A DNA stretch of 64,000 bases from Kordia antarctica (lineage in GTDB: Bacteria; Bacteroidota; Bacteroidia; Flavobacteriales; Flavobacteriaceae). Below are positions 1 to 64,000 of this stretch, in pieces. The stretch is taken from contig NZ_CP019288.1 in the NCBI RefSeq assembly GCF_009901525.1, positions 3,501,501-3,565,500 of the forward strand, in the 5' to 3' direction. The notes beneath the pieces were generated by a model that was given only the letters and a program-made list of their open reading frames with translations, did no database searches and was not told the origin of the DNA. The position numbers were made by a program, and so were the translations under genes. The stretch's first letter is position 1, and each line of letters starts with the position of its first letter.

Positions 1-1183
1 CAAATGTTGACACTAATAATATGTTGCGAAGTGTTGCCATTTTGCCTAATCCTTTAAAGATTCCATCAAAAATAAAGGCAATGGCACAAATTGGTTGCAT
101 GATAAGAATGATCCAGAAAACAGTATAAAATTCGTTTAAAACCGCTGGTTCTTCTGTAAAAATTCTCCCGATAGGATAGTATAATGTTCCGCCAATGAGT
201 AACATCATAAAACCAATAATTATAGCATATTTGGTGAGTTTGACACTTAGTTTCACCAATTCTTCATAATTTTCTTCGCCATAAAGTTTTCCTGATAAAC
301 TGTTTCCAGCACTAGAATATCCATCAATGAGAAATGCTCCAAAAAGCCAAATGTTTAATAAAATTGTATATGCGGCACTATATTCCGCGCCGTAAGCCGC
401 CGAAAAAGATGTTGCGAAGTATAACGCCACATTTAATGCAATGGTTCGGATGACTAAGTTTACAATCATTACCGCAAGTTTTGGCAATTCGTGGTGTAAT
501 GGGAATTGTATTTTTAGTGGAATTGACGTCTTTTTCAATACAAATATAACGGCTACTACTGCCATGAATATTTGCGAAATTAGACTTGCATACGCCGCGC
601 CATCTACATTCATAGCAGGAATGTGTCCTTCTATTCCGTAGACCAAAGCAAAGTCTAAAGCAACATTTAGCAACGCGCCAACAATTGCAATAATCATTGG
701 AATAAACGTATTTTGCAAACCTCCAAATATACCAAATATGGCAAATGTTAAGAGCGTAAAAGGCAATCCAAAGATTCGAATTCGGTAATACGAACTGCTG
801 TATTCTAAAATGATGCCTTCTGCATTGTAGAAATTTAAAATGTATTCTGCAAAAGGATATGTGATCAGGATTAATATAAAACTTATGGTAAGAATGATTG
901 CAATGGCTTGCGCTGGCAACGTTTTTATTTGCTCTAGTTTGTTCGCGCCTAAGTATTGTGATATTAATGCAGAAATTGCATTTCGGGTTTGTCCAAAAAC
1001 CCAAACTAACATAGAGATAAACGCGCCTGCAATTCCGACAGCACTTAACGCTTCCGTTGCGTTTATGTCAATATGTCCAACAACTGCCGTATCTGTGATA
1101 GATAATAACGGTTCTGCAATTCCGGCAATTAAAGCTGGAATTGCTAATTTATTGATTTGTGAAGTAGTGATTTGTGTTTTCAA
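1..1183 (-). CDS. MATE family efflux transporter (3' part outside window)
   Basis: This is a multidrug/Na+ antiporter-type inner-membrane exporter of the MATE family (DinF-like). The minus-strand frame stays open from a TTG codon at 1183 to the window edge, giving about 394 residues of a usual 440 or so. It shows repeated hydrophobic segments and a typical N-terminus: IPALIAGIAEPLLSITDTAV, then GQTRNAISALISQYLGANK. No ATG precedes these motifs, so I take the TTG as the start. It overlaps the TGA of the upstream GNAT gene in the string TTGA, which implies translational coupling. The substrate cannot be read from the sequence. The C-terminal part is missing because the gene leaves the window. 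Confidence 0.85.
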   Translation of the reverse strand, partial: MKTQITTSQINKLAIPALIAGIAEPLLSITDTAVVGHIDINATEALSAVGIAGAFISMLVWVFGQTRNAISALISQYLGANKLEQIKTLPAQAIAIILTISFILILITYPFAEYILNFYNAEGIILEYSSSYYRIRIFGLPFTLLTFAIFGIFGGLQNTFIPMIIAIVGALLNVALDFALVYGIEGHIPAMNVDGAAYASLISQIFMAVVAVIFVLKKTSIPLKIQFPLHHELPKLAVMIVNLVIRTIALNVALYFATSFSAAYGAEYSAAYTILLNIWLFGAFLIDGYSSAGNSLSGKLYGEENYEELVKLSVKLTKYAIIIGFMMLLIGGTLYYPIGRIFTEEPAVLNEFYTVFWIILIMQPICAIAFIFDGIFKGLGKMATLRNILLVSTF

Positions 1184-1689
1184 AGGATGCGTTCGTAACA
1201 GTAAAATGGATATACACTTTGTTTCGGAAAGTATATGTTTCCTAGTTTTTTATAGTTGCGAAGTTCGTAAAATTTTTGGTTTCTGAGGTTCTTACTAAAC
1301 GTATCTAATCTTATAGAACGATAATTATTTTCTATGGCGTGTGTTTCTGCAAATTGCATCAAGTATTGCGCGTACCCTTTTCCTTGTGCTTCTGGGTGAA
1401 TTGCCAATCGATGAATGTACACGCTTGTATTATCTGGCGAAAGCCAATTAACAGTTTTATATTCTTCATCCATGAACGTAGAGATTACAACACAACCTAT
1501 AATTTGAGAAGCTTCAATTAATACGTATAATTCATTTCGAGCGACATCAGTTGAAAACGCTTTTCTATTCGGATAATTTTCATTCCATTGAAATATTCCG
1601 TTGTGAATCATATGTTTAGCACATGCTTTGGCAATGTTTAGTAAAGTATCAATATCTTTTGAGGTTCCTGTGCGAATTTGTAAGCTCAT
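1180..1689 (-). CDS. GNAT family N-acetyltransferase
   Basis: A 169-residue acetyl-CoA-dependent acyltransferase, probably acting on a small molecule or a protein amine in the cytoplasm. The acetyl-CoA binding motif A is visible around residue 96 to 108 (IHPEAQGKGYAQYLM), and the fold length fits a single-domain GNAT. It starts with ATG 26 bases after the stop of the disrupted glycoside hydrolase gene and ends by overlapping the MATE exporter, so the three genes probably form one minus-strand transcript. The substrate is unknown; pairing with an exporter hints at resistance or detoxification, but that is only inference. Confidence 0.85.
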   Translation of the reverse strand: MSLQIRTGTSKDIDTLLNIAKACAKHMIHNGIFQWNENYPNRKAFSTDVARNELYVLIEASQIIGCVVISTFMDEEYKTVNWLSPDNTSVYIHRLAIHPEAQGKGYAQYLMQFAETHAIENNYRSIRLDTFSKNLRNQKFYELRNYKKLGNIYFPKQSVYPFYCYERIL

Positions 1690-1715
1690 GAATTTTTTGG
1701 TGTGAATTGTTATTT

Positions 1716-3107
1716 TTAGTGCTTCTCTTTTGCTTGTATTTTAAAATATTTTGCAATGAGATTTAGTGATGGTTTGCCTTCAATAGTAAAATTGGTGTTA
1801 TTTCCATCTGATTTGCCATGACCTTGCCATTCCCAAATATGAATTCCATGAAACCAAGGTTCTTCCCAAATGGTATTGAAAAATGCCTGATAACACAACA
1901 GTTGTTCTTTTTTAGAGATTTTAGCATATAAATTTTGAACACCATTCCATTCCCAAGGTTTTTTTGAAGTTCCTTGAATAGATTTGTATCCGATTTCTGT
2001 AAATAGGATTGGTTTGTTATATTTTTTACTAACCAACGCCATGTTTTCTGTATGTTTTTTCCAATGATTTTCTAGCTCTTCCAGCGTTGGATTGTCGGTT
2101 TCACTTAACGGAAAGTACGCTTGAATTCCTATGTAATCTAGTGATTCCTAAAAAGGAACTGCTTCATATTCATTGTACCAATTGGCTGCATAGGTTAGTT
2201 TTCCTTTATAGATTGATTTTATTTGTTGTATTAAAACGTTCCATTTTTCGGGTTTTTTATAGACTGTTGTTTCTAATTCTGTTCCGATACAGAACTGTTC
2301 TAGTTGTAATTCTTGTGCGATTTCCGCATATTTTAACATGATTTGACTGTAATTTTCAAACCAAAGATTCCAGTCGTTTTCAGTTTCCATTTCAATGTCA
2401 GACCGCCATTTTCCGTCTTCCATTTTGGACAACCAAATGTGAGGTTTTAGCATTATTTTCATTCCAAATGTATCGCATGCTGCTTTTATAGCTTTGTAGC
2501 GTTTTAGTCTTTTGATGTAATTGTCATCAGAAATTAATCGTAATGTTGGTTTCTTATAATGCTCTTGATCTATAAATGGCGTAATGGTAATCCATTCAAA
2601 ATTGTTCGTTTTAAGTTGTTCAATGTCTTCTAAATTTCTAGTTATATTGAAAACATGAATGCCTCGTTGCTTGTTATCAATGCTATAATAATTGTTTACT
2701 TTGGCAAGATTGTTTTCTATATCAGTAGCCCAAGTATAGTGTAACACTTCAGAGAGTCGATAGTTTTGCAACGCTTTATTTCCTGTAAAAATAACTAGCA
2801 CAGGAATCACTATTTTAAAGAAAATACCTTTTAATACTCCTTTAATTTTATGTTGTTGGTAGTTGCGTATAATACTTTTTATCAATAAGAAAAGTAAGTA
2901 AGGAATCAGCGCGATTCCATAAAATAATGGACTCGTCAATATATTGTCTACAATGTCTCCAAAAAACCCGACTGTATTAGTTACTACATAGTTGTTTTTG
3001 TGTAGAATTAACAAAAATATAAATATCAGAAGACTAAAAATAGTCAAGCAGTAAAACCACAGAAAACGCTTTAATACAGCTGTTTTTATCTTTATTTTAG
3101 GAATCAT
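1716..3107 (-). pseudogene. GH113-like membrane-anchored glycoside hydrolase, interrupted by an in-frame TAG
   Basis: The frame encodes about 463 residues. Three hydrophobic segments lie in the first 115 residues, followed by a TIM-barrel-like domain resembling glycoside hydrolase family 113. Candidate catalytic acids are Glu in FCIGTELE (before the stop) and Glu in LFTEIGY (after it). At 2148-2150 the frame reads TAG directly after NEYEAVPF, then continues without a frame change as ESLDYIGIQAYFPLS. In this family an aromatic residue is expected here, so TGG (Trp) to TAG by one G to A change explains the break. As read, the protein ends after 319 residues and lacks the proposed nucleophile. 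A restart at 2042 would give only 108 residues. Pseudogene, suppressed amber codon or sequence error are all possible. Confidence 0.75.
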
Positions 3108-3196
3108 GTAAGTTTTGGAATGAATTATTCTTTTTAAAGATAGTTACTTTTTGAGGTTTAAAAAACGGAATTACAACCTTTGAATTAAAAAATGAT

Positions 3197-3204
3197 TATT
3201 TTTG
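3197..3204 (+). promoter_or_regulatory. TAnnTTTG -7 promoter box of the universal stress gene
   Basis: TATTTTTG matches the flavobacterial -7 consensus and sits about 15 bases before the ATG at 3220. A TTG at 3202 in the same frame lies inside this box, so it is unlikely to be the start codon. No well-spaced -33 TTG was seen. Confidence 0.5.
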
Positions 3205-3219
3205 CAAGAAATTAAGACG

Positions 3220-4014
3220 ATGAAACATATTTTGGTTCCTATTGGAAATTCTGAAAATGCAAAAAACACGTTGCAATATGCAATTGATTTTTCAGAAGTA
3301 ATCAACGCAAAAGTATTCGTATTTAGAGCTTTCAAAGTGCTTTCGAAAGCAGGAACAATTTTAAATGTAGATGAAATTGTAGGTCGTGAGACTGCAAATA
3401 ATGTGAAAGAAGTAGTAGAAAGTGTGAACCTAAAAGGTGTAGATGTTTCTATTATTTCTGCGAAAGGAAACGTAATTGACAGCATTAATTCGATAGATAA
3501 AGAGTTAGGAATTGATTTGATTATTGTCGGACCAAGAAGCAACTCTATTAAAGAAGAAGTGTTTTTAGGAAATACGACAGGAAGTATTATAAAACAAACA
3601 GATATTTCAGTATTGGTTGTGCCAGAAGGATACGTTTTTAAGCCAATTAAAAAGGTATTAACAGCTATAAAATCTGGAATGATAAAGCGCAAAGAAGTTT
3701 TAGAGCCTCTAGAAAAAATATTAGAAGCTTTTGGTGCAAAAATGCGTTTGTTACAAATAAAAACACCCAAATTTTTACCTGAAGATTTAGAGTTTCATTC
3801 GGAATTAGCCGCAATTACATCTGCGTATAAAAGTTCGGAAAATGCAACGTTATTTCAAGGAGTTTTGGAACATTTGAATGAAAACAATCCAGATTTAATT
3901 TGTGTTTTTAGACGCAAACGTGGATTCTTTAAAAAATTGTGGGAACAAAATTCAATCAAGAAATCTGACTTCGAAAGTCGTTTGCCATTATTGATATTGA
4001 AAGAAACAGAATAA
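3220..4014 (+). CDS. universal stress protein (UspA family)
   Basis: A 264-residue cytoplasmic stress protein. The N-terminus MKHILVPIGNSENAKNTLQY is the classic Usp beta1-alpha1 segment, and VVPEGY closes the first Usp fold near residue 140. The length fits two Usp-type halves, as is usual in flavobacteria; the second half is degenerate (LLQIKTPKFL, LICVFRR). I chose the ATG at 3220 rather than an in-frame TTG at 3202 because the latter falls in the promoter box. It stands alone with its own terminator. The ligand (ATP or none) and the inducing stress cannot be told from sequence. Confidence 0.85.
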   Translation: MKHILVPIGNSENAKNTLQYAIDFSEVINAKVFVFRAFKVLSKAGTILNVDEIVGRETANNVKEVVESVNLKGVDVSIISAKGNVIDSINSIDKELGIDLIIVGPRSNSIKEEVFLGNTTGSIIKQTDISVLVVPEGYVFKPIKKVLTAIKSGMIKRKEVLEPLEKILEAFGAKMRLLQIKTPKFLPEDLEFHSELAAITSAYKSSENATLFQGVLEHLNENNPDLICVFRRKRGFFKKLWEQNSIKKSDFESRLPLLILKETE

Positions 4015-4035
4015 AATATTTTTCAACATACTAGA

Positions 4036-4072
4036 AAGCTATTCAAGATCATTTTTTGAATGGCTTTTTTTG
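4036..4072 (+). terminator. Rho-independent terminator after usp
   Basis: The stem AAGCTATTCAA pairs with TTGAATGGCTT (one G-U pair) and is followed by a T run. Confidence 0.75.
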
Positions 4073-4157
4073 TACCTAAACTTTTTCATTATAGAAACAA
4101 TAAATCAGTTACATCATAATATTTTGTATTTTTAGATATTAACCAAAACTTTATAAT

Positions 4158-4331
4158 ATGAAAAAACGAAATTTAAAAAATCTCAACTTAAACAAAAAAG
4201 TAATTAGTAGTCTAAAAATTGAAGCTTTAAAAGGGCAGTTGAGAAGAGGTTCGGACGATCCCAATTGTAGCGGTGATACAGCAATGGTATATACATGTCA
4301 TCCAGAAACGTGTAATAATCAAGAAAGATAA
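4158..4331 (+). CDS. RiPP-precursor-like peptide, 57 aa
   Basis: A 57-residue peptide too short for most gene finders. The leader MKKRNLKNLNLNKKVISSLK matches the lysine-rich leader shared by the other small peptides here and resembles Bacteroidota class I lanthipeptide / TIGR04149-type leaders. The presumed core carries three Cys plus Ser and Thr (DPNCSGDTAMVYTCHPETC). There is no clear Gly-Gly; the leader boundary may be near LKGQLRR. A second mini-ORF begins 5 bases after the stop, and a strong terminator follows. No modification enzyme is nearby. The product and its role are unknown. Confidence 0.65.
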   Translation: MKKRNLKNLNLNKKVISSLKIEALKGQLRRGSDDPNCSGDTAMVYTCHPETCNNQER

Positions 4332-4336
4332 TTGAT

Positions 4337-4426
4337 ATGTTAGAAAAATTGACACAATACGAAGTTCAGCATGTTAATGAGATTAGCGGCGGACTCACAA
4401 CGGTAGAATATATTATTATTTTATAA
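4337..4426 (+). CDS. 29-aa peptide with double-Gly site
   Basis: A tiny ORF, MLEKLTQYEVQHVNEISGG followed by ten residues. Its leader is unlike the MKK leaders: it looks like the short GG leaders of bacteriocins exported by peptidase-containing ABC transporters (Leu and Glu at spaced positions, then ISGG). The ten residues after GG are hydrophobic and hold two Thr and no Cys. It starts 5 bases after the previous peptide stop and ends just before a terminator, so the two are co-transcribed. It may be chance; the GG site and the position are the only support. Confidence 0.4.
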   Translation: MLEKLTQYEVQHVNEISGGLTTVEYIIIL

Positions 4427-4436
4427 TCCTTAACTC

Positions 4437-4464
4437 AGAGCGAACTTCGGTTCGCTCTTTTTTC
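4437..4464 (+). terminator. Rho-independent terminator after the first peptide pair
   Basis: A perfect stem AGAGCGAAC-TTCG-GTTCGCTCT is followed by a T run, a very strong terminator with a tetraloop. Confidence 0.9.
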
Positions 4465-4756
4465 TTTCCTTTCCTGCCACTTTAGTTATCAATACTTCTT
4501 CTATTGAAATTTGGCAATTTTCATACCAAATCAGCTATATATTTTAAATTAAAGGAACTACAATTATCGAATTCTCAAGCTCTTATTCACAAGCTTCAAA
4601 CCAGCTTTTCCACCTTGACTTGCTGTCATTTAACTGCATTTATATGCAATTTATAAATTGCAAGAACTCTTTCGCACCTTTACATTGTTTCAGTAGGTTT
4701 TAGGTAGTATTATCTTCTATATTTCAATTATTATTCACAAATTAAAACTTACTAAT
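4465..4756. promoter_or_regulatory. upstream region of the tandem peptide pair
   Basis: No gene is seen in these 292 bases. They hold the palindrome AATTTATAAATT at 4648-4659 (extended GCAATTTATAAATTGC), about 100 bases before the next peptide start. Similar AT-rich palindromes lie upstream of other peptides. A weak -7-like TATATTTC lies near 4719-4726. Confidence 0.35.
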
Positions 4757-4933
4757 ATGAAAAAACGAAGTATGAAAAAATTGGAATTAAAGAAAAAAGT
4801 AATTTCAGACATGAGTCCATCTGAAATAAAAGCAGGCTACGCAGGCACTTGGGTTTGTGGTGTTTCATTACTGTGTACAATTTCTGTATCTACAGCTTAC
4901 ACAAATGCTGACACGCATTGTAATTGTGCCTAA
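4757..4933 (+). CDS. lanthipeptide-precursor-like peptide, 58 aa
   Basis: Leader MKKRSMKKLELKKKVISDMS, then a boundary near EIKAGYAG. The core is rich in Thr, Ser and Cys (GTWVCGVSLLCTISVSTAY, then TNADTHCNCA), with four Cys and at least seven Ser/Thr, as needed for several lanthionine rings. Of all peptides in the window this core looks most like a true class I lanthipeptide. A 58-residue sister gene follows after 47 bases and has nearly the same upstream 25 bases and the same first codons, so the two arose by tandem duplication. No LanB/LanC is in the window, so modification is inferred only. Confidence 0.7.
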   Translation: MKKRSMKKLELKKKVISDMSPSEIKAGYAGTWVCGVSLLCTISVSTAYTNADTHCNCA

Positions 4934-4980
4934 ACACGATTTCTTGCATATTTATTATTCACTAATTAAAACTTACTAAT

Positions 4981-5157
4981 ATGAAAAAACGAAGCATTAA
5001 AAGATTAGAATTGAACAAAGAGCGTATTTGTATTTTGACAGATAGCCAACAAATGGAAATAGAAGGCGGTGTAACTCCTACAGTAACTACGGTTACATGG
5101 TCGTCTGCACATTGTATCATAATTATAACAGCTACAATAAGCGCTAAATTTTGCTAA
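4981..5157 (+). CDS. lanthipeptide-precursor-like peptide, 58 aa (sister of previous)
   Basis: Leader MKKRSIKRLELNKERICILT, a clear cleavage-type site MEIEGG near residue 30, then a Thr/Ser-rich core (VTPTVTTVTWSSAHC, then IIIITATISAKFC) with two Cys and about ten Ser/Thr. Such a ratio of hydroxy residues to Cys is typical of lanthipeptides with dehydrated residues. It is co-transcribed with the preceding peptide and ends in a terminator shared with the convergent hydrolase gene. Function unknown. Confidence 0.7.
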   Translation: MKKRSIKRLELNKERICILTDSQQMEIEGGVTPTVTTVTWSSAHCIIIITATISAKFC

Positions 5158-5178
5158 ATTTTTGCTGTTAACATATTT

Positions 5179-5206
5179 AAAAGTGAACTTCGGGTCACTT
5201 TTTTTT
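5179..5206 (+). terminator. terminator of the tandem peptide pair
   Basis: The stem AAGTGA/TCACTT with loop ACTTCGGG is followed by eight T. It touches the end of the convergent hydrolase gene. Confidence 0.8.
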
Positions 5207-6056
5207 ATGCATTTTTTATAAACTTAATCGTTGTTTTTATAACTTCTTCCAGATTGTTTGGCAATTTCAATTCGTTCCACGGATGACGCGCGCCAAAAAC
5301 ATGATCGGCTTTTTCAATGAATTCTAATGTGCTTTTCGGATTCCATTTATGTAAATTTTCTGCATCTTTTAGTGGAACTGCAGGATCTGAAGTTCCATGA
5401 ACAATCAATTGTGGAATTTTCAAGTTTTTGGTCGCTCTTTCAATATCTAAACGTGTTTCATTCGCTTTAAAATCTTCAAAAAACTGATAAAAATGTGGCA
5501 TTTCTTGCTTCGTTCTACCATTTACAACATACATTACATTTGTTTGTTTCCACTCTTTTAAAGCTTCTCCTTTCGGGAAATGTGACGCGTAATCTGAAAC
5601 GCCAGCCCAAGAAATTACCGTAGAAATTTTAGGTTCTTCTTCTGCTTTTATAATTACAATTCCGCCGCCGCGCGAATGACCAATTAAAGAAATATGTTGT
5701 GTGTTCGCTTCCGCAGAAAATACAAAAGAATCTTTCATGATATGATTGATCACGAATTGCAAATCATCTAGTTCTTTGGTATAATTGTTCTCACCGAATG
5801 CTTCCAAATCTGGAAAGTCAATTGGTTGTTCCATCGTTCCGCCATTATGCGAAAAATTAAACTTCACAAAGAAAAATCCTGCGTCAGCAAAAGCTTCTGC
5901 AACCAAGTCCCACGCGCCCCAATCTTTGAAACCTTTATAGCCATGACAAAATATGACAACAGGCTTTGCTTGATCGTTCTTTTTGAAAAAGTAATCAATC
6001 AGTATATCTTTTTGGTTAATGCGCGTTAAAACGTTGTTTTTGAGCTTCTGTATCAT
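5205..6056 (-). CDS. alpha/beta hydrolase (dienelactone hydrolase / prolyl oligopeptidase type)
   Basis: A 283-residue cytoplasmic serine hydrolase. FCHGYKGFKDWG forms the oxyanion region, Ser in IGHSRGGG is the nucleophile, Asp in VHGTSDPAVPL and His in ADHVFG complete the triad. I chose the ATG at 6056, two bases after the stop of the nuclease gene, instead of a longer form starting at 6098 that would overlap it. It is probably the last gene of the minus-strand unit with the AddB-like nuclease. Natural substrate unknown; family members act on esters or short peptides. Confidence 0.85.
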   Translation of the reverse strand: MIQKLKNNVLTRINQKDILIDYFFKKNDQAKPVVIFCHGYKGFKDWGAWDLVAEAFADAGFFFVKFNFSHNGGTMEQPIDFPDLEAFGENNYTKELDDLQFVINHIMKDSFVFSAEANTQHISLIGHSRGGGIVIIKAEEEPKISTVISWAGVSDYASHFPKGEALKEWKQTNVMYVVNGRTKQEMPHFYQFFEDFKANETRLDIERATKNLKIPQLIVHGTSDPAVPLKDAENLHKWNPKSTLEFIEKADHVFGARHPWNELKLPNNLEEVIKTTIKFIKNA

Positions 6057-6058
6057 GA

Positions 6059-8824
6059 TTAGACTTCTTTTTCTGTGAATGGAATGGCTTGATTGCAAAT
6101 TTCAAGAATAAGCTTTTTTAATTCAACTAAAAAATCATCCAACGTTTCTGAAGTAACCAATTGATTTTTGGTGCGACTTCCTGGTTTATCTTTCGTTCCG
6201 AATTTTAAAAATCCGCTTTGTAAATTCTTAAACGAAATAATTCCTCCTTCTGTATCTTGCTGAAACGGCTGTTTTTGATAAATCATGTACGCATACGCCA
6301 ATACTTGAAAGCTTTTGCTGAATTTAAAATCTTGCGTAAGCAAATCCCAATCTACAATTTCTACATCGCCTTGCGACACTTTTCCAGTTTTATAATCAAT
6401 AATTCGCATCACGCCGTCTAGTTCGTCTACACGATCTGCTTTTCCGCCAATATAAACTGGAAAATCAAGTTCAGGAATTTCAACTTTGGCTCGTAATGTT
6501 TGTTCTATTTGAAGAATTCGCAAGGTTTTTCCCGTTTTCAAGGTTTGCAATTCTTGGTTCAAAAAGTTGGTTACATAGCGTTTTGCAACATTAAAAATGA
6601 TGAGGTTTTTGCCGCGATGAATATTTCCTTCTCCATACGCTTTTTTGAAGTTATCGGTAACCAATTGTTCTACCTTTTGGAACATTGCTTTGATATCATC
6701 TGTCACCACAATTTTTCCTTCAAATGGTTTGTACAATAACTCTAACGTATCATGAACAACAGTTCCAAGTGTATTTGCTGCCACAGTTTCTTCTACAGCT
6801 TCGTATTCTCTGATGCCGAGAATTTTTTGGTAATAAAAATCAATTGGATTCCGAATGTAAGACGTTAATGCAGAAGGCGAAAAACCTTTGTTTGCAATAT
6901 CTTTGATGCGTTCTAAAATAGTCGCTTCTTTTTGTACTTCTTGCAAACGACTTTCTATTTTTGGTACTTTCGGAATCACTACATTTTGCGAAACTGTATG
7001 ATTTGGCATTTTATACGTTTCTAATTGCATTAAAAAACGACTTTTTTCGCCACCATTTAAACCATCAGCTTCGGTATTGTATAGCAAATAAATATTTTCT
7101 GCTCTGTGCAACAATCTGTAAAAGTGATACGTATAAATGGCATCTTTTTCTTTGTATGTTGGAAGATTGAACTGTTTTTTAAGATCGAATGGAATAAATG
7201 AATTGTTGCTTTTTCCAGAAGGCAAAATACCTTCGTTCACGGAAGAAAGAATCACGGTTTTAAAATCGAGTACGCGCGTTTCTAACATTCCCATTAATTG
7301 TAATCCTTGAAGCGGCTCACCTTTAAAATCGAGTGTTTCTGTGCTAATAATCTCTTTATACAACGCCAATAACGATTTAATATCTGCAATGTAATTGTGT
7401 TGTTTGGTTAAATGTTGCAACTGATTGAAGACTTCGTTGAAACGATATAAATATTCCAATGCTAACAAATGTTGCTCACGATCTTCAATTAATCTTGTTT
7501 TTAAGCGACGAATTAACGTGATACAGTTTTGAATGGCAACTTTTGGATTATCGGTCCAATACGTAAAAAGCATTTCGGCAATATCTCGAATGTCTTCCGG
7601 AAATCGTTCTACAATCAATTCCGTAGGCACGTAAATAATATTATTTGCTTGAATATATTGAATAATATCTGCCGCTACGTTGGTATCTTCTTGCTGAAAA
7701 AGTGGACGCAAGTTTGTGTCTGAAAGTACATTGATGATATTTTTATAGTAAAAAGCATCGTTTCGGTGATGTTCTTGTAGTAAGTATAAATTATTGAAAG
7801 TTGTTGCTAGCGGAATATCTTTTAGCGGAAATCCCATGGTAATATTGAGCTTTTCAATTTCTGCGGGCAATGAGTTTAGGCACGGAATCAACAATTGTTC
7901 ATCGCCTAAAACGACTGCAACATCTTGTAAGGTTTCATTATTTTGTTGCAACTCTTGAAGAATTTCCCCGATGTGTTTTGCTTGCGTTACATTTTTGGGA
8001 ACACCAATGATTTCGATATTTTTCTTGCTTGAAAAATTATCAGCAATCCAAGAAAAGGCATTCTTCTTAAAATAATTCCAGTCGTAGCGATGGCGACGTA
8101 AAAACAAACTTGCATCGTGTTCAGGATCGTCAAAGAAAACATGATCTGTATCCCATAAAATTTCTGCCAAGCCAACTTCTAAAAATTCTTGAATGATTTT
8201 TTCTTCTGCAGTATTCAACGCATTGAAACCAATAAAATAATGTTTGTTGTTTTCGTTTTTTTGAAGATAGAACTCTAAACTATCAACGGCTTCTCTGTAA
8301 ACCAAACCTTGATAGGCAATTCCTTTTTGCGTGATTTTTTCGGTTAACGCAGTGTAATATTCCTCAAGCTTGTTCCAAAACGTTAGATAATTTTTAACCA
8401 AAGCTGTTGGTTCTTTTTCCATTGACCAATGATTAATTTCTTGAATCGCACCTAAGTAATTAAAAATTTCTTTTTGCGGAATCAGATAGCGATCAATTTC
8501 ATTAAAGTCCTGTAAAAGTATTTGCGCCCATTTTGAAAAGGAATCAAAAGGTTCTTGAGATTCTTTCGGTGTTAGTGTTTTGTATACGGTGTAAAATTCA
8601 AATAGTAATTCAGTATTACTAACTGAGGTATATCCTGAAATTTGCTCTACCAATTCTTCTATGCTGAGAATAGTTGGAGCAAAGGAAGTTTTTTTAATTT
8701 GTTGTGAAAGTTCATGCTTTAAGAAAACGCCTGCTCTTTTGCTAGGCAATACCAGTGTAAGATTACTAATGTCGGTATTGTTTTCTAAAATATAGCGAAC
8801 AACATGAGAAAGGAATGATTTCAT
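6059..8824 (-). CDS. AddB-like PD-(D/E)XK nuclease / inactivated helicase
   Basis: A 921-residue partner of the AddA-like helicase for double-strand break processing and recombination. The N-terminal part resembles a superfamily 1 helicase fold without a Walker A P-loop (LTLVLPSKRAGVFLKHEL in its place), as in AddB. The C-terminal PD-(D/E)XK nuclease shows Asp in GGKADRVDEL and the DYKTG motif. The Cys residues that bind an iron-sulphur cluster in Firmicutes AddB are not evident: SYIRNPIDFYY stands where SYxxCPFxxF is usual. I start at the ATG at 8824 because an earlier one at 8848 lies in the terminator of the upstream gene. The AddA partner lies 2.8 kb away on the same strand. Confidence 0.85.
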   Translation of the reverse strand: MKSFLSHVVRYILENNTDISNLTLVLPSKRAGVFLKHELSQQIKKTSFAPTILSIEELVEQISGYTSVSNTELLFEFYTVYKTLTPKESQEPFDSFSKWAQILLQDFNEIDRYLIPQKEIFNYLGAIQEINHWSMEKEPTALVKNYLTFWNKLEEYYTALTEKITQKGIAYQGLVYREAVDSLEFYLQKNENNKHYFIGFNALNTAEEKIIQEFLEVGLAEILWDTDHVFFDDPEHDASLFLRRHRYDWNYFKKNAFSWIADNFSSKKNIEIIGVPKNVTQAKHIGEILQELQQNNETLQDVAVVLGDEQLLIPCLNSLPAEIEKLNITMGFPLKDIPLATTFNNLYLLQEHHRNDAFYYKNIINVLSDTNLRPLFQQEDTNVAADIIQYIQANNIIYVPTELIVERFPEDIRDIAEMLFTYWTDNPKVAIQNCITLIRRLKTRLIEDREQHLLALEYLYRFNEVFNQLQHLTKQHNYIADIKSLLALYKEIISTETLDFKGEPLQGLQLMGMLETRVLDFKTVILSSVNEGILPSGKSNNSFIPFDLKKQFNLPTYKEKDAIYTYHFYRLLHRAENIYLLYNTEADGLNGGEKSRFLMQLETYKMPNHTVSQNVVIPKVPKIESRLQEVQKEATILERIKDIANKGFSPSALTSYIRNPIDFYYQKILGIREYEAVEETVAANTLGTVVHDTLELLYKPFEGKIVVTDDIKAMFQKVEQLVTDNFKKAYGEGNIHRGKNLIIFNVAKRYVTNFLNQELQTLKTGKTLRILQIEQTLRAKVEIPELDFPVYIGGKADRVDELDGVMRIIDYKTGKVSQGDVEIVDWDLLTQDFKFSKSFQVLAYAYMIYQKQPFQQDTEGGIISFKNLQSGFLKFGTKDKPGSRTKNQLVTSETLDDFLVELKKLILEICNQAIPFTEKEV

Positions 8825-8833
8825 GTTGTAAAA

Positions 8834-8868
8834 ATAAAAAAACGCCACGATATATCGTGGCGTTTTTT
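8834..8868 (-). terminator. terminator after the OmpA-like gene
   Basis: A perfect palindrome AACGCCACGAT-ATCGTGGCGTT is flanked by A and T runs. It stops the OmpA transcript before the nuclease gene. Confidence 0.9.
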
Positions 8869-8894
8869 ATGAAGTTATTTTGAGTTTAAATTAA

Positions 8895-10265
8895 TTATCT
8901 AACTAATTTAATATCTACTCTTCTGTTTTGTGCTCTACCTTTTCTTGTCTTGTTAGAGGCAATTGGCTGAGATTCACCGTATCCAGTAGCTGTAAACTTG
9001 TTACTTACTTTACTTCTTAAGTATGTTACAACTGCATTTGCTCTTGCATTAGATAATTTTTGGTTTAAAGAATCAGAACCAACGCTATCAGTGTGACCAC
9101 CAATTGTGAATTCTTCTTTCGGGAAACCTTTTAATAACTCAGCAATCTTGTCTAAGATAGCATACGTTTCAGGCTTGAAAGAATCTTTTCCAGAATTGAA
9201 ATATACAGTTCTAGCTAAGTTGTCTAATACTGTAATTTCAGTTACAGTCATTCTAGCGATTGGAGGACATCCATCGTTTTCAGCAACACCAGCTACTTCT
9301 GGACATCTGTCATCTTTGTCTAATACTCCGTCACCGTCTTTGTCAGTCCAAGGGCAACCTTTGTTTGCAGATGGTCCAGCTTCAGTTGGGCAGTTATCTT
9401 TAGCATCAGTGATTCCATCACCGTCAGTATCAGGACATCCGTTCATTGCAGCAGTACCTGCTACTTCTGGACAGTCATCTTTACCATCAGCAATTCCGTC
9501 ACCGTCAGTATCAGGACATCCGTTTAATGCAGCTAAACCTGCAGTATCAGGACAGTCATCTTTACTGTCTTCGATTCCGTCACCGTCAGTATCAGGACAA
9601 CCATTAAATTCTGGTAAACCTTTTACGTCTGGACAAGCGTCATCTTTATCAAAAATTCCATCATCATCGGTATCTTTTCCACCAAACTTGATAGCAATAC
9701 CTGCTAAGTGTTGGAAGTGAGGAGCTAAATAATCCTCAAAAGAATGCTTGTAAGATGTTTGAATGTTGAATGCAATGTTTTCTGTGAACCAGTAGTTGAT
9801 ACCTAAACCTGCGTTTACTGTACCAGCTCCGATATCATCAACCCAAGTGTAACCTCCACCAACTTCTACATAAGGATCAAATTTCCCCATGTTGTAAAGT
9901 TCATTGATGTTGTACTTGATGTTTGCATCGAATCCGTAGTAAGTTAAATCTTCAACTGCTACGTCTCCATACTTTTCGATTCTGTTTACAGAACCTCTAA
10001 CTCCAACAGAAAATCCGTCTCCAACATATTTGGAAACACTAACTGAAGAAAGTGTTGGTAGGATGTTATAATGGTCTCCTACATTAAAATATTCGTCAAA
10101 CCACTTTCCTGTTATACCAGCTGCTTCCATATCATTTGTTGGATAGAAGTCAACAGCATTAACCGAGATGTTAATCTGCCAAGGGTTATTTGAGTCTTGA
10201 GCTTTTACGTTGCTGAATCCTACTACAAGCAACAAAGCAACTAAAAATCTGCTAAGATGTTTCAT
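8895..10265 (-). CDS. OmpA family outer-membrane protein with thrombospondin type 3 repeats
   Basis: A 456-residue outer-membrane protein that anchors to peptidoglycan. A signal peptide (residues 1-22, cut after NVKA) is followed by an eight-strand-type beta-barrel to about residue 195. Then come about five thrombospondin type 3 repeats (DTDGDGIxDxKDDCPxxAG) that bind calcium and hold paired Cys. The C-terminal OmpA domain contains TVYFNSGKDSF and GHTDSVGSDSLNQKLSNARA with the peptidoglycan-binding Asp/Arg positions. It is monocistronic with a well-matched promoter and a strong terminator, consistent with an abundant structural protein. Confidence 0.93.
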   Translation of the reverse strand: MKHLSRFLVALLLVVGFSNVKAQDSNNPWQINISVNAVDFYPTNDMEAAGITGKWFDEYFNVGDHYNILPTLSSVSVSKYVGDGFSVGVRGSVNRIEKYGDVAVEDLTYYGFDANIKYNINELYNMGKFDPYVEVGGGYTWVDDIGAGTVNAGLGINYWFTENIAFNIQTSYKHSFEDYLAPHFQHLAGIAIKFGGKDTDDDGIFDKDDACPDVKGLPEFNGCPDTDGDGIEDSKDDCPDTAGLAALNGCPDTDGDGIADGKDDCPEVAGTAAMNGCPDTDGDGITDAKDNCPTEAGPSANKGCPWTDKDGDGVLDKDDRCPEVAGVAENDGCPPIARMTVTEITVLDNLARTVYFNSGKDSFKPETYAILDKIAELLKGFPKEEFTIGGHTDSVGSDSLNQKLSNARANAVVTYLRSKVSNKFTATGYGESQPIASNKTRKGRAQNRRVDIKLVR

Positions 10266-10299
10266 GTTAATTATTTAATTTTAAGTGTTAATTAAAGGA

Positions 10300-10329
10300 C
10301 AAATGTAAGTTGTTAATACTTATTAACAA
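10300..10329 (-). promoter_or_regulatory. promoter of the OmpA-like gene
   Basis: On the minus strand TTG (10329-10327), a 19-base spacer and TACATTTG (10307-10300) fit the flavobacterial TTG-N17-23-TAnnTTTG consensus. The ATG lies 34 bases downstream of the -7 box. Confidence 0.75.
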
Positions 10330-10384
10330 AGACAAATATATTAATTTTTTTAGAATCATTTAAGAAATTTGTGTAATTAAGCTT

Positions 10385-11578
10385 TTAAATTACATTTAAT
10401 TCTTTCCCAATCTCTGTAAATGCAGCAATGGCAGCATCTAAGTGAGCCTTGGTATGTGCCGCAGATAATTGAACTCGTATTCTTGCTTTTCCTTTCGGAA
10501 CTACTGGATAAAAGAAACCAATTACATAAATCCCTTTTTCCAATAATTTATCTGCCATTATTTGTGAAAGCTTCGCGTCATATAGCATTACAGGTACAAT
10601 TGCCGAGTCGCCATCTATAAAATCAAAACCAGCATCTTTGATTCCTTTTCTGAAATATGCCGTGTTTTCGGATAATTTATCGCGTAAGGTTGTATCTGTT
10701 GACAGCATTTCAAAGACTTTGATAGAAGCTCCAACAATTGCTGGTGCTAACGAGTTCGAAAATAAATAGGGTCTTGATCGTTGGCGTAATATTTCAATAA
10801 TTTCTTTTTTTCCTGTGGTATATCCGCCCATTGCGCCGCCCATAGCTTTTCCAAGCGTTCCTGTAATGATGTCTATTTTGCTCATTACATTTTTTTCTTC
10901 CAGCGTTCCACGTCCTGTTTTACCAATAAAACCAGTAGCATGACATTCGTCAATCAGAATCATTGCGTCATATTTTTCAGCTAACACAGCAATTTCATCT
11001 AATGGAGCAACTAATCCGTCCATAGAAAAAACGCCGTCTGTTACAACAATTTTAAATCGTGCGCCGTCTGCATTTGCTTGTTGCAATTGCTTTTCCAAGT
11101 CAACCATATCATTATTTTGGTACCGATAACGAGCCGCTTTACACAAACGAACGCCATCAATAATAGATGCATGATTGAGCGAATCAGAGATGATTGCATC
11201 TTCTTTGGTAAGTAATGGTTCAAAAACACCACCATTAGCATCAAAAGCCGCCGCATATAAAATGGTATCTTCTGTTCCGTAATAGTCTGCTATACTTTTT
11301 TCTAATGTTTTATGAATATCTTGCGTTCCACAAATAAAACGAACAGAAGACATTCCAAAACCATGCGTATCCATTGTGTCTTTTGCCGCCTGAATTACAT
11401 CTGGATGCGATGATAATCCTAAGTAATTGTTCGAACAAAAATTTAGTACAGTTTCTCCAGTATTTATAGTAATTTCAGCGCCTTGTGGCGAAGTGATGAT
11501 GCGTTCTTTTTTGTAAAGTCCCGCTTCTTTAATTTCTTGAAGTTCTTTTTCTAAGTGTTGTTGTATACTTCCGTACAT
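10385..11578 (-). CDS. kbl: glycine C-acetyltransferase (2-amino-3-ketobutyrate CoA ligase)
   Basis: A 397-residue pyridoxal-phosphate enzyme of the alpha-oxoamine synthase family that converts 2-amino-3-oxobutyrate and CoA to glycine and acetyl-CoA in threonine breakdown. Visible features: [22 protein letters not shown], the DECHATGF motif and the PLP lysine in [13 protein letters not shown]. Length and motifs match Kbl rather than serine palmitoyltransferase or BioF, although these paralogues are close. No threonine dehydrogenase is adjacent. It has its own -7 box. Confidence 0.9.
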
Positions 11579-11595
11579 ACTTATTTTATTTTATA

Positions 11596-11603
11596 CAAAA
11601 ATA
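11596..11603 (-). promoter_or_regulatory. -7 box of kbl
   Basis: TATTTTTG on the minus strand lies 17 bases before the kbl ATG. No clear -33 element. Confidence 0.5.
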
Positions 11604-11618
11604 GCTACGATTTTTGAG

Positions 11619-14600
11619 TTATATATATTTAATAATGATTTCTTCATTTATATAGAGTAAGATTTTTTTCGTGACCTTAAAATCCATTTCTATCAATGTA
11701 TCTGCATATTCATACACTTGTTCCACATAAAATGGATTGTGCATGCCCGTTTTGTAATCAATAAGTATGGTTTCATTGTTCGAATTAACCACAATTCTAT
11801 CAGGACGCATTATTTTTCCAGCTTTCGAAATAATGTCTTTTTCATTATAAACCGTATTATCTTGATCAAAATAAGGCGCAATTTCTGGATGATTTACCAC
11901 ACGATTTATACTTTCCGACAATTTTTCACGCTGTTGGTCATCAATAATTCCTTTCGAAATATATTCGTCCAACACAAAATCAATGTCCGGCGGATATTTT
12001 ATTTGCGCCAACACATCATGAATTAAATTTCCTTTTTCAATAGCCTGTTCTTGCGTTGTGTCCCACAATAAACCTTGTTTAGTAAGCAAATGTAAGTTGT
12101 GATCTTCCTTCGCTGTACTTATAAATTGTTCTTGAACTATGGTGCGAATTTTTTCTGAAGTGTCCGCTTTCGCTAGATTTTCCTCTGAATCACCAAATAC
12201 GTAGTATGAAAGCTCATCATTCCATTTATCACTTTCCTTCAAATAATTGATGAATAAACCCGAAAATGTCTGCAAACGTTCATTTCCAGTACGATCAACA
12301 TCTTTTTTTGTAATCACATGCAATTGTTGTACAGCACGCGTAAATGCTACATATAATATATTAAAATTGTCCAATTCTAACTGCGATTGTCGCTCTTCAT
12401 ACAATTGCGCGCCCAATTCGCCATATTCTTGAATCGTACTATTCAGATTCAAATACGCTTCCTCAAAACCATTAAAATCATCTTTATTAATCGGATACCA
12501 GAGTTTTGGCTCTAGTTCTTTGTAAATATCTGTATTGGCAAACGGGAAAATAACGACAGGAAATTCCAATCCTTTTGCTTTGTGAATCGTCATAATTTGA
12601 ACCGCATTTTCAGAACCAGAAGCCACAATGCTTAAATGATTCTTTTTCTTTTCCCAATGTTCCAAGAAACCTGCAAAACCCAATTGTTTCTTCTGCGTAT
12701 ATTCCAAAACAAAATCAAGGAAAAACTGCACATACGCATCTGATTTCTCCGTGAGTTGAAACGCGCGCACACAATATTCCACAGCTTCATACAAGGAAAG
12801 TTGCAAGAAATAGGTGAAGTCAAAACTGAAATCGGTCAACGCTTTAAATAATGCTTCAGGCTCCAGCGCAACGTGTGTTTTTAAAAATGGATGTGTTTCT
12901 GAAATATCTAATTTTTCTGTTGCCAGATAATTTAATAAATGAAGCTTTACTTCGTTGTTTTTTGGTTGAATTGCCAATCGAAGTACATCATTAATAAATT
13001 GTACTTCTAGTGAACGACTTATGAGTAAAGTTTCCGAAGAAATGATTGGAATTTGATGTGTTGACAGAATATCTGCAATTGCAATTCCTTCCGATTTTCT
13101 TCGCGTAAGCACACAAATATCTTTGTATTGAAAGCCTTTTGTTTCTAAATCGCGAATTTTTTCAATGACCATTTCTGGAATAATCTCAAATTCCTCCTCA
13201 ACAGTTTTTGCTTCTATAAAATGAAACGAAACAAAACCACCCTTTTTGTCGTTGGTGAGTTGCGAGCTTCCGTTTTTGTAAATAGCTGCATATTTTTCTT
13301 GACTAAAGAATTTTGAAATGTGTTGAAAGAAACCATTGTTAAAGTTGATAATTTCGTCATAACTGCGGTAATTTCTAGGCAATTCAACCTTTTCTTTTTC
13401 CACGAAGAAAGGATTCACGTCATGATTCAATCCAATAAATTGTTCTGCTTTTCCGCCGCGCCACCGATAAATAGATTGTTTTGCGTCGCCAACAATAGTC
13501 AAAGTTCCGCTTTTAGCATCTGAGGTTTCGGTTTGAAGCTTATTGGAAATCAACGGAATTAAATTTTCCCATTGCATAATAGATGTATCTTGAAATTCAT
13601 CAATGAAATAATGCTTGTATTTTTCGCCCAAACGCTCATAAATAAATGGCGCAGGTTCGTCTTTTATACTTTCGCTAATTAAAGTATTAAACTCCGAAAT
13701 CAACACTAAATTTTGTTCTTCTTTGATGGTTTCCAGTTCGTGTTGAATCGCGTTTAGCACAGAAAGTGGCGTAGCATTTTTATAGAAATTCCTCAAAAAA
13801 CTCAATTCAAAAACATTTGCTTTACAGCTGTGATAACTTTCGTTGAGTTGTGGCAATAAAGCATCAATAGCTGACGCTTTCAAAGGATCTAAAGCTTTTT
13901 TATATACAATTCCGCTTTCTAATGCTTCGGAAAGTTTGTTTCCGTACAAGCGTTTTTCATCAAAATCTTTATCAGCAATTTTCTGAAAATGGTTTGGCAA
14001 GGTTTTGCGCAGAAAATCATCAAATTGCAATCCTGAACTCGCAATAAGTTCCAAAACTTCTTTTCCGGCATTGACAAGTGTGTCCGAAGTTGTTTTAATT
14101 TTCTTTTTAAGCAACGTTTTCAGCTCGCTAAAATCTTCTAGTGTTTTATCTTTTAGTTTCCGAAGGTGTGGTTTTTCGTTTTCATTCAGCAGCAGCTTTG
14201 CAATCTTATTCAAATCGAAAGCAATGTCCCAACTTTTATCGTCGTCAGCTTTTTCTAATGCAAAATCAATCAACACATCTGAAATTAATTTGCTTTCACC
14301 AGCTTTTGAAATTAATTGGTCAACGGCTTCATTTAATAACGCGTCTGTATCGAGTTCAACTTCAAAATTCAACGGAAGTTTCAAATCGTATGCAAACGTT
14401 CTGATGACACTATGTGTGAATTTATCAATCGTAGCAACTTCAAAAAAAGCATAATTGTGCAACACACTTTTTAAAACTTCTTTGGCTTTTTGCTGTAATT
14501 GTGCAGGATGAAGTTTTAATTCATCAGTAAATTCAGAAAAAAGAGGTTTGTATTTTTGTGGAATTTCATCGAGCGTAAAAGCGGTTAAAGCTTCAATGAT

Positions 14601-14768
14601 TCTCGCTTTCATTTCGGCAACAGCCTTATTTGTAAACGTAACCGCTAATATTTGCTTGTATGCATCTTTATGAACTGCTTTGAGTAAGATGCGCAAATAA
14701 TCCTTAACGAGCGTATACGTTTTTCCAGAACCTGCAGAAGCATTGTAAATGATGAATGGTTTAGACAC
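11619..14768 (-). CDS. AddA-like UvrD-family helicase-nuclease
   Basis: A 1049-residue motor and nuclease subunit of an AddAB/RecBCD-type complex for double-strand break resection. The Walker A motif is at the N-terminus (YNASAGSGKTYTL), DEFQDTS is motif II, GDAKQSIYRWRGG motif III, and TIHKAKGLEFPVV and YVAFTRA are motifs V and VI. The C-terminal nuclease shows MRPDRIVV and IDYKTG. Together with the AddB-like protein at 6059-8824 it supplies a complete pair; ompA and kbl lie between them on the same strand. It is the only gene with a full SF1A motor in the window. Confidence 0.92.
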   Translation of the reverse strand: MSKPFIIYNASAGSGKTYTLVKDYLRILLKAVHKDAYKQILAVTFTNKAVAEMKARIIEALTAFTLDEIPQKYKPLFSEFTDELKLHPAQLQQKAKEVLKSVLHNYAFFEVATIDKFTHSVIRTFAYDLKLPLNFEVELDTDALLNEAVDQLISKAGESKLISDVLIDFALEKADDDKSWDIAFDLNKIAKLLLNENEKPHLRKLKDKTLEDFSELKTLLKKKIKTTSDTLVNAGKEVLELIASSGLQFDDFLRKTLPNHFQKIADKDFDEKRLYGNKLSEALESGIVYKKALDPLKASAIDALLPQLNESYHSCKANVFELSFLRNFYKNATPLSVLNAIQHELETIKEEQNLVLISEFNTLISESIKDEPAPFIYERLGEKYKHYFIDEFQDTSIMQWENLIPLISNKLQTETSDAKSGTLTIVGDAKQSIYRWRGGKAEQFIGLNHDVNPFFVEKEKVELPRNYRSYDEIINFNNGFFQHISKFFSQEKYAAIYKNGSSQLTNDKKGGFVSFHFIEAKTVEEEFEIIPEMVIEKIRDLETKGFQYKDICVLTRRKSEGIAIADILSTHQIPIISSETLLISRSLEVQFINDVLRLAIQPKNNEVKLHLLNYLATEKLDISETHPFLKTHVALEPEALFKALTDFSFDFTYFLQLSLYEAVEYCVRAFQLTEKSDAYVQFFLDFVLEYTQKKQLGFAGFLEHWEKKKNHLSIVASGSENAVQIMTIHKAKGLEFPVVIFPFANTDIYKELEPKLWYPINKDDFNGFEEAYLNLNSTIQEYGELGAQLYEERQSQLELDNFNILYVAFTRAVQQLHVITKKDVDRTGNERLQTFSGLFINYLKESDKWNDELSYYVFGDSEENLAKADTSEKIRTIVQEQFISTAKEDHNLHLLTKQGLLWDTTQEQAIEKGNLIHDVLAQIKYPPDIDFVLDEYISKGIIDDQQREKLSESINRVVNHPEIAPYFDQDNTVYNEKDIISKAGKIMRPDRIVVNSNNETILIDYKTGMHNPFYVEQVYEYADTLIEMDFKVTKKILLYINEEIIIKYI

Positions 14769-14830
14769 AGAAAGAAGTTTAGCGATGTCTACAAAGATAG
14801 CTTAAATTGTAAAGTAGCTACAAAATAAAT

Positions 14831-14857
14831 AATCCAGCTTCATAATAAAGCTGGATT
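14831..14857 (-). terminator. terminator of the 92-aa peptide gene
   Basis: The stem AATCCAGCTT/AAGCTGGATT has a short loop and T-rich downstream sequence on the minus strand. The same stem ends the neighbouring peptide gene at 15297. Confidence 0.75.
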
Positions 14858-14879
14858 GTTTTAATATATGATAAAGTGT

Positions 14880-15158
14880 TTAGCACACATATCCTGGACA
14901 AGAGATTCCTCCTGATGGATTGCAATTATTTGTGCCACAGTTATTTGTGCCACAGTTGTTTGTTTGGTTATTACATCCTCTATAATTAGTGTTGCAATTT
15001 TCTGTAAGTCCACAACCTGGATAACATGTTTCTAATAACGACAAATCAATTGGTTCACATTGAAATCTTGATCCGCCGCCAACAACTTGATCTTTTGCTA
15101 AATTAGAAACTTGTGTTTTCTTGAATTGTAATTTTTTGATTAAATTCTTTTTTTTCAT
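14880..15158 (-). CDS. Cys-rich RiPP-precursor-like peptide, 92 aa
   Basis: Leader MKKKNLIKKLQFKKTQVSNL, then a Gly run (DQVVGGG) near residue 28 and a long core with eleven Cys. The core holds the tandem pentapeptide CGTNN, encoded by two perfect copies of a 15-base repeat at 14926-14955, so it has grown by repeat expansion. It has its own terminator and shares an upstream element with the 79-aa neighbour. The Asn/Cys-rich repeats are unlike standard lanthipeptide cores, and multiple disulphides or another modification are possible. Function unknown. Confidence 0.7.
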   Translation of the reverse strand: MKKKNLIKKLQFKKTQVSNLAKDQVVGGGSRFQCEPIDLSLLETCYPGCGLTENCNTNYRGCNNQTNNCGTNNCGTNNCNPSGGISCPGYVC

Positions 15159-15199
15159 GATTTAAAATTTTTAGTTAAACATTATATACAGAAGAGTAC

Positions 15200-15214
15200 C
15201 AATTGGTTAAATTG
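15200..15214 (-). promoter_or_regulatory. conserved upstream element, copy 1
   Basis: CAATTTAACCAATTG (minus strand) lies 42-56 bases before the ATG at 15158. An identical 15-mer lies 41-55 bases before the next peptide ATG, and a close variant precedes the peptide at 56136. Possible regulator binding site. Confidence 0.5.
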
Positions 15215-15296
15215 TTACCCATTGCTAAAGAAACGCAAAGAATTCCAAAAACGTATACATTATTTTGTAGTATTTTATAAATATCCTAAAAACAAA

Positions 15297-15323
15297 AATC
15301 CAGCTTCATGATAAAGCTGGATT
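15297..15323 (-). terminator. terminator of the 79-aa peptide gene
   Basis: The stem AATCCAGCTT-CATGATA-AAGCTGGATT is followed by T on the minus strand, nearly identical to the terminator at 14831. Confidence 0.8.
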
Positions 15324-15368
15324 TTATTAATTGGTATGTTTTTAAAATTCATTAGTATTTTCTGTCTA

Positions 15369-15608
15369 TTAAAAAGGATCAGGACAAACATCTGGATTGC
15401 ATGATCTCGTTATACATTCGTCAGTAAGACATGTTGCAATTGTTATACAAGGACAGGTGTTAAATTCTGTACAATTTTGAGTAAGACATGTTCGTGGTTT
15501 TGTTGACCAAGGTTCAGCATCAAATCCTCCAATAACTTTAGCGTTGGAAAGATTAGAAATTTGCGCCTTTTTAAGCTGTAATTTTTTGACTAGGTTCTTT
15601 TTTTTCAT
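15369..15608 (-). CDS. Cys-rich RiPP-precursor-like peptide, 79 aa
   Basis: Leader MKKKNLVKKLQLKKAQISNL, then NAKVIGG at about residue 28 and a core with nine Cys and many Thr (CLTQNCTEFNTCPCITIATC, then CLTDECITRSCNPDVC). It is a paralogue of the 92-aa peptide: leader, upstream element and terminator are all alike. It stands alone between terminators. No modification or export gene is adjacent. Function unknown; a lanthipeptide-like or disulphide-rich secreted peptide is plausible. Confidence 0.7.
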   Translation of the reverse strand: MKKKNLVKKLQLKKAQISNLSNAKVIGGFDAEPWSTKPRTCLTQNCTEFNTCPCITIATCLTDECITRSCNPDVCPDPF

Positions 15609-15918
15609 GGTTTAAAAGTTTTTTAGTTAATACTATATATAAGATTATCAATTGGTTAAATTGATATTGTAATTTATAAAGAAACGGAATTTTTTCAAAA
15701 TCGCACGTGTTATTTCGCAGTAATTTTATAATTTAATACGTAAGTGTTGCGTTTTTTAAAAGAATTTCACCCTTAAAAATGAAAGATTGAACCCTTCTGG
15801 TATAGATTTATTTTATGTGAAGATTAACACAATCTGTTTCAATCGTTTCATTATGTGCTAACAGATGATTAAATTTGTAGGTATTAAAATGAATGTTTAA
15901 TTAATAAATCTAGATACA
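15609..15918. other. divergent promoter region between peptide gene and sod
   Basis: No gene. It holds the element CAATTTAACCAATTG (minus strand) at 15649-15663 for the peptide, and TAAATTTG at 15870-15877, a -7 box for sod, 41 bases before its ATG. Confidence 0.5.
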
Positions 15919-16527
15919 ATGGCTTTTAAATTACCAGAATTATCATACGCTTACGACGCTTTAGAACCAAATATTGATGCAAGAACAATGGAAATTCACC
16001 ATTCAAAACATCATAACGGATATACTACAAAATTGAATAATGCAATTGAAGGAACAGACTTAGAAGGAAAATCAATCGAAGATATTTTAACGAACTTAGA
16101 CATGAGCAATGCAGGAGTTCGTAATAATGGAGGCGGATTTTACAACCACAGTCTTTTTTGGACAGTAATGAACCCAGATGATAGAGGATATCTTTCAGGA
16201 GAATTAAAAGACGCTATCGAAGCTGCTTTTGGTTCTAAAGATAAATTCATTGAAGCATTTAGCAAAGCGGCAGCAACACAGTTTGGATCTGGTTGGGCTT
16301 GGCTTTGTGTGCATAAAGGAGGAAAAGTAGAAGTATGTTCTACACCAAATCAAGATAACCCGTTAATGCCAGGAGTTGGTTGTGGCGGAACACCAATTTT
16401 AGGATTAGATGTTTGGGAACACGCATATTACTTAAACTATCAAAACAGACGTCCAGATTATATCAATGCATTTTTTAATGTAATTAACTGGAATGAAGTT
16501 GAAAAGCGTTATGCAGAGAGTAAGTAA
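15919..16527 (+). CDS. sodA: superoxide dismutase, Mn-type
   Basis: A 202-residue cytoplasmic enzyme converting superoxide to oxygen and hydrogen peroxide. Metal ligands: His27 (MEIHHSKHH), His in NHSLFW, and Asp/His in [15 protein letters not shown]. Gly in NNGGGFYNH together with Gln in [11 protein letters not shown] is the pattern of Mn enzymes (Fe enzymes place Gln in the first site), so Mn or cambialistic use is likely. Monocistronic, with its own -7 box and terminator. Confidence 0.93.
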
Positions 16528-16552
16528 TTAGAAAATACTTTTGTAAAATAGA

Positions 16553-16586
16553 AAAGGCGAACAGCAATGTTCGTCTTTTTTTTTTG
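16553..16586 (+). terminator. terminator after sod
   Basis: The stem GGCGAAC/GTTCGTC is followed by a long T run. Confidence 0.8.
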
Positions 16587-16589
16587 AAA

Positions 16590-17137
16590 CTCAGTTTAGT
16601 GAAGCTTGCAGAGCGAACACAAAACTGTAAGTTGAAGTAATCCCGCTGTAGAGCGGGATCTCATGTAAATATTATTTAGTATGAGTTTTATACAATTTTG
16701 AAATATACAGAATAAAAGAGCCAAGACTTTCAGAATCAAGAATCAGGATGTTTTTTAATGATGCTTTTATAAAAGTTTGAAAACTTATTTTCTAAACAGG
16801 TTCCGAGTAAACATCTAAAAGCAAAGCGATCTAAGAAGAGCCAAGATATTTTCTGATGTTATTCCTGCACAGGCAGAAACCTAAAGCGTTTCAAAGTGGA
16901 TTCCGCATTAAGTGCGAAATAACAAACTGATAAGGCAGAAAAACAACGTCAAACTCAACTCGATTCAGTTTCTCATATGAGTGAGAAACAATTTAAACTT
17001 CACGATTTAAACTTTATAATAATGAAAATAGATTCCGAGTAAGCATCTAAAAGCGAAGCGGTCTAAAATCTAAAAACGAAAGCGGTCTAAGAGATTCCCG
17101 CCTCCGCGGGAACAAGTCTAATTTCACTTTTGCGCAT
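16590..17137. repeat. repeat-rich intergenic region
   Basis: No gene is seen. It contains the palindrome ATCCCGCTGTAGAGCGGGAT (16640-16659), two copies of a CTAAAAGCGAAGCGGTCTAA-like unit (about 16812-16836 and 17046-17090), and the hairpin TTCCCGCCTCCGCGGGAA near 17094-17111. Relatives of these occur at 20.5, 28.8, 35.6 and 59.6 kb. They look like dispersed intergenic repeats rather than genes. Confidence 0.6.
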
Positions 17138-17167
17138 AAAAAAAGGTGGAATTAACCACCTTTTTTT
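17138..17167. terminator. bidirectional terminator downstream of purF and the sod region
   Basis: The stem GGTGG-ATTAA-CCACC is flanked by A and T runs, so it can work in both directions between convergent units. The 200 bases from here to the purF stop show nothing I can identify. Confidence 0.65.
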
Positions 17168-17369
17168 GCCCCAAATCTTACCATGAACTTAACCTACTTA
17201 TGCTATGGCATTGCTAATGTAAGTCGAGTTGATAAACTTGCCCTAATATATTAGACCAAATACCTCTTTTTTAGACTAAGTGTGTATTTTAACTTTTCTT
17301 TATGATATTAACCATTATAAATTAATTTTTCTTTATGAAAATTATTCATAATAATTTGAAACTAAATGT

Positions 17370-19268
17370 CTAATACGCACGTTCTTTATTGCCTTCATAA
17401 AAGTTAATAAAAGCACGATTTACAACACGGTTTCCGCCATCAGTTGGGTAGTTTCCTGTAAAATACCAATCTCCTAAATTATTTGGGCATGCTTTATTGA
17501 GATTTGCTACTTTTTGGAAAATCACTTTGACTTCCGCATTGACTACATCTGTTTTGATAAGTTCACTTATTTTTTCTGATATTTCTTCATCTGTAAAAGG
17601 ATCGTAAATTTCCTTTACAAAGTTCTGAACATGAATATCTTTTAAGCCTTCTTGTGCTTTACACTTGTTGTAGACTTCTTCTACTAAGTCATACTTATTT
17701 TGATCTTTTAAAAGCGATAGCGCAGCTTTAAACGCAATTAAATCTTCTATACGTGCCATATCAATTCCATAACAATCCGGGTAGCGTATTTGTGGCGCAG
17801 ATGAAACGACAACTATTTTCTTAGGATGCAAACGATCCATCATTTTAATAATACTCTTTTTCAGCGTCGTTCCACGAACAATACTATCATCAATAATCAC
17901 TAAGTTGTCTTCGGGTTGTATAACGCCATACGTAACGTCGTATACGTGTGCAACCAAATCGTCACGGCTGCTATCTTCCGTAATAAAGGTTCGTAATTTT
18001 ACATCTTTAATGGCAATTTTCTCTACACGCGGTCTTTCGGAAAGAATTTCTCGAACTTTTTCAGCAGATAAGGAACGTTGTCCGTCTAAAATTTCTTTGG
18101 TTTTACGTTCGTTTAAATACTCTTCCACAGCTTCGGTTAAACCGAAAAAAGAAGTTTCTGCTGTATTTGGGATAAAAGAAAACACCGTATTTCTAATATC
18201 ATCATCAATAGCTTTTAATACTTTGGGAAGAAGTAATTTCCCTAGCATTTTTCGCTCTTTATAGATTTCTGCGTCGCTTCCGCGAGAAAAATAAATCCGT
18301 TCAAAAGAACATGCTTTGCGTTCTAAAGGCTTTAAGATTTCTTTACTTTTAACAGTTCCATCTTTTTTGATGATTAATGCATTTCCTGGTTTAATTTCTT
18401 TTACCTGATCAAAATCTACATTAAATACTGTTTGAATCACAGGACGTTCCGAAGTAACTACAACAATTTCATCATCTTGATAGTAATACGCTGGTCTAAT
18501 TCCCGCAGGATCTCTCAAAACAAAAGAATCTCCGTGACCTAATAATCCAGCCATCGCGTAACCGCCGTCCCAATCTTTTGCAGATCTTCGCAAAATTTTC
18601 GCAATATTCAATCGTTCCGCAATTAGTGGAGACGCTTCTTGTTTATTATAACCTTCGTCTTTTAGTTTTTTATACAATTTGGCAACAGCATCATCCAAAA
18701 AGTGACCAATTTTTTCCATCACAGTCACCGTATCCGTTTTCTCTTTCGGATGCTGTCCAATAGTAATCAGGTTTTCAAAAAGATCATTTACATTGGTCAT
18801 GTTAAAGTTTCCAGCAACAATCAAATTACGATGCATCCAGTTATTTTGTCTCAAAAACGGATGTACACTTTCAATACTATTTTTACCAAAAGTTCCATAA
18901 CGTACGTGTCCTAAAAACAATTCGCCAACATATGGTAATTGCTTTTTTTGAAGCGCTACGTTTTCTTGCAATTCAGGTTTTTCGAGTATAATTTCATTAA
19001 TACGCTCGTTTATTTGCGCAAAAACATCTTGTATAGGTTGTTGATTGTTGGAACGAACTCTACTAATATAACGTTCCCCCGGATTCATATTAAGCTTAAT
19101 GCTTGCCAGTCCAGCACCATCTTGCCCTCTATTGTGTTGTTTTTCCATTAATAAGTACATTTTATTAATGCCATAAAATGCGGTACCATATTTTTCTTTA
19201 TAGTACTCTAATGGTTTTAAAAGTCGTAGGAGTGCAATTCCGCACTCGTGTTTCAAAGCGTCACTCAT
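17370..19268 (-). CDS. purF: amidophosphoribosyltransferase (PurF-like, 632 aa)
   Basis: First committed step of purine synthesis: PRPP plus glutamine to phosphoribosylamine. The N-terminal Ntn-type glutaminase starts at Cys9 (HECGIALL) after a short propeptide, with the typical HNRGQDGAG and GHVRYGTFG motifs. The phosphoribosyltransferase domain carries the PRPP loop VIIDDSIVRGTTL. At 632 residues it is longer than the usual 470-510; the extra length is mainly at the C-terminus and is common in Bacteroidota. A close paralogue with another amidation role cannot be excluded. The PfkB kinase gene lies just upstream. Confidence 0.85.
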   Translation of the reverse strand: MSDALKHECGIALLRLLKPLEYYKEKYGTAFYGINKMYLLMEKQHNRGQDGAGLASIKLNMNPGERYISRVRSNNQQPIQDVFAQINERINEIILEKPELQENVALQKKQLPYVGELFLGHVRYGTFGKNSIESVHPFLRQNNWMHRNLIVAGNFNMTNVNDLFENLITIGQHPKEKTDTVTVMEKIGHFLDDAVAKLYKKLKDEGYNKQEASPLIAERLNIAKILRRSAKDWDGGYAMAGLLGHGDSFVLRDPAGIRPAYYYQDDEIVVVTSERPVIQTVFNVDFDQVKEIKPGNALIIKKDGTVKSKEILKPLERKACSFERIYFSRGSDAEIYKERKMLGKLLLPKVLKAIDDDIRNTVFSFIPNTAETSFFGLTEAVEEYLNERKTKEILDGQRSLSAEKVREILSERPRVEKIAIKDVKLRTFITEDSSRDDLVAHVYDVTYGVIQPEDNLVIIDDSIVRGTTLKKSIIKMMDRLHPKKIVVVSSAPQIRYPDCYGIDMARIEDLIAFKAALSLLKDQNKYDLVEEVYNKCKAQEGLKDIHVQNFVKEIYDPFTDEEISEKISELIKTDVVNAEVKVIFQKVANLNKACPNNLGDWYFTGNYPTDGGNRVVNRAFINFYEGNKERAY

Positions 19269-19306
19269 TAGTGTAGTTTGTTGTGTTGTTCATACTTATT
19301 GTGACA

Positions 19307-19340
19307 AAAAAAAGCGCTCATGACTGAGCGCTTTTTTTTA
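19307..19340 (-). terminator. terminator after the PfkB kinase gene
   Basis: The stem AGCGCTCA-TGAC-TGAGCGCT is flanked by A and T runs. It separates the kinase from purF. Confidence 0.85.
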
Positions 19341-20264
19341 GTTTACTTCTATTTCGAACTGAGTCAGTTGCTTAAATTGTTTTAAGCGCTCCGTTATTTC
19401 TTCACTTGTGAGCGTTTCCATTCGTTGTGTTCCAAATTTCTCCACACAGAAGGAAGCTAAATTAGATCCGTATATAATAGCATTTTTCATACTTTCAAAC
19501 GAAATATTTTTATGCTGTGCTAAATATCCAGAAAATCCTCCTGCAAATGTATCTCCAGCTCCAGTTGGATCAAATACTTCTTCTAGTGGTAATGCTGGTG
19601 CAAAGAAAATATTTCCATCATTGAAAATCAATGCTCCGTGTTCTCCTTTTTTAATCACTACATATTTAGGACCCATTTCATGAATCTTCTGAGCAGCTTT
19701 TACTAAAGAGTATTCTTTTGATAATTGACGCGCTTCTTCATCATTAATGGTAATTACGTCTACTTTTTTAATGACTTCGATTAAATCATCCCAAGCACAA
19801 TCCATCCAAAAATTCATCGTATCTAATACAATTAACTTTGGTTTCTTGGTCATTTGATTAATCACGCTCATTTGTACGCCAGGATGTAAGTTTCCTAACA
19901 TTACAATTTCTGCATCTTTATAATTTTCAGGAACAACCGGATTAAAATCTGCCAATACATTTAACTCTGTCGCTAACGTATCTCTTGAATTCATATCATT
20001 ATGATACTTTCCACTCCAGAAGAATGTTTTTCCGCCTTTTACAACTTCAATACCAGAAATATCAATATTTCTAGCTGCTAACATATCTAAATATTCCTGC
20101 GGAAAATCTTCCCCAACAACCGATACAATAGCTGAATCTACATTAAAATTCGAAGCAGACAGTCCAATATATGTAGCTGCGCCACCTAAAATTTTATCTG
20201 TTTTTCCAAATGGCGTTTCAATAGCATCAAAAGCAACCGTTCCTACAATTAATAATTTGCTCAT
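19338..20264 (-). CDS. PfkB/ribokinase family carbohydrate or nucleoside kinase
   Basis: A 308-residue sugar or nucleoside kinase of the ribokinase superfamily. The N-terminal GGAATYIGLSASN segment and the C-terminal DPTGAGDTFAGG motif (catalytic Asp and anion hole) are clear. Position next to purF suggests a nucleoside substrate such as adenosine or inosine, but sequence alone does not decide. It has a -7 box and an unusually good purine-rich site (AGGAGA) just before the ATG, rare in this phylum. Confidence 0.82.
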   Translation of the reverse strand: MSKLLIVGTVAFDAIETPFGKTDKILGGAATYIGLSASNFNVDSAIVSVVGEDFPQEYLDMLAARNIDISGIEVVKGGKTFFWSGKYHNDMNSRDTLATELNVLADFNPVVPENYKDAEIVMLGNLHPGVQMSVINQMTKKPKLIVLDTMNFWMDCAWDDLIEVIKKVDVITINDEEARQLSKEYSLVKAAQKIHEMGPKYVVIKKGEHGALIFNDGNIFFAPALPLEEVFDPTGAGDTFAGGFSGYLAQHKNISFESMKNAIIYGSNLASFCVEKFGTQRMETLTSEEITERLKQFKQLTQFEIEVN

Positions 20265-20287
20265 TCTCCTAAATTAAATTTTTTTTG

Positions 20288-20295
20288 CAAACTTA
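20288..20295 (-). promoter_or_regulatory. -7 box of the PfkB kinase gene
   Basis: TAAGTTTG (minus strand) lies 23 bases before the ATG at 20264. Confidence 0.5.
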
Positions 20296-20373
20296 CATAA
20301 AATTTCCCCAAGAAAAATACCTTGATGCGGTAGATGTAAGTTTTGATATTCTTTTTCTAATTTTTTTTACACG

Positions 20374-20614
20374 AGTGTCCGATTAAAATTATTCAAAATG
20401 TATTAAAGTCTATTTATAATTGAAGATTAAGTGTTTTATTTTAATAACACCTTGCTTTTAAAAATAGTTTTAAAAAAATAGTAAATACTAGATGTACTTT
20501 TAAAATTATTTCTGTTTATCAATTAGTTAGAAGCAAGTCTTGGTTCTTTATTCTAACAGCGGCTTGTGCTGAGCGAAGTCGAAGTAAGCGGTCTAAAATC
20601 TCTCATCGGACACT
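20374..20614. repeat. MITE-like segment with 10-bp terminal inverted repeats
   Basis: AGTGTCCGAT at 20374-20383 is matched by its exact complement ATCGGACACT at 20605-20614. The 221 bases between encode nothing recognisable and include a CTAAAA/GCGGTCTAA repeat fragment near 20575-20600. It could be the remnant of an insertion element; no target duplication is clear. Confidence 0.35.
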
Positions 20615-20636
20615 ACTGATTTTTTTTATTCGTAAA

Positions 20637-21227
20637 CTATTCAACTTTTTCTTTTAACGCCAAAAAGTTATAATATGGCGCTCTTGTAATAGTACTATTT
20701 ACAAACCAATTTGGTAAATTCCCGCTTGGATCACCATGCATTTGATGCGTAATTTTCACCATATCACCTTGTTGCTCTAATAACCAATAGCCTTCACAGG
20801 AAGTAATACGTAAATAATCTTCTTGTTCTTCATATTGATCAGAAGCTGACATCATATCAATGCGCAACACGTTTTTTGTAATTCTTTTTATATGTAGCGA
20901 AACCACAACATCTCTGTTGCGTAATGGCCAAGGAAGATCGAGTGCCATCCAAATAAGATATTGGCTTTCTGAATGCTTTTTAAGGAGTTTACTATCGATA
21001 GCTTTATAATTCCAAACGTGTAATTGGTCGCCGTCTATGATAACATCTTTTACCTTATTCAAAGAACTTTTGACTGTCATTAGGGCTTTATATGCCTTTA
21101 TTTTGCTAGAACTAATAGATTTGGTATACACCTGAATATCATTTTTGTCCTTCTTCAATTCCCACTCTTCTTGGGCAGAAAGTGGAATACTAAATAGGAT
21201 ACTAAGAATTGCAATATAGATTTTCAT
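20637..21227 (-). CDS. START-domain lipid-binding-like protein with signal peptide
   Basis: A 196-residue exported protein. The signal peptide runs to about residue 18 (cut after PLSA), and the rest fits the START/SRPBCC fold (DIQVYTKSI, VWNYKAIDSKLLKKHSESQY, DLPWPLRNRDVVV). Such flavobacterial proteins probably bind a lipid or other hydrophobic ligand in the periplasm. It lies downstream of rnhA on the same strand. Ligand unknown. Confidence 0.8.
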   Translation of the reverse strand: MKIYIAILSILFSIPLSAQEEWELKKDKNDIQVYTKSISSSKIKAYKALMTVKSSLNKVKDVIIDGDQLHVWNYKAIDSKLLKKHSESQYLIWMALDLPWPLRNRDVVVSLHIKRITKNVLRIDMMSASDQYEEQEDYLRITSCEGYWLLEQQGDMVKITHQMHGDPSGNLPNWFVNSTITRAPYYNFLALKEKVE

Positions 21228-21290
21228 ACTTTGATATTGAGGGAATTATAAAAGTAAAAATACAAATATGATACCAAAAATGATTGTTTA

Positions 21291-21761
21291 CTATACATTG
21301 TTTTGACTTTCGAAATAAGTATCAATCTTAACTTTATCTTTTTTTGAAGCTTCAACGGCTAAAAAATCGCAACGTTCGTTCTGTATATGGTTATTATGCC
21401 CTTTTATCCATTGAAAGCGAACAATGTGTCGTCGGTAAATTTTTAAAAAGCGAATCCATAAATCTGTGTTCTTTCTTCCAGAAAACCCTTTCTTCTCCCA
21501 ACCTAACACCCATTTTTTTTCTACAGAATCTACTACATATTTCGAATCTGTAAATACTTTAGCTTCGGTATGCATGTATTTTAGTTTTTCTAAAGCAACA
21601 ATTACGGCAAGCAATTCCATACGATTGTTGGTTGTTTTTCGAAAACCTTCTGAAAATTCTTTTCGATATGATTTTCCAACCCATTCCATCACAATTCCGT
21701 AACCACCAGGTCCTGGATTTCCTCTAGAAGAACCATCGGTATATATATGTACATCTGCCAT
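21291..21761 (-). CDS. rnhA: ribonuclease HI
   Basis: A 156-residue enzyme that cuts the RNA strand of RNA-DNA hybrids. The four acidic residues of the active site are visible: Asp9 (IYTDGSSRGNPG), Glu in NNRMELLAV, Asp in FTDSKYVVDS and Asp in NERCDFLA. It begins 8 bases after the purN stop, so the two are co-transcribed. Confidence 0.95.
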   Translation of the reverse strand: MADVHIYTDGSSRGNPGPGGYGIVMEWVGKSYRKEFSEGFRKTTNNRMELLAVIVALEKLKYMHTEAKVFTDSKYVVDSVEKKWVLGWEKKGFSGRKNTDLWIRFLKIYRRHIVRFQWIKGHNNHIQNERCDFLAVEASKKDKVKIDTYFESQNNV

Positions 21762-21769
21762 TGTGTGTA

Positions 21770-22342
21770 TTAATTATTTGAAGTTAACACGTGCGCAATG
21801 ACTTCTGGAAAGTGTTTATATTCTAACTGATGAATCTTTTGTGCAACCGTTTCTGGAGTGTCAATTTCGGTTAAATTTGTCTTTGCTTGGAAAATAATCG
21901 CGCCTTCATCATAATTTTCATTGACAAAATGTATGGTAATGCCACTTTCTTTTTCTTTATTTGCAACCACAGCAGTATGTACATGTGATCCATACATGCC
22001 TTTTCCTCCATATTTTGGAAGCAAGGCAGGATGTATATTGACAACCTTGTTTGGGAACGCGGCGAGAATATGTTCAGGGAATTTCCAAAGAAATCCAGCA
22101 AGAACAATCAAATCAATATGTGCACTCTGTAACAAATTCAGAACGTCATCGCTATGATATAGCGCGGTTTTGTTAAAGCTAAAGGCACTGATTTTGTGGG
22201 TTTTAGCTCGTTCTAAAACTTTGGCATGCTGATTGTTAGTCAGAACTTGAACAACGGAAGCGGTATTTCGTTCTTGAAAATATTCAATAATATTTTCAGC
22301 ATTAGTCCCGGAACCCGAAGCAAAAATTGCAATACGCTTCAT
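21770..22342 (-). CDS. purN: phosphoribosylglycinamide formyltransferase
   Basis: A 190-residue enzyme transferring formyl from 10-formyl-tetrahydrofolate to GAR in purine synthesis. The N-terminal FASGSGTNAENI binds the phosphate, HPALLPKYGGKGMYG holds the catalytic His, and DEGAIIFQ carries the catalytic Asp. I use the ATG at 22342; an upstream start at 22378 would add a run unlike the family. Divergent from acpP, co-transcribed with rnhA. Confidence 0.95.
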   Translation of the reverse strand: MKRIAIFASGSGTNAENIIEYFQERNTASVVQVLTNNQHAKVLERAKTHKISAFSFNKTALYHSDDVLNLLQSAHIDLIVLAGFLWKFPEHILAAFPNKVVNIHPALLPKYGGKGMYGSHVHTAVVANKEKESGITIHFVNENYDEGAIIFQAKTNLTEIDTPETVAQKIHQLEYKHFPEVIAHVLTSNN

Positions 22343-22470
22343 AAAAAGAATGAAATTTAGTAACTGTTGTTTCGACAAAAAAAAGAATAATTATTAACAA
22401 AATGAAAGCAAAAGCAAATTACTTATTCTAAAATTTTAGTAAATTAGAGCACATTTATCAAACAAAATGT

Positions 22471-22499
22471 TGTTTTAAATTAAAGTTTTTTATTTTTGC
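22471..22499 (+). promoter_or_regulatory. acpP promoter
   Basis: TTG (22471-22473), an 18-base spacer and TATTTTTG (22492-22499) match the flavobacterial consensus very well, 30 bases before the acpP ATG. Confidence 0.8.
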
Positions 22500-22529
22500 A
22501 AACAATTAAATTTTAAAAACTATAAGATT

Positions 22530-22766
22530 ATGTCAGACATTGCATCAAGAGTAAAAGCGATTATCGTAGACAAATTAGGTGTGGATGAAAACGAAGTTGT
22601 ACCTGAAGGTAGCTTTACAAACGACTTAGGAGCAGATTCATTAGACACCGTTGAATTGATTATGGAATTCGAAAAAGAATTCGATATCCAAATTCCAGAT
22701 GATCAAGCAGAAAACATAGCGACCGTTGGTCAAGCTATCTCTTACATCGAAGAAGCAAAAAAGTAA
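22530..22766 (+). CDS. acpP: acyl carrier protein
   Basis: A 78-residue acidic carrier of acyl chains in fatty acid synthesis. The phosphopantetheine attachment site is Ser37 in [11 protein letters not shown]. It is followed by fabF after a hairpin that probably lets acpP be made in excess over fabF. Confidence 0.97.
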
Positions 22767-22794
22767 GGAAAGAACATTTTCATATTTAAAAGAT

Positions 22795-22829
22795 ACATTA
22801 GAATGCATATTTTTGCATTCTAATGTTTT
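22795..22829 (+). terminator. hairpin attenuator between acpP and fabF
   Basis: A perfect 13-base stem ACATTAGAATGCA/TGCATTCTAATGT is followed by four T. The loop region also contains TATTTTTG, a -7 box match, so the element could end most acpP transcripts and also serve fabF. A partial terminator is the simplest reading. Confidence 0.7.
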
Positions 22830-22872
22830 GTTAAAAGGGTTTCTTCTTAAATTTTAAACGAACGTATCAAAG

Positions 22873-24123
22873 ATGGAATTAAAGCGAGTTGTAGTTACAG
22901 GTTTGGGTGCATTAACCCCAATCGGAAATACAGTGGAAGAATATTGGAACGCGTTGCTCGCAGGTAAAAGCGGAGCCGCTCCAGTAACACATTTTGATGC
23001 AGGAAAGTTCAAAACAAAATTCGCTTGTGAATTAAAGAATTTTGAGGTAACCGATTTTATGAATCGGAAAGATGCTCGTAAAATGGATAAGTTTTCGCAG
23101 TATGCAATGGTTGCTTCAGATGAAGCTATCGCAAATTCAAAACTAGATTTAGATACAGTAAACAAATTAAGAGTAGGTGTTATTTGGGGAGCAGGAATTG
23201 GTGGTTTAGAAACTTTTCAAGAAGAAATGATAAACTTTGCCAACGGTGACGGAACTCCAAGATTTAATCCTTTCTTTATTCCAAAAATGATCTCAGATAT
23301 TGCTCCTGGAAACATTTCCATAAAATATGGATTTATGGGACCTAATTATACTACGGTATCTGCTTGCGCATCATCAGCAAACGCTATGATTGATGCTTTA
23401 AATTACATTAGATTAGGACATTGTGACGTCATTGTAACTGGTGGAAGTGAAGCTGCCGTTACTATTGCTGGAATGGGTGGATTTAACGCCATGCACGCCA
23501 TGTCAACACGTAATGATGATCCACAAAGTGCCTCCAGACCATTTGACGCAACCAGAGATGGTTTTGTACTTGGTGAAGGAGCTGGCGCTATTGTTCTTGA
23601 AGAATATGAACATGCAAAAGCAAGAGGCGCAAAAATATATGCAGAAGTTGCTGGTGGCGGATTATCTTCGGATGCCTACCATATGACTGCACCACATCCA
23701 GACGGAATAGGTGTTGTTGCAGTAATGAAAAACTGTCTTGAAAATGCTGGAATGCAACCAGAAGACGTTGATCATATCAATACACACGGAACATCAACTC
23801 CATTAGGAGATGTAGCAGAGCTAAAAGCGATTACAGAAATTTTCGGTGCGCATGCTAAAAATATAAACATAAACTCTACGAAGTCCATGACTGGACATTT
23901 ATTGGGAGCAGCCGGAGCAGTTGAAGCAATTGCCTCCATACTTGCTATTGAGCACGGAATTGTTCCACCAACAATAAATCATTCTACCGTAGATGAAAAT
24001 ATTGATCCAAGTTTAAACTTAACTTTAAATAAACCTCAAAAACGAGATGTAAAAGTTGCCCTTAGCAACACATTTGGGTTTGGAGGACATAATGCGTGTG
24101 TATTATTTAAAAAGTTAAATTAA
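22873..24123 (+). CDS. fabF: 3-oxoacyl-ACP synthase II
   Basis: A 416-residue condensing enzyme for fatty acid elongation. The triad is clear: Cys165 in TVSACASSAN, His in NTHGTSTPLGD and His in GHLLGAAGAVEA. Full family length. Conserved order acpP-fabF-rnc. Confidence 0.97.
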   Translation: MELKRVVVTGLGALTPIGNTVEEYWNALLAGKSGAAPVTHFDAGKFKTKFACELKNFEVTDFMNRKDARKMDKFSQYAMVASDEAIANSKLDLDTVNKLRVGVIWGAGIGGLETFQEEMINFANGDGTPRFNPFFIPKMISDIAPGNISIKYGFMGPNYTTVSACASSANAMIDALNYIRLGHCDVIVTGGSEAAVTIAGMGGFNAMHAMSTRNDDPQSASRPFDATRDGFVLGEGAGAIVLEEYEHAKARGAKIYAEVAGGGLSSDAYHMTAPHPDGIGVVAVMKNCLENAGMQPEDVDHINTHGTSTPLGDVAELKAITEIFGAHAKNININSTKSMTGHLLGAAGAVEAIASILAIEHGIVPPTINHSTVDENIDPSLNLTLNKPQKRDVKVALSNTFGFGGHNACVLFKKLN

Positions 24124-24129
24124 TTTAAA

Positions 24130-24864
24130 ATGAACTTCGTTCGCAAAATATTAAATTCTCGATCTAAAGAAGATGAGAATTTTTTTGCTGAACTCGAAGA
24201 CATTTTAGGATTTAAAACTCGCAAAAAGAAACTTTATAAGAAAGCTTTTACACATCGTTCTCTAAATCAGAAAGATGCGAAAGGAAATTCTGTAAACTAT
24301 GAACGCCTAGAGTTCTTAGGAGATGCGATGTTGAGTAGCGTGATTTCTGGATATCTTTTTAACGAAGTTCCATCTGGTAATGAAGGTTATTTAACCAAAA
24401 TGCGCTCTAAAATTGTGAGTCGTGAACACTTGAATGAGCTTGGACGCGATTTAAAACTGATTGATTTAGCACAATCACGGATTCCAAAAGATAATTTTGG
24501 TGAAAATATTCATGGAAACTTATTTGAAGCATTGGTTGGCGCCATATTTTTAGATAGAGGCTATAAATACTGTGATAAATTTATTCACTATCGTGTGATT
24601 TCTCCATATGTAGATATTGAACGTTTGGAAGGAAAAGTGATCAGTTATAAAAGTTTACTTATTGAATGGTGTCAAAAAGAAAAGAAAAACTTCAAATTTG
24701 ATGTATATGACGATACTGGAAATGACGAATTAAAGCATTTTGCAGTAAAGCTTTTTATTGATAATAGAGTTGCAGGAAAAGCACGTGCAACTTCCAAAAA
24801 GAAAGCAGAAGAAAAAGCATCAAAACGTGCTTATTTTGCCTTTCAAAAACAAATTTCAGAATAA
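24130..24864 (+). CDS. rnc: ribonuclease III
   Basis: A 244-residue double-strand RNA endonuclease for rRNA and mRNA processing. The signature ERLEFLGDAML holds the metal-binding acids, and LFEALVGAIFLD the second set. A double-strand RNA-binding domain covers about residues 170-242 (SYKSLLIEWCQK, ATSKKKAEEKASKRA). It begins 6 bases after fabF. Confidence 0.97.
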   Translation: MNFVRKILNSRSKEDENFFAELEDILGFKTRKKKLYKKAFTHRSLNQKDAKGNSVNYERLEFLGDAMLSSVISGYLFNEVPSGNEGYLTKMRSKIVSREHLNELGRDLKLIDLAQSRIPKDNFGENIHGNLFEALVGAIFLDRGYKYCDKFIHYRVISPYVDIERLEGKVISYKSLLIEWCQKEKKNFKFDVYDDTGNDELKHFAVKLFIDNRVAGKARATSKKKAEEKASKRAYFAFQKQISE

Positions 24865-25024
24865 ATTTAGGATACATTTTTCGCATTCAAATACGATTTT
24901 CACAAATTTCCGTACAGATTTTACGATTTCAAAAAAAGAATGCATCAGCTACAACGTTTTCGTTGCGGTATCTTTAGAATCATTACTAAAATTTAACTAT
25001 TATCTAGTCATTAAATTATATATT

Positions 25025-25032
25025 TACATTTG
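25025..25032 (+). promoter_or_regulatory. -7 box of the IPExxxVDY-pyk unit
   Basis: TACATTTG lies 15 bases before the ATG at 25048. The alternative start at 25030 falls inside it. Confidence 0.55.
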
Positions 25033-25047
25033 TTAATAGTAAGATTT

Positions 25048-25533
25048 ATGGCAATTCATAAACTCTTTGAGGATGATTTTGAAGAAGATAACTATACGCT
25101 GATAGCAATTCATTGCTCAACAGAAGATTATCGATTAGCGTATTTATTGAACACCAATCTCAATCTGAAATTAGCACGAAAACGGGAAGATTTAGACTAT
25201 AATTATCTGGAAGCTTCTTTTTCGATATACGAATGGGACGATGAAGAAAATTTTGTGACATGGAATCTGGTAGCAAACACCAGTAAAAAAGAAGTGGAAC
25301 AAATGGCAAGTGCAGGATCATTATTTTCTGATCAAAAAGGCAAGCGAACCATCTCTAAATATTTGATTCCTGAACAAAAAAGAGTAGATTATTTCATTAA
25401 AATATCTAGCGAAAGCTATTTAAAATCTTCCAAAATTATAGTATCTAAAGTAAACGCAATTGCTGAAGTAATTACAGCATATATTGTGGACCCAAATCAA
25501 CTAAAATCTAAGAACAATTTAATTTTTGAGTAA
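25048..25533 (+). CDS. IPExxxVDY family protein
   Basis: A 161-residue protein of unknown function, named for the motif IPEQKRVDY seen near residue 110. It is known only from Bacteroidota and regularly precedes pyk, as here, where its TAA overlaps the pyk ATG by one base (TAATG), so translation is coupled. I chose the ATG at 25048 since the earlier codon lies in the promoter box. A regulatory or chaperone role for pyruvate kinase is speculation. Confidence 0.88.
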   Translation: MAIHKLFEDDFEEDNYTLIAIHCSTEDYRLAYLLNTNLNLKLARKREDLDYNYLEASFSIYEWDDEENFVTWNLVANTSKKEVEQMASAGSLFSDQKGKRTISKYLIPEQKRVDYFIKISSESYLKSSKIIVSKVNAIAEVITAYIVDPNQLKSKNNLIFE

Positions 25534-26963
25534 TGCCGAAAAGAAAAAAGACGAAAATAGTAGCGACTTTAGGACCTGCAACAGGAACGAAGGAAATCCT
25601 TAAAAAAATGATAGAGCAAGGAGTAGATGTATTTCGCATCAACTTTTCGCATGCCGATTATGAAGACGTAAAAGAGCGAATTAAAATGATTCGCGAATTA
25701 AGTAAAGAATTTGGATACAATACGTCCATATTAGCCGATTTGCAAGGTCCAAAACTAAGAGTTGGAGTGATGGCAGAAGATGTAATTGTAGAACCAGGAG
25801 ACGAAATTACATTCTGCACGGGAAAAGAATTCAAAGGCACTTCCAAAAAGGTGTATATGAACTATCAAAATTTCCCAAGAGATGTAAAAGCAGGTGAACG
25901 CATTTTACTTGATGATGGAAAATTGATGTTTGAAGTGATTGCTACCGATGGAAAAAAAGAAGTTAAAACCAAAGTAATTCAAGGCGGACCTTTAAAATCT
26001 AAAAAAGGAGTTAATCTTCCAAATACAGCGATTTCATTACCAGCATTAACGGAAAAAGATATAAATGACGCTATTTTTGCTATTGGGCAAGAAGTAGATT
26101 GGTTGGCACTTTCATTTGTGCGTAATAGCCAAGATTTAATAGACTTACAAGCAATTATCAATGAGCATTCGGAACATAAAATTCCGATCATAGCCAAAAT
26201 TGAAAAACCAGAAGCCGTAGCAAATATTGATAAAATTGTCGCTTATTGTGATGGTTTAATGGTTGCTCGTGGCGATTTAGGAGTAGAAGTTCCTGCGGAA
26301 GAAGTTCCACTAATTCAAAAGCAATTGGTATTACGCGCCAAAAAAGCGAGAATTCCAGTAATCATTGCCACACAAATGATGGAAACAATGATTACGAGTC
26401 TTACGCCAACAAGAGCGGAAGTAAATGACGTTGCAAACTCTGTAATGGATGGCGCTGATGCGGTCATGTTATCAGGAGAAACTTCGGTTGGGAAATATCC
26501 AGTACAAGTAATTGAGCAAATGACGAAAATTATCAGAAGTGTTGAAGATTCGCCATTAATCACGGTGCCACATTCGCCACCGCATATTCGTACCAAGCGT
26601 TACATTACAAAATCAATATGTTACCACGCTTCACATATGGCAAATGAAATTAAAGCAAAAGCAATTTGTACACTGACAAACAGTGGATATACAGCTTTTC
26701 AGATTTCTGCTTGGCGACCAGATTCAGACATTTTAGTATTTACATCAAACTACAGAATACTTTCACAATTAAACCTACTTTGGGGCGTAAAAGCATTTTT
26801 CTATGACAAATTTGTAAGTACAGATGATACCGTAGAAGACGTAAATAGAATTGCCAAAGAAAAAGGATTTGTGAAGAAAAACGACATGCTTATTAACTTA
26901 GCAGCTATGCCAATTACAGACAAAGGAATGGTAAATACACTTCGTGTTTCGCTGATAGAATAA
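25533..26963 (+). CDS. pyk: pyruvate kinase
   Basis: A 476-residue glycolytic enzyme making pyruvate and ATP from phosphoenolpyruvate. FRINFSHADYEDV near the N-terminus, the catalytic Lys in IAKIEKPEAV and MVARGDLGVEVP are all present, followed by the C-terminal regulatory domain. Translationally coupled to the IPExxxVDY gene. Confidence 0.97.
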   Translation: MPKRKKTKIVATLGPATGTKEILKKMIEQGVDVFRINFSHADYEDVKERIKMIRELSKEFGYNTSILADLQGPKLRVGVMAEDVIVEPGDEITFCTGKEFKGTSKKVYMNYQNFPRDVKAGERILLDDGKLMFEVIATDGKKEVKTKVIQGGPLKSKKGVNLPNTAISLPALTEKDINDAIFAIGQEVDWLALSFVRNSQDLIDLQAIINEHSEHKIPIIAKIEKPEAVANIDKIVAYCDGLMVARGDLGVEVPAEEVPLIQKQLVLRAKKARIPVIIATQMMETMITSLTPTRAEVNDVANSVMDGADAVMLSGETSVGKYPVQVIEQMTKIIRSVEDSPLITVPHSPPHIRTKRYITKSICYHASHMANEIKAKAICTLTNSGYTAFQISAWRPDSDILVFTSNYRILSQLNLLWGVKAFFYDKFVSTDDTVEDVNRIAKEKGFVKKNDMLINLAAMPITDKGMVNTLRVSLIE

Positions 26964-26984
26964 AAAATTAATATATTGCATCAT

Positions 26985-27028
26985 ATGCTTCGATTTACAT
27001 GTTAAAGTGTGTATCGAAGCATTTTTTA
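26985..27028 (+). terminator. terminator after pyk
   Basis: The stem ATGCTTCGAT/ATCGAAGCAT with an 18-base loop is followed by six T. Confidence 0.8.
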
Positions 27029-27048
27029 TTTAATAAATATCAAAATAC

Positions 27049-27698
27049 ATGTCGAATAACATTTCAGAAGATTTAGAGAGAGATAGACAACGTTTCAACA
27101 ATCCAATTCCATTACCGCCTGCAAATACCCAAAATCAACCACCAGAAAATGACAATAAAAATACTATAAAGGTTGTGGATGCGGATGTTTAATACTCATT
27201 GTAGCTTTTATTGCACTTATGATTTGGGGGAATTATTTTCTTGAAGATGAAGAAAAAAATGATCTCAGAATTACATATCTAAAACAAGATATGGACAGAC
27301 TTACCTCAAAATCTGATGCGGAAGACGCTATTTCAGAATTGATAAAGCAATGTGTGGATCTCGGTGTAGATTCTGATGGTGAAATCAATAAAAATGCGAT
27401 CAAATACTTTACGCGTCGTAATGGCAAAAAACTCTTAGTACTTTTAGAAATAAAAGATTTAAAAGGCATTGAACCATCTTCTAGAAGAGTTATTGTTGAT
27501 GTAATTGCAGAATGTTTGGATTACTTGAATGATGAATTAAATGTAAATAAATATTACATCTGCGTGGAAGGAAATTGGAATACACTCTTAGTAAAAACGC
27601 CAAATGGTTCAGATTTAGGTGGAAAATATGCGGACGATGCGTTATTGTTACCTTTCTATAATGAATACGTAAAAGACAGTTTGCCAAGTTTAGAATAA
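27049..27698 (+). pseudogene. small membrane protein with apparent frameshift
   Basis: The frame from ATG 27049 gives a Pro/Asn-rich 47-residue product ending at 27192. In the next frame the sequence reads KGCGCGCLILIVAFIALMIW, a Cys-Gly motif and a transmembrane helix, then a soluble domain of about 155 residues to 27698. The two parts join smoothly if one A is added in ATAAAGG (27167-27172). A typical arrangement of this kind (disordered N-terminus, GCGC, one helix, domain outside) supports one gene of about 216 residues. As read, the C-terminal part could start only at the ATG 27219, inside the helix. Mutation, slippage or a sequence error are possible. Function unknown. Confidence 0.65.
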
Positions 27699-27721
27699 TC
27701 ATGTGAAACTAAATTTTCATG

Positions 27722-27729
27722 TATCTTTG
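27722..27729 (+). promoter_or_regulatory. -7 box of dusB
   Basis: TATCTTTG lies 27 bases before the GTG start at 27756. Confidence 0.55.
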
Positions 27730-27755
27730 CAAAATATTTAATAGAATAGCATATT

Positions 27756-28748
27756 GTGGTTAAAATAGGAGACATAGAATTACCAGACTTTCCATTGCTT
27801 TTAGCGCCAATGGAAGATGTTAGCGATCCGCCATTCCGAGCATTATGCAAAGAACAAGGCGCAGATGTTGTATACACAGAATTTATTTCTTCGGAAGGAT
27901 TAATTCGTGATGCAGCAAAAAGCACCATGAAACTTGATATTTACGAAAAAGAACGCCCTGTTGGAATTCAAATATTTGGAGCCAACTTAGATTCCATGTT
28001 GCAATCGGTTGAAATTGTAGAAAAATCAAACCCTGACATCATAGACATCAACTTTGGTTGTCCTGTAAAAAAGGTAGTAAGTAAAGGTGCTGGCGCAGGA
28101 ATTTTAAAAGATATAGATTTAATGGTTTCCTTGACGGAAGCGATGGTAAAACACACCAAATTACCAATTACGGTAAAAACCCGTTTAGGTTGGGATCACG
28201 ATTCTATCAAAATTGTAGAAGTTGCCGAACGTTTACAAGATGTAGGTTGCGCGGCAATTGCAATTCACGGACGAACACGCGCGCAAATGTATAAAGGAGA
28301 AGCTGATTGGCATCCGATTGCAGATGTGAAAAATAATCCAAGAATGCACATTCCTGTATTTGGAAATGGCGATATAAATTCTCCTGAAAAGGCACAACTA
28401 ATGCGTGACAAATTTGGCTTAGATGGTGCTATGATTGGTAGAGCAAGTATTGGATATCCTTGGTTTTTTAGAGAAGTAAAACACTTCTTTGAAACTGGCG
28501 AACACAGAGCAAAACCAACAATGGAAGAACGTGTTGATGCTGCTCGCCGTCACTTGCAAATGTCAATTGATTGGAAAGGAGAACGTTTAGGTGTATTTGA
28601 AACTAGAAGACATTACACGAACTATTTCAAAGGAATTCCACACTTCAAAGAATACAGACAGCGCATGGTAACCACGGACGATTCTGAAGGTGTTTTCAAA
28701 GTATTTGATGAGGTGTATGAAGCTTTTGGCGATCATCAATTTGTATAG
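27756..28748 (+). CDS. dusB: tRNA-dihydrouridine synthase
   Basis: A 330-residue FMN enzyme reducing uridine to dihydrouridine in tRNA D-loops. LLLAPMEDVSDPPFRALC binds FMN, Cys in NFGCPVKKVVSKGAG is the catalytic acid, and GNGDINSP and GAMIGRASIGYPWFF complete the barrel. The start is GTG; the N-terminus IGDIELPDFPLLLAPM fits the family. The DusB label among Dus paralogues is by length and Bacteroidota custom. Confidence 0.92.
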   Translation: MVKIGDIELPDFPLLLAPMEDVSDPPFRALCKEQGADVVYTEFISSEGLIRDAAKSTMKLDIYEKERPVGIQIFGANLDSMLQSVEIVEKSNPDIIDINFGCPVKKVVSKGAGAGILKDIDLMVSLTEAMVKHTKLPITVKTRLGWDHDSIKIVEVAERLQDVGCAAIAIHGRTRAQMYKGEADWHPIADVKNNPRMHIPVFGNGDINSPEKAQLMRDKFGLDGAMIGRASIGYPWFFREVKHFFETGEHRAKPTMEERVDAARRHLQMSIDWKGERLGVFETRRHYTNYFKGIPHFKEYRQRMVTTDDSEGVFKVFDEVYEAFGDHQFV

Positions 28749-29132
28749 AATTGCCTCTTTTTCATTCCTGCGAAGGCAGGAATCTACGATTATAGGTTCA
28801 GCGAAACTTTAGTTTAAAAGTTGAAAGGTTTATAAGTTTATTCAATGTGTAAATAATTCACATACCAAAATACCAAAAGCGTTTACACTGAGCTTGTCGA
28901 AGTGAAGCGTGACCAAAATACTAAAGGCACAGCCGTTTCTAAAAGCAAAGTTTCTAAAGTCGAACTTTTTGACAGATGATTTAAAAGCTATCAACTTATT
29001 TACAAAAGAACATGCTGACTTGCACATTATTTCTTAAAATCAAAAAACAGTGTCGACAAACAACCTTGAATCATTGAATTTTTAAATTCTTGAATTGAGC
29101 GAAGCGAATCTAAAAGCAAAGCGAGTCTAAAA
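28749..29132. repeat. repeat-filled intergenic region
   Basis: No gene. Contents: the palindrome ATTCCTGCGAAGGCAGGAAT at 28764-28783, CACTGAGCTTGTCGAAGTG at 28886-28904 (exact complement of the copy at 59328), and GCGAAGCGAATCTAAAAGC-type units at 29098-29130. All belong to repeat families found elsewhere in the window. Confidence 0.65.
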
Positions 29133-30344
29133 CTAAGCATTCGCAATAAAATTTCTATTAATACGATTACTCGCGATAAACGAAGCCAATACTCCTAAAA
29201 TTGTGATGGTTAAAAATACGGTGACGCAATTCATAAACTTCAATTCCACAGGATATGGCAAACTTGCCGTAATATAAAACAGCTTAAACTGCAATTGCAA
29301 ATAAATCACAATCACACCTAAGGTAATTCCCAGCAATCCGCCTAAAACGGTAATAATAATTCCTTGCAGAAAAAATATGCGCTTAATTTCTTTCACGGTT
29401 GTTCCCATACTAAACAGCGTTTTCATATTCTTTCGCTTGTCCAAAATCATCATCACAATTGCGCCAACAACATTAAACAAGGCAAGAATCAGCACGAGCG
29501 TAAAAATCAAGTAAATCGCAAGATTCTCGGTATTCAGCATCTTATACAACGCATCATTCAGCTCAATTCGATTCTTAATAATAATTTCATCATTAAAAAC
29601 GGTAGAAATTTTCTCTTTTACAGCAGTTTCATTTGCTTCTGGCGTTAAATCGAATTCAATATTAGTAATCTCATTCACTTCAAAATCAAGTAATTCTTGC
29701 GCCAAACTCAAATTCGTGAAAACGTATTTAGTATCCAAATCTTCATTAATTCGATAAATTCCTGTCGTCGTCACTTTCACCTTTTCATACGGACTTTTAG
29801 AACTGCTTGTGATGCTTTTAGTACCAGGTTTTGGCACAATAATTTCCAGCAAACCGCTATAATCATACGCAATCACGCCCAAAAGATTCGAAACTCCAAT
29901 ACCAATCACGGCTTCATCGTACGCGTTTGAATTCATCCAATTTCCAACATACATAATGCTGTCCATAGCGTTAACTTCTCTAAAATGGGCATCTACACCT
30001 TTAATATTGGCAATATGATGTTTATTCTTCAAACTCAAAACCACACGTTCTTCTACGACTTGTGAAAACGATACAATTTCTGGAATCTCTTTAAGTTGAT
30101 TTAGTTGTGTTGCGCTTACGCGAAAGGACTTTCCGGTAGCCGCTTCAATCTTAATATCTGGATCAAAATCGTTGCTAAATGACAAACTGAAGGTTTTCAA
30201 TCCTGCAAATCCAGAAAGTACAATGAACAAAGCCAACGCACCAATCACAACAACCACGCTTGTGACGATGTTGATAATGTTGATGGCGTTTTGCGAACTT
30301 TTAGAAAGTAAATAACGCTTGGCTATGTAAAAAGAAAAATTCAA
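29133..30344 (-). CDS. FtsX-like ABC transporter permease (LolC/LolE type)
   Basis: A 403-residue inner-membrane permease with one N-terminal and three C-terminal helices (INIVTSVVVVIGALALFIV; IYLIFTLVLILALFNVVGAI; ITVLGGLLGITLGVIVIYL; a last one near residue 375) around a large periplasmic domain. This is the LolC/E or MacB-type topology used in lipoprotein release. No ATPase gene is adjacent. It starts directly after the rbfA stop and so is translated with it, an arrangement common in flavobacteria. Confidence 0.85.
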   Translation of the reverse strand: MNFSFYIAKRYLLSKSSQNAINIINIVTSVVVVIGALALFIVLSGFAGLKTFSLSFSNDFDPDIKIEAATGKSFRVSATQLNQLKEIPEIVSFSQVVEERVVLSLKNKHHIANIKGVDAHFREVNAMDSIMYVGNWMNSNAYDEAVIGIGVSNLLGVIAYDYSGLLEIIVPKPGTKSITSSSKSPYEKVKVTTTGIYRINEDLDTKYVFTNLSLAQELLDFEVNEITNIEFDLTPEANETAVKEKISTVFNDEIIIKNRIELNDALYKMLNTENLAIYLIFTLVLILALFNVVGAIVMMILDKRKNMKTLFSMGTTVKEIKRIFFLQGIIITVLGGLLGITLGVIVIYLQLQFKLFYITASLPYPVELKFMNCVTVFLTITILGVLASFIASNRINRNFIANA

Positions 30345-30746
30345 TTACGATTTCTTTCTTTTTTCTAACAAATCAGGATCTTGGATAGGATTTTCTTTTC
30401 TTTTCAAAGACTGTTCAATATTTTCAATATATTCCAAAGAATCATCTACGTAAAACGTTAAACTAGGAACTTTACGCAACTGATGTCGTACACGTTGTGC
30501 CAATTCATGCTTTATCAACGGCGCATTCGATTGAATTCCTTCCAAGAGTTCCTTTCCTTTATTATGTGGAAAAATGCTTAAATATACTTTCGCCACGGAA
30601 AGATCTACCGTAACATTCACTTTCGTTACCGAAATAATAATATTCGTTAATCCGCCGCCGCGTGCAGCGCCTTGCAAAATGTCTACCAAATCTTTTTGTA
30701 AAACACTTGCTATTTTTTTCTGTCTGTTATTTTCTATTTCACTCAT
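30345..30746 (-). CDS. rbfA: ribosome-binding factor A
   Basis: A 133-residue 30S maturation factor with a KH-like fold (RQKKIASVLQKDLVDIL, VTKVNVTVDLSVAKVYLSIF, LRKVPSLTFYVDDSLEY). I start at the ATG at 30746; the in-frame extension upstream carries the -7 box. The gene is followed without a gap by the permease gene. Confidence 0.93.
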   Translation of the reverse strand: MSEIENNRQKKIASVLQKDLVDILQGAARGGGLTNIIISVTKVNVTVDLSVAKVYLSIFPHNKGKELLEGIQSNAPLIKHELAQRVRHQLRKVPSLTFYVDDSLEYIENIEQSLKRKENPIQDPDLLEKRKKS

Positions 30747-30753
30747 AATGCTG

Positions 30754-30761
30754 CAAAAATA
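30754..30761 (-). promoter_or_regulatory. -7 box of rbfA
   Basis: TATTTTTG (minus strand) lies 7 bases before the rbfA ATG, implying a very short leader. Confidence 0.5.
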
Positions 30762-30927
30762 AAATATTAAGACCACAAAACGTTGACAATCCTACTGAAT
30801 TACAATAACTTTACTCAATAATTGAGATTTAAACGCTCTAAACGCTTGTCTCGAAATGTTATTTATACATTTTTTTACACTTTTGGAGCTTACATAAAGG
30901 TAGTTGATAATTTAATCAGATAAAAAC

Positions 30928-31329
30928 GTGAATAAAATAGAACATATTGGAATTGCAGTCAAAGATATTGACGCGTCCAACCAATTATTTGCAAAACTGT
31001 TCAACAAAGAACCTTATAAAATGGAAGAAGTTGCTAGCGAAGGCGTAAAAACCTCTTTCTTTCAACTAGGCGAAAGCAAAATAGAATTGTTAGAAGCTAC
31101 GCGCGAAGACAGTCCTATTGCTAAATTCATTGCCAAAAAAGGCGAAGGCGTACATCACATTGCATTTGATGTTACAGACATTCACGCAGAAGTTATACGA
31201 TTAAAAAAAGAAGGTTTTGTTGTGCTAAACGAAATACCTAAAAAGGGCGCAGACAACAAGTTAGTCGTCTTTTTGCATCCAAAATCAACCAATGGAACAT
31301 TGATAGAATTGTGTCAAGAAATAATTTAA
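30928..31329 (+). CDS. mce: methylmalonyl-CoA epimerase
   Basis: A 133-residue VOC-fold enzyme that interconverts (R)- and (S)-methylmalonyl-CoA. The metal ligands His in IEHIGIAV, His in GEGVHHIAFDV and Glu in TLIELCQE are in place. The start is GTG. It stands alone here; methylmalonyl-CoA mutase is not in the window. Confidence 0.9.
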   Translation: MNKIEHIGIAVKDIDASNQLFAKLFNKEPYKMEEVASEGVKTSFFQLGESKIELLEATREDSPIAKFIAKKGEGVHHIAFDVTDIHAEVIRLKKEGFVVLNEIPKKGADNKLVVFLHPKSTNGTLIELCQEII

Positions 31330-31386
31330 TGCAGTAATATTTTTTCGGAATTAAAAAAAATAGTAATATTGCATCCTGTTTTTAAC

Positions 31387-31460
31387 GGTCCCATAGCTCA
31401 GCTGGTTAGAGCATCTGACTCATAATCAGAGGGTCCTTGGTTCGAGCCCAAGTGGGACCA
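31387..31460 (+). tRNA. tRNA with CAU anticodon (elongator Met or Ile2)
   Basis: 74 bases fold into a cloverleaf: acceptor GGTCCCA/TGGGACC with discriminator A, D arm with AGCTCAGCTGGTTAGAGC, anticodon loop CTCATAA between CTGA and TCAG, T arm TTCGAGC. CCA is not encoded. The G1-C72 pair rules out the initiator tRNA. Met and Ile2 (lysidine) cannot be told apart by eye. Confidence 0.93.
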
Positions 31461-31536
31461 CTTTTTAGAAACAAAAGCCTTTCAAGAAATTGAGAGGCTT
31501 TTTTCATGCGTAAATGTTTCTTGGCGAGAAGTTTAT
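31452..31536 (+). repeat. tRNA 3' end and terminator, copy 1 of a direct repeat
   Basis: This segment (last 9 tRNA bases, terminator stem AAGCCTTTCA/TGAGAGGCTT, then ATGCGTAAATGT) recurs imperfectly at 31632-31716. The 3' end of a tRNA gene is a classic integration site. Confidence 0.7.
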
Positions 31537-31631
31537 GCTGAGCATTGGTGAGTTGGAAATATATTTTCAACGAAAGCACCTCACGTAGTGAACCGAAGTA
31601 AGCCCAAGCGTTGCAATGAGTTTATCGAATT

Positions 31632-31716
31632 GTGGGACCACTACTTAAAAACAAAAACCTTTCAGGAAACTGAGAGGTTTTTTTATGCGTAAATGTCTCT
31701 GGGCGAGAAGTTTATA
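31632..31716 (+). repeat. tRNA 3' end and terminator, copy 2 of a direct repeat
   Basis: GTGGGACCA, a terminator stem AAACCTTTCA/TGAGAGGTTT and the following 30 bases repeat copy 1 with about ten differences. The 95 bases between the copies hold no gene. Confidence 0.7.
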
Positions 31717-31748
31717 CCAAACTTAAAATCAATAAACGAGTTCAATAC

Positions 31749-32861
31749 TTAAAACTCAAACTTCAACTGAACAGAAATACTATTTTTTTGTTCAGTTTTT
31801 TGTTGCTTCTTTTCTTTCTTATCTGTATTCAAATTATTCAAAGAAATTCCCAACAAACGCACGGAATCTTTCGGTTTTTCTTGATACAATAATTCTTTAG
31901 CTGTTTCCAGAATAAGATCTTTAGCTGAAATATAATACGGAATGGTTTTGCTCCGAGTTTGTGTCGTAAAATCACTGTATTTTATCTTTAATGTGATGGT
32001 TTTTCCAGAAACATCATACTTTTTCAAACGTCGTTCCAGTTCAGTGGCGATATTCTCTAGCTTTTCTAACATAAAAATTTCGCTGGTCAAATTATCTGAA
32101 AACGTACGTTCGGCACCAACCGATTTTGCAATTCTATTAGGTTTTACAGTACTTAGGTGAATTCCGCGCACCACATTAAAATAGAAGCTTCCCGATTTGC
32201 CAAAATGTTCCGTCAAAAATTCAACATCTTTAGTTTTCAAATCCTTTCCTGTGAAAATTCCAAGTTGATACATACGTTCTGCAGTCACTTTTCCAACGCC
32301 GTAAAACTTACGAATATCCAATACTTCTAAAAAACCCAATACTTCTTCTGGCGGAACCGTTTTTTGTCCGTTTGGTTTATTATAATCGCTTGCAACCTTG
32401 GCAATAAACTTATTAATGGAAATTCCAGCGGAAGCTGACAAACCAACATCTTTCAAAATTTTAGCACGAATTTCTTCAGCAATCATCGAAGCACTCGGAT
32501 TTCCTTTCTTATTCTGCGTCACATCCAAATACGCTTCGTCAAGAGACAAAGGTTCCACCAAATCAGTATACTCGTAAAAAATAGCGCGAATCTGTTTAGA
32601 AATCTCTTTATATCGATCAAATCGTGGTGGCACAAAAATCAACTCAGGACACCGTTTTCTGGCTAAAAATCCGCTAATGGCACTTCGCACACCAAACTTT
32701 CTAGCTTCATAATTAGCCGCGCTTACAACGCCACGTTTAGATCCTCCGCCAACTGCGAGTGGTTTTCCTTTCAAACTCGGATCATCCAACTCTTCTACAG
32801 ACGCATAAAACGCATCCATATCCACGTGAATAATTTTTCGTAAAGGGAAATCAAACTCCAT
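31749..32861 (-). CDS. dinB: DNA polymerase IV
   Basis: A 370-residue Y-family translesion polymerase. Catalytic acids: Asp in IIHVDMDAFYAS and Asp-Glu in PLSLDEAYLDVT. Helix-hairpin-helix (FYGVGKVTAERMYQLGIF) and the little-finger domain follow. The C-terminus VQLKFEF resembles the sliding-clamp motif QLxLF. I prefer the ATG at 32861 over an in-frame TTG two codons earlier. Confidence 0.95.
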   Translation of the reverse strand: MEFDFPLRKIIHVDMDAFYASVEELDDPSLKGKPLAVGGGSKRGVVSAANYEARKFGVRSAISGFLARKRCPELIFVPPRFDRYKEISKQIRAIFYEYTDLVEPLSLDEAYLDVTQNKKGNPSASMIAEEIRAKILKDVGLSASAGISINKFIAKVASDYNKPNGQKTVPPEEVLGFLEVLDIRKFYGVGKVTAERMYQLGIFTGKDLKTKDVEFLTEHFGKSGSFYFNVVRGIHLSTVKPNRIAKSVGAERTFSDNLTSEIFMLEKLENIATELERRLKKYDVSGKTITLKIKYSDFTTQTRSKTIPYYISAKDLILETAKELLYQEKPKDSVRLLGISLNNLNTDKKEKKQQKTEQKNSISVQLKFEF

Positions 32862-32978
32862 ATTCAAAATTATGATATCTTTATGTCATATCTATATTGA
32901 AACTGCTAAAAAAGAAAATGAAATTTTATCAAATTTATTTCAATGTAAATATGATATTAGCACTCTATACCAATATTC

Positions 32979-33455
32979 ATGCAAGAAATAGAACGAAAAT
33001 TTCTCGTTAACAATTTACAATTCAAAGAAGAAGCCACAAATTCTTTTGAAATAGCGCAAGGTTATCTCAATACACACGCCGAACGTTCGGTAAGAGTTCG
33101 GATCAAAGGAAATCAAGGGTTTTTAACTGTTAAAGGAAAATCTAACGAAAGTGGCACAAGTCGTTTTGAATGGGAAAAAGAAATTTCTACCGCAGACGCA
33201 ACACAATTATTACAACTTTGCGAAAAAGGAATCATTCAAAAAATTAGATACAATATTCCTGTTGAAAATCATACTTTTGAAGTAGATGAATTTTTTGGCG
33301 AAAATGAAGGATTAATTGTTGCAGAAGTCGAATTACAACATGAAGATGAAGCGTTTTCAAAACCCAATTGGCTTGGCGAAGAAGTCACAGGACACCTAAA
33401 ATATTACAACTCACAACTCAGTAAAAACTCTTATAAAACTTGGCATCATGAATAA
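32979..33455 (+). CDS. CYTH domain protein
   Basis: A 158-residue triphosphate tunnel metalloenzyme. It begins with the signature ExExK (MQEIERKFLV) and shows alternating charged strands (SVRVRIKGNQGFLTVKGK, SRFEWEKEI, VAEVELQHEDE). Family members hydrolyse triphosphates such as tripolyphosphate or thiamine triphosphate, or make cAMP; the bacterial short forms are mostly tripolyphosphatases. It overlaps the next gene by 8 bases. Confidence 0.88.
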   Translation: MQEIERKFLVNNLQFKEEATNSFEIAQGYLNTHAERSVRVRIKGNQGFLTVKGKSNESGTSRFEWEKEISTADATQLLQLCEKGIIQKIRYNIPVENHTFEVDEFFGENEGLIVAEVELQHEDEAFSKPNWLGEEVTGHLKYYNSQLSKNSYKTWHHE

Positions 33456-33975
33456 ATATATCTTTATGTTTTTTGTTGTACTCTTTTGTTTTGCATGTAA
33501 ACAAAATCATGAAAATGACGAACACGCACATGGAAAAGAACACGATCATACTTCTGAAAAACCCCATGAACAAGACGCAGATAAAAAATCTACAGTAGTG
33601 TTAAAACAAGAATTGCTCAACAAAGGTTTCAAAATTATTGAATTTGTAGATCAAAAAACAAAAGATACCGTTTTGATGCAACAATACTTTATGGCATTCT
33701 TGAAAAAAGGAAAAAATCGTACGCAAAATAAGCAAGAAGCAGACAGTTTGCAACGACTTCATTTAGATCATTTAGGCAAAATGTACGACTTAGGCTTTGC
33801 TGATATTTCTGGACCTTTTGGCGATTTGGGCGACATTCGCGGAATTACTATTTATAATGTACCAACTATTGAAATGGCAGACAGTTTAGCAAATGCAGAT
33901 CCGATGGTAAAATCGGGGCGATTGGAAATTGAAATGCATCCTTGGTGGGCAAAAAAAGGAGCTCCGTTGCGATAA
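33448..33975 (+). CDS. YciI-like lipoprotein with His-rich segment
   Basis: A 175-residue exported lipoprotein: the lipobox ends at Cys16 (FCFAC), then a His/Glu/Asp-rich stretch (residues 20-45, ENDEHAHGKEHDHTSEK) that could bind metal, and a YCII-related domain (RLHLDHLGKMYDLGFADISG, ADPMVKSGRLEIEMHPWW). YCII domains are usually cytoplasmic, so a lipoprotein form is notable. It overlaps the CYTH gene and is surely co-transcribed. Role unknown. Confidence 0.8.
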   Translation: MNKYIFMFFVVLFCFACKQNHENDEHAHGKEHDHTSEKPHEQDADKKSTVVLKQELLNKGFKIIEFVDQKTKDTVLMQQYFMAFLKKGKNRTQNKQEADSLQRLHLDHLGKMYDLGFADISGPFGDLGDIRGITIYNVPTIEMADSLANADPMVKSGRLEIEMHPWWAKKGAPLR

Positions 33976-33995
33976 CACTTCGACTCCGCTCAGTG
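33976..33995. repeat. intergenic palindrome CACTTCGACTCCGCTCAGTG
   Basis: A variant of the CACTTCGACAAGCTCAGTG family also present near 28886 and 59328, here directly after a stop codon. Confidence 0.6.
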
Positions 33996-34102
33996 TACCA
34001 CATTCCTGCGTTTCAATAGTAAGTATAACTGAAATTGAAGCGGGAATATAAATAATTTCCAAAGTCTGTTTTTTTGTCTTTTATGCAGTCTAGAAAGATA
34101 AT

Positions 34103-34255
34103 TACGTTAAGAACTTTTGAAGCCTTGGAAAAAATTTAGTAATTATTTTTCGGTTTTCTTGTTTAGGACAAAACAAGAAAAACACCTCATAAAAGTGCCT
34201 TTTTTTTTGGTTCGTTTTCTTTGGGCAAACAAAGAAAATGAACATAAAAATAAAA
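34103..34255 (+). repeat. dispersed 150-bp repeat, copy 1
   Basis: It begins near GTTAAGAACTTTTGAAGCC and ends with TTTCTTTGGGCAAACAAAGA. A diverged copy with the same ends and orientation lies at 47061-47200. It includes a hairpin around TTCTTTG/CAAAGAA. Confidence 0.5.
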
Positions 34256-34256
34256 C

Positions 34257-35138
34257 ATGAAGCTCCTATTCTACACCAAAAGATTGTTACAACTATTGCT
34301 ACTTTTAGCAATACTAATACGTTTTACCATAAAAGATATGTTTCATATATCTTCGCTACTATTTTATGCAACGCCGCTTCCGCTGATTGTACTCGGATTG
34401 TTATTTTTACTAGTATTTATAAAGGCTTCCGCCAGAAAGTACTATGCAATATTCGCGTTTGTATTGTTAATTTTTTGGTTGAAAAGTAGTTACAGAAGTA
34501 CTTCGTTTGAAGACACTTCAGAAGCGTTAGAAGTTGTGGTGTGGAATGCATACCGAACAGAAAACTTTGAAGATGCCTTTGAAGTCAGCGAAAACATACC
34601 AGATGTTATGGTTTTGGTAGAATGTGATGCGTACGATTATGAAAAAATCAAGGAAAAATATAAAAATTACTACTTTGAACTGAATCATCATGAAATTGGA
34701 ATATTTTCAAAAACACCCATCAAAATTTACTACGATTCAACGAAAGCAATCGGCGTCCGAATGGTTCATTTTGAGACAAAAAACATACATTTTTACGCCA
34801 CAGATATCTCAGCAAATGTGAGATTTTTTAGAAAACCTGTGCCGAAAGATATCTTATTTAACATAAAAACAGATGCAAAAACAATCATTTTAGGTGACTT
34901 TAACATGCCATATGAGTCTATGTTTCTAAAAAATTTCAAAAAAAAATACCAACATGCATTTACGGAAAAAGGAAACGGATTTCGAGAGACTTGGTTTTGG
35001 AATATTCCGTTGCTTTCGCTAGATCACATCTGGGTTTCCAAAGATTTAGAAATTCTAAAAGTTGATAAAATATTAACGACAAAATCGGATCATGCAATGT
35101 TGAAAATGTACCTCAAAAATGACTCAGATAAAAAATAA
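34257..35138 (+). CDS. endonuclease/exonuclease/phosphatase family protein, membrane-anchored
   Basis: A 293-residue protein with about three hydrophobic segments in the first 85 residues, followed by an EEP-fold catalytic domain. Motifs: VVVWNAYR, Glu in MVLVECD, GDFNMPYESM, LDHIWVS and the terminal SDHAML. The family includes nucleases and phospho(di)esterases, so the substrate is open. The catalytic part probably faces the periplasm. A promoter for a tiny downstream unit begins at its stop codon. Confidence 0.85.
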   Translation: MKLLFYTKRLLQLLLLLAILIRFTIKDMFHISSLLFYATPLPLIVLGLLFLLVFIKASARKYYAIFAFVLLIFWLKSSYRSTSFEDTSEALEVVVWNAYRTENFEDAFEVSENIPDVMVLVECDAYDYEKIKEKYKNYYFELNHHEIGIFSKTPIKIYYDSTKAIGVRMVHFETKNIHFYATDISANVRFFRKPVPKDILFNIKTDAKTIILGDFNMPYESMFLKNFKKKYQHAFTEKGNGFRETWFWNIPLLSLDHIWVSKDLEILKVDKILTTKSDHAMLKMYLKNDSDKK

Positions 35139-35140
35139 AT

Positions 35141-35172
35141 TTGGAAAATAGAAAAATGATCTTCTATATTTG
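35141..35172 (+). promoter_or_regulatory. promoter of a tiny transcript
   Basis: TTG (35141-35143), a 21-base spacer and TATATTTG (35165-35172) fit the flavobacterial consensus. Only a 28-residue ORF lies between this promoter and a strong terminator. Confidence 0.7.
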
Positions 35173-35221
35173 CAAACATCAAAACGAAATAGAAAAAACA
35201 AATATTAATAAAAAACTTTAA

Positions 35222-35308
35222 ATGCAAAACGTAAAACTTACATATCGAAAAGGTGCCGGAAACATTCCGACATGCGACTTTGGTTTTACCAGTTGTATCT
35301 TCAAATAA
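35222..35308 (+). CDS. orphan 28-aa peptide with two Cys
   Basis: MQNVKLTYRKGAGNIPTCDF, then GFTSCIFK. It lacks the MKK leader of the other peptides. The support is its setting: a well-matched promoter 50 bases before the ATG and a perfect terminator 17 bases after the stop. It is either a small secreted or modified peptide, or the transcript is a small RNA and the ORF is incidental. No relative is recognised. Confidence 0.45.
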   Translation: MQNVKLTYRKGAGNIPTCDFGFTSCIFK

Positions 35309-35325
35309 TATAGATATCACATCCT

Positions 35326-35361
35326 AAAAAACCCGAGTTCATAAAAAACTCGGGTTTTTTT
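35326..35361 (+). terminator. terminator of the tiny transcript
   Basis: AAAACCCGAGTT/AACTCGGGTTTT with T run, perfect stem. Confidence 0.9.
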
Positions 35362-35379
35362 GTGCATAATTTTCAACAT

Positions 35380-35469
35380 ATGATCAAAAACAGACACATA
35401 CATATCGTAGCAATACTTGGGAATGCCAAGCTATTGTTCGCATTAGAACCAAACTATTCTTTGAGATAA
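35380..35469 (+). CDS. possible 29-aa peptide
   Basis: A short ORF (MIKNRHIHIVAILGNAKLLF and nine more residues) between two terminators. No promoter box, no family features. It may instead be part of a small RNA ending at the stem near 35493-35525. Weak support. Confidence 0.25.
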   Translation: MIKNRHIHIVAILGNAKLLFALEPNYSLR

Positions 35470-35492
35470 AGAATATATATACGCAGTATAAA

Positions 35493-35525
35493 AGCTCGGT
35501 TCTACCTAAGAATCGGGCTTTTTTA
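35493..35525 (+). terminator. terminator of a second small transcript
   Basis: The stem GCTCGGTTCT/AGAATCGGGC (two G-U pairs) is followed by six T. Confidence 0.7.
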
Positions 35526-35735
35526 GTGAAGCTCAATTTTGAAAAGCCTGAAAAGGCGTATTCAAAATTGCAAGCTGAACTAATCCCAACGCAGGTTGGG
35601 ATCTTGTGAATTTTTCACAGATATAAATTGATAGTACAATTATCAATTGAAGAAGAATGTTTTGAGAAGCCTGAAAGGCGCGCATAAAATTGCTAGTTGA
35701 ACTAATCGCAATGAAGATTGGGATCTTGAAAAATT
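35526..35735. repeat. two tandem imperfect copies of an 85-bp hairpin repeat
   Basis: Copy one (about 35526-35610) has two nested hairpins: CAATTTTGAA/TTCAAAATTG and ATCCCAACGCAGGTTGGGAT (35583-35602). Copy two (about 35650-35735) has the same plan with changes. A shorter relative lies at 16611-16665 with ATCCCGC/GCGGGAT. Function unknown; probably a dispersed intergenic repeat. Confidence 0.55.
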
Positions 35736-35788
35736 TTAGAGAAGTAAAATAAAAGTATAATTATAAATTCAAAACTTTAAAAATAAAT

Positions 35789-35846
35789 ATGAAAAATGTA
35801 AGGAGTTATTTTTTTGACTAAAACTCGGGAGTGTGTTTTTAGTCGT
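35789..35846 (+). promoter_or_regulatory. possible leader of rtcB: 10-codon ORF and hairpin
   Basis: A 10-codon ORF (MKNVRSYFFD, 35789-35821) ends inside the left arm of a hairpin GACTAAAA/TTTTAGTC (35816-35823 and 35837-35844), 35 bases before the rtcB ATG. Such overlap of a stop codon with a hairpin could allow translation-linked control, but chance is not excluded. Confidence 0.3.
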
Positions 35847-35878
35847 TTCACAACAAATACAAACTATAAAAATAAAAA

Positions 35879-37276
35879 ATGGCAAAATTAAAATTACGAG
35901 GCAAAGACCTCATCGAAATAGGATATCCTCAAAAGGGAAAAGTAATTAGTATTGCAATTGATGCGATGTTAAAACATTACAGACGCGAACGAAAAGACAA
36001 AGTAATACAGCGTTTAAAATCAGTACTTAAAAATCCTGAAAAATATTTGGGAGATGGAATTTTTGGCAAAATCGCTGAAGAATTGACAACTCCTGTACAC
36101 ATAGAAGCAAAACAATTAGAAACGAAACGAGCGCCGTTTACCATATTTGGCGAAAACGGAATTCAAGAAGAAGCAAAACACCAATTATACACAGCGTTAA
36201 AATTACCAATTGCAAGAGCAGGCGCATTAATGCCAGATGGACATGCAGGTTACGGTTTGCCAATTGGCGGTGTATTGGCAACTAAAAATGCTGTAATTCC
36301 GTATGGAGTTGGCGTAGATATCGGTTGCAGAATGTGTTTGTCAATCTATGATATTCCAGCTTCGTATTTGGAAGGTCACAAAGACAAATATGTACATATG
36401 CTGCAAGAACATACCAAATTTGGCGGTTTTGAAACGCATAGAAGTATCAACGATCATGAAATTTTTGAGCGGACGGAATTTAAAGAAATTCCAACGGTAA
36501 AAAAATTGTTCAAAAAGGCGTATCGGCAATTAGGTTCTTCAGGTGGCGGAAATCACTTTGTGGAATTTGGAATTGTAGACGTTTCGGATGTAAACAACGA
36601 ATTCAATGTTCCTGTCGGGAAATATTTAGGAATTCTGTCACATAGCGGATCGCGCGGAATGGGCGCAAATATTGCTAAGCATTACACAAAATTAGCAATA
36701 CAACAAACGCCATTGCCTGGAGAAGCGAAAAACTTAGCGTGGCTCGATTTGGATACGCACGACGGACAAGAATATTGGTTGGCAATGAATTTAGCAGGCG
36801 ATTATGCTTCGGCGTGTCACCATGATATTCACAAGCGTTTGGGAAAAGCATTAGGTTCAAGACCGTTAGCAATGGTGGAAAATCATCACAATTTTGCTTG
36901 GAAAGAAATCGTAAACGGAGAAGAATTGATTGTACACAGAAAAGGAGCAACGCCAGCACAAAAAGGTGTGTTAGGAATTATTCCAGGATCTATGACAGCG
37001 CCAGGATTTATTGTTCGAGGAACAGGAAACGTGCATTCGTTGCAATCGGCTTCACATGGTGCAGGACGACAATTATCAAGGCGAAAAGCTAAGCAAACCA
37101 TCACGCAAAGTGACATTAAAAAACAATTAAAAGATCACGGTGTAACTTTGATTGGTGGCGGAATTGACGAAGCGCCAATGGCATATAAAAACATTCATCA
37201 TGTTATGGCAAACCAAACAGAATTAGTGGAAGTTGTCGGAAGTTTTACGCCAAAAATTGTGCGCATGGATAGATAG
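35879..37276 (+). CDS. rtcB: RNA ligase RtcB
   Basis: A 465-residue GTP-dependent ligase joining RNA ends with 2',3'-cyclic phosphate or 3'-phosphate to 5'-OH. Metal-binding motifs: Asp and Cys in GVGVDIGCRMC, His in SSGGGNHFVEFG, His in GILSHSGSRGMG; the guanylylated His lies in SASHGAGRQLSRRKA. It is followed by a TPR gene and by prfH, the setting of the RtcB2-PrfH pair reported to repair and rescue ribosomes damaged in 16S rRNA. No archease is adjacent. Confidence 0.95.
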   Translation: MAKLKLRGKDLIEIGYPQKGKVISIAIDAMLKHYRRERKDKVIQRLKSVLKNPEKYLGDGIFGKIAEELTTPVHIEAKQLETKRAPFTIFGENGIQEEAKHQLYTALKLPIARAGALMPDGHAGYGLPIGGVLATKNAVIPYGVGVDIGCRMCLSIYDIPASYLEGHKDKYVHMLQEHTKFGGFETHRSINDHEIFERTEFKEIPTVKKLFKKAYRQLGSSGGGNHFVEFGIVDVSDVNNEFNVPVGKYLGILSHSGSRGMGANIAKHYTKLAIQQTPLPGEAKNLAWLDLDTHDGQEYWLAMNLAGDYASACHHDIHKRLGKALGSRPLAMVENHHNFAWKEIVNGEELIVHRKGATPAQKGVLGIIPGSMTAPGFIVRGTGNVHSLQSASHGAGRQLSRRKAKQTITQSDIKKQLKDHGVTLIGGGIDEAPMAYKNIHHVMANQTELVEVVGSFTPKIVRMDR

Positions 37277-37288
37277 CATATTTTTTTC

Positions 37289-37308
37289 ATTCCCGTGAAG
37301 ACGGGAAT
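37289..37308. repeat. intergenic palindrome ATTCCCGTGAAGACGGGAAT
   Basis: A member of the ATTCCYGY-GAAG-RCRGGAAT family, also at 28764 and in partial form at 17094. Confidence 0.65.
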
Positions 37309-37340
37309 CTATTAAAGAGCAAAAAATTAAATAATGAAAG

Positions 37341-37498
37341 GTCATTGCGAGAATTTTGAGAAAATTCGTGGCAATCTGTTACTAAGTAAGCGATTACTTC
37401 GTCGCAAACTTCTCGTAATGACAAAATATTAACAAAGCAGTTCTCGATACACTTTTATTCTTTCATTTCAATCAAGAAAAAAAGCACTCGAACTGACG
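37341..37498. repeat. two flavobacterial palindromic repeats
   Basis: GTCATTGCGAG...CTCGTAATGAC spans 37341-37422, with GTGGCAATCTG inside; this matches a repeat I recognise from many Bacteroidota genomes. Next, TTCTCGATACA...ACTCGAACTGACG (37441-37498) matches a similar element at 59549-59589. They separate rtcB from the TPR gene. Confidence 0.65.
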
Positions 37499-37532
37499 TA
37501 AAGAGAAAATTTAAACAATAAAAAAACATAAA

Positions 37533-38087
37533 ATGTCAACACATACAAACGATATATTATTCATTCAGGCACTTGATAGTTACACCTATGACTTGGAACA
37601 ATGTGTAGAAAAGTTACAATATGTTCTTGGAGGAAACGATCATGCAGGTGCCAATAATTTAATGGGAAGAATTTATCATGAGCAATTACACGATTATAAA
37701 AATGCGCGCGAATATTACCATCGCGCATTGTGTATAGATCATGAATATACAGAAACCTATTACTATTATCCGTTTTTGCTCATCGATATTTGCGATTATA
37801 AAGAAGCAATACACGTTTTAGAAGTTGGGTTTTCATTACCGCAAACAGATAAAGCACGCTTGCAGTATATAAAAGCAATTCTTTTTGAGAAGCAAGAACA
37901 GTTTAAAGAAGCTAAAAGGTGTTTAAAAAAATCAAAACATTTGGCTTTGAATGGCGAACACAGATATTTTGTTGATAATCAGTTAAGTCGGATTAATGGA
38001 AAACAGAAAGAAGTGAAAAAGTCAACTAAAAAGAAGAAAACAAAAAAAATCAGGTCTAAACTCAGATTTAATACGATGTTAGATTAA
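37533..38087 (+). CDS. TPR repeat protein between rtcB and prfH
   Basis: A 184-residue soluble protein. About four tetratricopeptide-like helix pairs cover residues 15-150 (NLMGRIYHEQLHDYKNAREY, YYYYPFLLIDICDYKEAIHV, RLQYIKAILFEKQEQFKEAK). The C-terminus is strongly basic (KEVKKSTKKKKTKKIRSKLR), suited to RNA or ribosome contact. It starts after the repeat region and ends 14 bases before prfH, so it is co-transcribed with prfH. The function is unknown; an adaptor for damaged ribosomes is my inference. Confidence 0.8.
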   Translation: MSTHTNDILFIQALDSYTYDLEQCVEKLQYVLGGNDHAGANNLMGRIYHEQLHDYKNAREYYHRALCIDHEYTETYYYYPFLLIDICDYKEAIHVLEVGFSLPQTDKARLQYIKAILFEKQEQFKEAKRCLKKSKHLALNGEHRYFVDNQLSRINGKQKEVKKSTKKKKTKKIRSKLRFNTMLD

Positions 38088-38101
38088 AAAAAATAGAAAT
38101 T

Positions 38102-38698
38102 ATGGACAATCAATTTTGGGTGCAAATTTCTTCAGGATCTGGTCCTGAGGAATGTTGCCTCGCCGTAAAATACTTAACAGAAAAACTAACCCGATTGCAA
38201 AATTTCACCTTTAGCGTTATTGAATTGGTAGCTACAAAGCATCAAAATTATAGTTCGGTTTGGTTACGAGCAACTGGCAATTCGGATGAATTTAAAAACC
38301 ATTGGCAAGGAAGCGTACAATTCATATTTAAAAGTCCGTATCGTGCAAAACATCCACGTAAAAACTGGTTTGTAAACGTGCAAGTATACGCAGCGCCAAC
38401 GCATGTTTCTTGGTCTCCGAAAGAAGTTCAAGTGAAAACTGCGCGAAGTTCAGGAGCTGGCGGACAACATGTAAATAAAGTAGAAACGGCAGTAAGTATT
38501 ACACATATTCCAACAGGAATTATGGTACAAGCAAGCGAAGAACGTTCGCAAATTTTAAATAAAAAACTAGCATTTGCACGATTGGATATTGCAATTAAAG
38601 CTCAAAATCAAAAACAGCAGAAAGCGATGCAACAACAAAAGTGGATGCAACATAAACAGTTGCAACGCGGAAATCCTGTGCAAGTTTTTAAGGAATAA
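38102..38698 (+). CDS. prfH: peptide chain release factor H
   Basis: A 198-residue class-I-like release factor with the GGQ loop (RSSGAGGQHVNKVETAV) but without the N-terminal and codon-recognition domains in their RF1/RF2 form. PrfH is known to act on ribosomes with a damaged decoding centre, with the partner RtcB repairing the rRNA. The basic, Gln-rich C-terminus (KQQKAMQQQKWMQHKQLQR) is usual for the family. It ends near a bidirectional terminator. Confidence 0.93.
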   Translation: MDNQFWVQISSGSGPEECCLAVKYLTEKLTRLQNFTFSVIELVATKHQNYSSVWLRATGNSDEFKNHWQGSVQFIFKSPYRAKHPRKNWFVNVQVYAAPTHVSWSPKEVQVKTARSSGAGGQHVNKVETAVSITHIPTGIMVQASEERSQILNKKLAFARLDIAIKAQNQKQQKAMQQQKWMQHKQLQRGNPVQVFKE

Positions 38699-38778
38699 TT
38701 GCTTTAATATATCAACTGAATTAAAAGCTGGAGTAATTCGAAAATAAAAAATATCATTATGAATTGTGTGAAAAAAAT

Positions 38779-38812
38779 TATTCGAGAAGTAATTAAAACG
38801 ACTTCTCGAATA
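38779..38812. terminator. bidirectional terminator between prfH and a peptide gene
   Basis: ATTCGAGAAGT/ACTTCTCGAAT with a 10-base loop, A-rich and T-rich flanks, between convergent genes. Confidence 0.8.
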
Positions 38813-38821
38813 GTTTATTTA

Positions 38822-38992
38822 TTAACGTTGTTGTTGATCCGTAAAACAAAGATCTTCTCCAATATAGATAGCAGATTTACATAGTACCGAAGCAAACGAA
38901 GTTGTTGGTATTAATCCACCCTTTGCTGCATCAGCATTTAATACAGAAATTGAATGCTTTTTTAATTGCATTTTTTTAAGACTTTTTTTCAT
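38822..38992 (-). CDS. RiPP-precursor-like peptide, 56 aa
   Basis: Leader MKKSLKKMQLKKHSISVLNA, a Gly-Gly site in DAAKGG at residue 26, then a core of 30 residues with two Cys and several Ser/Thr (LIPTTSFASVLCKSAIYIG, then EDLCFTDQQQR). I start at the ATG at 38992 because the longer frame upstream shows no leader-like features. Terminator shared with prfH. AATTTATAAATC lies 87-98 bases upstream. Function unknown. Confidence 0.68.
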   Translation of the reverse strand: MKKSLKKMQLKKHSISVLNADAAKGGLIPTTSFASVLCKSAIYIGEDLCFTDQQQR

Positions 38993-39137
38993 GAGTATAT
39001 AATTTAAAGTATTGGTTTCTAAAAATTGATACTCAAAGAAAGTTGAAAATACCGATACTTCAAAAAAGTACTTCTCTTGATTTATAAATTGTGTAGATAT
39101 GTTTTGCCTTAAAATACTAGGCAAAGTTATAGAGTTG

Positions 39138-40253
39138 CTATTCCTGCCATTCTACTATGAAAAGATTGGTATCTCTTCCGCCGCCATTGTTTCGGTTAGA
39201 CGAAAAAGCTAATTTTTTTCCATCGTTTGAAAACACTGGGAAAGCATCAAACGTTTCACTATGTGTAATGCGTTCTAAACCTGTTCCATCAAGATTAATC
39301 ATGTATAAATTGAATGGGAAACCACGTTCGCTTTCATGATTAGACGAGAAAATGATTTTTTCTCCAGAAGGATGAAAAAACGGACTCCAATTTGCGTTTC
39401 CTAAGTCGGTTAATTGTCGCAAATCGCTTCCGTCAGCATTGCAAATGTATAATTCCATTTCGGTTGGCTGCACTAAACCTTCTGCCAATAAATCTTTGTA
39501 TTCTTTGATTTCCGCTTTTGTTCTCGGACGCGATGAACGGAAGATAATTTTTGTTCCGTCAGGTGAGAAAAATGCGCCACCATCATAACCCAATTCATCC
39601 GTAATTTGCTTTACATCAGAACCGTCAATATTCATAGTGTATAATTCTAAATCGCCGCTTCTTGTTGAGGTAAATACAATTTTATCTCCTTTTGGCGAAA
39701 CGGTTGGTTCTGCATCGTATCCTTTTTCGTTGGTCAATTGTTTTACAATATTTCCTTCTAAATCAGCAACAAAAATGTCAAATGAATCATATACTGGCCA
39801 AATGTACTTTCCGTTTTTACGCAATGGAACTTCTGGGCAATTATCATCAACCAAATGTGTAGATGAATAGATTATATGTTTGTTATCGGGCAAAAAGTAC
39901 GCACAGGTTGTTCTTCCTTTTCCTGTACTTACCATTGGTGGAATTGTATCTTTAAAAGTATCATCAATATTCATTAAAAACATTTGATCACAGGAAACAT
40001 TCCAGTTGGTATTATTGGATTGGAAGATTAATTGTTTATCGTCAAAACTCCAATATGCTTCTGCATTATCGCCGCCAAATGTAACTTGATGCATGTTTTT
40101 AAAATATTTCTCTTCTGAGAAAATTAATGGATTATCAGTAGCTGTTTTTACAGTTTCTTCTGATTCTGGCGTAGTTGTAGTGGTTTTTTCTTTTGTGTTT
40201 TCTTTACATGAAAAAACAGTACAAAGTAAGATTAAAACAAAAATACGTGTCAT
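39138..40253 (-). CDS. TolB-like beta-propeller lipoprotein
   Basis: A 371-residue lipoprotein with lipobox ending at Cys16 (CTVFSC). The body consists of about six WD40-like/PD40 repeats (AEPTVSPKGDKIVFTSTRSG, GGAFFSPDGTKIIFRSSRPR, WSPFFHPSGEKIIFSSNHES, DAFPVFSNDGKKLAFSSNRN), forming a propeller on the periplasmic or surface side. Function unknown; such proteins may bind peptides or help outer-membrane assembly. It is divergent from the M28 peptidase, with only 44 bases between the start codons, so a shared control region is likely. Confidence 0.85.
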   Translation of the reverse strand: MTRIFVLILLCTVFSCKENTKEKTTTTTPESEETVKTATDNPLIFSEEKYFKNMHQVTFGGDNAEAYWSFDDKQLIFQSNNTNWNVSCDQMFLMNIDDTFKDTIPPMVSTGKGRTTCAYFLPDNKHIIYSSTHLVDDNCPEVPLRKNGKYIWPVYDSFDIFVADLEGNIVKQLTNEKGYDAEPTVSPKGDKIVFTSTRSGDLELYTMNIDGSDVKQITDELGYDGGAFFSPDGTKIIFRSSRPRTKAEIKEYKDLLAEGLVQPTEMELYICNADGSDLRQLTDLGNANWSPFFHPSGEKIIFSSNHESERGFPFNLYMINLDGTGLERITHSETFDAFPVFSNDGKKLAFSSNRNNGGGRDTNLFIVEWQE

Positions 40254-40297
40254 TGAGTGATACTTTTTTGATAGTTTTACACAAAAATAACTTTCTT

Positions 40298-41578
40298 ATG
40301 CGCAACAAACCATTATTTGGAATTCTTTTTTTAGCAATGTTATGTTCTTGTAAAACAGAACGTATCGTAGAAAACCATCTCAAACAAGATGTAGAAGTTT
40401 TAGCAGATGATAAATTAAAAGGAAGAGCAACAGGAACTGAAGGCGAAGTCTTGGCAGCAGCACATATTTCAGATCGATTTAAAGAATTGGGCATTCTGCC
40501 GAAAGGCACAAACGGATATTTACAAGCGTTTACATTTACACCACAAACAGATCCGCATGCAGAAACGGTGTACAGCGAAGGAAGCGACAAAGAAACGATT
40601 ACAGGAAGAAACGTGATTGGCTATATTGACAACAACGCCGAAAACACAATCGTTATTGGCGCGCATTACGATCATTTAGGAATGGGCGATGAAGGTTCGT
40701 TATATAGAGGCGATCCAATGGTGCATAATGGCGCAGATGATAACGCGAGTGGCGTTGCTGTTATGTTGCATCTGGCAGATCAATTAAAAGATAGAAATAC
40801 AAATAATAACTACTTATTTATTGCTTTTTCTGGCGAAGAAATGGGCTTGTTAGGTTCTAATTACTTTGTGAAAAATCCGACGATTGATATTACAAAAATG
40901 AATTACATGATTAATATGGATATGGTTGGTCGTTTAAAGAAAAACAAAACGTTGGCTATTTACGGAACAGGAACTTCGCCTGTTTGGCAAGAAACTATTC
41001 AAAAAGCAAATGTTAAAGACACAATCGAGGAAGCAAATACTAATAACAGGTTTAGTTTGAAACTGAGAGAATCTGGTGTTGGACCGTCGGATCATACTTC
41101 TTTTTACTTGCAAGATATTCCTGTATTGCATTTATTTACAGGACAACATGTTGATTATCATAAACCATCGGATGATTTTGAAAAGTTGAATTATGAAGGA
41201 ATGCTTCAAATTTCGAATTATATTTACAACGTCATTTCAGAAGTAAATTCAAAAGGAAAAATAGCGTTTACAAAAACTGTCAACGAATCGGATGATGCGC
41301 CAAGATTCAAAGTAACCTTAGGCGTAATTCCTGATTATTTGTTTGATGGAAAAGGCATGCGAATTGATGGAATTAGCGAAAATCGTCCTGCACAAAAAGC
41401 AGGTTTGCAAAAAGGCGATATTGTCATTCAATTGGGCGAACACGAAGTTACGGAGATAAATTCGTACATGAAAGCATTGTCAACATTTGAATATGGCGAT
41501 AAAACCATTGTTAAGGTAAATCGTAATGGCGAAGTTGTAGAAGCTGAGATTACTTTTTTTGATAATAAGAAGAAATAG
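40298..41578 (+). CDS. M28 family metallopeptidase lipoprotein with PDZ domain
   Basis: A 426-residue zinc aminopeptidase-type enzyme. Lipobox ends at Cys16 (LAMLCSC). Zinc ligands: His in GAHYDHLGMGDEG, Asp in NGADDNASGVA, Glu-Glu in FSGEEMGLLGS, Asp in NMDMVGRL, and His in HVDYHKPSDDF. A PDZ domain covers about residues 335-420 (IDGISENRPAQKAGLQKGDI). I chose the ATG at 40298, which gives the signal peptide; longer starts overlap the opposite gene. A broken copy of its 3' end lies at 44091-44215. Confidence 0.9.
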   Translation: MRNKPLFGILFLAMLCSCKTERIVENHLKQDVEVLADDKLKGRATGTEGEVLAAAHISDRFKELGILPKGTNGYLQAFTFTPQTDPHAETVYSEGSDKETITGRNVIGYIDNNAENTIVIGAHYDHLGMGDEGSLYRGDPMVHNGADDNASGVAVMLHLADQLKDRNTNNNYLFIAFSGEEMGLLGSNYFVKNPTIDITKMNYMINMDMVGRLKKNKTLAIYGTGTSPVWQETIQKANVKDTIEEANTNNRFSLKLRESGVGPSDHTSFYLQDIPVLHLFTGQHVDYHKPSDDFEKLNYEGMLQISNYIYNVISEVNSKGKIAFTKTVNESDDAPRFKVTLGVIPDYLFDGKGMRIDGISENRPAQKAGLQKGDIVIQLGEHEVTEINSYMKALSTFEYGDKTIVKVNRNGEVVEAEITFFDNKKK

Positions 41579-41630
41579 TTTCGCAATCAATTTCGAAATA
41601 TAGTTGCGATACTTTTCACCCTAAAACCTA

Positions 41631-41650
41631 CCCGTGATAATTTATAAATT
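41631..41650 (+). promoter_or_regulatory. upstream element shared with the convergent peptide gene
   Basis: CCCGTGATAATTTATAAAT lies 77-95 bases before the ATG at 41726. CCCGTGATAATTCATAAAT lies at the same distance before the convergent peptide at 42127, on the minus strand. The latter overlaps the 3' end of the regulator gene. Confidence 0.45.
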
Positions 41651-41725
41651 ACAACATACCTTCCTTTTTTTAGCTATAAATATGTGCTTACTTAGTTTCA
41701 TAATTAATTTAAAAATATACAATTA

Positions 41726-41859
41726 TGAAAAACAAAGTACAGAAAAACCGAGAAGTAAAAAAGTTGAATTTTAAAGTAATTAAAGTTTCTAAAGTAGACC
41801 AATCTAAGATTGTTGGTGGCGGATGGGAAGACTATTGGTCATATGTCTTTTGTATGTAA
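41726..41859 (+). pseudogene. RiPP-precursor-like peptide with frameshift
   Basis: The start MKNKVQKNREVK is followed in frame by Ser and a stop. One base back, the frame continues as KLNFKVIKVSKVDQSKIVGG, then GWEDYWSYVFCM and a stop at 41859. Adding one A to the five-A run at 41758-41762 restores a 44-residue peptide with the MK-rich leader, IVGGG site and a short aromatic core ending in Cys-Met. A strong terminator follows. It is either a fresh null mutation, a slippage product or a sequence error. Confidence 0.6.
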
Positions 41860-41861
41860 TT

Positions 41862-41906
41862 AAAATAGGTTGTCTGAAAACTATAATTTTCAGACAACCT
41901 ATTTTA
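41862..41906. terminator. bidirectional terminator between two convergent peptide genes
   Basis: A perfect stem of about 20 bases (AAAATAGGTTGTCTGAAAA and its complement) around a short loop. Confidence 0.92.
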
Positions 41907-41932
41907 AAGTTTATTTGGCAGTAATAGCTACA

Positions 41933-42127
41933 TCAAGGTTTCGTTGCTGGTTCTCCACCAATAGTTGTGTTTGTACATTGAAAAGCATTCACAGAAGCAC
42001 AAATTTCAGTTTTACAATCTTTTACAATGTCCGAATGTGCGATTTTATGAGTATCTGCGCCACCAACTATTGCGTCAGTATTTTTAAGATGCGAAATCTT
42101 TATTTTATTTAGAATAAACCTTTTCAT
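41933..42127 (-). CDS. RiPP-precursor-like peptide, 64 aa
   Basis: Leader MKRFILNKIKISHLKNTDAI, Gly-Gly in IVGGAD at residue 22-23, then a core with three Cys and many Ser/Thr (DTHKIAHSDIVKDCKTEICA, then SVNAFQCTNTTIGGEPATKP). It is convergent with the frameshifted peptide and lies just downstream of the membrane regulator gene on the same strand. Upstream element shared with its neighbour. Function unknown. Confidence 0.68.
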   Translation of the reverse strand: MKRFILNKIKISHLKNTDAIVGGADTHKIAHSDIVKDCKTEICASVNAFQCTNTTIGGEPATKP

Positions 42128-42205
42128 AATTCTAGAATATATTAGTTAATATACTATCAAAGATTGCTATTTTTTGTAGGAATTTACAATTGTTGTCGTG
42201 ACGAT

Positions 42206-43912
42206 TTATGAATTATCACGGGTTTTATCAGTACTTTTCTGCAATTCTTTTACATACATAGAAGGATGCATTCCAGTTATATTTTTAAACACTTTTGAAA
42301 AGGTTTCTCTTCGTGCATATCCAAATTCTTCCGCGATAGCTTTGATAGAATACAACCTAATTTTCTTGTTGTTTTTTAAGGTTACTAAAGCTGTATTAAT
42401 TCGGAGTTCATTTAAATATGCAGTAAACGATTGTCCTTTATAGGTATTAATTACGTGTGAAAGATAAGCAGTATTTGTTTTTAATTTTTTAGCTGTATAA
42501 CTCAAATTACAATCTACATGCAAAAACTGTTGTTTCTTTTCAAACTTTTCCAACGCTTTTAAAATTTGTACAACACCTTCATCATCAATTGCTAACTCTG
42601 TTTTTTGCTTGTTGGAAGGAGCTGAAATTTTTGGAGTTTCAATCTTTTTTATATGTGCTAGAAGTTTATCAAAACGTTGTCTGTTTCGGCGTTGATTTCG
42701 TTTAAACAAAACAAAGAAAATAACAATGCAACTCAGCAAAATACTAGCAATAATATACAAATAATAGACAGTTTTTTGTTGTTTTTTGCGTTGTGTATTT
42801 ACCTCAAAAAGCTCTTTTTTTAAAGTAGAAATATCATAATCTTTTATAGTATGACTCACTTTTTTATTAGCAAGATTATTCTCTTTGGTAAACGTTTCAA
42901 ATAACTTGAAATTTTCGGTTGCTTTTTCAGCATCATTCTTATGAAAATACATTTTAGCCAAATGATAATAGACTTCTTCTAACTCAGGAAGCGAAAAATG
43001 TTCAGTATTGACCAATGTCTTTATTTTTTCGAAATAAGCAATTGCATTATTTTCATCATCTAATGCTTGATGGTTTTTTCCAAGATATAAATAAAACGTT
43101 ACAAATTTTTGCTCTTGACTCAACTGTTTTATAGCATTTTCTAAAGACAAAGCTAAGGCTATACTTTGCTGATATTTCTGCTGTTGATAAATAATAATGA
43201 CTTTATTTAAAGACAAATCTGTGTGCAATTCCAAATATGTGTTTTCGGGTATTTTTTGCAATCCTCTATTTGTATATACCAAAGCTGAATCAGGAATTTC
43301 CATTCGCAAATACGTGTCCGCAATAGCAAGATTATGAACGATTTCCAACCGATCATATTCAGTAGAATTTATACTTTTAATCGCTATAAGATTCTGCCCA
43401 AAATCTTCCAACGCGCCTGGAAAATCTTCAACCTGCTTTTTTACCAATCCTATATTATAGGTCATCACAATTAAATCTCTAAAACTATCAATTTTAGTTG
43501 CAATTTCCTTTGCTTTCAAATACTGCTCAATGGCTTTTTTATACGTTCCATTGGTTAAATAAATATTTCCTTTTTGCGTATAATTTTGCAACAATAAATC
43601 ACTATCATTAATCTGTTGTGCTATTTCTAAAGATGCATCTGAAAAATCAATGGCTTCCGCCGAATTTCCTAACTTCGAATAAATATATCCTTTACGATAC
43701 AAAGCTTTTGCAATACGTTGTTTATCCGTTCCTTTTAATGCTGAAACATATAAAGCGTCAACATATTTTTTTGTTTTTTTGGGAGTTGTGTAAGAAGAAA
43801 TATATAGAGTTTCTAATTCTTCAAATGATTTTGTTGCCAAAGAATCTGTTTGCGCAACTGCAAAGGTTACACTACACAATAAAAAAAATGTTATGAAAAA
43901 AGACAGTTTCAT
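42206..43912 (-). CDS. membrane-bound TPR and AraC-type HTH regulator
   Basis: A 568-residue regulator in a layout common in Bacteroidota. Signal peptide (residues 1-20), periplasmic tetratricopeptide repeats to about residue 370 (LLQNYTQKGNIYLTNGTYKK, LYLGKNHQALDDENNAIAYF), one transmembrane helix (YYLYIIASILLSCIVIFFVL, near 390-412), and a C-terminal cytoplasmic AraC domain (LRINTALVTLKNNKKIRLYS, IAEEFGYARRETFSKVFKNI). It probably senses a periplasmic signal and controls genes through the HTH. Its stop lies 78 bases before the peptide gene start on the same strand. Confidence 0.88.
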   Translation of the reverse strand: MKLSFFITFFLLCSVTFAVAQTDSLATKSFEELETLYISSYTTPKKTKKYVDALYVSALKGTDKQRIAKALYRKGYIYSKLGNSAEAIDFSDASLEIAQQINDSDLLLQNYTQKGNIYLTNGTYKKAIEQYLKAKEIATKIDSFRDLIVMTYNIGLVKKQVEDFPGALEDFGQNLIAIKSINSTEYDRLEIVHNLAIADTYLRMEIPDSALVYTNRGLQKIPENTYLELHTDLSLNKVIIIYQQQKYQQSIALALSLENAIKQLSQEQKFVTFYLYLGKNHQALDDENNAIAYFEKIKTLVNTEHFSLPELEEVYYHLAKMYFHKNDAEKATENFKLFETFTKENNLANKKVSHTIKDYDISTLKKELFEVNTQRKKQQKTVYYLYIIASILLSCIVIFFVLFKRNQRRNRQRFDKLLAHIKKIETPKISAPSNKQKTELAIDDEGVVQILKALEKFEKKQQFLHVDCNLSYTAKKLKTNTAYLSHVINTYKGQSFTAYLNELRINTALVTLKNNKKIRLYSIKAIAEEFGYARRETFSKVFKNITGMHPSMYVKELQKSTDKTRDNS

Positions 43913-43935
43913 ATTTTGAAAGAATATTTCTGAAT

Positions 43936-43982
43936 GAACTCGTTTAAACTTTTTAGCAAATTAAAAAAGTTTAAACGAGTTC
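43936..43982. repeat. perfect 19-bp inverted repeat upstream of the regulator
   Basis: GAACTCGTTTAAACTTTTT pairs with AAAAAGTTTAAACGAGTTC around a 9-base loop. It could be a relic terminator from a lost peptide gene or a control site for the regulator, whose ATG is 24 bases away. Confidence 0.6.
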
Positions 43983-44023
43983 GATATGTAAAATACTAAA
44001 TTCTACGTCCAATAAGAAGAAAA

Positions 44024-44096
44024 TTACTCCTGAATCTCAATAGTTCTTCTCGCTTCATTACCAAATTCGTCAACAACAGTGATTTTGTGAATTCCT
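44024..44096 (-). pseudogene. duplicate of the pbpC 3' end
   Basis: These 73 bases are identical to 44641-44713, the last 24 codons and stop of pbpC. The copy ends abruptly at GAATTCCT and continues into an M28 peptidase fragment. Confidence 0.9.
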
Positions 44097-44215
44097 AATT
44101 ATTTATTTGATGGAAAAGGCATGCGAATTGATGGAATCAGTGAAAATCGTCCTGCACAAAAAGCTGGTTTGTAAAAAGTGAAATTGTGGAAGCTGCGATT
44201 ACTTTTTTTGACTAG
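44091..44215 (+). pseudogene. decayed duplicate of the M28 peptidase 3' end
   Basis: The 5' part (44091-44174) matches 41328-41411 with about six changes. An internal block of about 110 bases is lost, and the rest (AAGCTGCGATTACTTTTTTT) matches the peptidase end near 41540-41560. It contains a stop after GCTGGTTTG. It is fused at ATTCCT to the pbpC tail copy. Confidence 0.85.
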
Positions 44216-44352
44216 AAGAAACAGAAAACCTACAACTTTGTAGTCTTAAAGAATGTTGAAAGTTAGAATAAATAAATCATAAATTTAAAGTAAAAGCCTA
44301 CAATTGTTTTATATTTTTAATATATTAGTAGTCTAAACCAAAATATATTATT

Positions 44353-44598
44353 ATGAAAAAAAGAATTTTAGAAGTAAAAGGAGTTACTGAGTTAACAAAA
44401 AAAGAGCAAACGCTTATTAACGGGTCTGCTGGACCAATTGCGTTTTGTGGCCCTAATGGAGATTGCCCTCCTGGATCAACATGTGACGGAGATTATTGCT
44501 ACGCTGATGGTGGCGGAAATCCTGGTGGTGGTAATTGCCATGAACCTACTAGGTTCTGTATACCTCCAGAAACTGGTTGTGGATGTGTTTACTGTTAA
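44353..44598 (+). CDS. Gly/Cys-rich RiPP-precursor-like peptide, 81 aa
   Basis: Leader MKKRILEVKGVTELTKKEQT differs from the LxLxK type but keeps the MKKR start; cleavage may be near INGSAG. The core has ten Cys and many Gly and Pro (FCGPNGDCPPGSTCDGDYCY, then ADGGGNPGGGNCHEPTRFC, then CGCVYC), a pattern more like a disulphide-rich peptide. It is followed by a terminator that overlaps the pbpC stop. It lies right after the scar of duplicated gene tails. Confidence 0.65.
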   Translation: MKKRILEVKGVTELTKKEQTLINGSAGPIAFCGPNGDCPPGSTCDGDYCYADGGGNPGGGNCHEPTRFCIPPETGCGCVYC

Positions 44599-44603
44599 GA
44601 TAA

Positions 44604-44642
44604 TAAAAGAGATTGTTTTACTTTTTAGACAGTCTCTTTTTT
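44604..44642. terminator. bidirectional terminator between the 81-aa peptide and pbpC
   Basis: The stem AAAGAGATTGT/ACAGTCTCTTT (one G-U) is flanked by A and T runs and touches the pbpC stop codon. Confidence 0.8.
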
Positions 44643-46995
44643 ACTCCTGAATCTCAATAGTTCTTCTCGCTTCATTACCAAATTCGTCAACAACAGTGAT
44701 TTTGTGAATTCCTGCTGTTGGCTTCACTTCCATTTCGTGAATAGTTTCGGTAGTTCCTAAATAAGCTTCATCCAAATACCAGAACACTTTGGTTTCTGGA
44801 ATAGAATGCGCCAAACGTAAAATCAGACCATTTTTACTTCCGTCAAAATCTTTCGGTAAAAACACTTTTACAGCTTCTTCAGGATACAAAAAGTCCATAC
44901 TTTTTTGTCCTTCTGCGGTACAATCTTTCCGAAAAGGCGGCAATGTTTTATACAACGGATTTTTATTCTGATAATAATATTCCATCAATGGCGGCAACAC
45001 AAACCAACTTTTATGCGTCATTTCACTCAATGGCTGACACGAAGAATTCACTTGGTAACGTTCGTCTTTGTCCAAATGTACCCAAATATGATACGGACAT
45101 GGTTTTGTTTTCAATCCGCTTCGTGGAATAAACTGCAATTGCGCTTCTTCACACAATTCGGAAGCTCGGTAACCACTTTTTGAACAGATAGAAACTTCTT
45201 CAAGTGCGTCATACGGAACGTCAAACCAATCGCTATTTGGTAATACTTCAAAAATATCGAACAAAATTGGCGCTGCCGCAGAAGAGCCAATCAATCCTGG
45301 TCTGCCTTCGCCATCGGCATTTCCAACCCAAACGCCAACTACATAATCTTTCGTTGTGCCAATTGCCCAAGCATCCCGAAAACCAAAACTTGTGCCTGTT
45401 TTCCATGCAATTTGTTTGCTAGAATCGAAAAACTCCCAATTTTCTTCGCCTTCTGGTCTGTTTACTTCTTTCAAAGATTCGTAGGTTAAATACATAGAAC
45501 CTGCGTCAAAGATTGTTTTTTCGCGCGTAAGCGTTCCAAAATCAACGTTTTCATCCAACAAAAAAGAAGGTTCACAAAATTCATTCGTAAAATATTGACT
45601 TGAGTTTTCGCCAAAATGTGTCAGCGTAGAAGAGAATGCAGCATATGTTTTGCATAAATCCCACAAATTACTTTCTGCGCCGCCTAAAATCAATGAAAGT
45701 CCATAATGATCGGCACTATACGATATATCTTTTAAGTTCAATTCTTTGAGATAATAATGAAATCTATCCAAGCCAAATTGTTGCAACATTCGCACCGCAG
45801 GAACATTCAACGAACGCGCCAATGCTCTTTTTGCCGTTACTGCGCCATCATATGTATCTGTGTAATTTTTAGGATTGTACGTTCCAATTTTTGTTGGCAC
45901 ATCAACGACTAATGTATTTGGTAACAAATCGCCAGCATCCAAAATTGCCGTGTACAAAAATGGCTTCATAATACTTCCTGTACTTCTTGGTTTGTGAATG
46001 ACATTTACATCTTTTTGATGCGCTCTATCCGTTGGCGTATTTCCAACATATGCGAGTACTTTTCGTGTTTTTACGTCTAAGATTAATACAGAAGCATTGT
46101 AAATTTGATTCTGCTTTAATTCTTTGTAATGCTTCGCTACAATTGCGTTTGCTTCTTGCTGAAGATACGATTCTACGGAAGTCTGTACACGTTTTCCTTT
46201 GTGCGTTTCTGCAACTTTATTTAGCAAATGTGTTGCCGTTTGTGGCAATGCATATGGTTTTTGTGGAAGTGTTTCTTTAGTTGCCAATTCGTAGGTTAAT
46301 TGATCAATAATTTCTTGCTCTTTTAATTTTTTGAGTAATCGATCTCTTTTTGCTTTCAGTCGCAGTTGATTCTTTCCAGGATAAATCAAACTTGGAGCAT
46401 TTGGCAATACGGCTAACGTAGCATTTTCTGCCCACGAAAGTTCTTGCGGTCTTCTTCCAAAATAGCGCCAAGCTGCTGCGTCCAATCCGACAACATTTCC
46501 GCCGAAAGGCGCGTGTGAAGCGTAAAAAGTTAAAATTTCGTCTTTAGTATATCTAAATTCTAATCGTGTTGCGAGTATTAATTCTTTGAATTTCTCAACA
46601 TACGAACGTTTCTGTCCTTTCCGAGACAATCGAATTACTTGTTGTGTCAACGTACTTCCGCCACGTTTTACTTCGCCCGATTCTATATTTTGCCATAACG
46701 CTTTCGCGATTGAAATCGGGTTGAATCCAGGATGATTATAGAAATATTCATCTTCAAACTGAACAATACAAATTTTGAATTTCTCTGGAACCGAATCTAG
46801 TTTTGGAAACCGCCATTGTCCGTCATCGGCAATTTTCGCGCCAAGCAAAATACCTTCACGACTTTCAATAACCGTAGAAGTTGGCGTATTAAAAAGTGTT
46901 TTTGGCAAACAAAAATAGTAGGCAATCAGTAGTATTACAAAGATTGCTGTTTTAATTTTATTGTTCTTTATTCTTTTGAAATTTTTTTCTAACAA
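44641..46995 (-). CDS. pbpC: penicillin-binding protein 1C
   Basis: A 784-residue inner-membrane peptidoglycan synthase. After a short tail and one helix (residues 15-32), the glycosyltransferase domain shows EDEYFYNHPGFNP and KRGGSTLTQQVIRLSRKGQK. The transpeptidase domain has SIMK (RSTGSIMKP), SLN (RSLNVPAVRM) and KTGTSFGFRDAW. The C-terminal 90 residues match the domain typical of PBP1C. The alpha-2-macroglobulin gene is upstream, the known yfhM-pbpC pairing. Confidence 0.95.
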   Translation of the reverse strand: MLEKNFKRIKNNKIKTAIFVILLIAYYFCLPKTLFNTPTSTVIESREGILLGAKIADDGQWRFPKLDSVPEKFKICIVQFEDEYFYNHPGFNPISIAKALWQNIESGEVKRGGSTLTQQVIRLSRKGQKRSYVEKFKELILATRLEFRYTKDEILTFYASHAPFGGNVVGLDAAAWRYFGRRPQELSWAENATLAVLPNAPSLIYPGKNQLRLKAKRDRLLKKLKEQEIIDQLTYELATKETLPQKPYALPQTATHLLNKVAETHKGKRVQTSVESYLQQEANAIVAKHYKELKQNQIYNASVLILDVKTRKVLAYVGNTPTDRAHQKDVNVIHKPRSTGSIMKPFLYTAILDAGDLLPNTLVVDVPTKIGTYNPKNYTDTYDGAVTAKRALARSLNVPAVRMLQQFGLDRFHYYLKELNLKDISYSADHYGLSLILGGAESNLWDLCKTYAAFSSTLTHFGENSSQYFTNEFCEPSFLLDENVDFGTLTREKTIFDAGSMYLTYESLKEVNRPEGEENWEFFDSSKQIAWKTGTSFGFRDAWAIGTTKDYVVGVWVGNADGEGRPGLIGSSAAAPILFDIFEVLPNSDWFDVPYDALEEVSICSKSGYRASELCEEAQLQFIPRSGLKTKPCPYHIWVHLDKDERYQVNSSCQPLSEMTHKSWFVLPPLMEYYYQNKNPLYKTLPPFRKDCTAEGQKSMDFLYPEEAVKVFLPKDFDGSKNGLILRLAHSIPETKVFWYLDEAYLGTTETIHEMEVKPTAGIHKITVVDEFGNEARRTIEIQE

Positions 46996-47060
46996 AGTAT
47001 TTTTTTAGATCAGTTCTATATGATTTTATCTTTTTCCGAAGTATAGTAAGTGTTTTTCGT

Positions 47061-47200
47061 TAAGAATTTTCGAAGCCTTGGAGAAAATTTAGAAAAATAG
47101 TTACGGTTCTAGTTTTTTCTTTTAAAAACTAGAAATACCTCTGGAAAAATTCCCTTTCTTTTGTTTCTTTTCTTTGGGAAAGCAAAGAAAATGAAATTAA
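47061..47200 (+). repeat. dispersed 150-bp repeat, copy 2
   Basis: GTTAAGAATTTTCGAAGCC at its start and TTTCTTTGGGAAAGCAAAGA at its end match copy 1 at 34103-34255. The 295 bases between pbpC and the next gene hold nothing else I can identify. Confidence 0.5.
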
Positions 47201-47290
47201 AAAACCTGAAATTAAATATGTATCATAAAAACCATTTTAATATTTCTTAATTTTTAATTGAAGGGTTAAGTAAAACTAATATTATCTAAA

Positions 47291-47602
47291 CTATTTTTCA
47301 AAACTATACTCACGCTCAACTTTACAGATTTTCACATTATAATACGCATACCAATTTTTAATGCCTTTTTGTTGTGCAACCAAATGATCTGTATGTTGTT
47401 TCCATTGCTGAATAGCTTCCAAACTTTCCCAATAACTCACGGTAATTCCGATAGCATTTCGTGCGCTGTCAATACTAATAAATCCAGTTTGATCTTTGGC
47501 AAGATTTTCCATTTGTTCCGCCATTTCGGCATAACCTTCCGTATCTTCTGTTTGAATAGAAGTGAAAATTACTGCGTAATATGGTGTAAAGTCTGTTTTC
47601 AT
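47291..47602 (-). CDS. antibiotic biosynthesis monooxygenase (ABM) domain protein
   Basis: A 103-residue small alpha/beta barrel protein of the dimeric ABM superfamily (YYAVIFTSIQTEDTEGYAEM, FISIDSARNAIGITVSYWES, IQQWKQHTDHLVAQ). Members are monooxygenases or haem-related proteins; most are uncharacterised. I start at the ATG at 47602, which overlaps the upstream TGA as ATGA, so translation is coupled. Confidence 0.85.
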   Translation of the reverse strand: MKTDFTPYYAVIFTSIQTEDTEGYAEMAEQMENLAKDQTGFISIDSARNAIGITVSYWESLEAIQQWKQHTDHLVAQQKGIKNWYAYYNVKICKVEREYSFEK

Positions 47603-48483
47603 ATTTTTCCCATAAACCAATCAAAGCCATAGATTTCTCTATATTCTTTGGGTATTTTAGTTACTATAATATCTTTTTTGCCTTTTTCAATCCAAAATCT
47701 TTTATTTGATCGTATGATGTTGCCTGTTTTTTCTCCTAGCTTATTTTTTTGAAAAGAAATGAATTCTATGGTGTCAATAGCTTCTTCATTCCATTTGTAT
47801 TTGTACATTTCTGTCTCTCCAAGATGTCCATAACAGATACCTTTAATTAGATGCTCTTTCGGTGAAAACGTTGGGTTGATAAAATGATAGCGATCAGAAA
47901 AACTTCTATTATCTTTTTTTAATATAAATACTTCGCTAAATGCTTTTAAACAGCAACCAGAACTACCATAGCCATTGATAACGAAATCCTTAAGATTATC
48001 ACCATTAATGTCTTGAATTGTGTCAGAAATATACGTTATTTTCCAGTGTTTATTTTCCAAAACAGTTTCTATATCATTTTTCTTTATCACATATATATTA
48101 TGATAAATTTCGCCCATATCACTTCTTGCAATTAATAAATGACGCTCTTTTTCTGAAAAGAGGTGACCAATAGATATACGAATTGTTACAGTGCTTAAAC
48201 TATCTTCAAATTCTTCATAATGTGTTTCATAACGCTCTTTTTTAAGATGCGGATTTGCTTTTAAAATAGCGCGATTTAGTATGTTATACATTCTCATACT
48301 ATAAGCATTTTTTTGCTCTTCAAGTTGTTGACTATTCTTCAATACTTGTTGCTCTTTCGTCAAAAACGGTTTCGTTTCCTCTTGAATGACAATAGACTTC
48401 TCTGTTTTGTCACCGTTTTTATTCGCGCAAGCATAACAAAGCAGTAACAAAAAACACAGCAACATATAAATAACTCGCATCAT
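47599..48483 (-). CDS. lipoprotein with FG-GAP-like segment, unknown function
   Basis: A 294-residue lipoprotein (lipobox LLCYAC, Cys near residue 19). A central DINGDNLKDFVINGYGSSGC resembles the FG-GAP/XAC2610 type of calcium-binding loop. The rest is not recognised. It overlaps the upstream alpha-2-macroglobulin stop and the downstream ABM start by four bases each (ATGA), so the three are one translational unit. Confidence 0.75.
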   Translation of the reverse strand: MMRVIYMLLCFLLLLCYACANKNGDKTEKSIVIQEETKPFLTKEQQVLKNSQQLEEQKNAYSMRMYNILNRAILKANPHLKKERYETHYEEFEDSLSTVTIRISIGHLFSEKERHLLIARSDMGEIYHNIYVIKKNDIETVLENKHWKITYISDTIQDINGDNLKDFVINGYGSSGCCLKAFSEVFILKKDNRSFSDRYHFINPTFSPKEHLIKGICYGHLGETEMYKYKWNEEAIDTIEFISFQKNKLGEKTGNIIRSNKRFWIEKGKKDIIVTKIPKEYREIYGFDWFMGKI

Positions 48484-51400
48484 TTCACAACCTCAATCCA
48501 TTGTCCTTTAGTACGCACAAAATAATCATTATCATACATCGCTTCTGCTTGAATTCCAGGTAAATAGTATCTTCCTAAATAGGAAGCATTCAGCAATACA
48601 TTGAATGTTTTTGATCTTCTTCGTGGCAAATCAAAATAGAAATTCACACGATCATCTCTAATATCGGTATGTCTTGCTTCGCTTGATTCTGTATTTCCGT
48701 AATCGGTAAAACGTGTATTCACAATTTCCCAACCAGAAGGGAAAATCTCTGTCAAAGCAACATCGCCCAAAAAGATAGCTCTATCATTAGAAATAGTAAC
48801 TGTTGCCATAAAATCAGTTCCTTGTTGCAACTTCGTTACATCAATTTCGTTTCCAGCTTTATCTTTATACGTCACTCTAATTGTTAAATGTCGTTTCTCA
48901 GCCAATTCTTCGCCAAGCGGTAATTTTCCAGTACTCAACACACGCACAAACAAAACATTATCTTCTTTGTTTTCAATTTGTAACGAATTTGCACCTTTTA
49001 CAATAGTTAAATCACGTTGTGCAATTGCTTTAGAAGTTTCAATATTTTGCTGATTATTTCCATTACTGGAGAATTGCATTTTGATATTTTTACCACCATT
49101 TTGCGTCACCATTTTTCCCATTGCTAACAAACTATACGCGGTAGTTTGTGTACTCATCCAATCGCTTGAAGATAATCTTTTTGCAATTATTTTTGACATA
49201 TCAATCGCTTTTTTATCTTTCAAAATCACCATTGTTTCCATTGCCATTGCACGATTTCTATCGATGGATCCATAGGTATAATCATACCGATTTCTTGAAG
49301 GTTCAAAGTTAATATTTGCCGTTTTTGCAATTTGTTCCCCTGCTTCTTTCTGTGAAGCCAATGCATACGCCGCCGCCAATCGCCATTTGGCATCGTTTGA
49401 TAATTTATTGGATTCTCGCAATCGGTTCATGGAAGCTAAATCTGGATGACCAGCCAACGCTAACGTGTACAAACGATATGCTTGCGCTAAATCAGCATTG
49501 TAGTAATTATCGTTATTAGTACGCCATGCACGCGCTGCATTTTTCTGAAAACTAATCCATTGACTCATAAAATTGAGTGGTAATATATAGCCTTTCTTTT
49601 CAGCTTCAATCATAAAATGTCCAGCGTAACTTGTTCCCCATTCGTTGGTTCTATTTTCGCCAATCCAATAACTCAAACCGCCATTTGGACGTTGAAAATG
49701 TGCCAATCGTTTGATTCCTTTTTCAATATTACTTTCTATTTGTTGCTTTTTTGAAGTTGTAATATCGAAAATATCGTTTAAGTATAATTGCGGAAATACA
49801 CTTGAAGTCGTTTGCTCAATACAACCGTGCGGATATTGAATTAAATATTCCATTCGCGAGGTGAAATCCATTGGCGGCAATGTAGAAAACTCTACAACTG
49901 CGGCGTTTGTTCCTGCAACGCCGAATGTATCAAAATTGAGTGTTTTAGCCGTTTTTCCATCTAAAGTAACTTCATGAATTTTCTTCGTAATCGGATTCGG
50001 ATTTTCTACATCAATTTCAATTTTATAGGATGCTTTTTCGCCGTTTCCTGTGGCAATCACTTCTATAGTTCGAATGCCTTTTGCTTCGCTCACATCTAAG
50101 TCAAAATAGACCATTTTTTCATCTGGTTTATCAAATGTAAGTGTCTGGTTTGCGCTTCCAATTACAGAAATTCCGTCTTGCAATTTCAGTTGAAGCGATA
50201 CATTTTTCACCTTATCTTCCATCGCAAAAACCGTCACAGGAAGTGTTACTTTTTCGCCTGGACTCAACTTTCGTGGCGCAGTTGCCAACACCATTAAAGG
50301 TTTTTTTACTTGCGATGATTGTTCTGCATTTCCATACGCTTCTGTTTCAGGGTTTCCTGCAACAACCATTGTACGAACAGCGCCAATATAATTTGGCATT
50401 TCAATTTTGTGCGACTTTGTTTGTCCAGCTTTGAGCTGAAAAGGACCTAGATACACAACCACAGGTTTAAAACGATTTGCTTTTTTGTTTTTAGCGCCAT
50501 TTCCGCCATCGCCACCACCAACTGCAAATACTTGATCTATGTTTCCGCTAAATGCACCAATAATGTCATCATAAATATCCCAAGTGCGAACGCCAAGTGC
50601 TTGTCGTTGGTAAAAAACGTCCCAAGGATTTGGTGTTTTAAATCGAGTTAAATCTAATAAACCTTCATCAACAACGGCAATTGTATACGTCATTGCTTTT
50701 TTGTTTTCTTCGCTTACTTTTACCGTAAATGATTGTTCTGGTCGCAACGTTTCTGGTACGGAGATTTTAGGTTTTAAAATCGTTAAAGGATTTTCTACCA
50801 ATATTGGAATGACTCCGTATAATCGAATTGGTAAATCGTTGGAAACGTTATCATGTTTTTGAACCAACGAAATATTTACAAATACATTTGGTGCCATTTC
50901 TTCTGTAATCGGAATCGTTGTCGTGGTTTGCTCTTTTGAAGTTTTTACCCATTTTGTACTGAGAACTTCTGTGCCATTTTCGACACTTACCAATGCGCGT
51001 CCGCCTTTTCCAGAAGGAAACGTAATCGTAGCTTTTTCGCCAACATTGTATGTTTCTTTATCTGCTGCAAAAATTAACATTTTCGCCGCTTCTGAGTTTC
51101 CGTCGTTGCTTCTGCGCCACCAATTTTTATAAAAATAAGTCGTCATTCCTGTTGCGTGACCACTTTTTGCGTCGTATACACGAATTAAATAACGCCCACG
51201 ATTGTCATCAGGAATGTTGAGGTTAAAACTTCCTTTTCCGTTTGCGTCCGTATTGACTCTTAAGGTTTTATAGTGTTCATGATAGTCACTTCCCGAATAG
51301 GAAGAAAGGTCTTCATACGACGAACTCCACCACCAACGCCAGTTAATTTCATAGATTTTTACTTCGAGTCCGTTGCGTTTGATCGGGTTTCCTTTATCAT

Positions 51401-54017
51401 CAACTGTAACGATATCAAATTTTTGATTTTCATCTGTATAAAATGAACCATATTGTTTTGGTTCGGGTGATTTTAATCCAACAAAAGAAATATATGGTGC
51501 AAAGTTTTTGGAGAATGCATCAATAGAGAAATCGCCGCCATTTTCAAATACGCGCGTTAAAAAAGAAGCGCGCAACATTCCTGGCGCTTTTTTCTCTACG
51601 TTTATTTTTTTAGAGATTTTTACCAAACCATCTTCATCTAAATTTCCTTCGAACATGATAAATTCTTCTGCATTAAATTCACGTGTCGGATCGTTGAATT
51701 CATAGTTTGGAAATTTCTTGAAAGACGCTTTTGTATTCGTTAATTTTATACTGACTTCTGCTTTTAAATTTTTAGCTGGCGCGCCATGCAACCAAGCCGC
51801 TTTTAGTGTTCCTTCAATTGGTCTAGAATTGGCTAATATTTCATCGTCAAAATCAATATTAATTTTTAATCGATTCGGTTTTACTGTTTCTACTTTAAGT
51901 GTTTTAGAGAAATTTACGCCACCAACATTTACATTGGCTTCCCAATTTCCAGTTGGCGCTTCTGATGCAGTCGGAACCGTAAATTTATAGAAATTTTCTA
52001 CGCCTTCCGTCAAGACGTTTTTGTAGATTAATTTTCCACGCGCATCCGTAACTTCCATTTTTACTGGATGATTTTTTGGAAGCGGACTTCCTTTGTCATT
52101 TAAAACAAATGCTAAGTGTAAGGTGTCGCCAGGTCGCCAAACGCCGCGTTCTCCGTAGATGTAACCATTAATTCCTTTTTTAATTTTTTTCCCAGAAACA
52201 TCAAACTTACTCATGGACAACGAACTTCCATCATTCAGTTTTACGAACGTCATTTGTTTGTTTTTGGATACAATAGCAAAGTATGCGTTTTTGTCTGCGT
52301 CAATGGTAATTAACCCTTCAGTATCCGTTCGTCTTGAATAAATTTCTTGTTGTTGGTAATTGTATAAAGTTACTTTTGCATTGCCTACAGGATTTGTAGA
52401 TAGAATGTCGCTTACCGCGAAATAGTACGATTTGTTTTCGCCTTTTTTTACAATTACACCTAAGTCAGAAGCTATTATGTTTGCTGTTAAGAAACGATCT
52501 TTTAGATAGTACGAATCTGTACAAGGATTTTCACGATCATTCCAATTGTAGCTGTAGTTTCGGAAATCATATATTTCGTTGTCCCAATATTCTTCTTCAT
52601 TTTCGTCTTCATCTTCTCGGTTTTGGTAATAATCGCCGCGCGAACTTGCTTCTTCAGTTTTATCAGCAACAGCATCACAGGTATATAATGCATAGTCTTT
52701 TTTGAAACCAATTTCTATTTGATAAATAGCGCCAGGTTCTGCTTTGAATAGTTCTGATAAGTCAATTCCGTACGTTTTCCATTGTCCATCGTTTTCGTCT
52801 TTATTTTTGATAAGATTAATGGTTTTTTTGGCAACACGTCTTCCAACTTTACGAATGCTATACCGATCAATTTCGCCAATGCTATTATCTTGTAAAAACT
52901 GAAGCACATTTTTTTGGTATATTTTTACAATTCGCACATCTACAGATTTCAAGTTCATCGCTTGAAAGTTATACGTCAAATTTTTAGAATTTGGTAAAAT
53001 AACACCTTTGCTAATGGCGCGTAATTGTGGTTTTTGTTGTTCGAATGAAATGGGTTTTGTGAAATTTCTTTTTAGTTTGAAACCTTCTTTGTTTTTGATT
53101 CCTGTAAAAACTTCCAACATTGTTGTGCCTGTAACTCTGTTTCCAGGATATACATTTAAAATGTTTCCATCAACAGCATAGGTTATGTTTTGTTGATCTT
53201 TTACAGTTACCAATCCTTCAAAGTTTTGATTTTTGAGTAATGGATCCGAGAAGTTAATACTGATTTTTTGTTCAGGACTTTCCGAAACATTTATTTCAAT
53301 GATAGAAAAATTGTTTTGACCAGAAATGAGATACGATTTTGAACCTTTTGTGTCTGCACCAATTGATTTTCCTGTCCACGAAATTTGTATTTCCGAATCG
53401 TCAATTGGTCTGTTAATGCTGTCTATAGTAAATTCGTAGGTTGTATTATTCAACACATCAGCACTCCATTTTACAGCTAATTCCTTGCCGTTTTGTGTAG
53501 CTTTTAGTAAATCTTTTAGTTTATCATTCGGAATAACATCTGCGGAACGCAACATTCCGTTTAAGTATTGCCATTCCTTGGAATATGATTGTAAATCGTT
53601 GGTAACTATCGTAAAGTTTGGTGCAACAGTTTTGAACGCGAATGTATATTTTTTGAATTCGTCAGCAACATTTTCATAGATCTCATCTAATTGAAGCGTT
53701 ACGCTATATTCTGTGTTTGGCTTTAGTGATGTTTCAGGTACAAAGCGCAAGGTTTTGTTGTTTTGAACAAACAGTTTTCCATTCACTCTTGGATTTATTT
53801 TTAGGAGCTTCACAGGAACTTCCTGATCATTTGCCCAATCGGTAACTTCTTTTTGCAATCCTATGATAATAGGTTCATTTACAGAAACAGTTCCAGCAGT
53901 TGTTTGATAAATGTAGTCTTTGAATTCAAAGATGTTGTCTGCTTCAGGACTTTCCGTTTTACACGAGAATAATCCAACAAATACCCAAAAAAGGATGAAA
54001 ATAGTAGTGTTGCGCAT
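48480..54017 (-). CDS. bacterial alpha-2-macroglobulin lipoprotein
   Basis: A protease-trapping cell-envelope protein of 1845 residues, thought to defend the cell together with PBP1C. The lipobox ends at Cys19 (FWVFVGLFSC). An N-terminal Ig-like region, MG domains (residues about 590-760: GYIYGERGVWRPGDTLHLAF), a bait region and a thioester domain follow. The thioester motif is intact: PHGCIEQTTSSVFPQ. I chose the ATG at 54017 because it gives a compact lipoprotein signal; a start at 54053 adds 12 residues. The gene precedes two small coupled genes and pbpC. Confidence 0.94.
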   Translation of the reverse strand: MRNTTIFILFWVFVGLFSCKTESPEADNIFEFKDYIYQTTAGTVSVNEPIIIGLQKEVTDWANDQEVPVKLLKINPRVNGKLFVQNNKTLRFVPETSLKPNTEYSVTLQLDEIYENVADEFKKYTFAFKTVAPNFTIVTNDLQSYSKEWQYLNGMLRSADVIPNDKLKDLLKATQNGKELAVKWSADVLNNTTYEFTIDSINRPIDDSEIQISWTGKSIGADTKGSKSYLISGQNNFSIIEINVSESPEQKISINFSDPLLKNQNFEGLVTVKDQQNITYAVDGNILNVYPGNRVTGTTMLEVFTGIKNKEGFKLKRNFTKPISFEQQKPQLRAISKGVILPNSKNLTYNFQAMNLKSVDVRIVKIYQKNVLQFLQDNSIGEIDRYSIRKVGRRVAKKTINLIKNKDENDGQWKTYGIDLSELFKAEPGAIYQIEIGFKKDYALYTCDAVADKTEEASSRGDYYQNREDEDENEEEYWDNEIYDFRNYSYNWNDRENPCTDSYYLKDRFLTANIIASDLGVIVKKGENKSYYFAVSDILSTNPVGNAKVTLYNYQQQEIYSRRTDTEGLITIDADKNAYFAIVSKNKQMTFVKLNDGSSLSMSKFDVSGKKIKKGINGYIYGERGVWRPGDTLHLAFVLNDKGSPLPKNHPVKMEVTDARGKLIYKNVLTEGVENFYKFTVPTASEAPTGNWEANVNVGGVNFSKTLKVETVKPNRLKINIDFDDEILANSRPIEGTLKAAWLHGAPAKNLKAEVSIKLTNTKASFKKFPNYEFNDPTREFNAEEFIMFEGNLDEDGLVKISKKINVEKKAPGMLRASFLTRVFENGGDFSIDAFSKNFAPYISFVGLKSPEPKQYGSFYTDENQKFDIVTVDDKGNPIKRNGLEVKIYEINWRWWWSSSYEDLSSYSGSDYHEHYKTLRVNTDANGKGSFNLNIPDDNRGRYLIRVYDAKSGHATGMTTYFYKNWWRRSNDGNSEAAKMLIFAADKETYNVGEKATITFPSGKGGRALVSVENGTEVLSTKWVKTSKEQTTTTIPITEEMAPNVFVNISLVQKHDNVSNDLPIRLYGVIPILVENPLTILKPKISVPETLRPEQSFTVKVSEENKKAMTYTIAVVDEGLLDLTRFKTPNPWDVFYQRQALGVRTWDIYDDIIGAFSGNIDQVFAVGGGDGGNGAKNKKANRFKPVVVYLGPFQLKAGQTKSHKIEMPNYIGAVRTMVVAGNPETEAYGNAEQSSQVKKPLMVLATAPRKLSPGEKVTLPVTVFAMEDKVKNVSLQLKLQDGISVIGSANQTLTFDKPDEKMVYFDLDVSEAKGIRTIEVIATGNGEKASYKIEIDVENPNPITKKIHEVTLDGKTAKTLNFDTFGVAGTNAAVVEFSTLPPMDFTSRMEYLIQYPHGCIEQTTSSVFPQLYLNDIFDITTSKKQQIESNIEKGIKRLAHFQRPNGGLSYWIGENRTNEWGTSYAGHFMIEAEKKGYILPLNFMSQWISFQKNAARAWRTNNDNYYNADLAQAYRLYTLALAGHPDLASMNRLRESNKLSNDAKWRLAAAYALASQKEAGEQIAKTANINFEPSRNRYDYTYGSIDRNRAMAMETMVILKDKKAIDMSKIIAKRLSSSDWMSTQTTAYSLLAMGKMVTQNGGKNIKMQFSSNGNNQQNIETSKAIAQRDLTIVKGANSLQIENKEDNVLFVRVLSTGKLPLGEELAEKRHLTIRVTYKDKAGNEIDVTKLQQGTDFMATVTISNDRAIFLGDVALTEIFPSGWEIVNTRFTDYGNTESSEARHTDIRDDRVNFYFDLPRRRSKTFNVLLNASYLGRYYLPGIQAEAMYDNDYFVRTKGQWIEVVK

Positions 54018-54123
54018 GATGCTTTTTTTTGTAAAATAGGCAGACTTTTTCATAATTGTAGTGCTTAATGAGTATTCGTTGCTATGTATTTAGTATTCGT
54101 AAAGTAGTTGAAGTTTTCCGTTT

Positions 54124-55170
54124 TTACTCTTTGTAAATTCCAACGGTAATCGTTCCATTTTCATCAACTGTTGCTCGGTACATTCCGGCAGTATTAAATT
54201 CAGCTACTAAGTTTCCTTTTGCATCAATGGCAATAATTCCGCCATCGCCGCCCATATTTTTTAGTTTGTTTTGAATCACTTCTTTTGCAGCTTCTTGTAG
54301 CGACAAGTTTTTGTATTCCATTAAAGCAGAAATATCATACGCAACATTTGCTCTGATAAAATATTCGCCGTGTCCAGTTCCAGAAACTGCACAGGTTTTG
54401 TTGTTTGCATACGTTCCTGCGCCAATTATTGGAGAATCACCAATACGATTCCATTTTTTATTGGTCATTCCGCCTGTAGAAGTTCCTGCGGCTAAGTTTC
54501 CGTCTTTGTCTAAAGCAACACAACCAACAGTTCCGAATTTGTAATCGTTAATATATGGATCAACATAGGCACTTTTGCTGTCGTCTGAAAGATTTTGCTT
54601 CGCATGTAATAACGATTGATATCTTTTTTCTGTGAAGAAATAATCAGGATTCACAACTTCCAATCCTTGTGAAGCGGCAAATTCTTCTGCGCCTTCTCTA
54701 GCAAGCAATACATGAGCTGAGTTTTCCATAACTTTTCGCGCAGCCGAGATTGGGTTTTTTAAATTCGTTACTCCAGCAACTGCGCCAGCATTTAACGTTT
54801 TTCCTTCCATGATAGAAGCGTCTAATTCATTTTTTTCATTGTTAGCAAATACTGCACCTTTTCCCGCGTTGAATAATGGCGAGTTTTCTAAGATATGAAT
54901 GGTTTGTTCTACGGCATCTAAACTTGTACCGCCATTTTGTAAAATTTCGTAGCCTTTTCTAGCTGCTTTTTCTAATGTTTCTTTGTATTGTGCTTCTAGT
55001 TCAGGAGTTAGATTCTTTTTTAAAATCGTTCCAGCGCCGCCATGAATGACCAAGCCGAAGTTATTTTGCGAAGGGTTAGAACTTTTAACTTCCTTTTTTG
55101 TTGAGGTTTCTACACAACTCGTCAATAATAATAATAATAAAACTGTTGTAAAAAAGACATAAACTCTCAT
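54124..55170 (-). CDS. isoaspartyl peptidase / L-asparaginase, lipoprotein form
   Basis: A 348-residue Ntn hydrolase that removes isoaspartyl residues from peptides or hydrolyses asparagine. The lipobox ends at Cys19 (LLLTSC). The precursor self-cleaves before the Thr in FGTVGCVALDKDGNLAAGTS; IHGGAGTI and GAGTYANN follow the family. It stands between alpha-2-macroglobulin and the peptide cluster on the same strand. Confidence 0.93.
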   Translation of the reverse strand: MRVYVFFTTVLLLLLLTSCVETSTKKEVKSSNPSQNNFGLVIHGGAGTILKKNLTPELEAQYKETLEKAARKGYEILQNGGTSLDAVEQTIHILENSPLFNAGKGAVFANNEKNELDASIMEGKTLNAGAVAGVTNLKNPISAARKVMENSAHVLLAREGAEEFAASQGLEVVNPDYFFTEKRYQSLLHAKQNLSDDSKSAYVDPYINDYKFGTVGCVALDKDGNLAAGTSTGGMTNKKWNRIGDSPIIGAGTYANNKTCAVSGTGHGEYFIRANVAYDISALMEYKNLSLQEAAKEVIQNKLKNMGGDGGIIAIDAKGNLVAEFNTAGMYRATVDENGTITVGIYKE

Positions 55171-55220
55171 AAATATTTTTTAATTAGTTAACATTTAAAA
55201 ATACAGCTTTTTAAGCATAA

Positions 55221-55257
55221 AAAAGCACTTAAAACTTAAGTAGTTTTAAGTGCTTTA
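55221..55257 (-). terminator. terminator of the 76-aa peptide gene
   Basis: A perfect 14-base stem AAAGCACTTAAAAC/GTTTTAAGTGCTTT with flanking A run. Confidence 0.9.
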
Positions 55258-55290
55258 GTAATTTAAAGGAATACATTGTTTAGAAAGTGA

Positions 55291-55521
55291 TTATTTAACA
55301 CATCCGTGAACCTCCTTTGATTGGCACGTACATGCAGTATTTGCTTCACTGACACGAAAACAAGTTAATGCTTCTTCAGTAAGAAATCCGCAACCACCGC
55401 CAATAGCACAGGTTTCACAAGTAATGTATGATTGCGCTGGCGCGCCACCTTTTACATTTCCAAGGTTAGAAATTTGATTTTTCCCTAATGATAACTTTTT
55501 AATGATTTTCTTTTTTTTCAT
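55291..55521 (-). CDS. Cys-rich RiPP-precursor-like peptide, 76 aa
   Basis: Leader MKKKKIIKKLSLGKNQISNL, Gly-Gly in NVKGGAP at residue 25-26, then a core of 50 residues with eight Cys and several Ser/Thr (SYITCETCAIGGGCGFLTEE, then SEANTACTCQSKEVHGC). It has its own terminator and follows the l-m peptide pair. Function unknown. Confidence 0.72.
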   Translation of the reverse strand: MKKKKIIKKLSLGKNQISNLGNVKGGAPAQSYITCETCAIGGGCGFLTEEALTCFRVSEANTACTCQSKEVHGCVK

Positions 55522-55611
55522 AAGAATGTAAAATTGATTAGTGCCTTAAATTACATAAATTCAAATGGAATAGCTGTTGTTTTTCAGATTTTTATTTAGA
55601 AGTGATTGCAT

Positions 55612-55650
55612 AAAAAAAGCTTCAAAAGTAACTACTTTTGAAGCTTTTTA
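55612..55650 (-). terminator. terminator of the two-peptide unit
   Basis: AAAAAGCTTCAAAAGTA and its complement form a perfect 17-base stem, followed by T on the minus strand. Confidence 0.9.
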
Positions 55651-55670
55651 GAGTTTTAAAATCTAGCTTT

Positions 55671-55910
55671 TTATAATATGTCACATGGTCTATCAACAGA
55701 TAGTTGACATCCTAAATCCCAAGAAGGTTCACATTCACAAGCCGAATATAATTCGCTATACCAAGTACATTCGTATATATCATTTGTATATACACATTCT
55801 TCTAAATTTCTAGTAAGCTGAATAGGTCTCGCTGCATTTTGAGCACCACCATTTAAGTTAGAAATGGAAGATTTTTTGAGCGATAATGATTTTAATTTCT
55901 TTTTTTTCAT
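55671..55910 (-). CDS. Cys-containing RiPP-precursor-like peptide, 79 aa
   Basis: Leader MKKKKLKSLSLKKSSISNLN, Gly-Gly at 21-22 (NGGAQ), then a long acidic core with six Cys (CVYTNDIYECTWYSELYSAC, then CEPSWDLGCQLSVDRPCDIL). It begins 22 bases after the stop of the next peptide upstream, so both are on one transcript. Function unknown. Confidence 0.7.
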   Translation of the reverse strand: MKKKKLKSLSLKKSSISNLNGGAQNAARPIQLTRNLEECVYTNDIYECTWYSELYSACECEPSWDLGCQLSVDRPCDIL

Positions 55911-55932
55911 GATATTCTATTTTTAATTTTAT

Positions 55933-56136
55933 TTAAACAGGACAAGCAGCTTCAACAGAAGCACATGCACCTACAGTCATGCACAAGCAAGTATCTATTC
56001 TACTAAAACATCTAGCGTCATTTGATTTAGGATTTATTGCAACTCTTACTGGAACAATACCTCCATGTATACTTGAAAGGCTTGAAATTTCTTTCTTCCT
56101 TAAATCTAGCTTTTTACTAAGTTTCTTTTTTTTCAT
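55933..56136 (-). CDS. Cys-rich RiPP-precursor-like peptide, 67 aa
   Basis: Leader MKKKKLSKKLDLRKKEISSL, Gly-Gly at 25-26 (SIHGG), then a core with five Cys (ARCFSRIDTCLCMTVGACAS, then VEAACPV). I choose the ATG at 56136 since it matches the family leader; a start at 56214 would add a hydrophobic stretch that contains the likely promoter. First gene of a two-peptide unit. An upstream element like that at 15200 and 15649 is present. Confidence 0.72.
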   Translation of the reverse strand: MKKKKLSKKLDLRKKEISSLSSIHGGIVPVRVAINPKSNDARCFSRIDTCLCMTVGACASVEAACPV

Positions 56137-56179
56137 GATAAGTTTTAATTTGATTAGTTTAAAAAGATAAAGAAAAATG

Positions 56180-56194
56180 CAGTTGGTTAAGTAC
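56180..56194 (-). promoter_or_regulatory. conserved upstream element, variant copy
   Basis: GTACTTAACCAACTG (minus strand) lies 44-58 bases before the ATG at 56136, as in the two peptide genes at 15158 and 15608 (CAATTTAACCAATTG). Confidence 0.45.
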
Positions 56195-56305
56195 GGTTTT
56201 ACCTTACTTAACACTTATGTGTCAGTAACTTACGGTTTTGCCTGATTTAAAATGATTAAGGATCGCTAAAAAATCGTAATTTTAAAGTCTAAATTTCAAA
56301 CTATA

Positions 56306-56848
56306 ATGGCAATACAAAAACCGTTTAATCTCAATCAATGGATTGAAGAAAATAGAGACTTATTAAAACCACCAGTAGCAAATAAAAACTTGTATAAAGA
56401 CGCAGGCGATTATATTGTAATGATTGTTGGCGGACCAAACGCACGAAAGGATTATCACTTTAATGAAACCGAAGAATTATTTTTTCAATTAGAAGGAAAT
56501 ATTGAAGTTCATATTCAAGAAGATGGCGAAAAGAAAACCATGAAGTTAGGACCAGGCGATATGTATTTGCATCCTGCTTGTGTGCCACATTCGCCAGTTC
56601 GTTTTGAAAATTCTATCGGATTGGTTGTTGAGCGCAAACGAAAAGGAACCGATTTAATGGACGGTTTGCAATGGTATTGTGACAATTGTAATCATCAATT
56701 GCATGAAGTAAAGTTTCCATTGATTGATGTTGAAAAAGATTTTTTAGGACATTTTAAAGATTTTTATGCTTCTAAAGAACTTCGAACCTGTGACAATTGC
56801 GGAACCGTAATGCCAGTTGACAAACGATTTACCGCAGATGAAGATTAA
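56306..56848 (+). CDS. nbaC: 3-hydroxyanthranilate 3,4-dioxygenase
   Basis: A 180-residue cupin that opens the ring of 3-hydroxyanthranilate in tryptophan/kynurenine breakdown or quinolinate synthesis. Iron ligands: His in KDYHFNETEELFFQ with Glu, and His in LHPACVPHSPVRF. The C-terminal rubredoxin-like site is present (YCDNC and CDNC). A duplicate of its last codons lies at 57562-57586, so a gene has been inserted at its 3' end. Confidence 0.93.
   Translation: MAIQKPFNLNQWIEENRDLLKPPVANKNLYKDAGDYIVMIVGGPNARKDYHFNETEELFFQLEGNIEVHIQEDGEKKTMKLGPGDMYLHPACVPHSPVRFENSIGLVVERKRKGTDLMDGLQWYCDNCNHQLHEVKFPLIDVEKDFLGHFKDFYASKELRTCDNCGTVMPVDKRFTADED
56822..56846 (+). repeat. 25-bp direct repeat at the nbaC end, copy 1
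   Basis: AAACGATTTACCGCAGATGA plus AGATT, the last codons of the dioxygenase. Copy 2 at 57562-57586 differs at two positions. Confidence 0.75.
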
Positions 56849-57560
56849 AAGTGTTTTTTTAGGTGTAATTTTTGGATTTCTTGCATTGTCATGCGAATCC
56901 AAACGTACTGCTGAAATGATTGTTAATACATCTTTGGAAGAAGCACATGGAGGAATAGCGAATTGGGAACTGCCTAAAACGTTAATCTATGAGAAAACAA
57001 CCATTTTATACGATAGTTCAGGAAAGATAGAGAGCCAAAAAAAGCAATTGTTTCATAATATCTTACGACCTAAATTCACTTCGAAAGTTGATTGGAAAGA
57101 AAAGGGAATACAAAAACGTATTGTTTTTGATGGAACGGAAACATCTTTATTCTTCAATCAACAAAAACAAACCAATTTAGAAACTATTGAAAAAGCGCAC
57201 AAAGAAATTACTGGAGCACAATATGTTTTGTGGCAACCGTATAAATTGTTGGCAGATGAAGCTTCATTAAAATTAGAAGGAAAAGTTAGGTTAGAAGATG
57301 GAAGTGAAGCGTTTAAAATTAAAGTTGAATATCCAAATAGCGCAACAAAATGGTGGTATTATTTTGACACAGAAACATTCCTGTTAAAAGAAAACTTGGT
57401 AAAACACGGAACTACATACAGTCAGATAAAAAATATAAGTCACGAAAAAAAGACAGAATTACGGTTACATAAGGAGCGAAAAAGTTATTGGATTGATAGT
57501 ATAAAAAATCAAAAATATCTTCGTGCACAGTACTATTATACCATTCTAAAGCTGGAATGA
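56838..57560 (+). CDS. lipoprotein of the DUF6503 type
   Basis: A 240-residue lipoprotein: lipobox ends at Cys19 (FGFLALSC). The rest resembles flavobacterial DUF6503 proteins (EEAHGGIANWELPKTLIYEK, VLWQPYKLLADEASLKLEGK, WWYYFDTETFLLKENLV), which may have an LolA/LppX-like fold. The ATG at 56838 lies in the dioxygenase end and within the direct repeat; the alternative TTG at 56817 does not give a better signal. The gene sits between two copies of the dioxygenase tail, so it looks like an insertion. Confidence 0.75.
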   Translation: MKIKSVFLGVIFGFLALSCESKRTAEMIVNTSLEEAHGGIANWELPKTLIYEKTTILYDSSGKIESQKKQLFHNILRPKFTSKVDWKEKGIQKRIVFDGTETSLFFNQQKQTNLETIEKAHKEITGAQYVLWQPYKLLADEASLKLEGKVRLEDGSEAFKIKVEYPNSATKWWYYFDTETFLLKENLVKHGTTYSQIKNISHEKKTELRLHKERKSYWIDSIKNQKYLRAQYYYTILKLE

Positions 57561-57561
57561 T

Positions 57562-57586
57562 AAACGATTTATTGCAGATGAAGATT
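57562..57586 (+). repeat. 25-bp direct repeat, copy 2 (relic of the nbaC end)
   Basis: AAACGATTTATTGCAGATGA plus AGATT. In the dioxygenase frame it reads KRFIADEDC and a stop, matching KRFTADED at the current gene end. Confidence 0.75.
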
Positions 57587-57599
57587 GCTAGAATTGTGC

Positions 57600-57607
57600 T
57601 ATCTTTG
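57600..57607 (+). promoter_or_regulatory. -7 box of the aldehyde dehydrogenase gene
   Basis: TATCTTTG lies 39 bases before the ATG at 57647. Confidence 0.5.
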
Positions 57608-57646
57608 CAGAAATTTAACAAAAGAATTTAAAAAAGTTATAAATAC

Positions 57647-59200
57647 ATGGGAGCAGTTACTACTGATTTTGGAATCAAAGAAGCGTTAGCAACACTAGGC
57701 TTAAAAGATATAAACGAAGGAACATCAACAGGTTCAAATAACTTCTCTAATGGAGAAATCATTGAATCTTATTCTCCAGTAGATGGAAAATTGATTGGAA
57801 AAGTAAAATCTACTACAAAAGAAGATTACGAAAAAGTAATGACAACTGCAACGGCAGCTTTTCAAACTTGGAGAACAATGCCAGCGCCATTACGCGGTGA
57901 AATTGTGCGTCAGTTCGGAGATAAATTAAGAGAGAAAAAAGAAGCTTTGGGAAAATTGGTTTCTTATGAAATGGGGAAATCATACCAAGAAGGTTTAGGT
58001 GAAGTACAAGAAATGATTGACATCTGTGATTTCGCAGTTGGATTGTCGCGTCAGCTTCACGGACTTACCATGCATTCGGAACGTCCAGGACACAGAATGT
58101 ACGAACAATACCATCCATTAGGAGTTGTCGGAATTATTTCGGCATTCAACTTTCCAGTTGCCGTTTGGGCTTGGAATACAGCATTGGCTTGGATTTGTGG
58201 TGATGTTTGTGTGTGGAAACCATCTGAAAAGACACCAATGTGTGGCGTAGCTTGTCAAAATATAGCAGCAGAAGTTTTTGCAGCAAACGATTTACCAGAA
58301 GGAATTTGTTGTTTAATAAATGGAGATTATAAAGTAGGAGAGTTGATGTCTAAAGACACTCGTATTCCGTTAGTATCTGCAACAGGATCAACGCGAATGG
58401 GTAAAATTGTAGCGAAAGAAGTTGCAGGACGTTTAGGAAAGACTTTACTTGAATTAGGTGGAAACAACGCAATTATTGTGACGCCAGATGCAGATATAAA
58501 AATGACCGTTATCGGAGCTGTTTTTGGAGCTGTTGGAACGGCTGGACAACGTTGTACATCAACACGTAGATTAATTATTCATGATTCTATTTACGATAAA
58601 GTAAAAGATGCAATCGTGAAAGCTTACGGACAATTACGTATTGGAAATCCATTAGATGAAAACAATCATGTTGGACCAGTTATTGACAAAGATGCTGTAA
58701 AAGGTTATCAAGCTGCGTTAACGAAAGTTGTTGAAGAAGGTGGAAAAATTATTGTTGAAGGTGGCGTTTTATCCGGCGAAGGTTACGAAAGTGGCTGTTA
58801 TGTAAAACCTGCAATTGCAGAAGCAAAAAATTCATTCAAAATTGTTCAACACGAAACATTTGCTCCAGTTTTATATTTATTAAAATATTCTGGTGATGTA
58901 ACAAATGCTTTAGACGCTCAAAACGGAGTTGCACAAGGTTTATCGTCTGCAATTATGACAAACAACTTACGTGAAGCAGAACATTTCTTGTCTGTACAAG
59001 GTTCTGACTGTGGAATTGCCAATGTAAATATTGGAACTTCTGGAGCGGAAATTGGTGGAGCTTTCGGTGGAGAAAAAGATACAGGTGGCGGACGCGAGTC
59101 TGGATCTGATGCTTGGAAAGTATACATGCGTAGACAAACAAATACAATCAATTATACTACTGAATTGCCATTAGCGCAAGGAATTAAGTTTGATTTGTAA
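57647..59200 (+). CDS. aldehyde dehydrogenase, ALDH7 type (L-piperideine-6-carboxylate dehydrogenase-like)
   Basis: A 517-residue NAD-dependent dehydrogenase oxidising a semialdehyde. Catalytic Glu in LLELGGNNAIIV and Cys in GTAGQRCTSTRRL. The long N-terminus and GGAFGGEKDTGGGRESGSDA match the ALDH7 (antiquitin/AmaB) branch that acts on aminoadipate semialdehyde in lysine breakdown. Location next to 3-hydroxyanthranilate dioxygenase also allows a role with aminomuconate semialdehyde, though that is another ALDH branch. Confidence 0.9.
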   Translation: MGAVTTDFGIKEALATLGLKDINEGTSTGSNNFSNGEIIESYSPVDGKLIGKVKSTTKEDYEKVMTTATAAFQTWRTMPAPLRGEIVRQFGDKLREKKEALGKLVSYEMGKSYQEGLGEVQEMIDICDFAVGLSRQLHGLTMHSERPGHRMYEQYHPLGVVGIISAFNFPVAVWAWNTALAWICGDVCVWKPSEKTPMCGVACQNIAAEVFAANDLPEGICCLINGDYKVGELMSKDTRIPLVSATGSTRMGKIVAKEVAGRLGKTLLELGGNNAIIVTPDADIKMTVIGAVFGAVGTAGQRCTSTRRLIIHDSIYDKVKDAIVKAYGQLRIGNPLDENNHVGPVIDKDAVKGYQAALTKVVEEGGKIIVEGGVLSGEGYESGCYVKPAIAEAKNSFKIVQHETFAPVLYLLKYSGDVTNALDAQNGVAQGLSSAIMTNNLREAEHFLSVQGSDCGIANVNIGTSGAEIGGAFGGEKDTGGGRESGSDAWKVYMRRQTNTINYTTELPLAQGIKFDL

Positions 59201-59225
59201 TCAATATATTGAAACAAAAAATAAA

Positions 59226-59257
59226 AAATCCGCTTTTTACGAAGCGGATTTTTTTAT
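59226..59257 (+). terminator. terminator after the aldehyde dehydrogenase gene
   Basis: AATCCGCTTTTTACGAAGCGGATT is a strong stem followed by a T run. Confidence 0.88.
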
Positions 59258-59701
59258 ATTTTAATTTGATGATTTGAAAATTTATTAATTTGAAAATATT
59301 GGCTTACTGTTATGAGAAACTGAATCACACTTCGACAAGCTCAGTGTAAAAGTTCAGCTTGACGCACTTTATTTTTAATTCCAAAGTTGTCAGTTCTAGC
59401 CTTTCGACTATCGCTCAAGATAAACTAAAGCCGAGAACACTTTTGAACCGCAAAATATAAAATACTAAATGTAAAATTTAAAAGTTTTTTGGTTAGTAAA
59501 TTGTATGACACTTTGTTTCTAGCAAGTTACTTCAATATTTCAAAGTACTTCTCGATACAATTTTCTATCGAAAATTACTCGAAGTGACCTTTCAGTAATT
59601 TGAGTCAAAACGTTTAGAATTCAAGCAAGAGTAAGCAATCTAAAAGCGAAGCGTTCTAACATCTAACAGCGTAAGCGGTCTAACAGCGCAGCGATCTAAA
59701 A
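59258..59701. repeat. repeat-filled intergenic region
   Basis: No gene. Contents: CACTTCGACAAGCTCAGTG at 59328-59346, a CTTCTCGATACA...ACTCGAAGTGACC element at 59548-59589, and three units of the TCTAAAAGCGAAGCGTTCTA family at 59638-59701, ending at the desaturase stop codon. Confidence 0.65.
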
Positions 59702-60700
59702 TCAAAGCATTCCATTCGCTTCAACCCATTTGAATCGTGTAATATCTTCAGGAATCGTAACACGATCTGCAATACGCGCCATACGATCTGGTAATCTCAT
59801 TACGTAATCACGAGCTTTTTCTGCGGAAGCGGTCAATCCAGTTAACTTATCAATTTCCCAATATGCATTCAACTTTCTTAGGATATCAATATAATCATGT
59901 GTTGTGTATACGCCTAAACGTTGTGCTGCATTTGAAAAGTTTTCAAACGCACTACCGATTACTGTTCCAGATTCTCTGAGAAACAGCGCTGGCATTACAA
60001 TCTTTTTACGCATCATATCTTCAAACGCCAACATCATTTCACTTGGATCATAATTTAAGATCGTTTTTACAAACTCTCTATATGCCAAATGGTGTCTCAT
60101 TTCGTCACCAGCAATAATATTACACATCTTTCCAAGCAAGACATTTCCTTTTTTCTTTGCGAGTTGTCCAACACGTTTGTGAGAAACATTAGTTGCTAAC
60201 TCTTGAAAACTTGTATATATAAAATTACGGTACGGATCATTTGCGGTTCCAATATCAAATCCATCGCTAATCATATGTTGCGTTGTAATTTCTATTTCAC
60301 GCATATTTACACGGCCAGATAAATATAAATATTTACTCAACACATCTCCATGACGATTTTCTTCTGCTGTCCAATTACGAATCCATTTTGCCCAACCATT
60401 GTTTACGCCTTTTCCATGCTGATTTATTCCTTCAACATCCATTAACCACGATTCATACGTTGGCAAAGCTTCTTCCGTAATCGTATCACCAACTAATACA
60501 ACCCAAAAGTCATATCCTAATTCTTTAGATTCTTCTCGTATTTGATGCACTTCATCAAAAAAAGTATCTTTTTGAGAATTAGGTAAAAAATCCGTCGGTT
60601 GCCATATTTTTTCAGGTGGAATTAGATACTTATCCATGTAACCATCAATTTCTTTTTCGATGGTTTGCATAACTTCTAAACGTATATTTTTTATAGACAT
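59702..60700 (-). CDS. acyl-ACP desaturase
   Basis: A 332-residue soluble diiron enzyme placing a double bond in acyl-ACP. Two iron-binding motifs are visible: EENRHGDVLSKYL and GDEMRHHLAYREF, plus Glu in TEEALPTYE. I use the ATG at 60700; an in-frame TTG at 60724 lies in the -7 box. Plant-type stearoyl-ACP desaturases and their bacterial relatives are the family. Chain position cannot be told. Confidence 0.9.
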   Translation of the reverse strand: MSIKNIRLEVMQTIEKEIDGYMDKYLIPPEKIWQPTDFLPNSQKDTFFDEVHQIREESKELGYDFWVVLVGDTITEEALPTYESWLMDVEGINQHGKGVNNGWAKWIRNWTAEENRHGDVLSKYLYLSGRVNMREIEITTQHMISDGFDIGTANDPYRNFIYTSFQELATNVSHKRVGQLAKKKGNVLLGKMCNIIAGDEMRHHLAYREFVKTILNYDPSEMMLAFEDMMRKKIVMPALFLRESGTVIGSAFENFSNAAQRLGVYTTHDYIDILRKLNAYWEIDKLTGLTASAEKARDYVMRLPDRMARIADRVTIPEDITRFKWVEANGML

Positions 60701-60721
60701 TGATGGGTATTTAATATTTTG

Positions 60722-60729
60722 CAAAAGTA
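60722..60729 (-). promoter_or_regulatory. -7 box of the desaturase gene
   Basis: TACTTTTG (minus strand), 21 bases before the ATG at 60700; it decides against the TTG start at 60724. Confidence 0.55.
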
Positions 60730-60915
60730 CTACTAAATATTCAAAATAATTACGGTTTTGAAAGAATTAACATCTTATTATGCTTTTGAAATAGTTATTC
60801 GAATTTATTGTAATTATTTATATTTCAGCAACTTATCTATTTTTAAAATCATTATTAGGAATCTTTTTGTTTCCTCTTCTAACGGACATTCCTCTTTGTA
60901 ATTTTTTTTGTGGTA

Positions 60916-61650
60916 TCATTTATTACGACCTTTTTCAGTTGGATATAATGTTGGAAGCGGATCACTTTGCCAAAACTCTTTCGTATCAATATCCATGATG
61001 GAGAGTTTTCCTGTAAATGCCGCGCCAGTATCTACATCCCATAAATTAGTTGCTTTCATCGGTACATCACAATCATAATTGATAGTAGGCGTATGTCCAA
61101 CATAAATTTCTTTGTAATGGTTCAATCGTTTTGGCGCGTATTTGGTGCCGATTAATTTTTCAATACCTATTTGTTCGGCTAATATTGCAGATTCAATCAG
61201 TGTTCTATCAAAATAAAAATTCTTCGGATAAAACTCTTTCGTTACGCCATGCATAGAAGTAAATCCTGCATGAATAAACAATCTATTTTGATCGTCAATA
61301 TAATAATTTTCTAGATTTTCATAGAATTCTAAATGTTGTTGTTTATCATAAGAAATACGCTCATAACTTTCCAACGTTTCTTTTCCGCCATGCGCGTACC
61401 AAATATCGTTTACATGACTGTCTAATAACCATTCATGACACCAAACATCATGATTTCCACGAATGAAAACACATTTTTGCTTTGTGTTTAAATCAATTAA
61501 AAATTCGACTAATTCAGCAGATTCGCTCCAACCATCAACATAATCGCCCATAAAAATTAAGGTGTCATTTGGAGTTACATTGGCGCGTTTTAGCACTTGT
61601 ATTAAGGCTTTAAATCCTCCATGAATATCTCCAATGGTAAGTGTTCTCAT
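60916..61650 (-). CDS. metallophosphoesterase (PPP/ApaH-like)
   Basis: A 244-residue calcineurin-type phosphatase. Metal-binding motifs in order: IGDIHGGF, MGDYVDGW, IRGNHDVWCHEW, IHAGFT and VGHTPTINY. Length and motifs fit protein serine/threonine phosphatases or ApaH-like diadenosine tetraphosphatases; the substrate is open. Stands alone upstream of the desaturase. Confidence 0.9.
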   Translation of the reverse strand: MRTLTIGDIHGGFKALIQVLKRANVTPNDTLIFMGDYVDGWSESAELVEFLIDLNTKQKCVFIRGNHDVWCHEWLLDSHVNDIWYAHGGKETLESYERISYDKQQHLEFYENLENYYIDDQNRLFIHAGFTSMHGVTKEFYPKNFYFDRTLIESAILAEQIGIEKLIGTKYAPKRLNHYKEIYVGHTPTINYDCDVPMKATNLWDVDTGAAFTGKLSIMDIDTKEFWQSDPLPTLYPTEKGRNK

Positions 61651-61736
61651 CTGTTATTTTTTTGCTAAAATAGTTTAAAAATTAAAGAAAAACAGAAGGT
61701 TTGCGGAATGATACTATGGAAGAATTAATTCTGTAA

Positions 61737-62873
61737 TTAACTATACTTTATCTTCCTTAAAATTCGAATGGTGGCTTTGTACGATTCGTAAACATCGATG
61801 TCGTAGTTTCTTAAAAGTGGTTTTGCTTCATCCAATTTGTCTTTTGCTTCATGAAAACCATTCAAATAGCAAACCATATACGTCGCAGGAAGATTACGTA
61901 AATCGTGATGTTCACTTTCGTTGATCGGAATATTTTTGGTTAATTTTTCTAGAATTGCGTTGTTGGTATTGTAAATATGATGCAAAGTTTTTTTGTCAAA
62001 TTCTGGTGCTTCAAAAATCAAATTGCTTTCTAAATTATACATTCCGTTAGGTTGAAATGTAATTGTGACTTTTTCAAGCGGATAATATTTGTATCTGTTT
62101 TGTAATCCTAACGGAACATATTCGACAATAGTAAAATCGTCTTCGGTATACGTGATTTCTACTTGATCTAACGTGGAATAAAACAGCTTTACTTGTTCAT
62201 TAACTAACTCAATATCAACTCTGGAATAAAAAATTTTGTCTTTATTTTTCTGTTTAATTCCTGCCCAACAAACTATAAATTGTTCCTTAAAAACTTGGTA
62301 ATATGAGTCTAAATTTTTGTGCTCGTTGTTGATGAAATTAATTACGCTATCAAGTGTTAATTTAATATTATTTTGCGCACTTTTTTCAATCTGAGCAACG
62401 ATTCCAGAATTCACATCTTTAATCTCAATATCAAACACTTTTGGCATGGAAATGCTTCCATCACGCAGAAAAACAGAACCGCCATAATATTTCCAAATAT
62501 TTTTTCGAAGTGACGTAATCTTGTCAATTGGTCTAATCGTAACCAAACCCACTACTTTTCCTTTTGGTAAATGTGGAAAGTAAATATTTTCATATTGCAC
62601 AATCGGTGGATTTGCCAAATAAGCATTTATTAAATTCTGAATCTTGCTATCGTCAAAAAAATCTACGCCAACAATTTGATTATCTTCATCTTCCACACCA
62701 ATTACGATGAACGAATTGTTTTTCGGATTGCTGTTAGAAAGCGCACAAATATGTTTCAAAAACTTTGCTTTTCCTTCTTTTTCATCAATATTCAACTTTC
62801 GCTTTTTGTCATAAAAACTATTCTCGTCGTTGTGCGCGAGCAAATTTTTAATCAAAAGACGTTTGTTAATCAT
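61737..62873 (-). CDS. AlbA_2 (Schlafen-like) domain ATP-binding protein
   Basis: A 378-residue protein. The N-terminal part (to about residue 140) matches the AlbA_2 putative DNA/RNA-binding domain (KAKFLKHICALSNSNPKNNS, IVIGVEDEDNQIVGVDFFDD). The C-terminal half is not recognised. Such proteins serve in regulation or defence. It overlaps the HD gene upstream by four bases, so they are translated together. Confidence 0.82.
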   Translation of the reverse strand: MINKRLLIKNLLAHNDENSFYDKKRKLNIDEKEGKAKFLKHICALSNSNPKNNSFIVIGVEDEDNQIVGVDFFDDSKIQNLINAYLANPPIVQYENIYFPHLPKGKVVGLVTIRPIDKITSLRKNIWKYYGGSVFLRDGSISMPKVFDIEIKDVNSGIVAQIEKSAQNNIKLTLDSVINFINNEHKNLDSYYQVFKEQFIVCWAGIKQKNKDKIFYSRVDIELVNEQVKLFYSTLDQVEITYTEDDFTIVEYVPLGLQNRYKYYPLEKVTITFQPNGMYNLESNLIFEAPEFDKKTLHHIYNTNNAILEKLTKNIPINESEHHDLRNLPATYMVCYLNGFHEAKDKLDEAKPLLRNYDIDVYESYKATIRILRKIKYS

Positions 62874-63502
62874 AATAGCGAAGTAAGTTCTTTTTGAATG
62901 TTTTTTCTAGCGAAAGCTTCCCATAAATCATGGTATTTCTCCGTGTAATAAATTCGTGGACGTTCTAGAAAATGCTGCAATACTTTTTTTCTTCCTTTAG
63001 TATACATAAAATCTGGAAACATGGAATATTCTGCTCTAATTTTTTGAGTGTACTTTTCATACGTTTCCCAAGTTGTTCCTAAAATTGCCAAATCCCAGTC
63101 CAAAAGATAGGCATTATCTTGATTTTGAGCATTTATGACTTCGTGTTTTTTTGTAGAAATGATCAAATTTGCACAGTTTTCTATCCTTTTTGGATCAAAC
63201 TGAAGTTTTATTAATCGCTTTCGCGCGAATGTTGCACTTTTCAATTCATTAGTACTTTTCACTGAATTATAAATAACATCGTGATACCAAATGGCGAATT
63301 GTACTGTGTCATAATCTTCCAAATCAGCTTGATCGTTTGTTGCTAATTGAAACATATAATCAAGATGATTCAAGTTGTGATAGTGACGTTTTTTAGAAGT
63401 ATATTTTTCATGTATTTCAATCCAAAGTTCATTCAATAATAAATCATCATCGGTATATTTCGATGATAAATTCAACCACGATTGATGCAACTCATTTTTC
63501 AT
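62870..63502 (-). CDS. HD-domain metal-dependent phosphohydrolase
   Basis: A 210-residue cytoplasmic protein of the predicted metal-dependent HD family. Metal ligands: His in YHNLNHLDYM, HD in FAIWYHDVIYN, and Asp in LLDWDLAILG. Substrate unknown (nucleotide or phosphoester). It overlaps both neighbours by four bases. Confidence 0.87.
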   Translation of the reverse strand: MKNELHQSWLNLSSKYTDDDLLLNELWIEIHEKYTSKKRHYHNLNHLDYMFQLATNDQADLEDYDTVQFAIWYHDVIYNSVKSTNELKSATFARKRLIKLQFDPKRIENCANLIISTKKHEVINAQNQDNAYLLDWDLAILGTTWETYEKYTQKIRAEYSMFPDFMYTKGRKKVLQHFLERPRIYYTEKYHDLWEAFARKNIQKELTSLL

Positions 63503-64000
63503 AAATATATTTTAGATAACTCATCTAATAAGGCAGGTTTTCTTTTATGCAAATCTCTCAGGTTTGCTGCAATAGTTTTGACATCACCTTTAAGGTTTTT
63601 GATTTTCAAGATCATTTTACAAGCGTCTTTGTAATGAGTTCTACCAGTATTACGTTGCAAATTATCATATACATGTTCGGTATATTCATGTATTATTTCT
63701 GCGCTATATTCTTCTTTTAAAGATGATTCAAAAGATTGAAGTAAGTTAATATGTGTATGAAAATAAAAATTAGATGTTTTTTGGAATATGATGTATTTAT
63801 ACAAGTCATCTATTCTATTTTCTATATTTAAAACTCTACAAATTTCTGAGGAAGAATTACGAGATTCTTTTTCTAATGCTACAATTAACGCATTTACTTC
63901 AACTTGCCAATCTTCTGAAGCATATTGTGATTTTAGCACAGAATACTGTTTTTTATGATCAGAGTGTTTTATATATAATTCTCTTGCCCATTTTAGAATA
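63499..64000 (-). CDS. uncharacterised protein, N-terminus outside window
   Basis: The frame is open to the window edge and upstream of the GTG at 63939 still reads as protein (ILKWARELYIKHSDHKKQYS), so the true start is outside. The C-terminal part YKDACKMILKIKNLKGDVKT, then NLRDLHKRKPALLDELSKIY resembles the ends of SWIM zinc-finger proteins, though no zinc finger is in view. It is the first gene of the HD/AlbA_2 unit seen here. Identity uncertain. Confidence 0.6.
   Translation of the reverse strand, partial: ILKWARELYIKHSDHKKQYSVLKSQYASEDWQVEVNALIVALEKESRNSSSEICRVLNIENRIDDLYKYIIFQKTSNFYFHTHINLLQSFESSLKEEYSAEIIHEYTEHVYDNLQRNTGRTHYKDACKMILKIKNLKGDVKTIAANLRDLHKRKPALLDELSKIYL

Follow-up and report, generated by a model that had tools for sequence, protein, structure and literature searches.

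The small peptides scattered over a 52-kb stretch of the chromosome of the marine species Kordia antarctica are probably class I-type lanthipeptide precursors that are matured in trans by one central LanBC-C39 locus serving about 140 scattered precursors. All 12 peptide ORFs (44-92 amino acids) that a sequence-only reading had placed in the window, the 64-kb stretch of DNA analyzed here, were recovered at their coordinates, and genome-wide searches for LanB, LanC, C39, and SPASM (E ≤ 0.01) gave no match inside the window, in agreement with the earlier claim that these 64 kb hold no modification enzymes or exporter. The same reading had named many more leaders together with one or a few LanBC loci as support for its model. 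The genome holds ~143 leaders and a single LanB-LanC-PF14028-C39 locus, and the proposed in-trans action of a central machine is accordingly a well-supported prediction.

Eleven of the 12 window peptides carry a leader of the Bacteroidota class I lanthipeptide type, and the common leader had first been described for most of the set. The twelfth (44353..44598, plus strand) has a Cys-rich core behind an (L/I)(S/T)KKEQ..INGG-type leader of another double-Gly family, with no NCBIfam or Pfam match and with orthologs in 3/9 Kordia loci. A profile built from own-genome leaders (A1) matched the eleven at E values from 1.4e-4 to 7e-9; nine of them are rows of A1, and the two that were not, 4757 and 55671, matched it independently (E = 2.1e-8 and 8.9e-7). 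NF038153 (NCBIfam lant_leader_L1a) matched nine of the 12 at E up to 0.32, passing its cut-off in four (4981, 14880, 15369, and 55933) and staying below it in five (4158, 4757, 38822, 55291, and 55671), with no match for 41725, 41933, or 44353. Among lanthipeptide families, the window leaders match L1a/L1b only, and the strict LxLxKx5L motif is present in 6 of the 11. The alternative filing as TIGR04149 natural product precursors, also offered by the sequence-only reading, was ruled out, as none of the 12 matched that model at E ≤ 1. Eleven family precursors in one window compare with ~1.7 expected from 143 per 5.5 Mb.

On the plus strand, these precursors are 4158..4331 (57 amino acids, LxLxKx5L leader, 3 core Cys, with G-Q replacing G-G; NF038153 16.6 bits, A1 E = 7e-9 as an A1 row), 4757..4933 (58 amino acids, A-G cleavage-like site, 4 core Cys, 11.2 bits), 4981..5157 (58 amino acids, GG, 2 core Cys, 27.9 bits against a cut-off of 22), and the short 41725..41859 (44 amino acids, GGG, 1 Cys; A1 E = 8.9e-6, an A1 row). 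The minus strand encodes 14880..15158 (92 amino acids, GG, 10 core Cys) and 15369..15608 (79 amino acids, GG, 8 core Cys), both above the NF038153 cut-off with 22.3 and 23 bits; 38822..38992 (56 amino acids, GG, 2 Cys, 16.2 bits), with homologs in 5/9 other Kordia loci matching this region; 41933..42127 (64 amino acids, short leader, GG, 3 Cys; A1 E = 1.4e-4, an A1 row); and, at 55-56 kb, 55291..55521 (76 amino acids, GG, 7 Cys, 15 bits), 55671..55910 (79 amino acids, GG, 6 Cys, 20.8 bits, the WYSELY family), and 55933..56136 (67 amino acids, GG, 5 Cys, 24.3 bits, above the cut-off).

The scatter is genome-wide and genus-wide, and thus extends well beyond the 52 kb where it was noticed. The closed K. 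antarctica genome encodes ~143 precursors with the family leader, in 84 groups, counted with a floor of 10.5 bits and a match start within the first 8 residues. A1 was built from 86 leaders minus 8 (near-duplicates and odd starts) plus 3 added, one of the 87 NF038153 matches (3623482) having been excluded as it lies inside an IlvH-like gene; only 20 of the 87 pass the curated cut-off, indicating that many leaders have diverged. GG is found in 132/143 precursors, and the strict LxLxKx5L motif in 72/143 compared with a mean of 0.8 in shuffles; its loose hydrophobic form, counted without a shuffle control, is found in 139/143. Cys, Thr, and Ser abound in the cores: Cys and Ser/Thr occur together in 141/143, and Cys is absent from two. 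At E ≤ 0.001, A1 had no match in 45 of 49 non-Kordia genomes, which argues that the family match is not due to chance. Two sets of stretches placed at roughly even intervals contained 10 precursors, of which 9 were already on the profile list, suggesting that the list is near complete; the second set was hand-placed, and at least three of its stretches overlap places known to hold precursors. The first set yielded 4 precursors in 400 kb, below the genome mean because precursor genes are clumped. Alongside the lanthipeptide-type precursors there is another family of GG peptides, whose cores are mostly Cys-rich.

The candidate machine is encoded at a single locus (G000:C1, 3733.7-3744.7 kb), ~170 kb beyond the window, which contains LanC, a LanB glutamylation protein, a separate LanB elimination protein (PF14028), and a C39-peptidase ABC exporter with its HlyD partner. 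The genome has one LanB (PF04738, 504 bits) and one LanC (PF05147), the latter being its sole LANC_like match. WCYG and CHG are conserved in LanC and RMSSRCTPFG in LanB, which we take to be catalytic motifs. Of the 143 precursors, only 1 has LanB within a distance of 15 kb, a departure from the clustering of precursor and LanB/LanC genes that is usual, though not strictly defining, for class I. The locus also has a reading frame that resembles a precursor and whose ATG lies in a different frame.

LanB is single-copy in 11/11 Kordia genomes (K. antarctica and ten others), and the ten others have from 110 to at least 140 leader matches each. LanC, LanB, the elimination protein, a TPR-AraC regulator, HlyD, and C39 are grouped in 10/10 other Kordia loci; these ten genomes have 3-6 LanC-like matches each, so cyclisation there need not depend on one enzyme. 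Among 395 other Bacteroidia genomes, in which at most 19 candidates were scored per genome, LanB was found in 21/23 leader-bearing genomes versus 54/395 overall (p = 2.9e-18). Leaders are few outside Kordia, and 47 of the 53 listed lie within 15 kb of LanB, the other 6 being on contigs without LanB. G020 and G036 have LanB loci and no LanC match in either genome, suggesting that dehydration without rings is possible in related systems.

We infer the chemical steps, and the service of all precursors by one machine, from these genes and peptides. Products of the LanBC locus would act in trans on the ~140 chromosome-wide precursors: LanB would read the common leader (MKK..K.LxLxK..IS.L....GG), core Ser/Thr would be dehydrated, LanC would add Cys to form thioether rings, and the C39 exporter would cleave after Gly-Gly and secrete the core. 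Some 18 precursors add a further layer, in that each lies ~90 bp behind a membrane TPR-AraC regulator of its own. The peptides could instead be plain double-glycine peptides, cut and secreted by C39 exporters either unmodified or disulfide-bonded, with LanBC serving only an adjoining precursor. The frequency of GG, the three C39 places in the genome, and the second GG family alongside would fit this explanation, but we consider it unlikely, as the leader is tied to LanB outside Kordia and resembles the class I LxLxKx5L motif in the available text of Walker et al. 2020 (PMC7268733). The cores also speak against it. Their Cys counts have no even bias (72 odd and 69 even), arguing against plain disulfides, and Ser/Thr lie preferentially on the N-terminal side of Cys, with an excess at C-4 to C-6 (z 4.5-6.5), a deficit at C+4 to C+6, and an asymmetry of 228 (flip-null sd 28) reached by 0/2000 random flips. 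A further excess of Ser/Thr, at C+2 (z 7.5), counts against our main model because it does not follow from a simple ring rule.

Sharing of the precursors among several machines, with radical SAM/SPASM or other enzymes acting on subsets beside LanBC, is quite improbable. The genome has 11 SPASM matches, and between the best of these (1638312) and a precursor there are 4.9 kb, which leaves room for other enzymes to act on some precursors. An FxsB/YhhB-like locus, below NCBIfam cut-offs, has its own C39 exporter. However, precursors are found no more than 10 kb away at only 2/11 SPASM places versus 4.5 expected at random, and the one nearest a precursor (785713) scores below the cut-off; a radical SAM partnership was dropped as the main reading because SPASM places are no closer to precursors than random. 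We give even less credence to a working LanBC that acts on few precursors while most scattered copies are decaying duplicates. Tandem copies, gain and loss between Kordia species, and the out-of-frame reading frame at the LanBC locus would agree with decay, but the place at 55-56 kb in the window is occupied in 9/9 other Kordia loci, and pN/pS is below 1 in all three ortholog sets examined, three of many (0.15-0.44 for leaders and 0.29-0.58 for cores). The lowest values, 0.15 and 0.29, come from the WYSELY family (55671..55910, 7 Kordia sequences), a set chosen by core motif that loses 3/9 other Kordia loci and favors conserved cores. Two sets were therefore added without a core motif, and they have higher pN/pS than the WYSELY set; all three sets are constrained.

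Maturation in trans by the central locus is compatible with a regulatory pairing that did not figure in the sequence-only reading. The precursor 41933..42127 sits 79 bp downstream of a regulator (42206..43912, minus strand), its proposed sensor partner, with a signal-like N terminus, an AraC-type HTH_18 domain, and, by prediction, a TPR superhelix and a single TM helix around residue 385; homologs of the precursor lie behind orthologous regulators in L095, L096, and L098. In the K. antarctica DNA examined, a partly biased sample that includes the window's own pair, 18/19 TPR-AraC regulators have a precursor on the same strand at a distance of up to 300 bp versus 20/486 other ORFs of at least 250 amino acids (p = 1.2e-21), a rate biased upward because most own-genome DNA was chosen for precursors. 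In stretches chosen without regard to precursors or LanB, 7/8 regulators are paired, four of the seven representing one orthologous place. Regulators are also paired in 14/14 cases at Kordia LanBC loci and 3/3 at another Kordia place, which are not independent since they are orthologs, and in 4/5 cases outside Kordia, one judged by eye. The spacing is consistent, at 76-209 bp (median 90, n = 38).

A precursor ~90 bp downstream of nearly every such regulator in this sample suggests that the pairs form a receptor-peptide array, in which the regulator probably controls the neighboring peptide gene and may sense the peptide itself. The pairs could be receptor-pheromone modules, with the exported, processed peptide binding the periplasmic TPR domain of the neighboring regulator. 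The pairing and its spacing, its recurrence inside and outside Kordia, the TM helix, and a TPR fold with Rap and NprR among its matches favor this possibility, which we hold tentatively, as less likely than not: the rate is inflated by precursor-chosen DNA, TPR folds resemble many proteins (LGN matches best), the topology is predicted, and the pairing may reflect control of the peptide gene alone. Slightly more tentative is a many-channel lanthipeptide signaling network in Kordia, in which every genome would have ~18 paralogous TPR-AraC receptors in the membrane, each with its own pheromone ~90 bp downstream, and a single class I LanB-LanC-C39 machine would mature all pheromones together with ~120 further effector peptides. 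Such a network would couple a Rap-Phr-like logic, arisen independently in Bacteroidota, to a class I counterpart of prochlorosins.

Rap-Phr systems comprise several paralogous receptor-peptide pairs per genome, and Kordia shares this feature. In the available text on RRNPP systems of Bacillota (PMC10075063), a TPR receptor gene likewise adjoins a small exported-peptide gene, as found here for 18/19 regulators of the partly biased sample. The RRNPP receptor is intracellular, in contrast to the candidate Kordia receptor, a predicted membrane protein with an AraC-type HTH whose window representative has a signal-like N terminus and a hydrophobic stretch near residue 385. Unlike in Rap-Phr, the Kordia peptide carries a lanthipeptide leader, and its sensing is putative.

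One-enzyme, many-substrate lanthipeptide biosynthesis has been described for the class II LanM of marine picocyanobacteria. In the prochlorosins and synechococsins of Prochlorococcus and Synechococcus, as far as the available text of PMC10783134 goes, ProcM and SyncM have 29 and 79 precursors with variable cores whose genes can be scattered, and prochlorosin function is still called unknown. The Kordia system would work like this one but is not a member of it: prochlorosins use LanM and Nif11-family peptides, and Kordia, in another phylum and with regulator pairing, uses LanB, a separate elimination protein, and LanC. Membership was rejected, as the locus enzyme is LanB plus LanC, the sole LANC_like match is that LanC, and the window leaders match L1a/L1b alone among lanthipeptide families. 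If our reading is true, a class I LanB/LanC with ~140 natural substrates would exceed ProcM and SyncM in number, would do so in another phylum by a chemistry that differs in depending on tRNA, and would serve LanB research as a naturally occurring collection of cores with matching leaders.

Bacteroidota class I lanthipeptides (Walker et al. 2020, PMC7268733; NF038153; pinensin) share the leader motif, GG site, C39 protease, and split LanB with Kordia, but the portions available describe them as gene clusters, unlike the dispersed precursors found here. The richness of Kordia in RiPPs is already published: the accessible part of PMC11118758 names Kordia for lanthipeptides and radical SAM peptides, puts the RiPP precursors of a single Bacteroidota genome at as many as 176, and annotates the enzymes encoded no more than ten genes away from a precursor. 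The single LanB, the trans model, and the TPR-AraC pairs were not found in that part, nor the one-LanB count and regulator pairing in the literature searched. Our results suggest that cluster-based genome mining near enzymes would miss nearly all such precursors. It is possible that Kordia species produce a ring-peptide family of very large size and can perhaps also sense its members, and the TPR-AraC pairs are a testable lead to the purpose of at least some of these peptides.

A common promoter is not claimed for the precursor genes. An EM search of 136 distinct upstream regions found only an AT-rich element ~20-25 bp before the ATG, with a weak contrast to controls (0.9 versus 0.44 at width 20). 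TAnnTTTG is the Bacteroidota box, and it is not enriched upstream of the precursors (0.14 versus 0.28). The 8-mer TTTATAAA is enriched there, in 31/143 upstream regions versus 16/415.

Each of the twelve small ORFs listed in the sequence-only reading of the window (3501501-3565500 of a single contig of 5,500,985 bp) sits where it was placed; 11 of the 12 share one leader family, and 44353-44598 falls outside it. Genome-wide, the NCBIfam leader model NF038153 matched 87 times at E ≤ 10, and 20 of these matches exceed its cut-off; 86 of the 87 were precursor-like on inspection by eye, and the remaining one lies inside an IlvH-like gene. Using a profile made from the leaders of these matches (A1), at least 142 matches at E ≤ 10 were obtained among the best 150 of 238 candidates. 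In the fetched K. antarctica DNA, which comprises the surroundings of the A1 and NF038153 places and stretches elsewhere, 143 precursors passed our floor, with GG present in 132. They form 84 groups, 50 of which are single genes, and lie on both strands (71 plus, 72 minus). Two sets of stretches at roughly even spacing, 780 kb in all, contained 10 precursors, 9 of them already on the A1 list. Leaders had a mean similarity of 0.50 versus 0.23 for cores. The palindrome TTTATAAA was found within 150 bp upstream of 31/143 precursors versus 16/415 control genes.

Profile searches of the same genome revealed one place for PF04738, one for PF05147, and three for PF03412. LanB, LanC, and the best C39 match sit together at 3733.7-3744.7 kb, along with PF14028, HlyD, a TPR-AraC protein (a predicted membrane regulator), and one intact precursor. 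LanC keeps the WCYG and CHG motifs and LanB keeps RMSSRCTPFG, its best match among solved structures being 9g04 (4.7e-51), with NisB at 2.1e-24. The sequence-only reading had proposed a central machine acting in trans on scattered precursors, and the genome-wide check with leader, LanB, LanC, and C39 profiles upholds this as a strong prediction, as a single LanB, a single LanC, and C39 at one locus stand beside 143 precursors, only 1 of which lies within 15 kb of LanB. A second precursor-like frame at this locus, on the minus strand at ~3740.1 kb, is out of frame with its own ATG, and its relatives are intact at three other LanBC loci (L235, L237, and L242). The second C39 place (2722000-2736000) is a separate RiPP-like locus with a C39 ABC exporter, a radical SAM protein nearest to FxsB/YhhB but under the NCBIfam cut-offs, and a weak HExxH-type hydroxylase match. 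The third is a weak match, and a GG peptide outside the precursor family, at 2785208, begins 347 bp before it.

The cores contain 11.7% Cys, 11.3% Thr, and 7.3% Ser, while Cys occurs in the leader of 4/143 precursors; the number of Cys per core is odd in 72 and even in 69. Among 134 de-duplicated cores, Ser/Thr were enriched at C-4, C-5, and C-6 (z 4.5, 6.5, and 5.7) and depleted at C+4 to C+6, and the resulting asymmetry around Cys (228) was equalled in 0/2000 flips. Lanthionine rings formed in the N-to-C direction would favor such an arrangement, although it is not proof of them. Ser/Thr were also enriched at C+2 (z 7.5), for which we offer no explanation.

Among 60 genomes including that of K. 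antarctica, each of the 11 Kordia genomes carries exactly one LanB and at least 110 to at least 140 A1 matches at E ≤ 0.001 (best 140 candidates each), versus none in 45 of the 49 non-Kordia genomes, one in three, and four in the last. In 10/10 other Kordia LanB loci, where LanB identity is 87-95%, LanC, LanB, the elimination protein, TPR-AraC, HlyD, and C39 are grouped. Of 395 further Bacteroidia genomes, at least 23 contain the leader (E ≤ 0.001; best 19 candidates each), with at least 10 matches in the richest, and LanB is present in 21/23 leader-bearing genomes versus 54/395 overall (p=2.9e-18). Of the leaders listed there, 47/53 have a LanB no more than 15 kb away and 6/53 have none on their contig; set against the K. 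antarctica figure, this makes the cis cluster the usual layout and Kordia the exception. K. antarctica has a single LanC-like match, against 3-6 in each of the ten other Kordia, where extra LanC domains are part of long open frames (974-982 aa; for example, L092-L094); these are perhaps LanM-like enzymes, and none of this type was found in K. antarctica. Two genomes (G020 and G036; LanB loci L232 and L227) have TPR-AraC, precursor, and C39 exporter but no LanC match genome-wide, and their products are perhaps dehydrated and uncyclised.

A TPR-AraC gene followed by a precursor occurs both in the window (regulator at 42206-43912) and at the LanBC locus. In the fetched K. antarctica DNA, a co-directional precursor was found within 300 bp of 18/19 TPR-AraC regulators versus 20/486 other ORFs of at least 250 aa (p=1.2e-21), the 18/19 proportion being biased upward because most of these stretches were chosen for holding precursors; the sole unpaired regulator is at ~3670616-3672469. 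Pairing was also seen for 17/17 regulators in other Kordia (14 at LanBC loci and 3 at the position equivalent to that of the window pair, many being mutual orthologs) and for 4/5 outside the genus, including one pair spotted by eye (L228) whose Cys-free precursor directly abuts the regulator stop. The two genes of a pair are 76-209 bp apart (median 90, n=38). In stretches not selected for precursors or LanB, 7/8 regulators were paired (window, L219, L250, L095, L096, L098, and L133, with L169 unpaired), although four of the seven pairs represent one orthologous place and L250 was hand-placed over known ground; the unpaired K. antarctica regulator (L243) is outside this tally, having been fetched for its regulator. 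The L219 pair was recovered although its precursor had escaped the profile search of the whole genome. Precursors in such pairs carry fewer Cys than the others (median 2.5 versus 4, p=4e-4) and their leaders score lower, so they may constitute a functional class of their own. In the predicted structure of the window regulator (pLDDT 86.5, pTM 0.62), a TPR superhelix and a C-terminal HTH are seen together with a long helix that runs through the membrane stretch; the regulator's top fold matches are LGN TPR domains, with the peptide receptors Rap and NprR lower, so the predicted fold is compatible with peptide binding and nothing beyond.

A large protein encoded at 48480-54053 of the window is 78-88% identical in nine Kordia records. 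Nine Kordia loci matching window 38-64 kb contain 41 precursors over 230 kb, and the spot at 55-56 kb is occupied in all nine; in 71 outgroup loci (1.65 Mb), there was a single weak precursor match, itself behind a TPR-AraC gene. For seven orthologs of the peptide at 55671, selected via a core motif, pN/pS was 0.15 in the leader and 0.29 in the core (corrected dN/dS 0.09 and 0.16). Sets selected without the core motif gave 0.35 and 0.57 for the peptide at 38822 (six sequences) and 0.44 and 0.58 for that at 41933 (four sequences), both uncorrected and with silent sites near saturation. Taken together, these values indicate that the three peptides are under constraint, leaders more than cores, and the weaker values of the two later sets leave our overall assessment as it was. 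The tandem array at 55.3-56.1 kb (also L095-L100, L105, L152, and L162) keeps a fixed place with 1-6 precursors, its copy number differing between species, making it a good site for studying core birth and death.

Published work gives nine antiSMASH clusters for K. antarctica IMCC3317, with 'lanthipeptide' among the types (PMC7477175), counts Kordia clusters (PMC10734526), and names Kordia as rich in RiPPs, a Bacteroidota genome holding as many as 176 precursors and enzymes being annotated within ten genes of precursors (PMC11118758). It also describes the class I leader LxLxKx5L with GG and a split LanB (PMC7268733), ProcM and SyncM with 29 and 79 substrates, which can be scattered (PMC10783134), and RRNPP pairs (PMC10075063). 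Our searches of open-licence papers, most of them covered as listing entries, brought up none that describes one LanB acting on the Kordia precursors or TPR-AraC/lanthipeptide pairs. The predicted Kordia arrangement is a class I counterpart of the prochlorosin one in function, not by descent, and has in addition a regulator-peptide layer that looks new.

A second double-Gly family, whose leaders resemble (L/I)(S/T)KKEQ..INGG and whose cores are for the most part rich in Cys, includes the window peptide at 44353-44598 and chromosomal members at 685233, 685493, 685859, 2785208, 4232494, and 30929. The 29-residue ORF at window 4337-4426 has an LTxxE..xISGG-type leader like that of this family, followed by a stub of a core.
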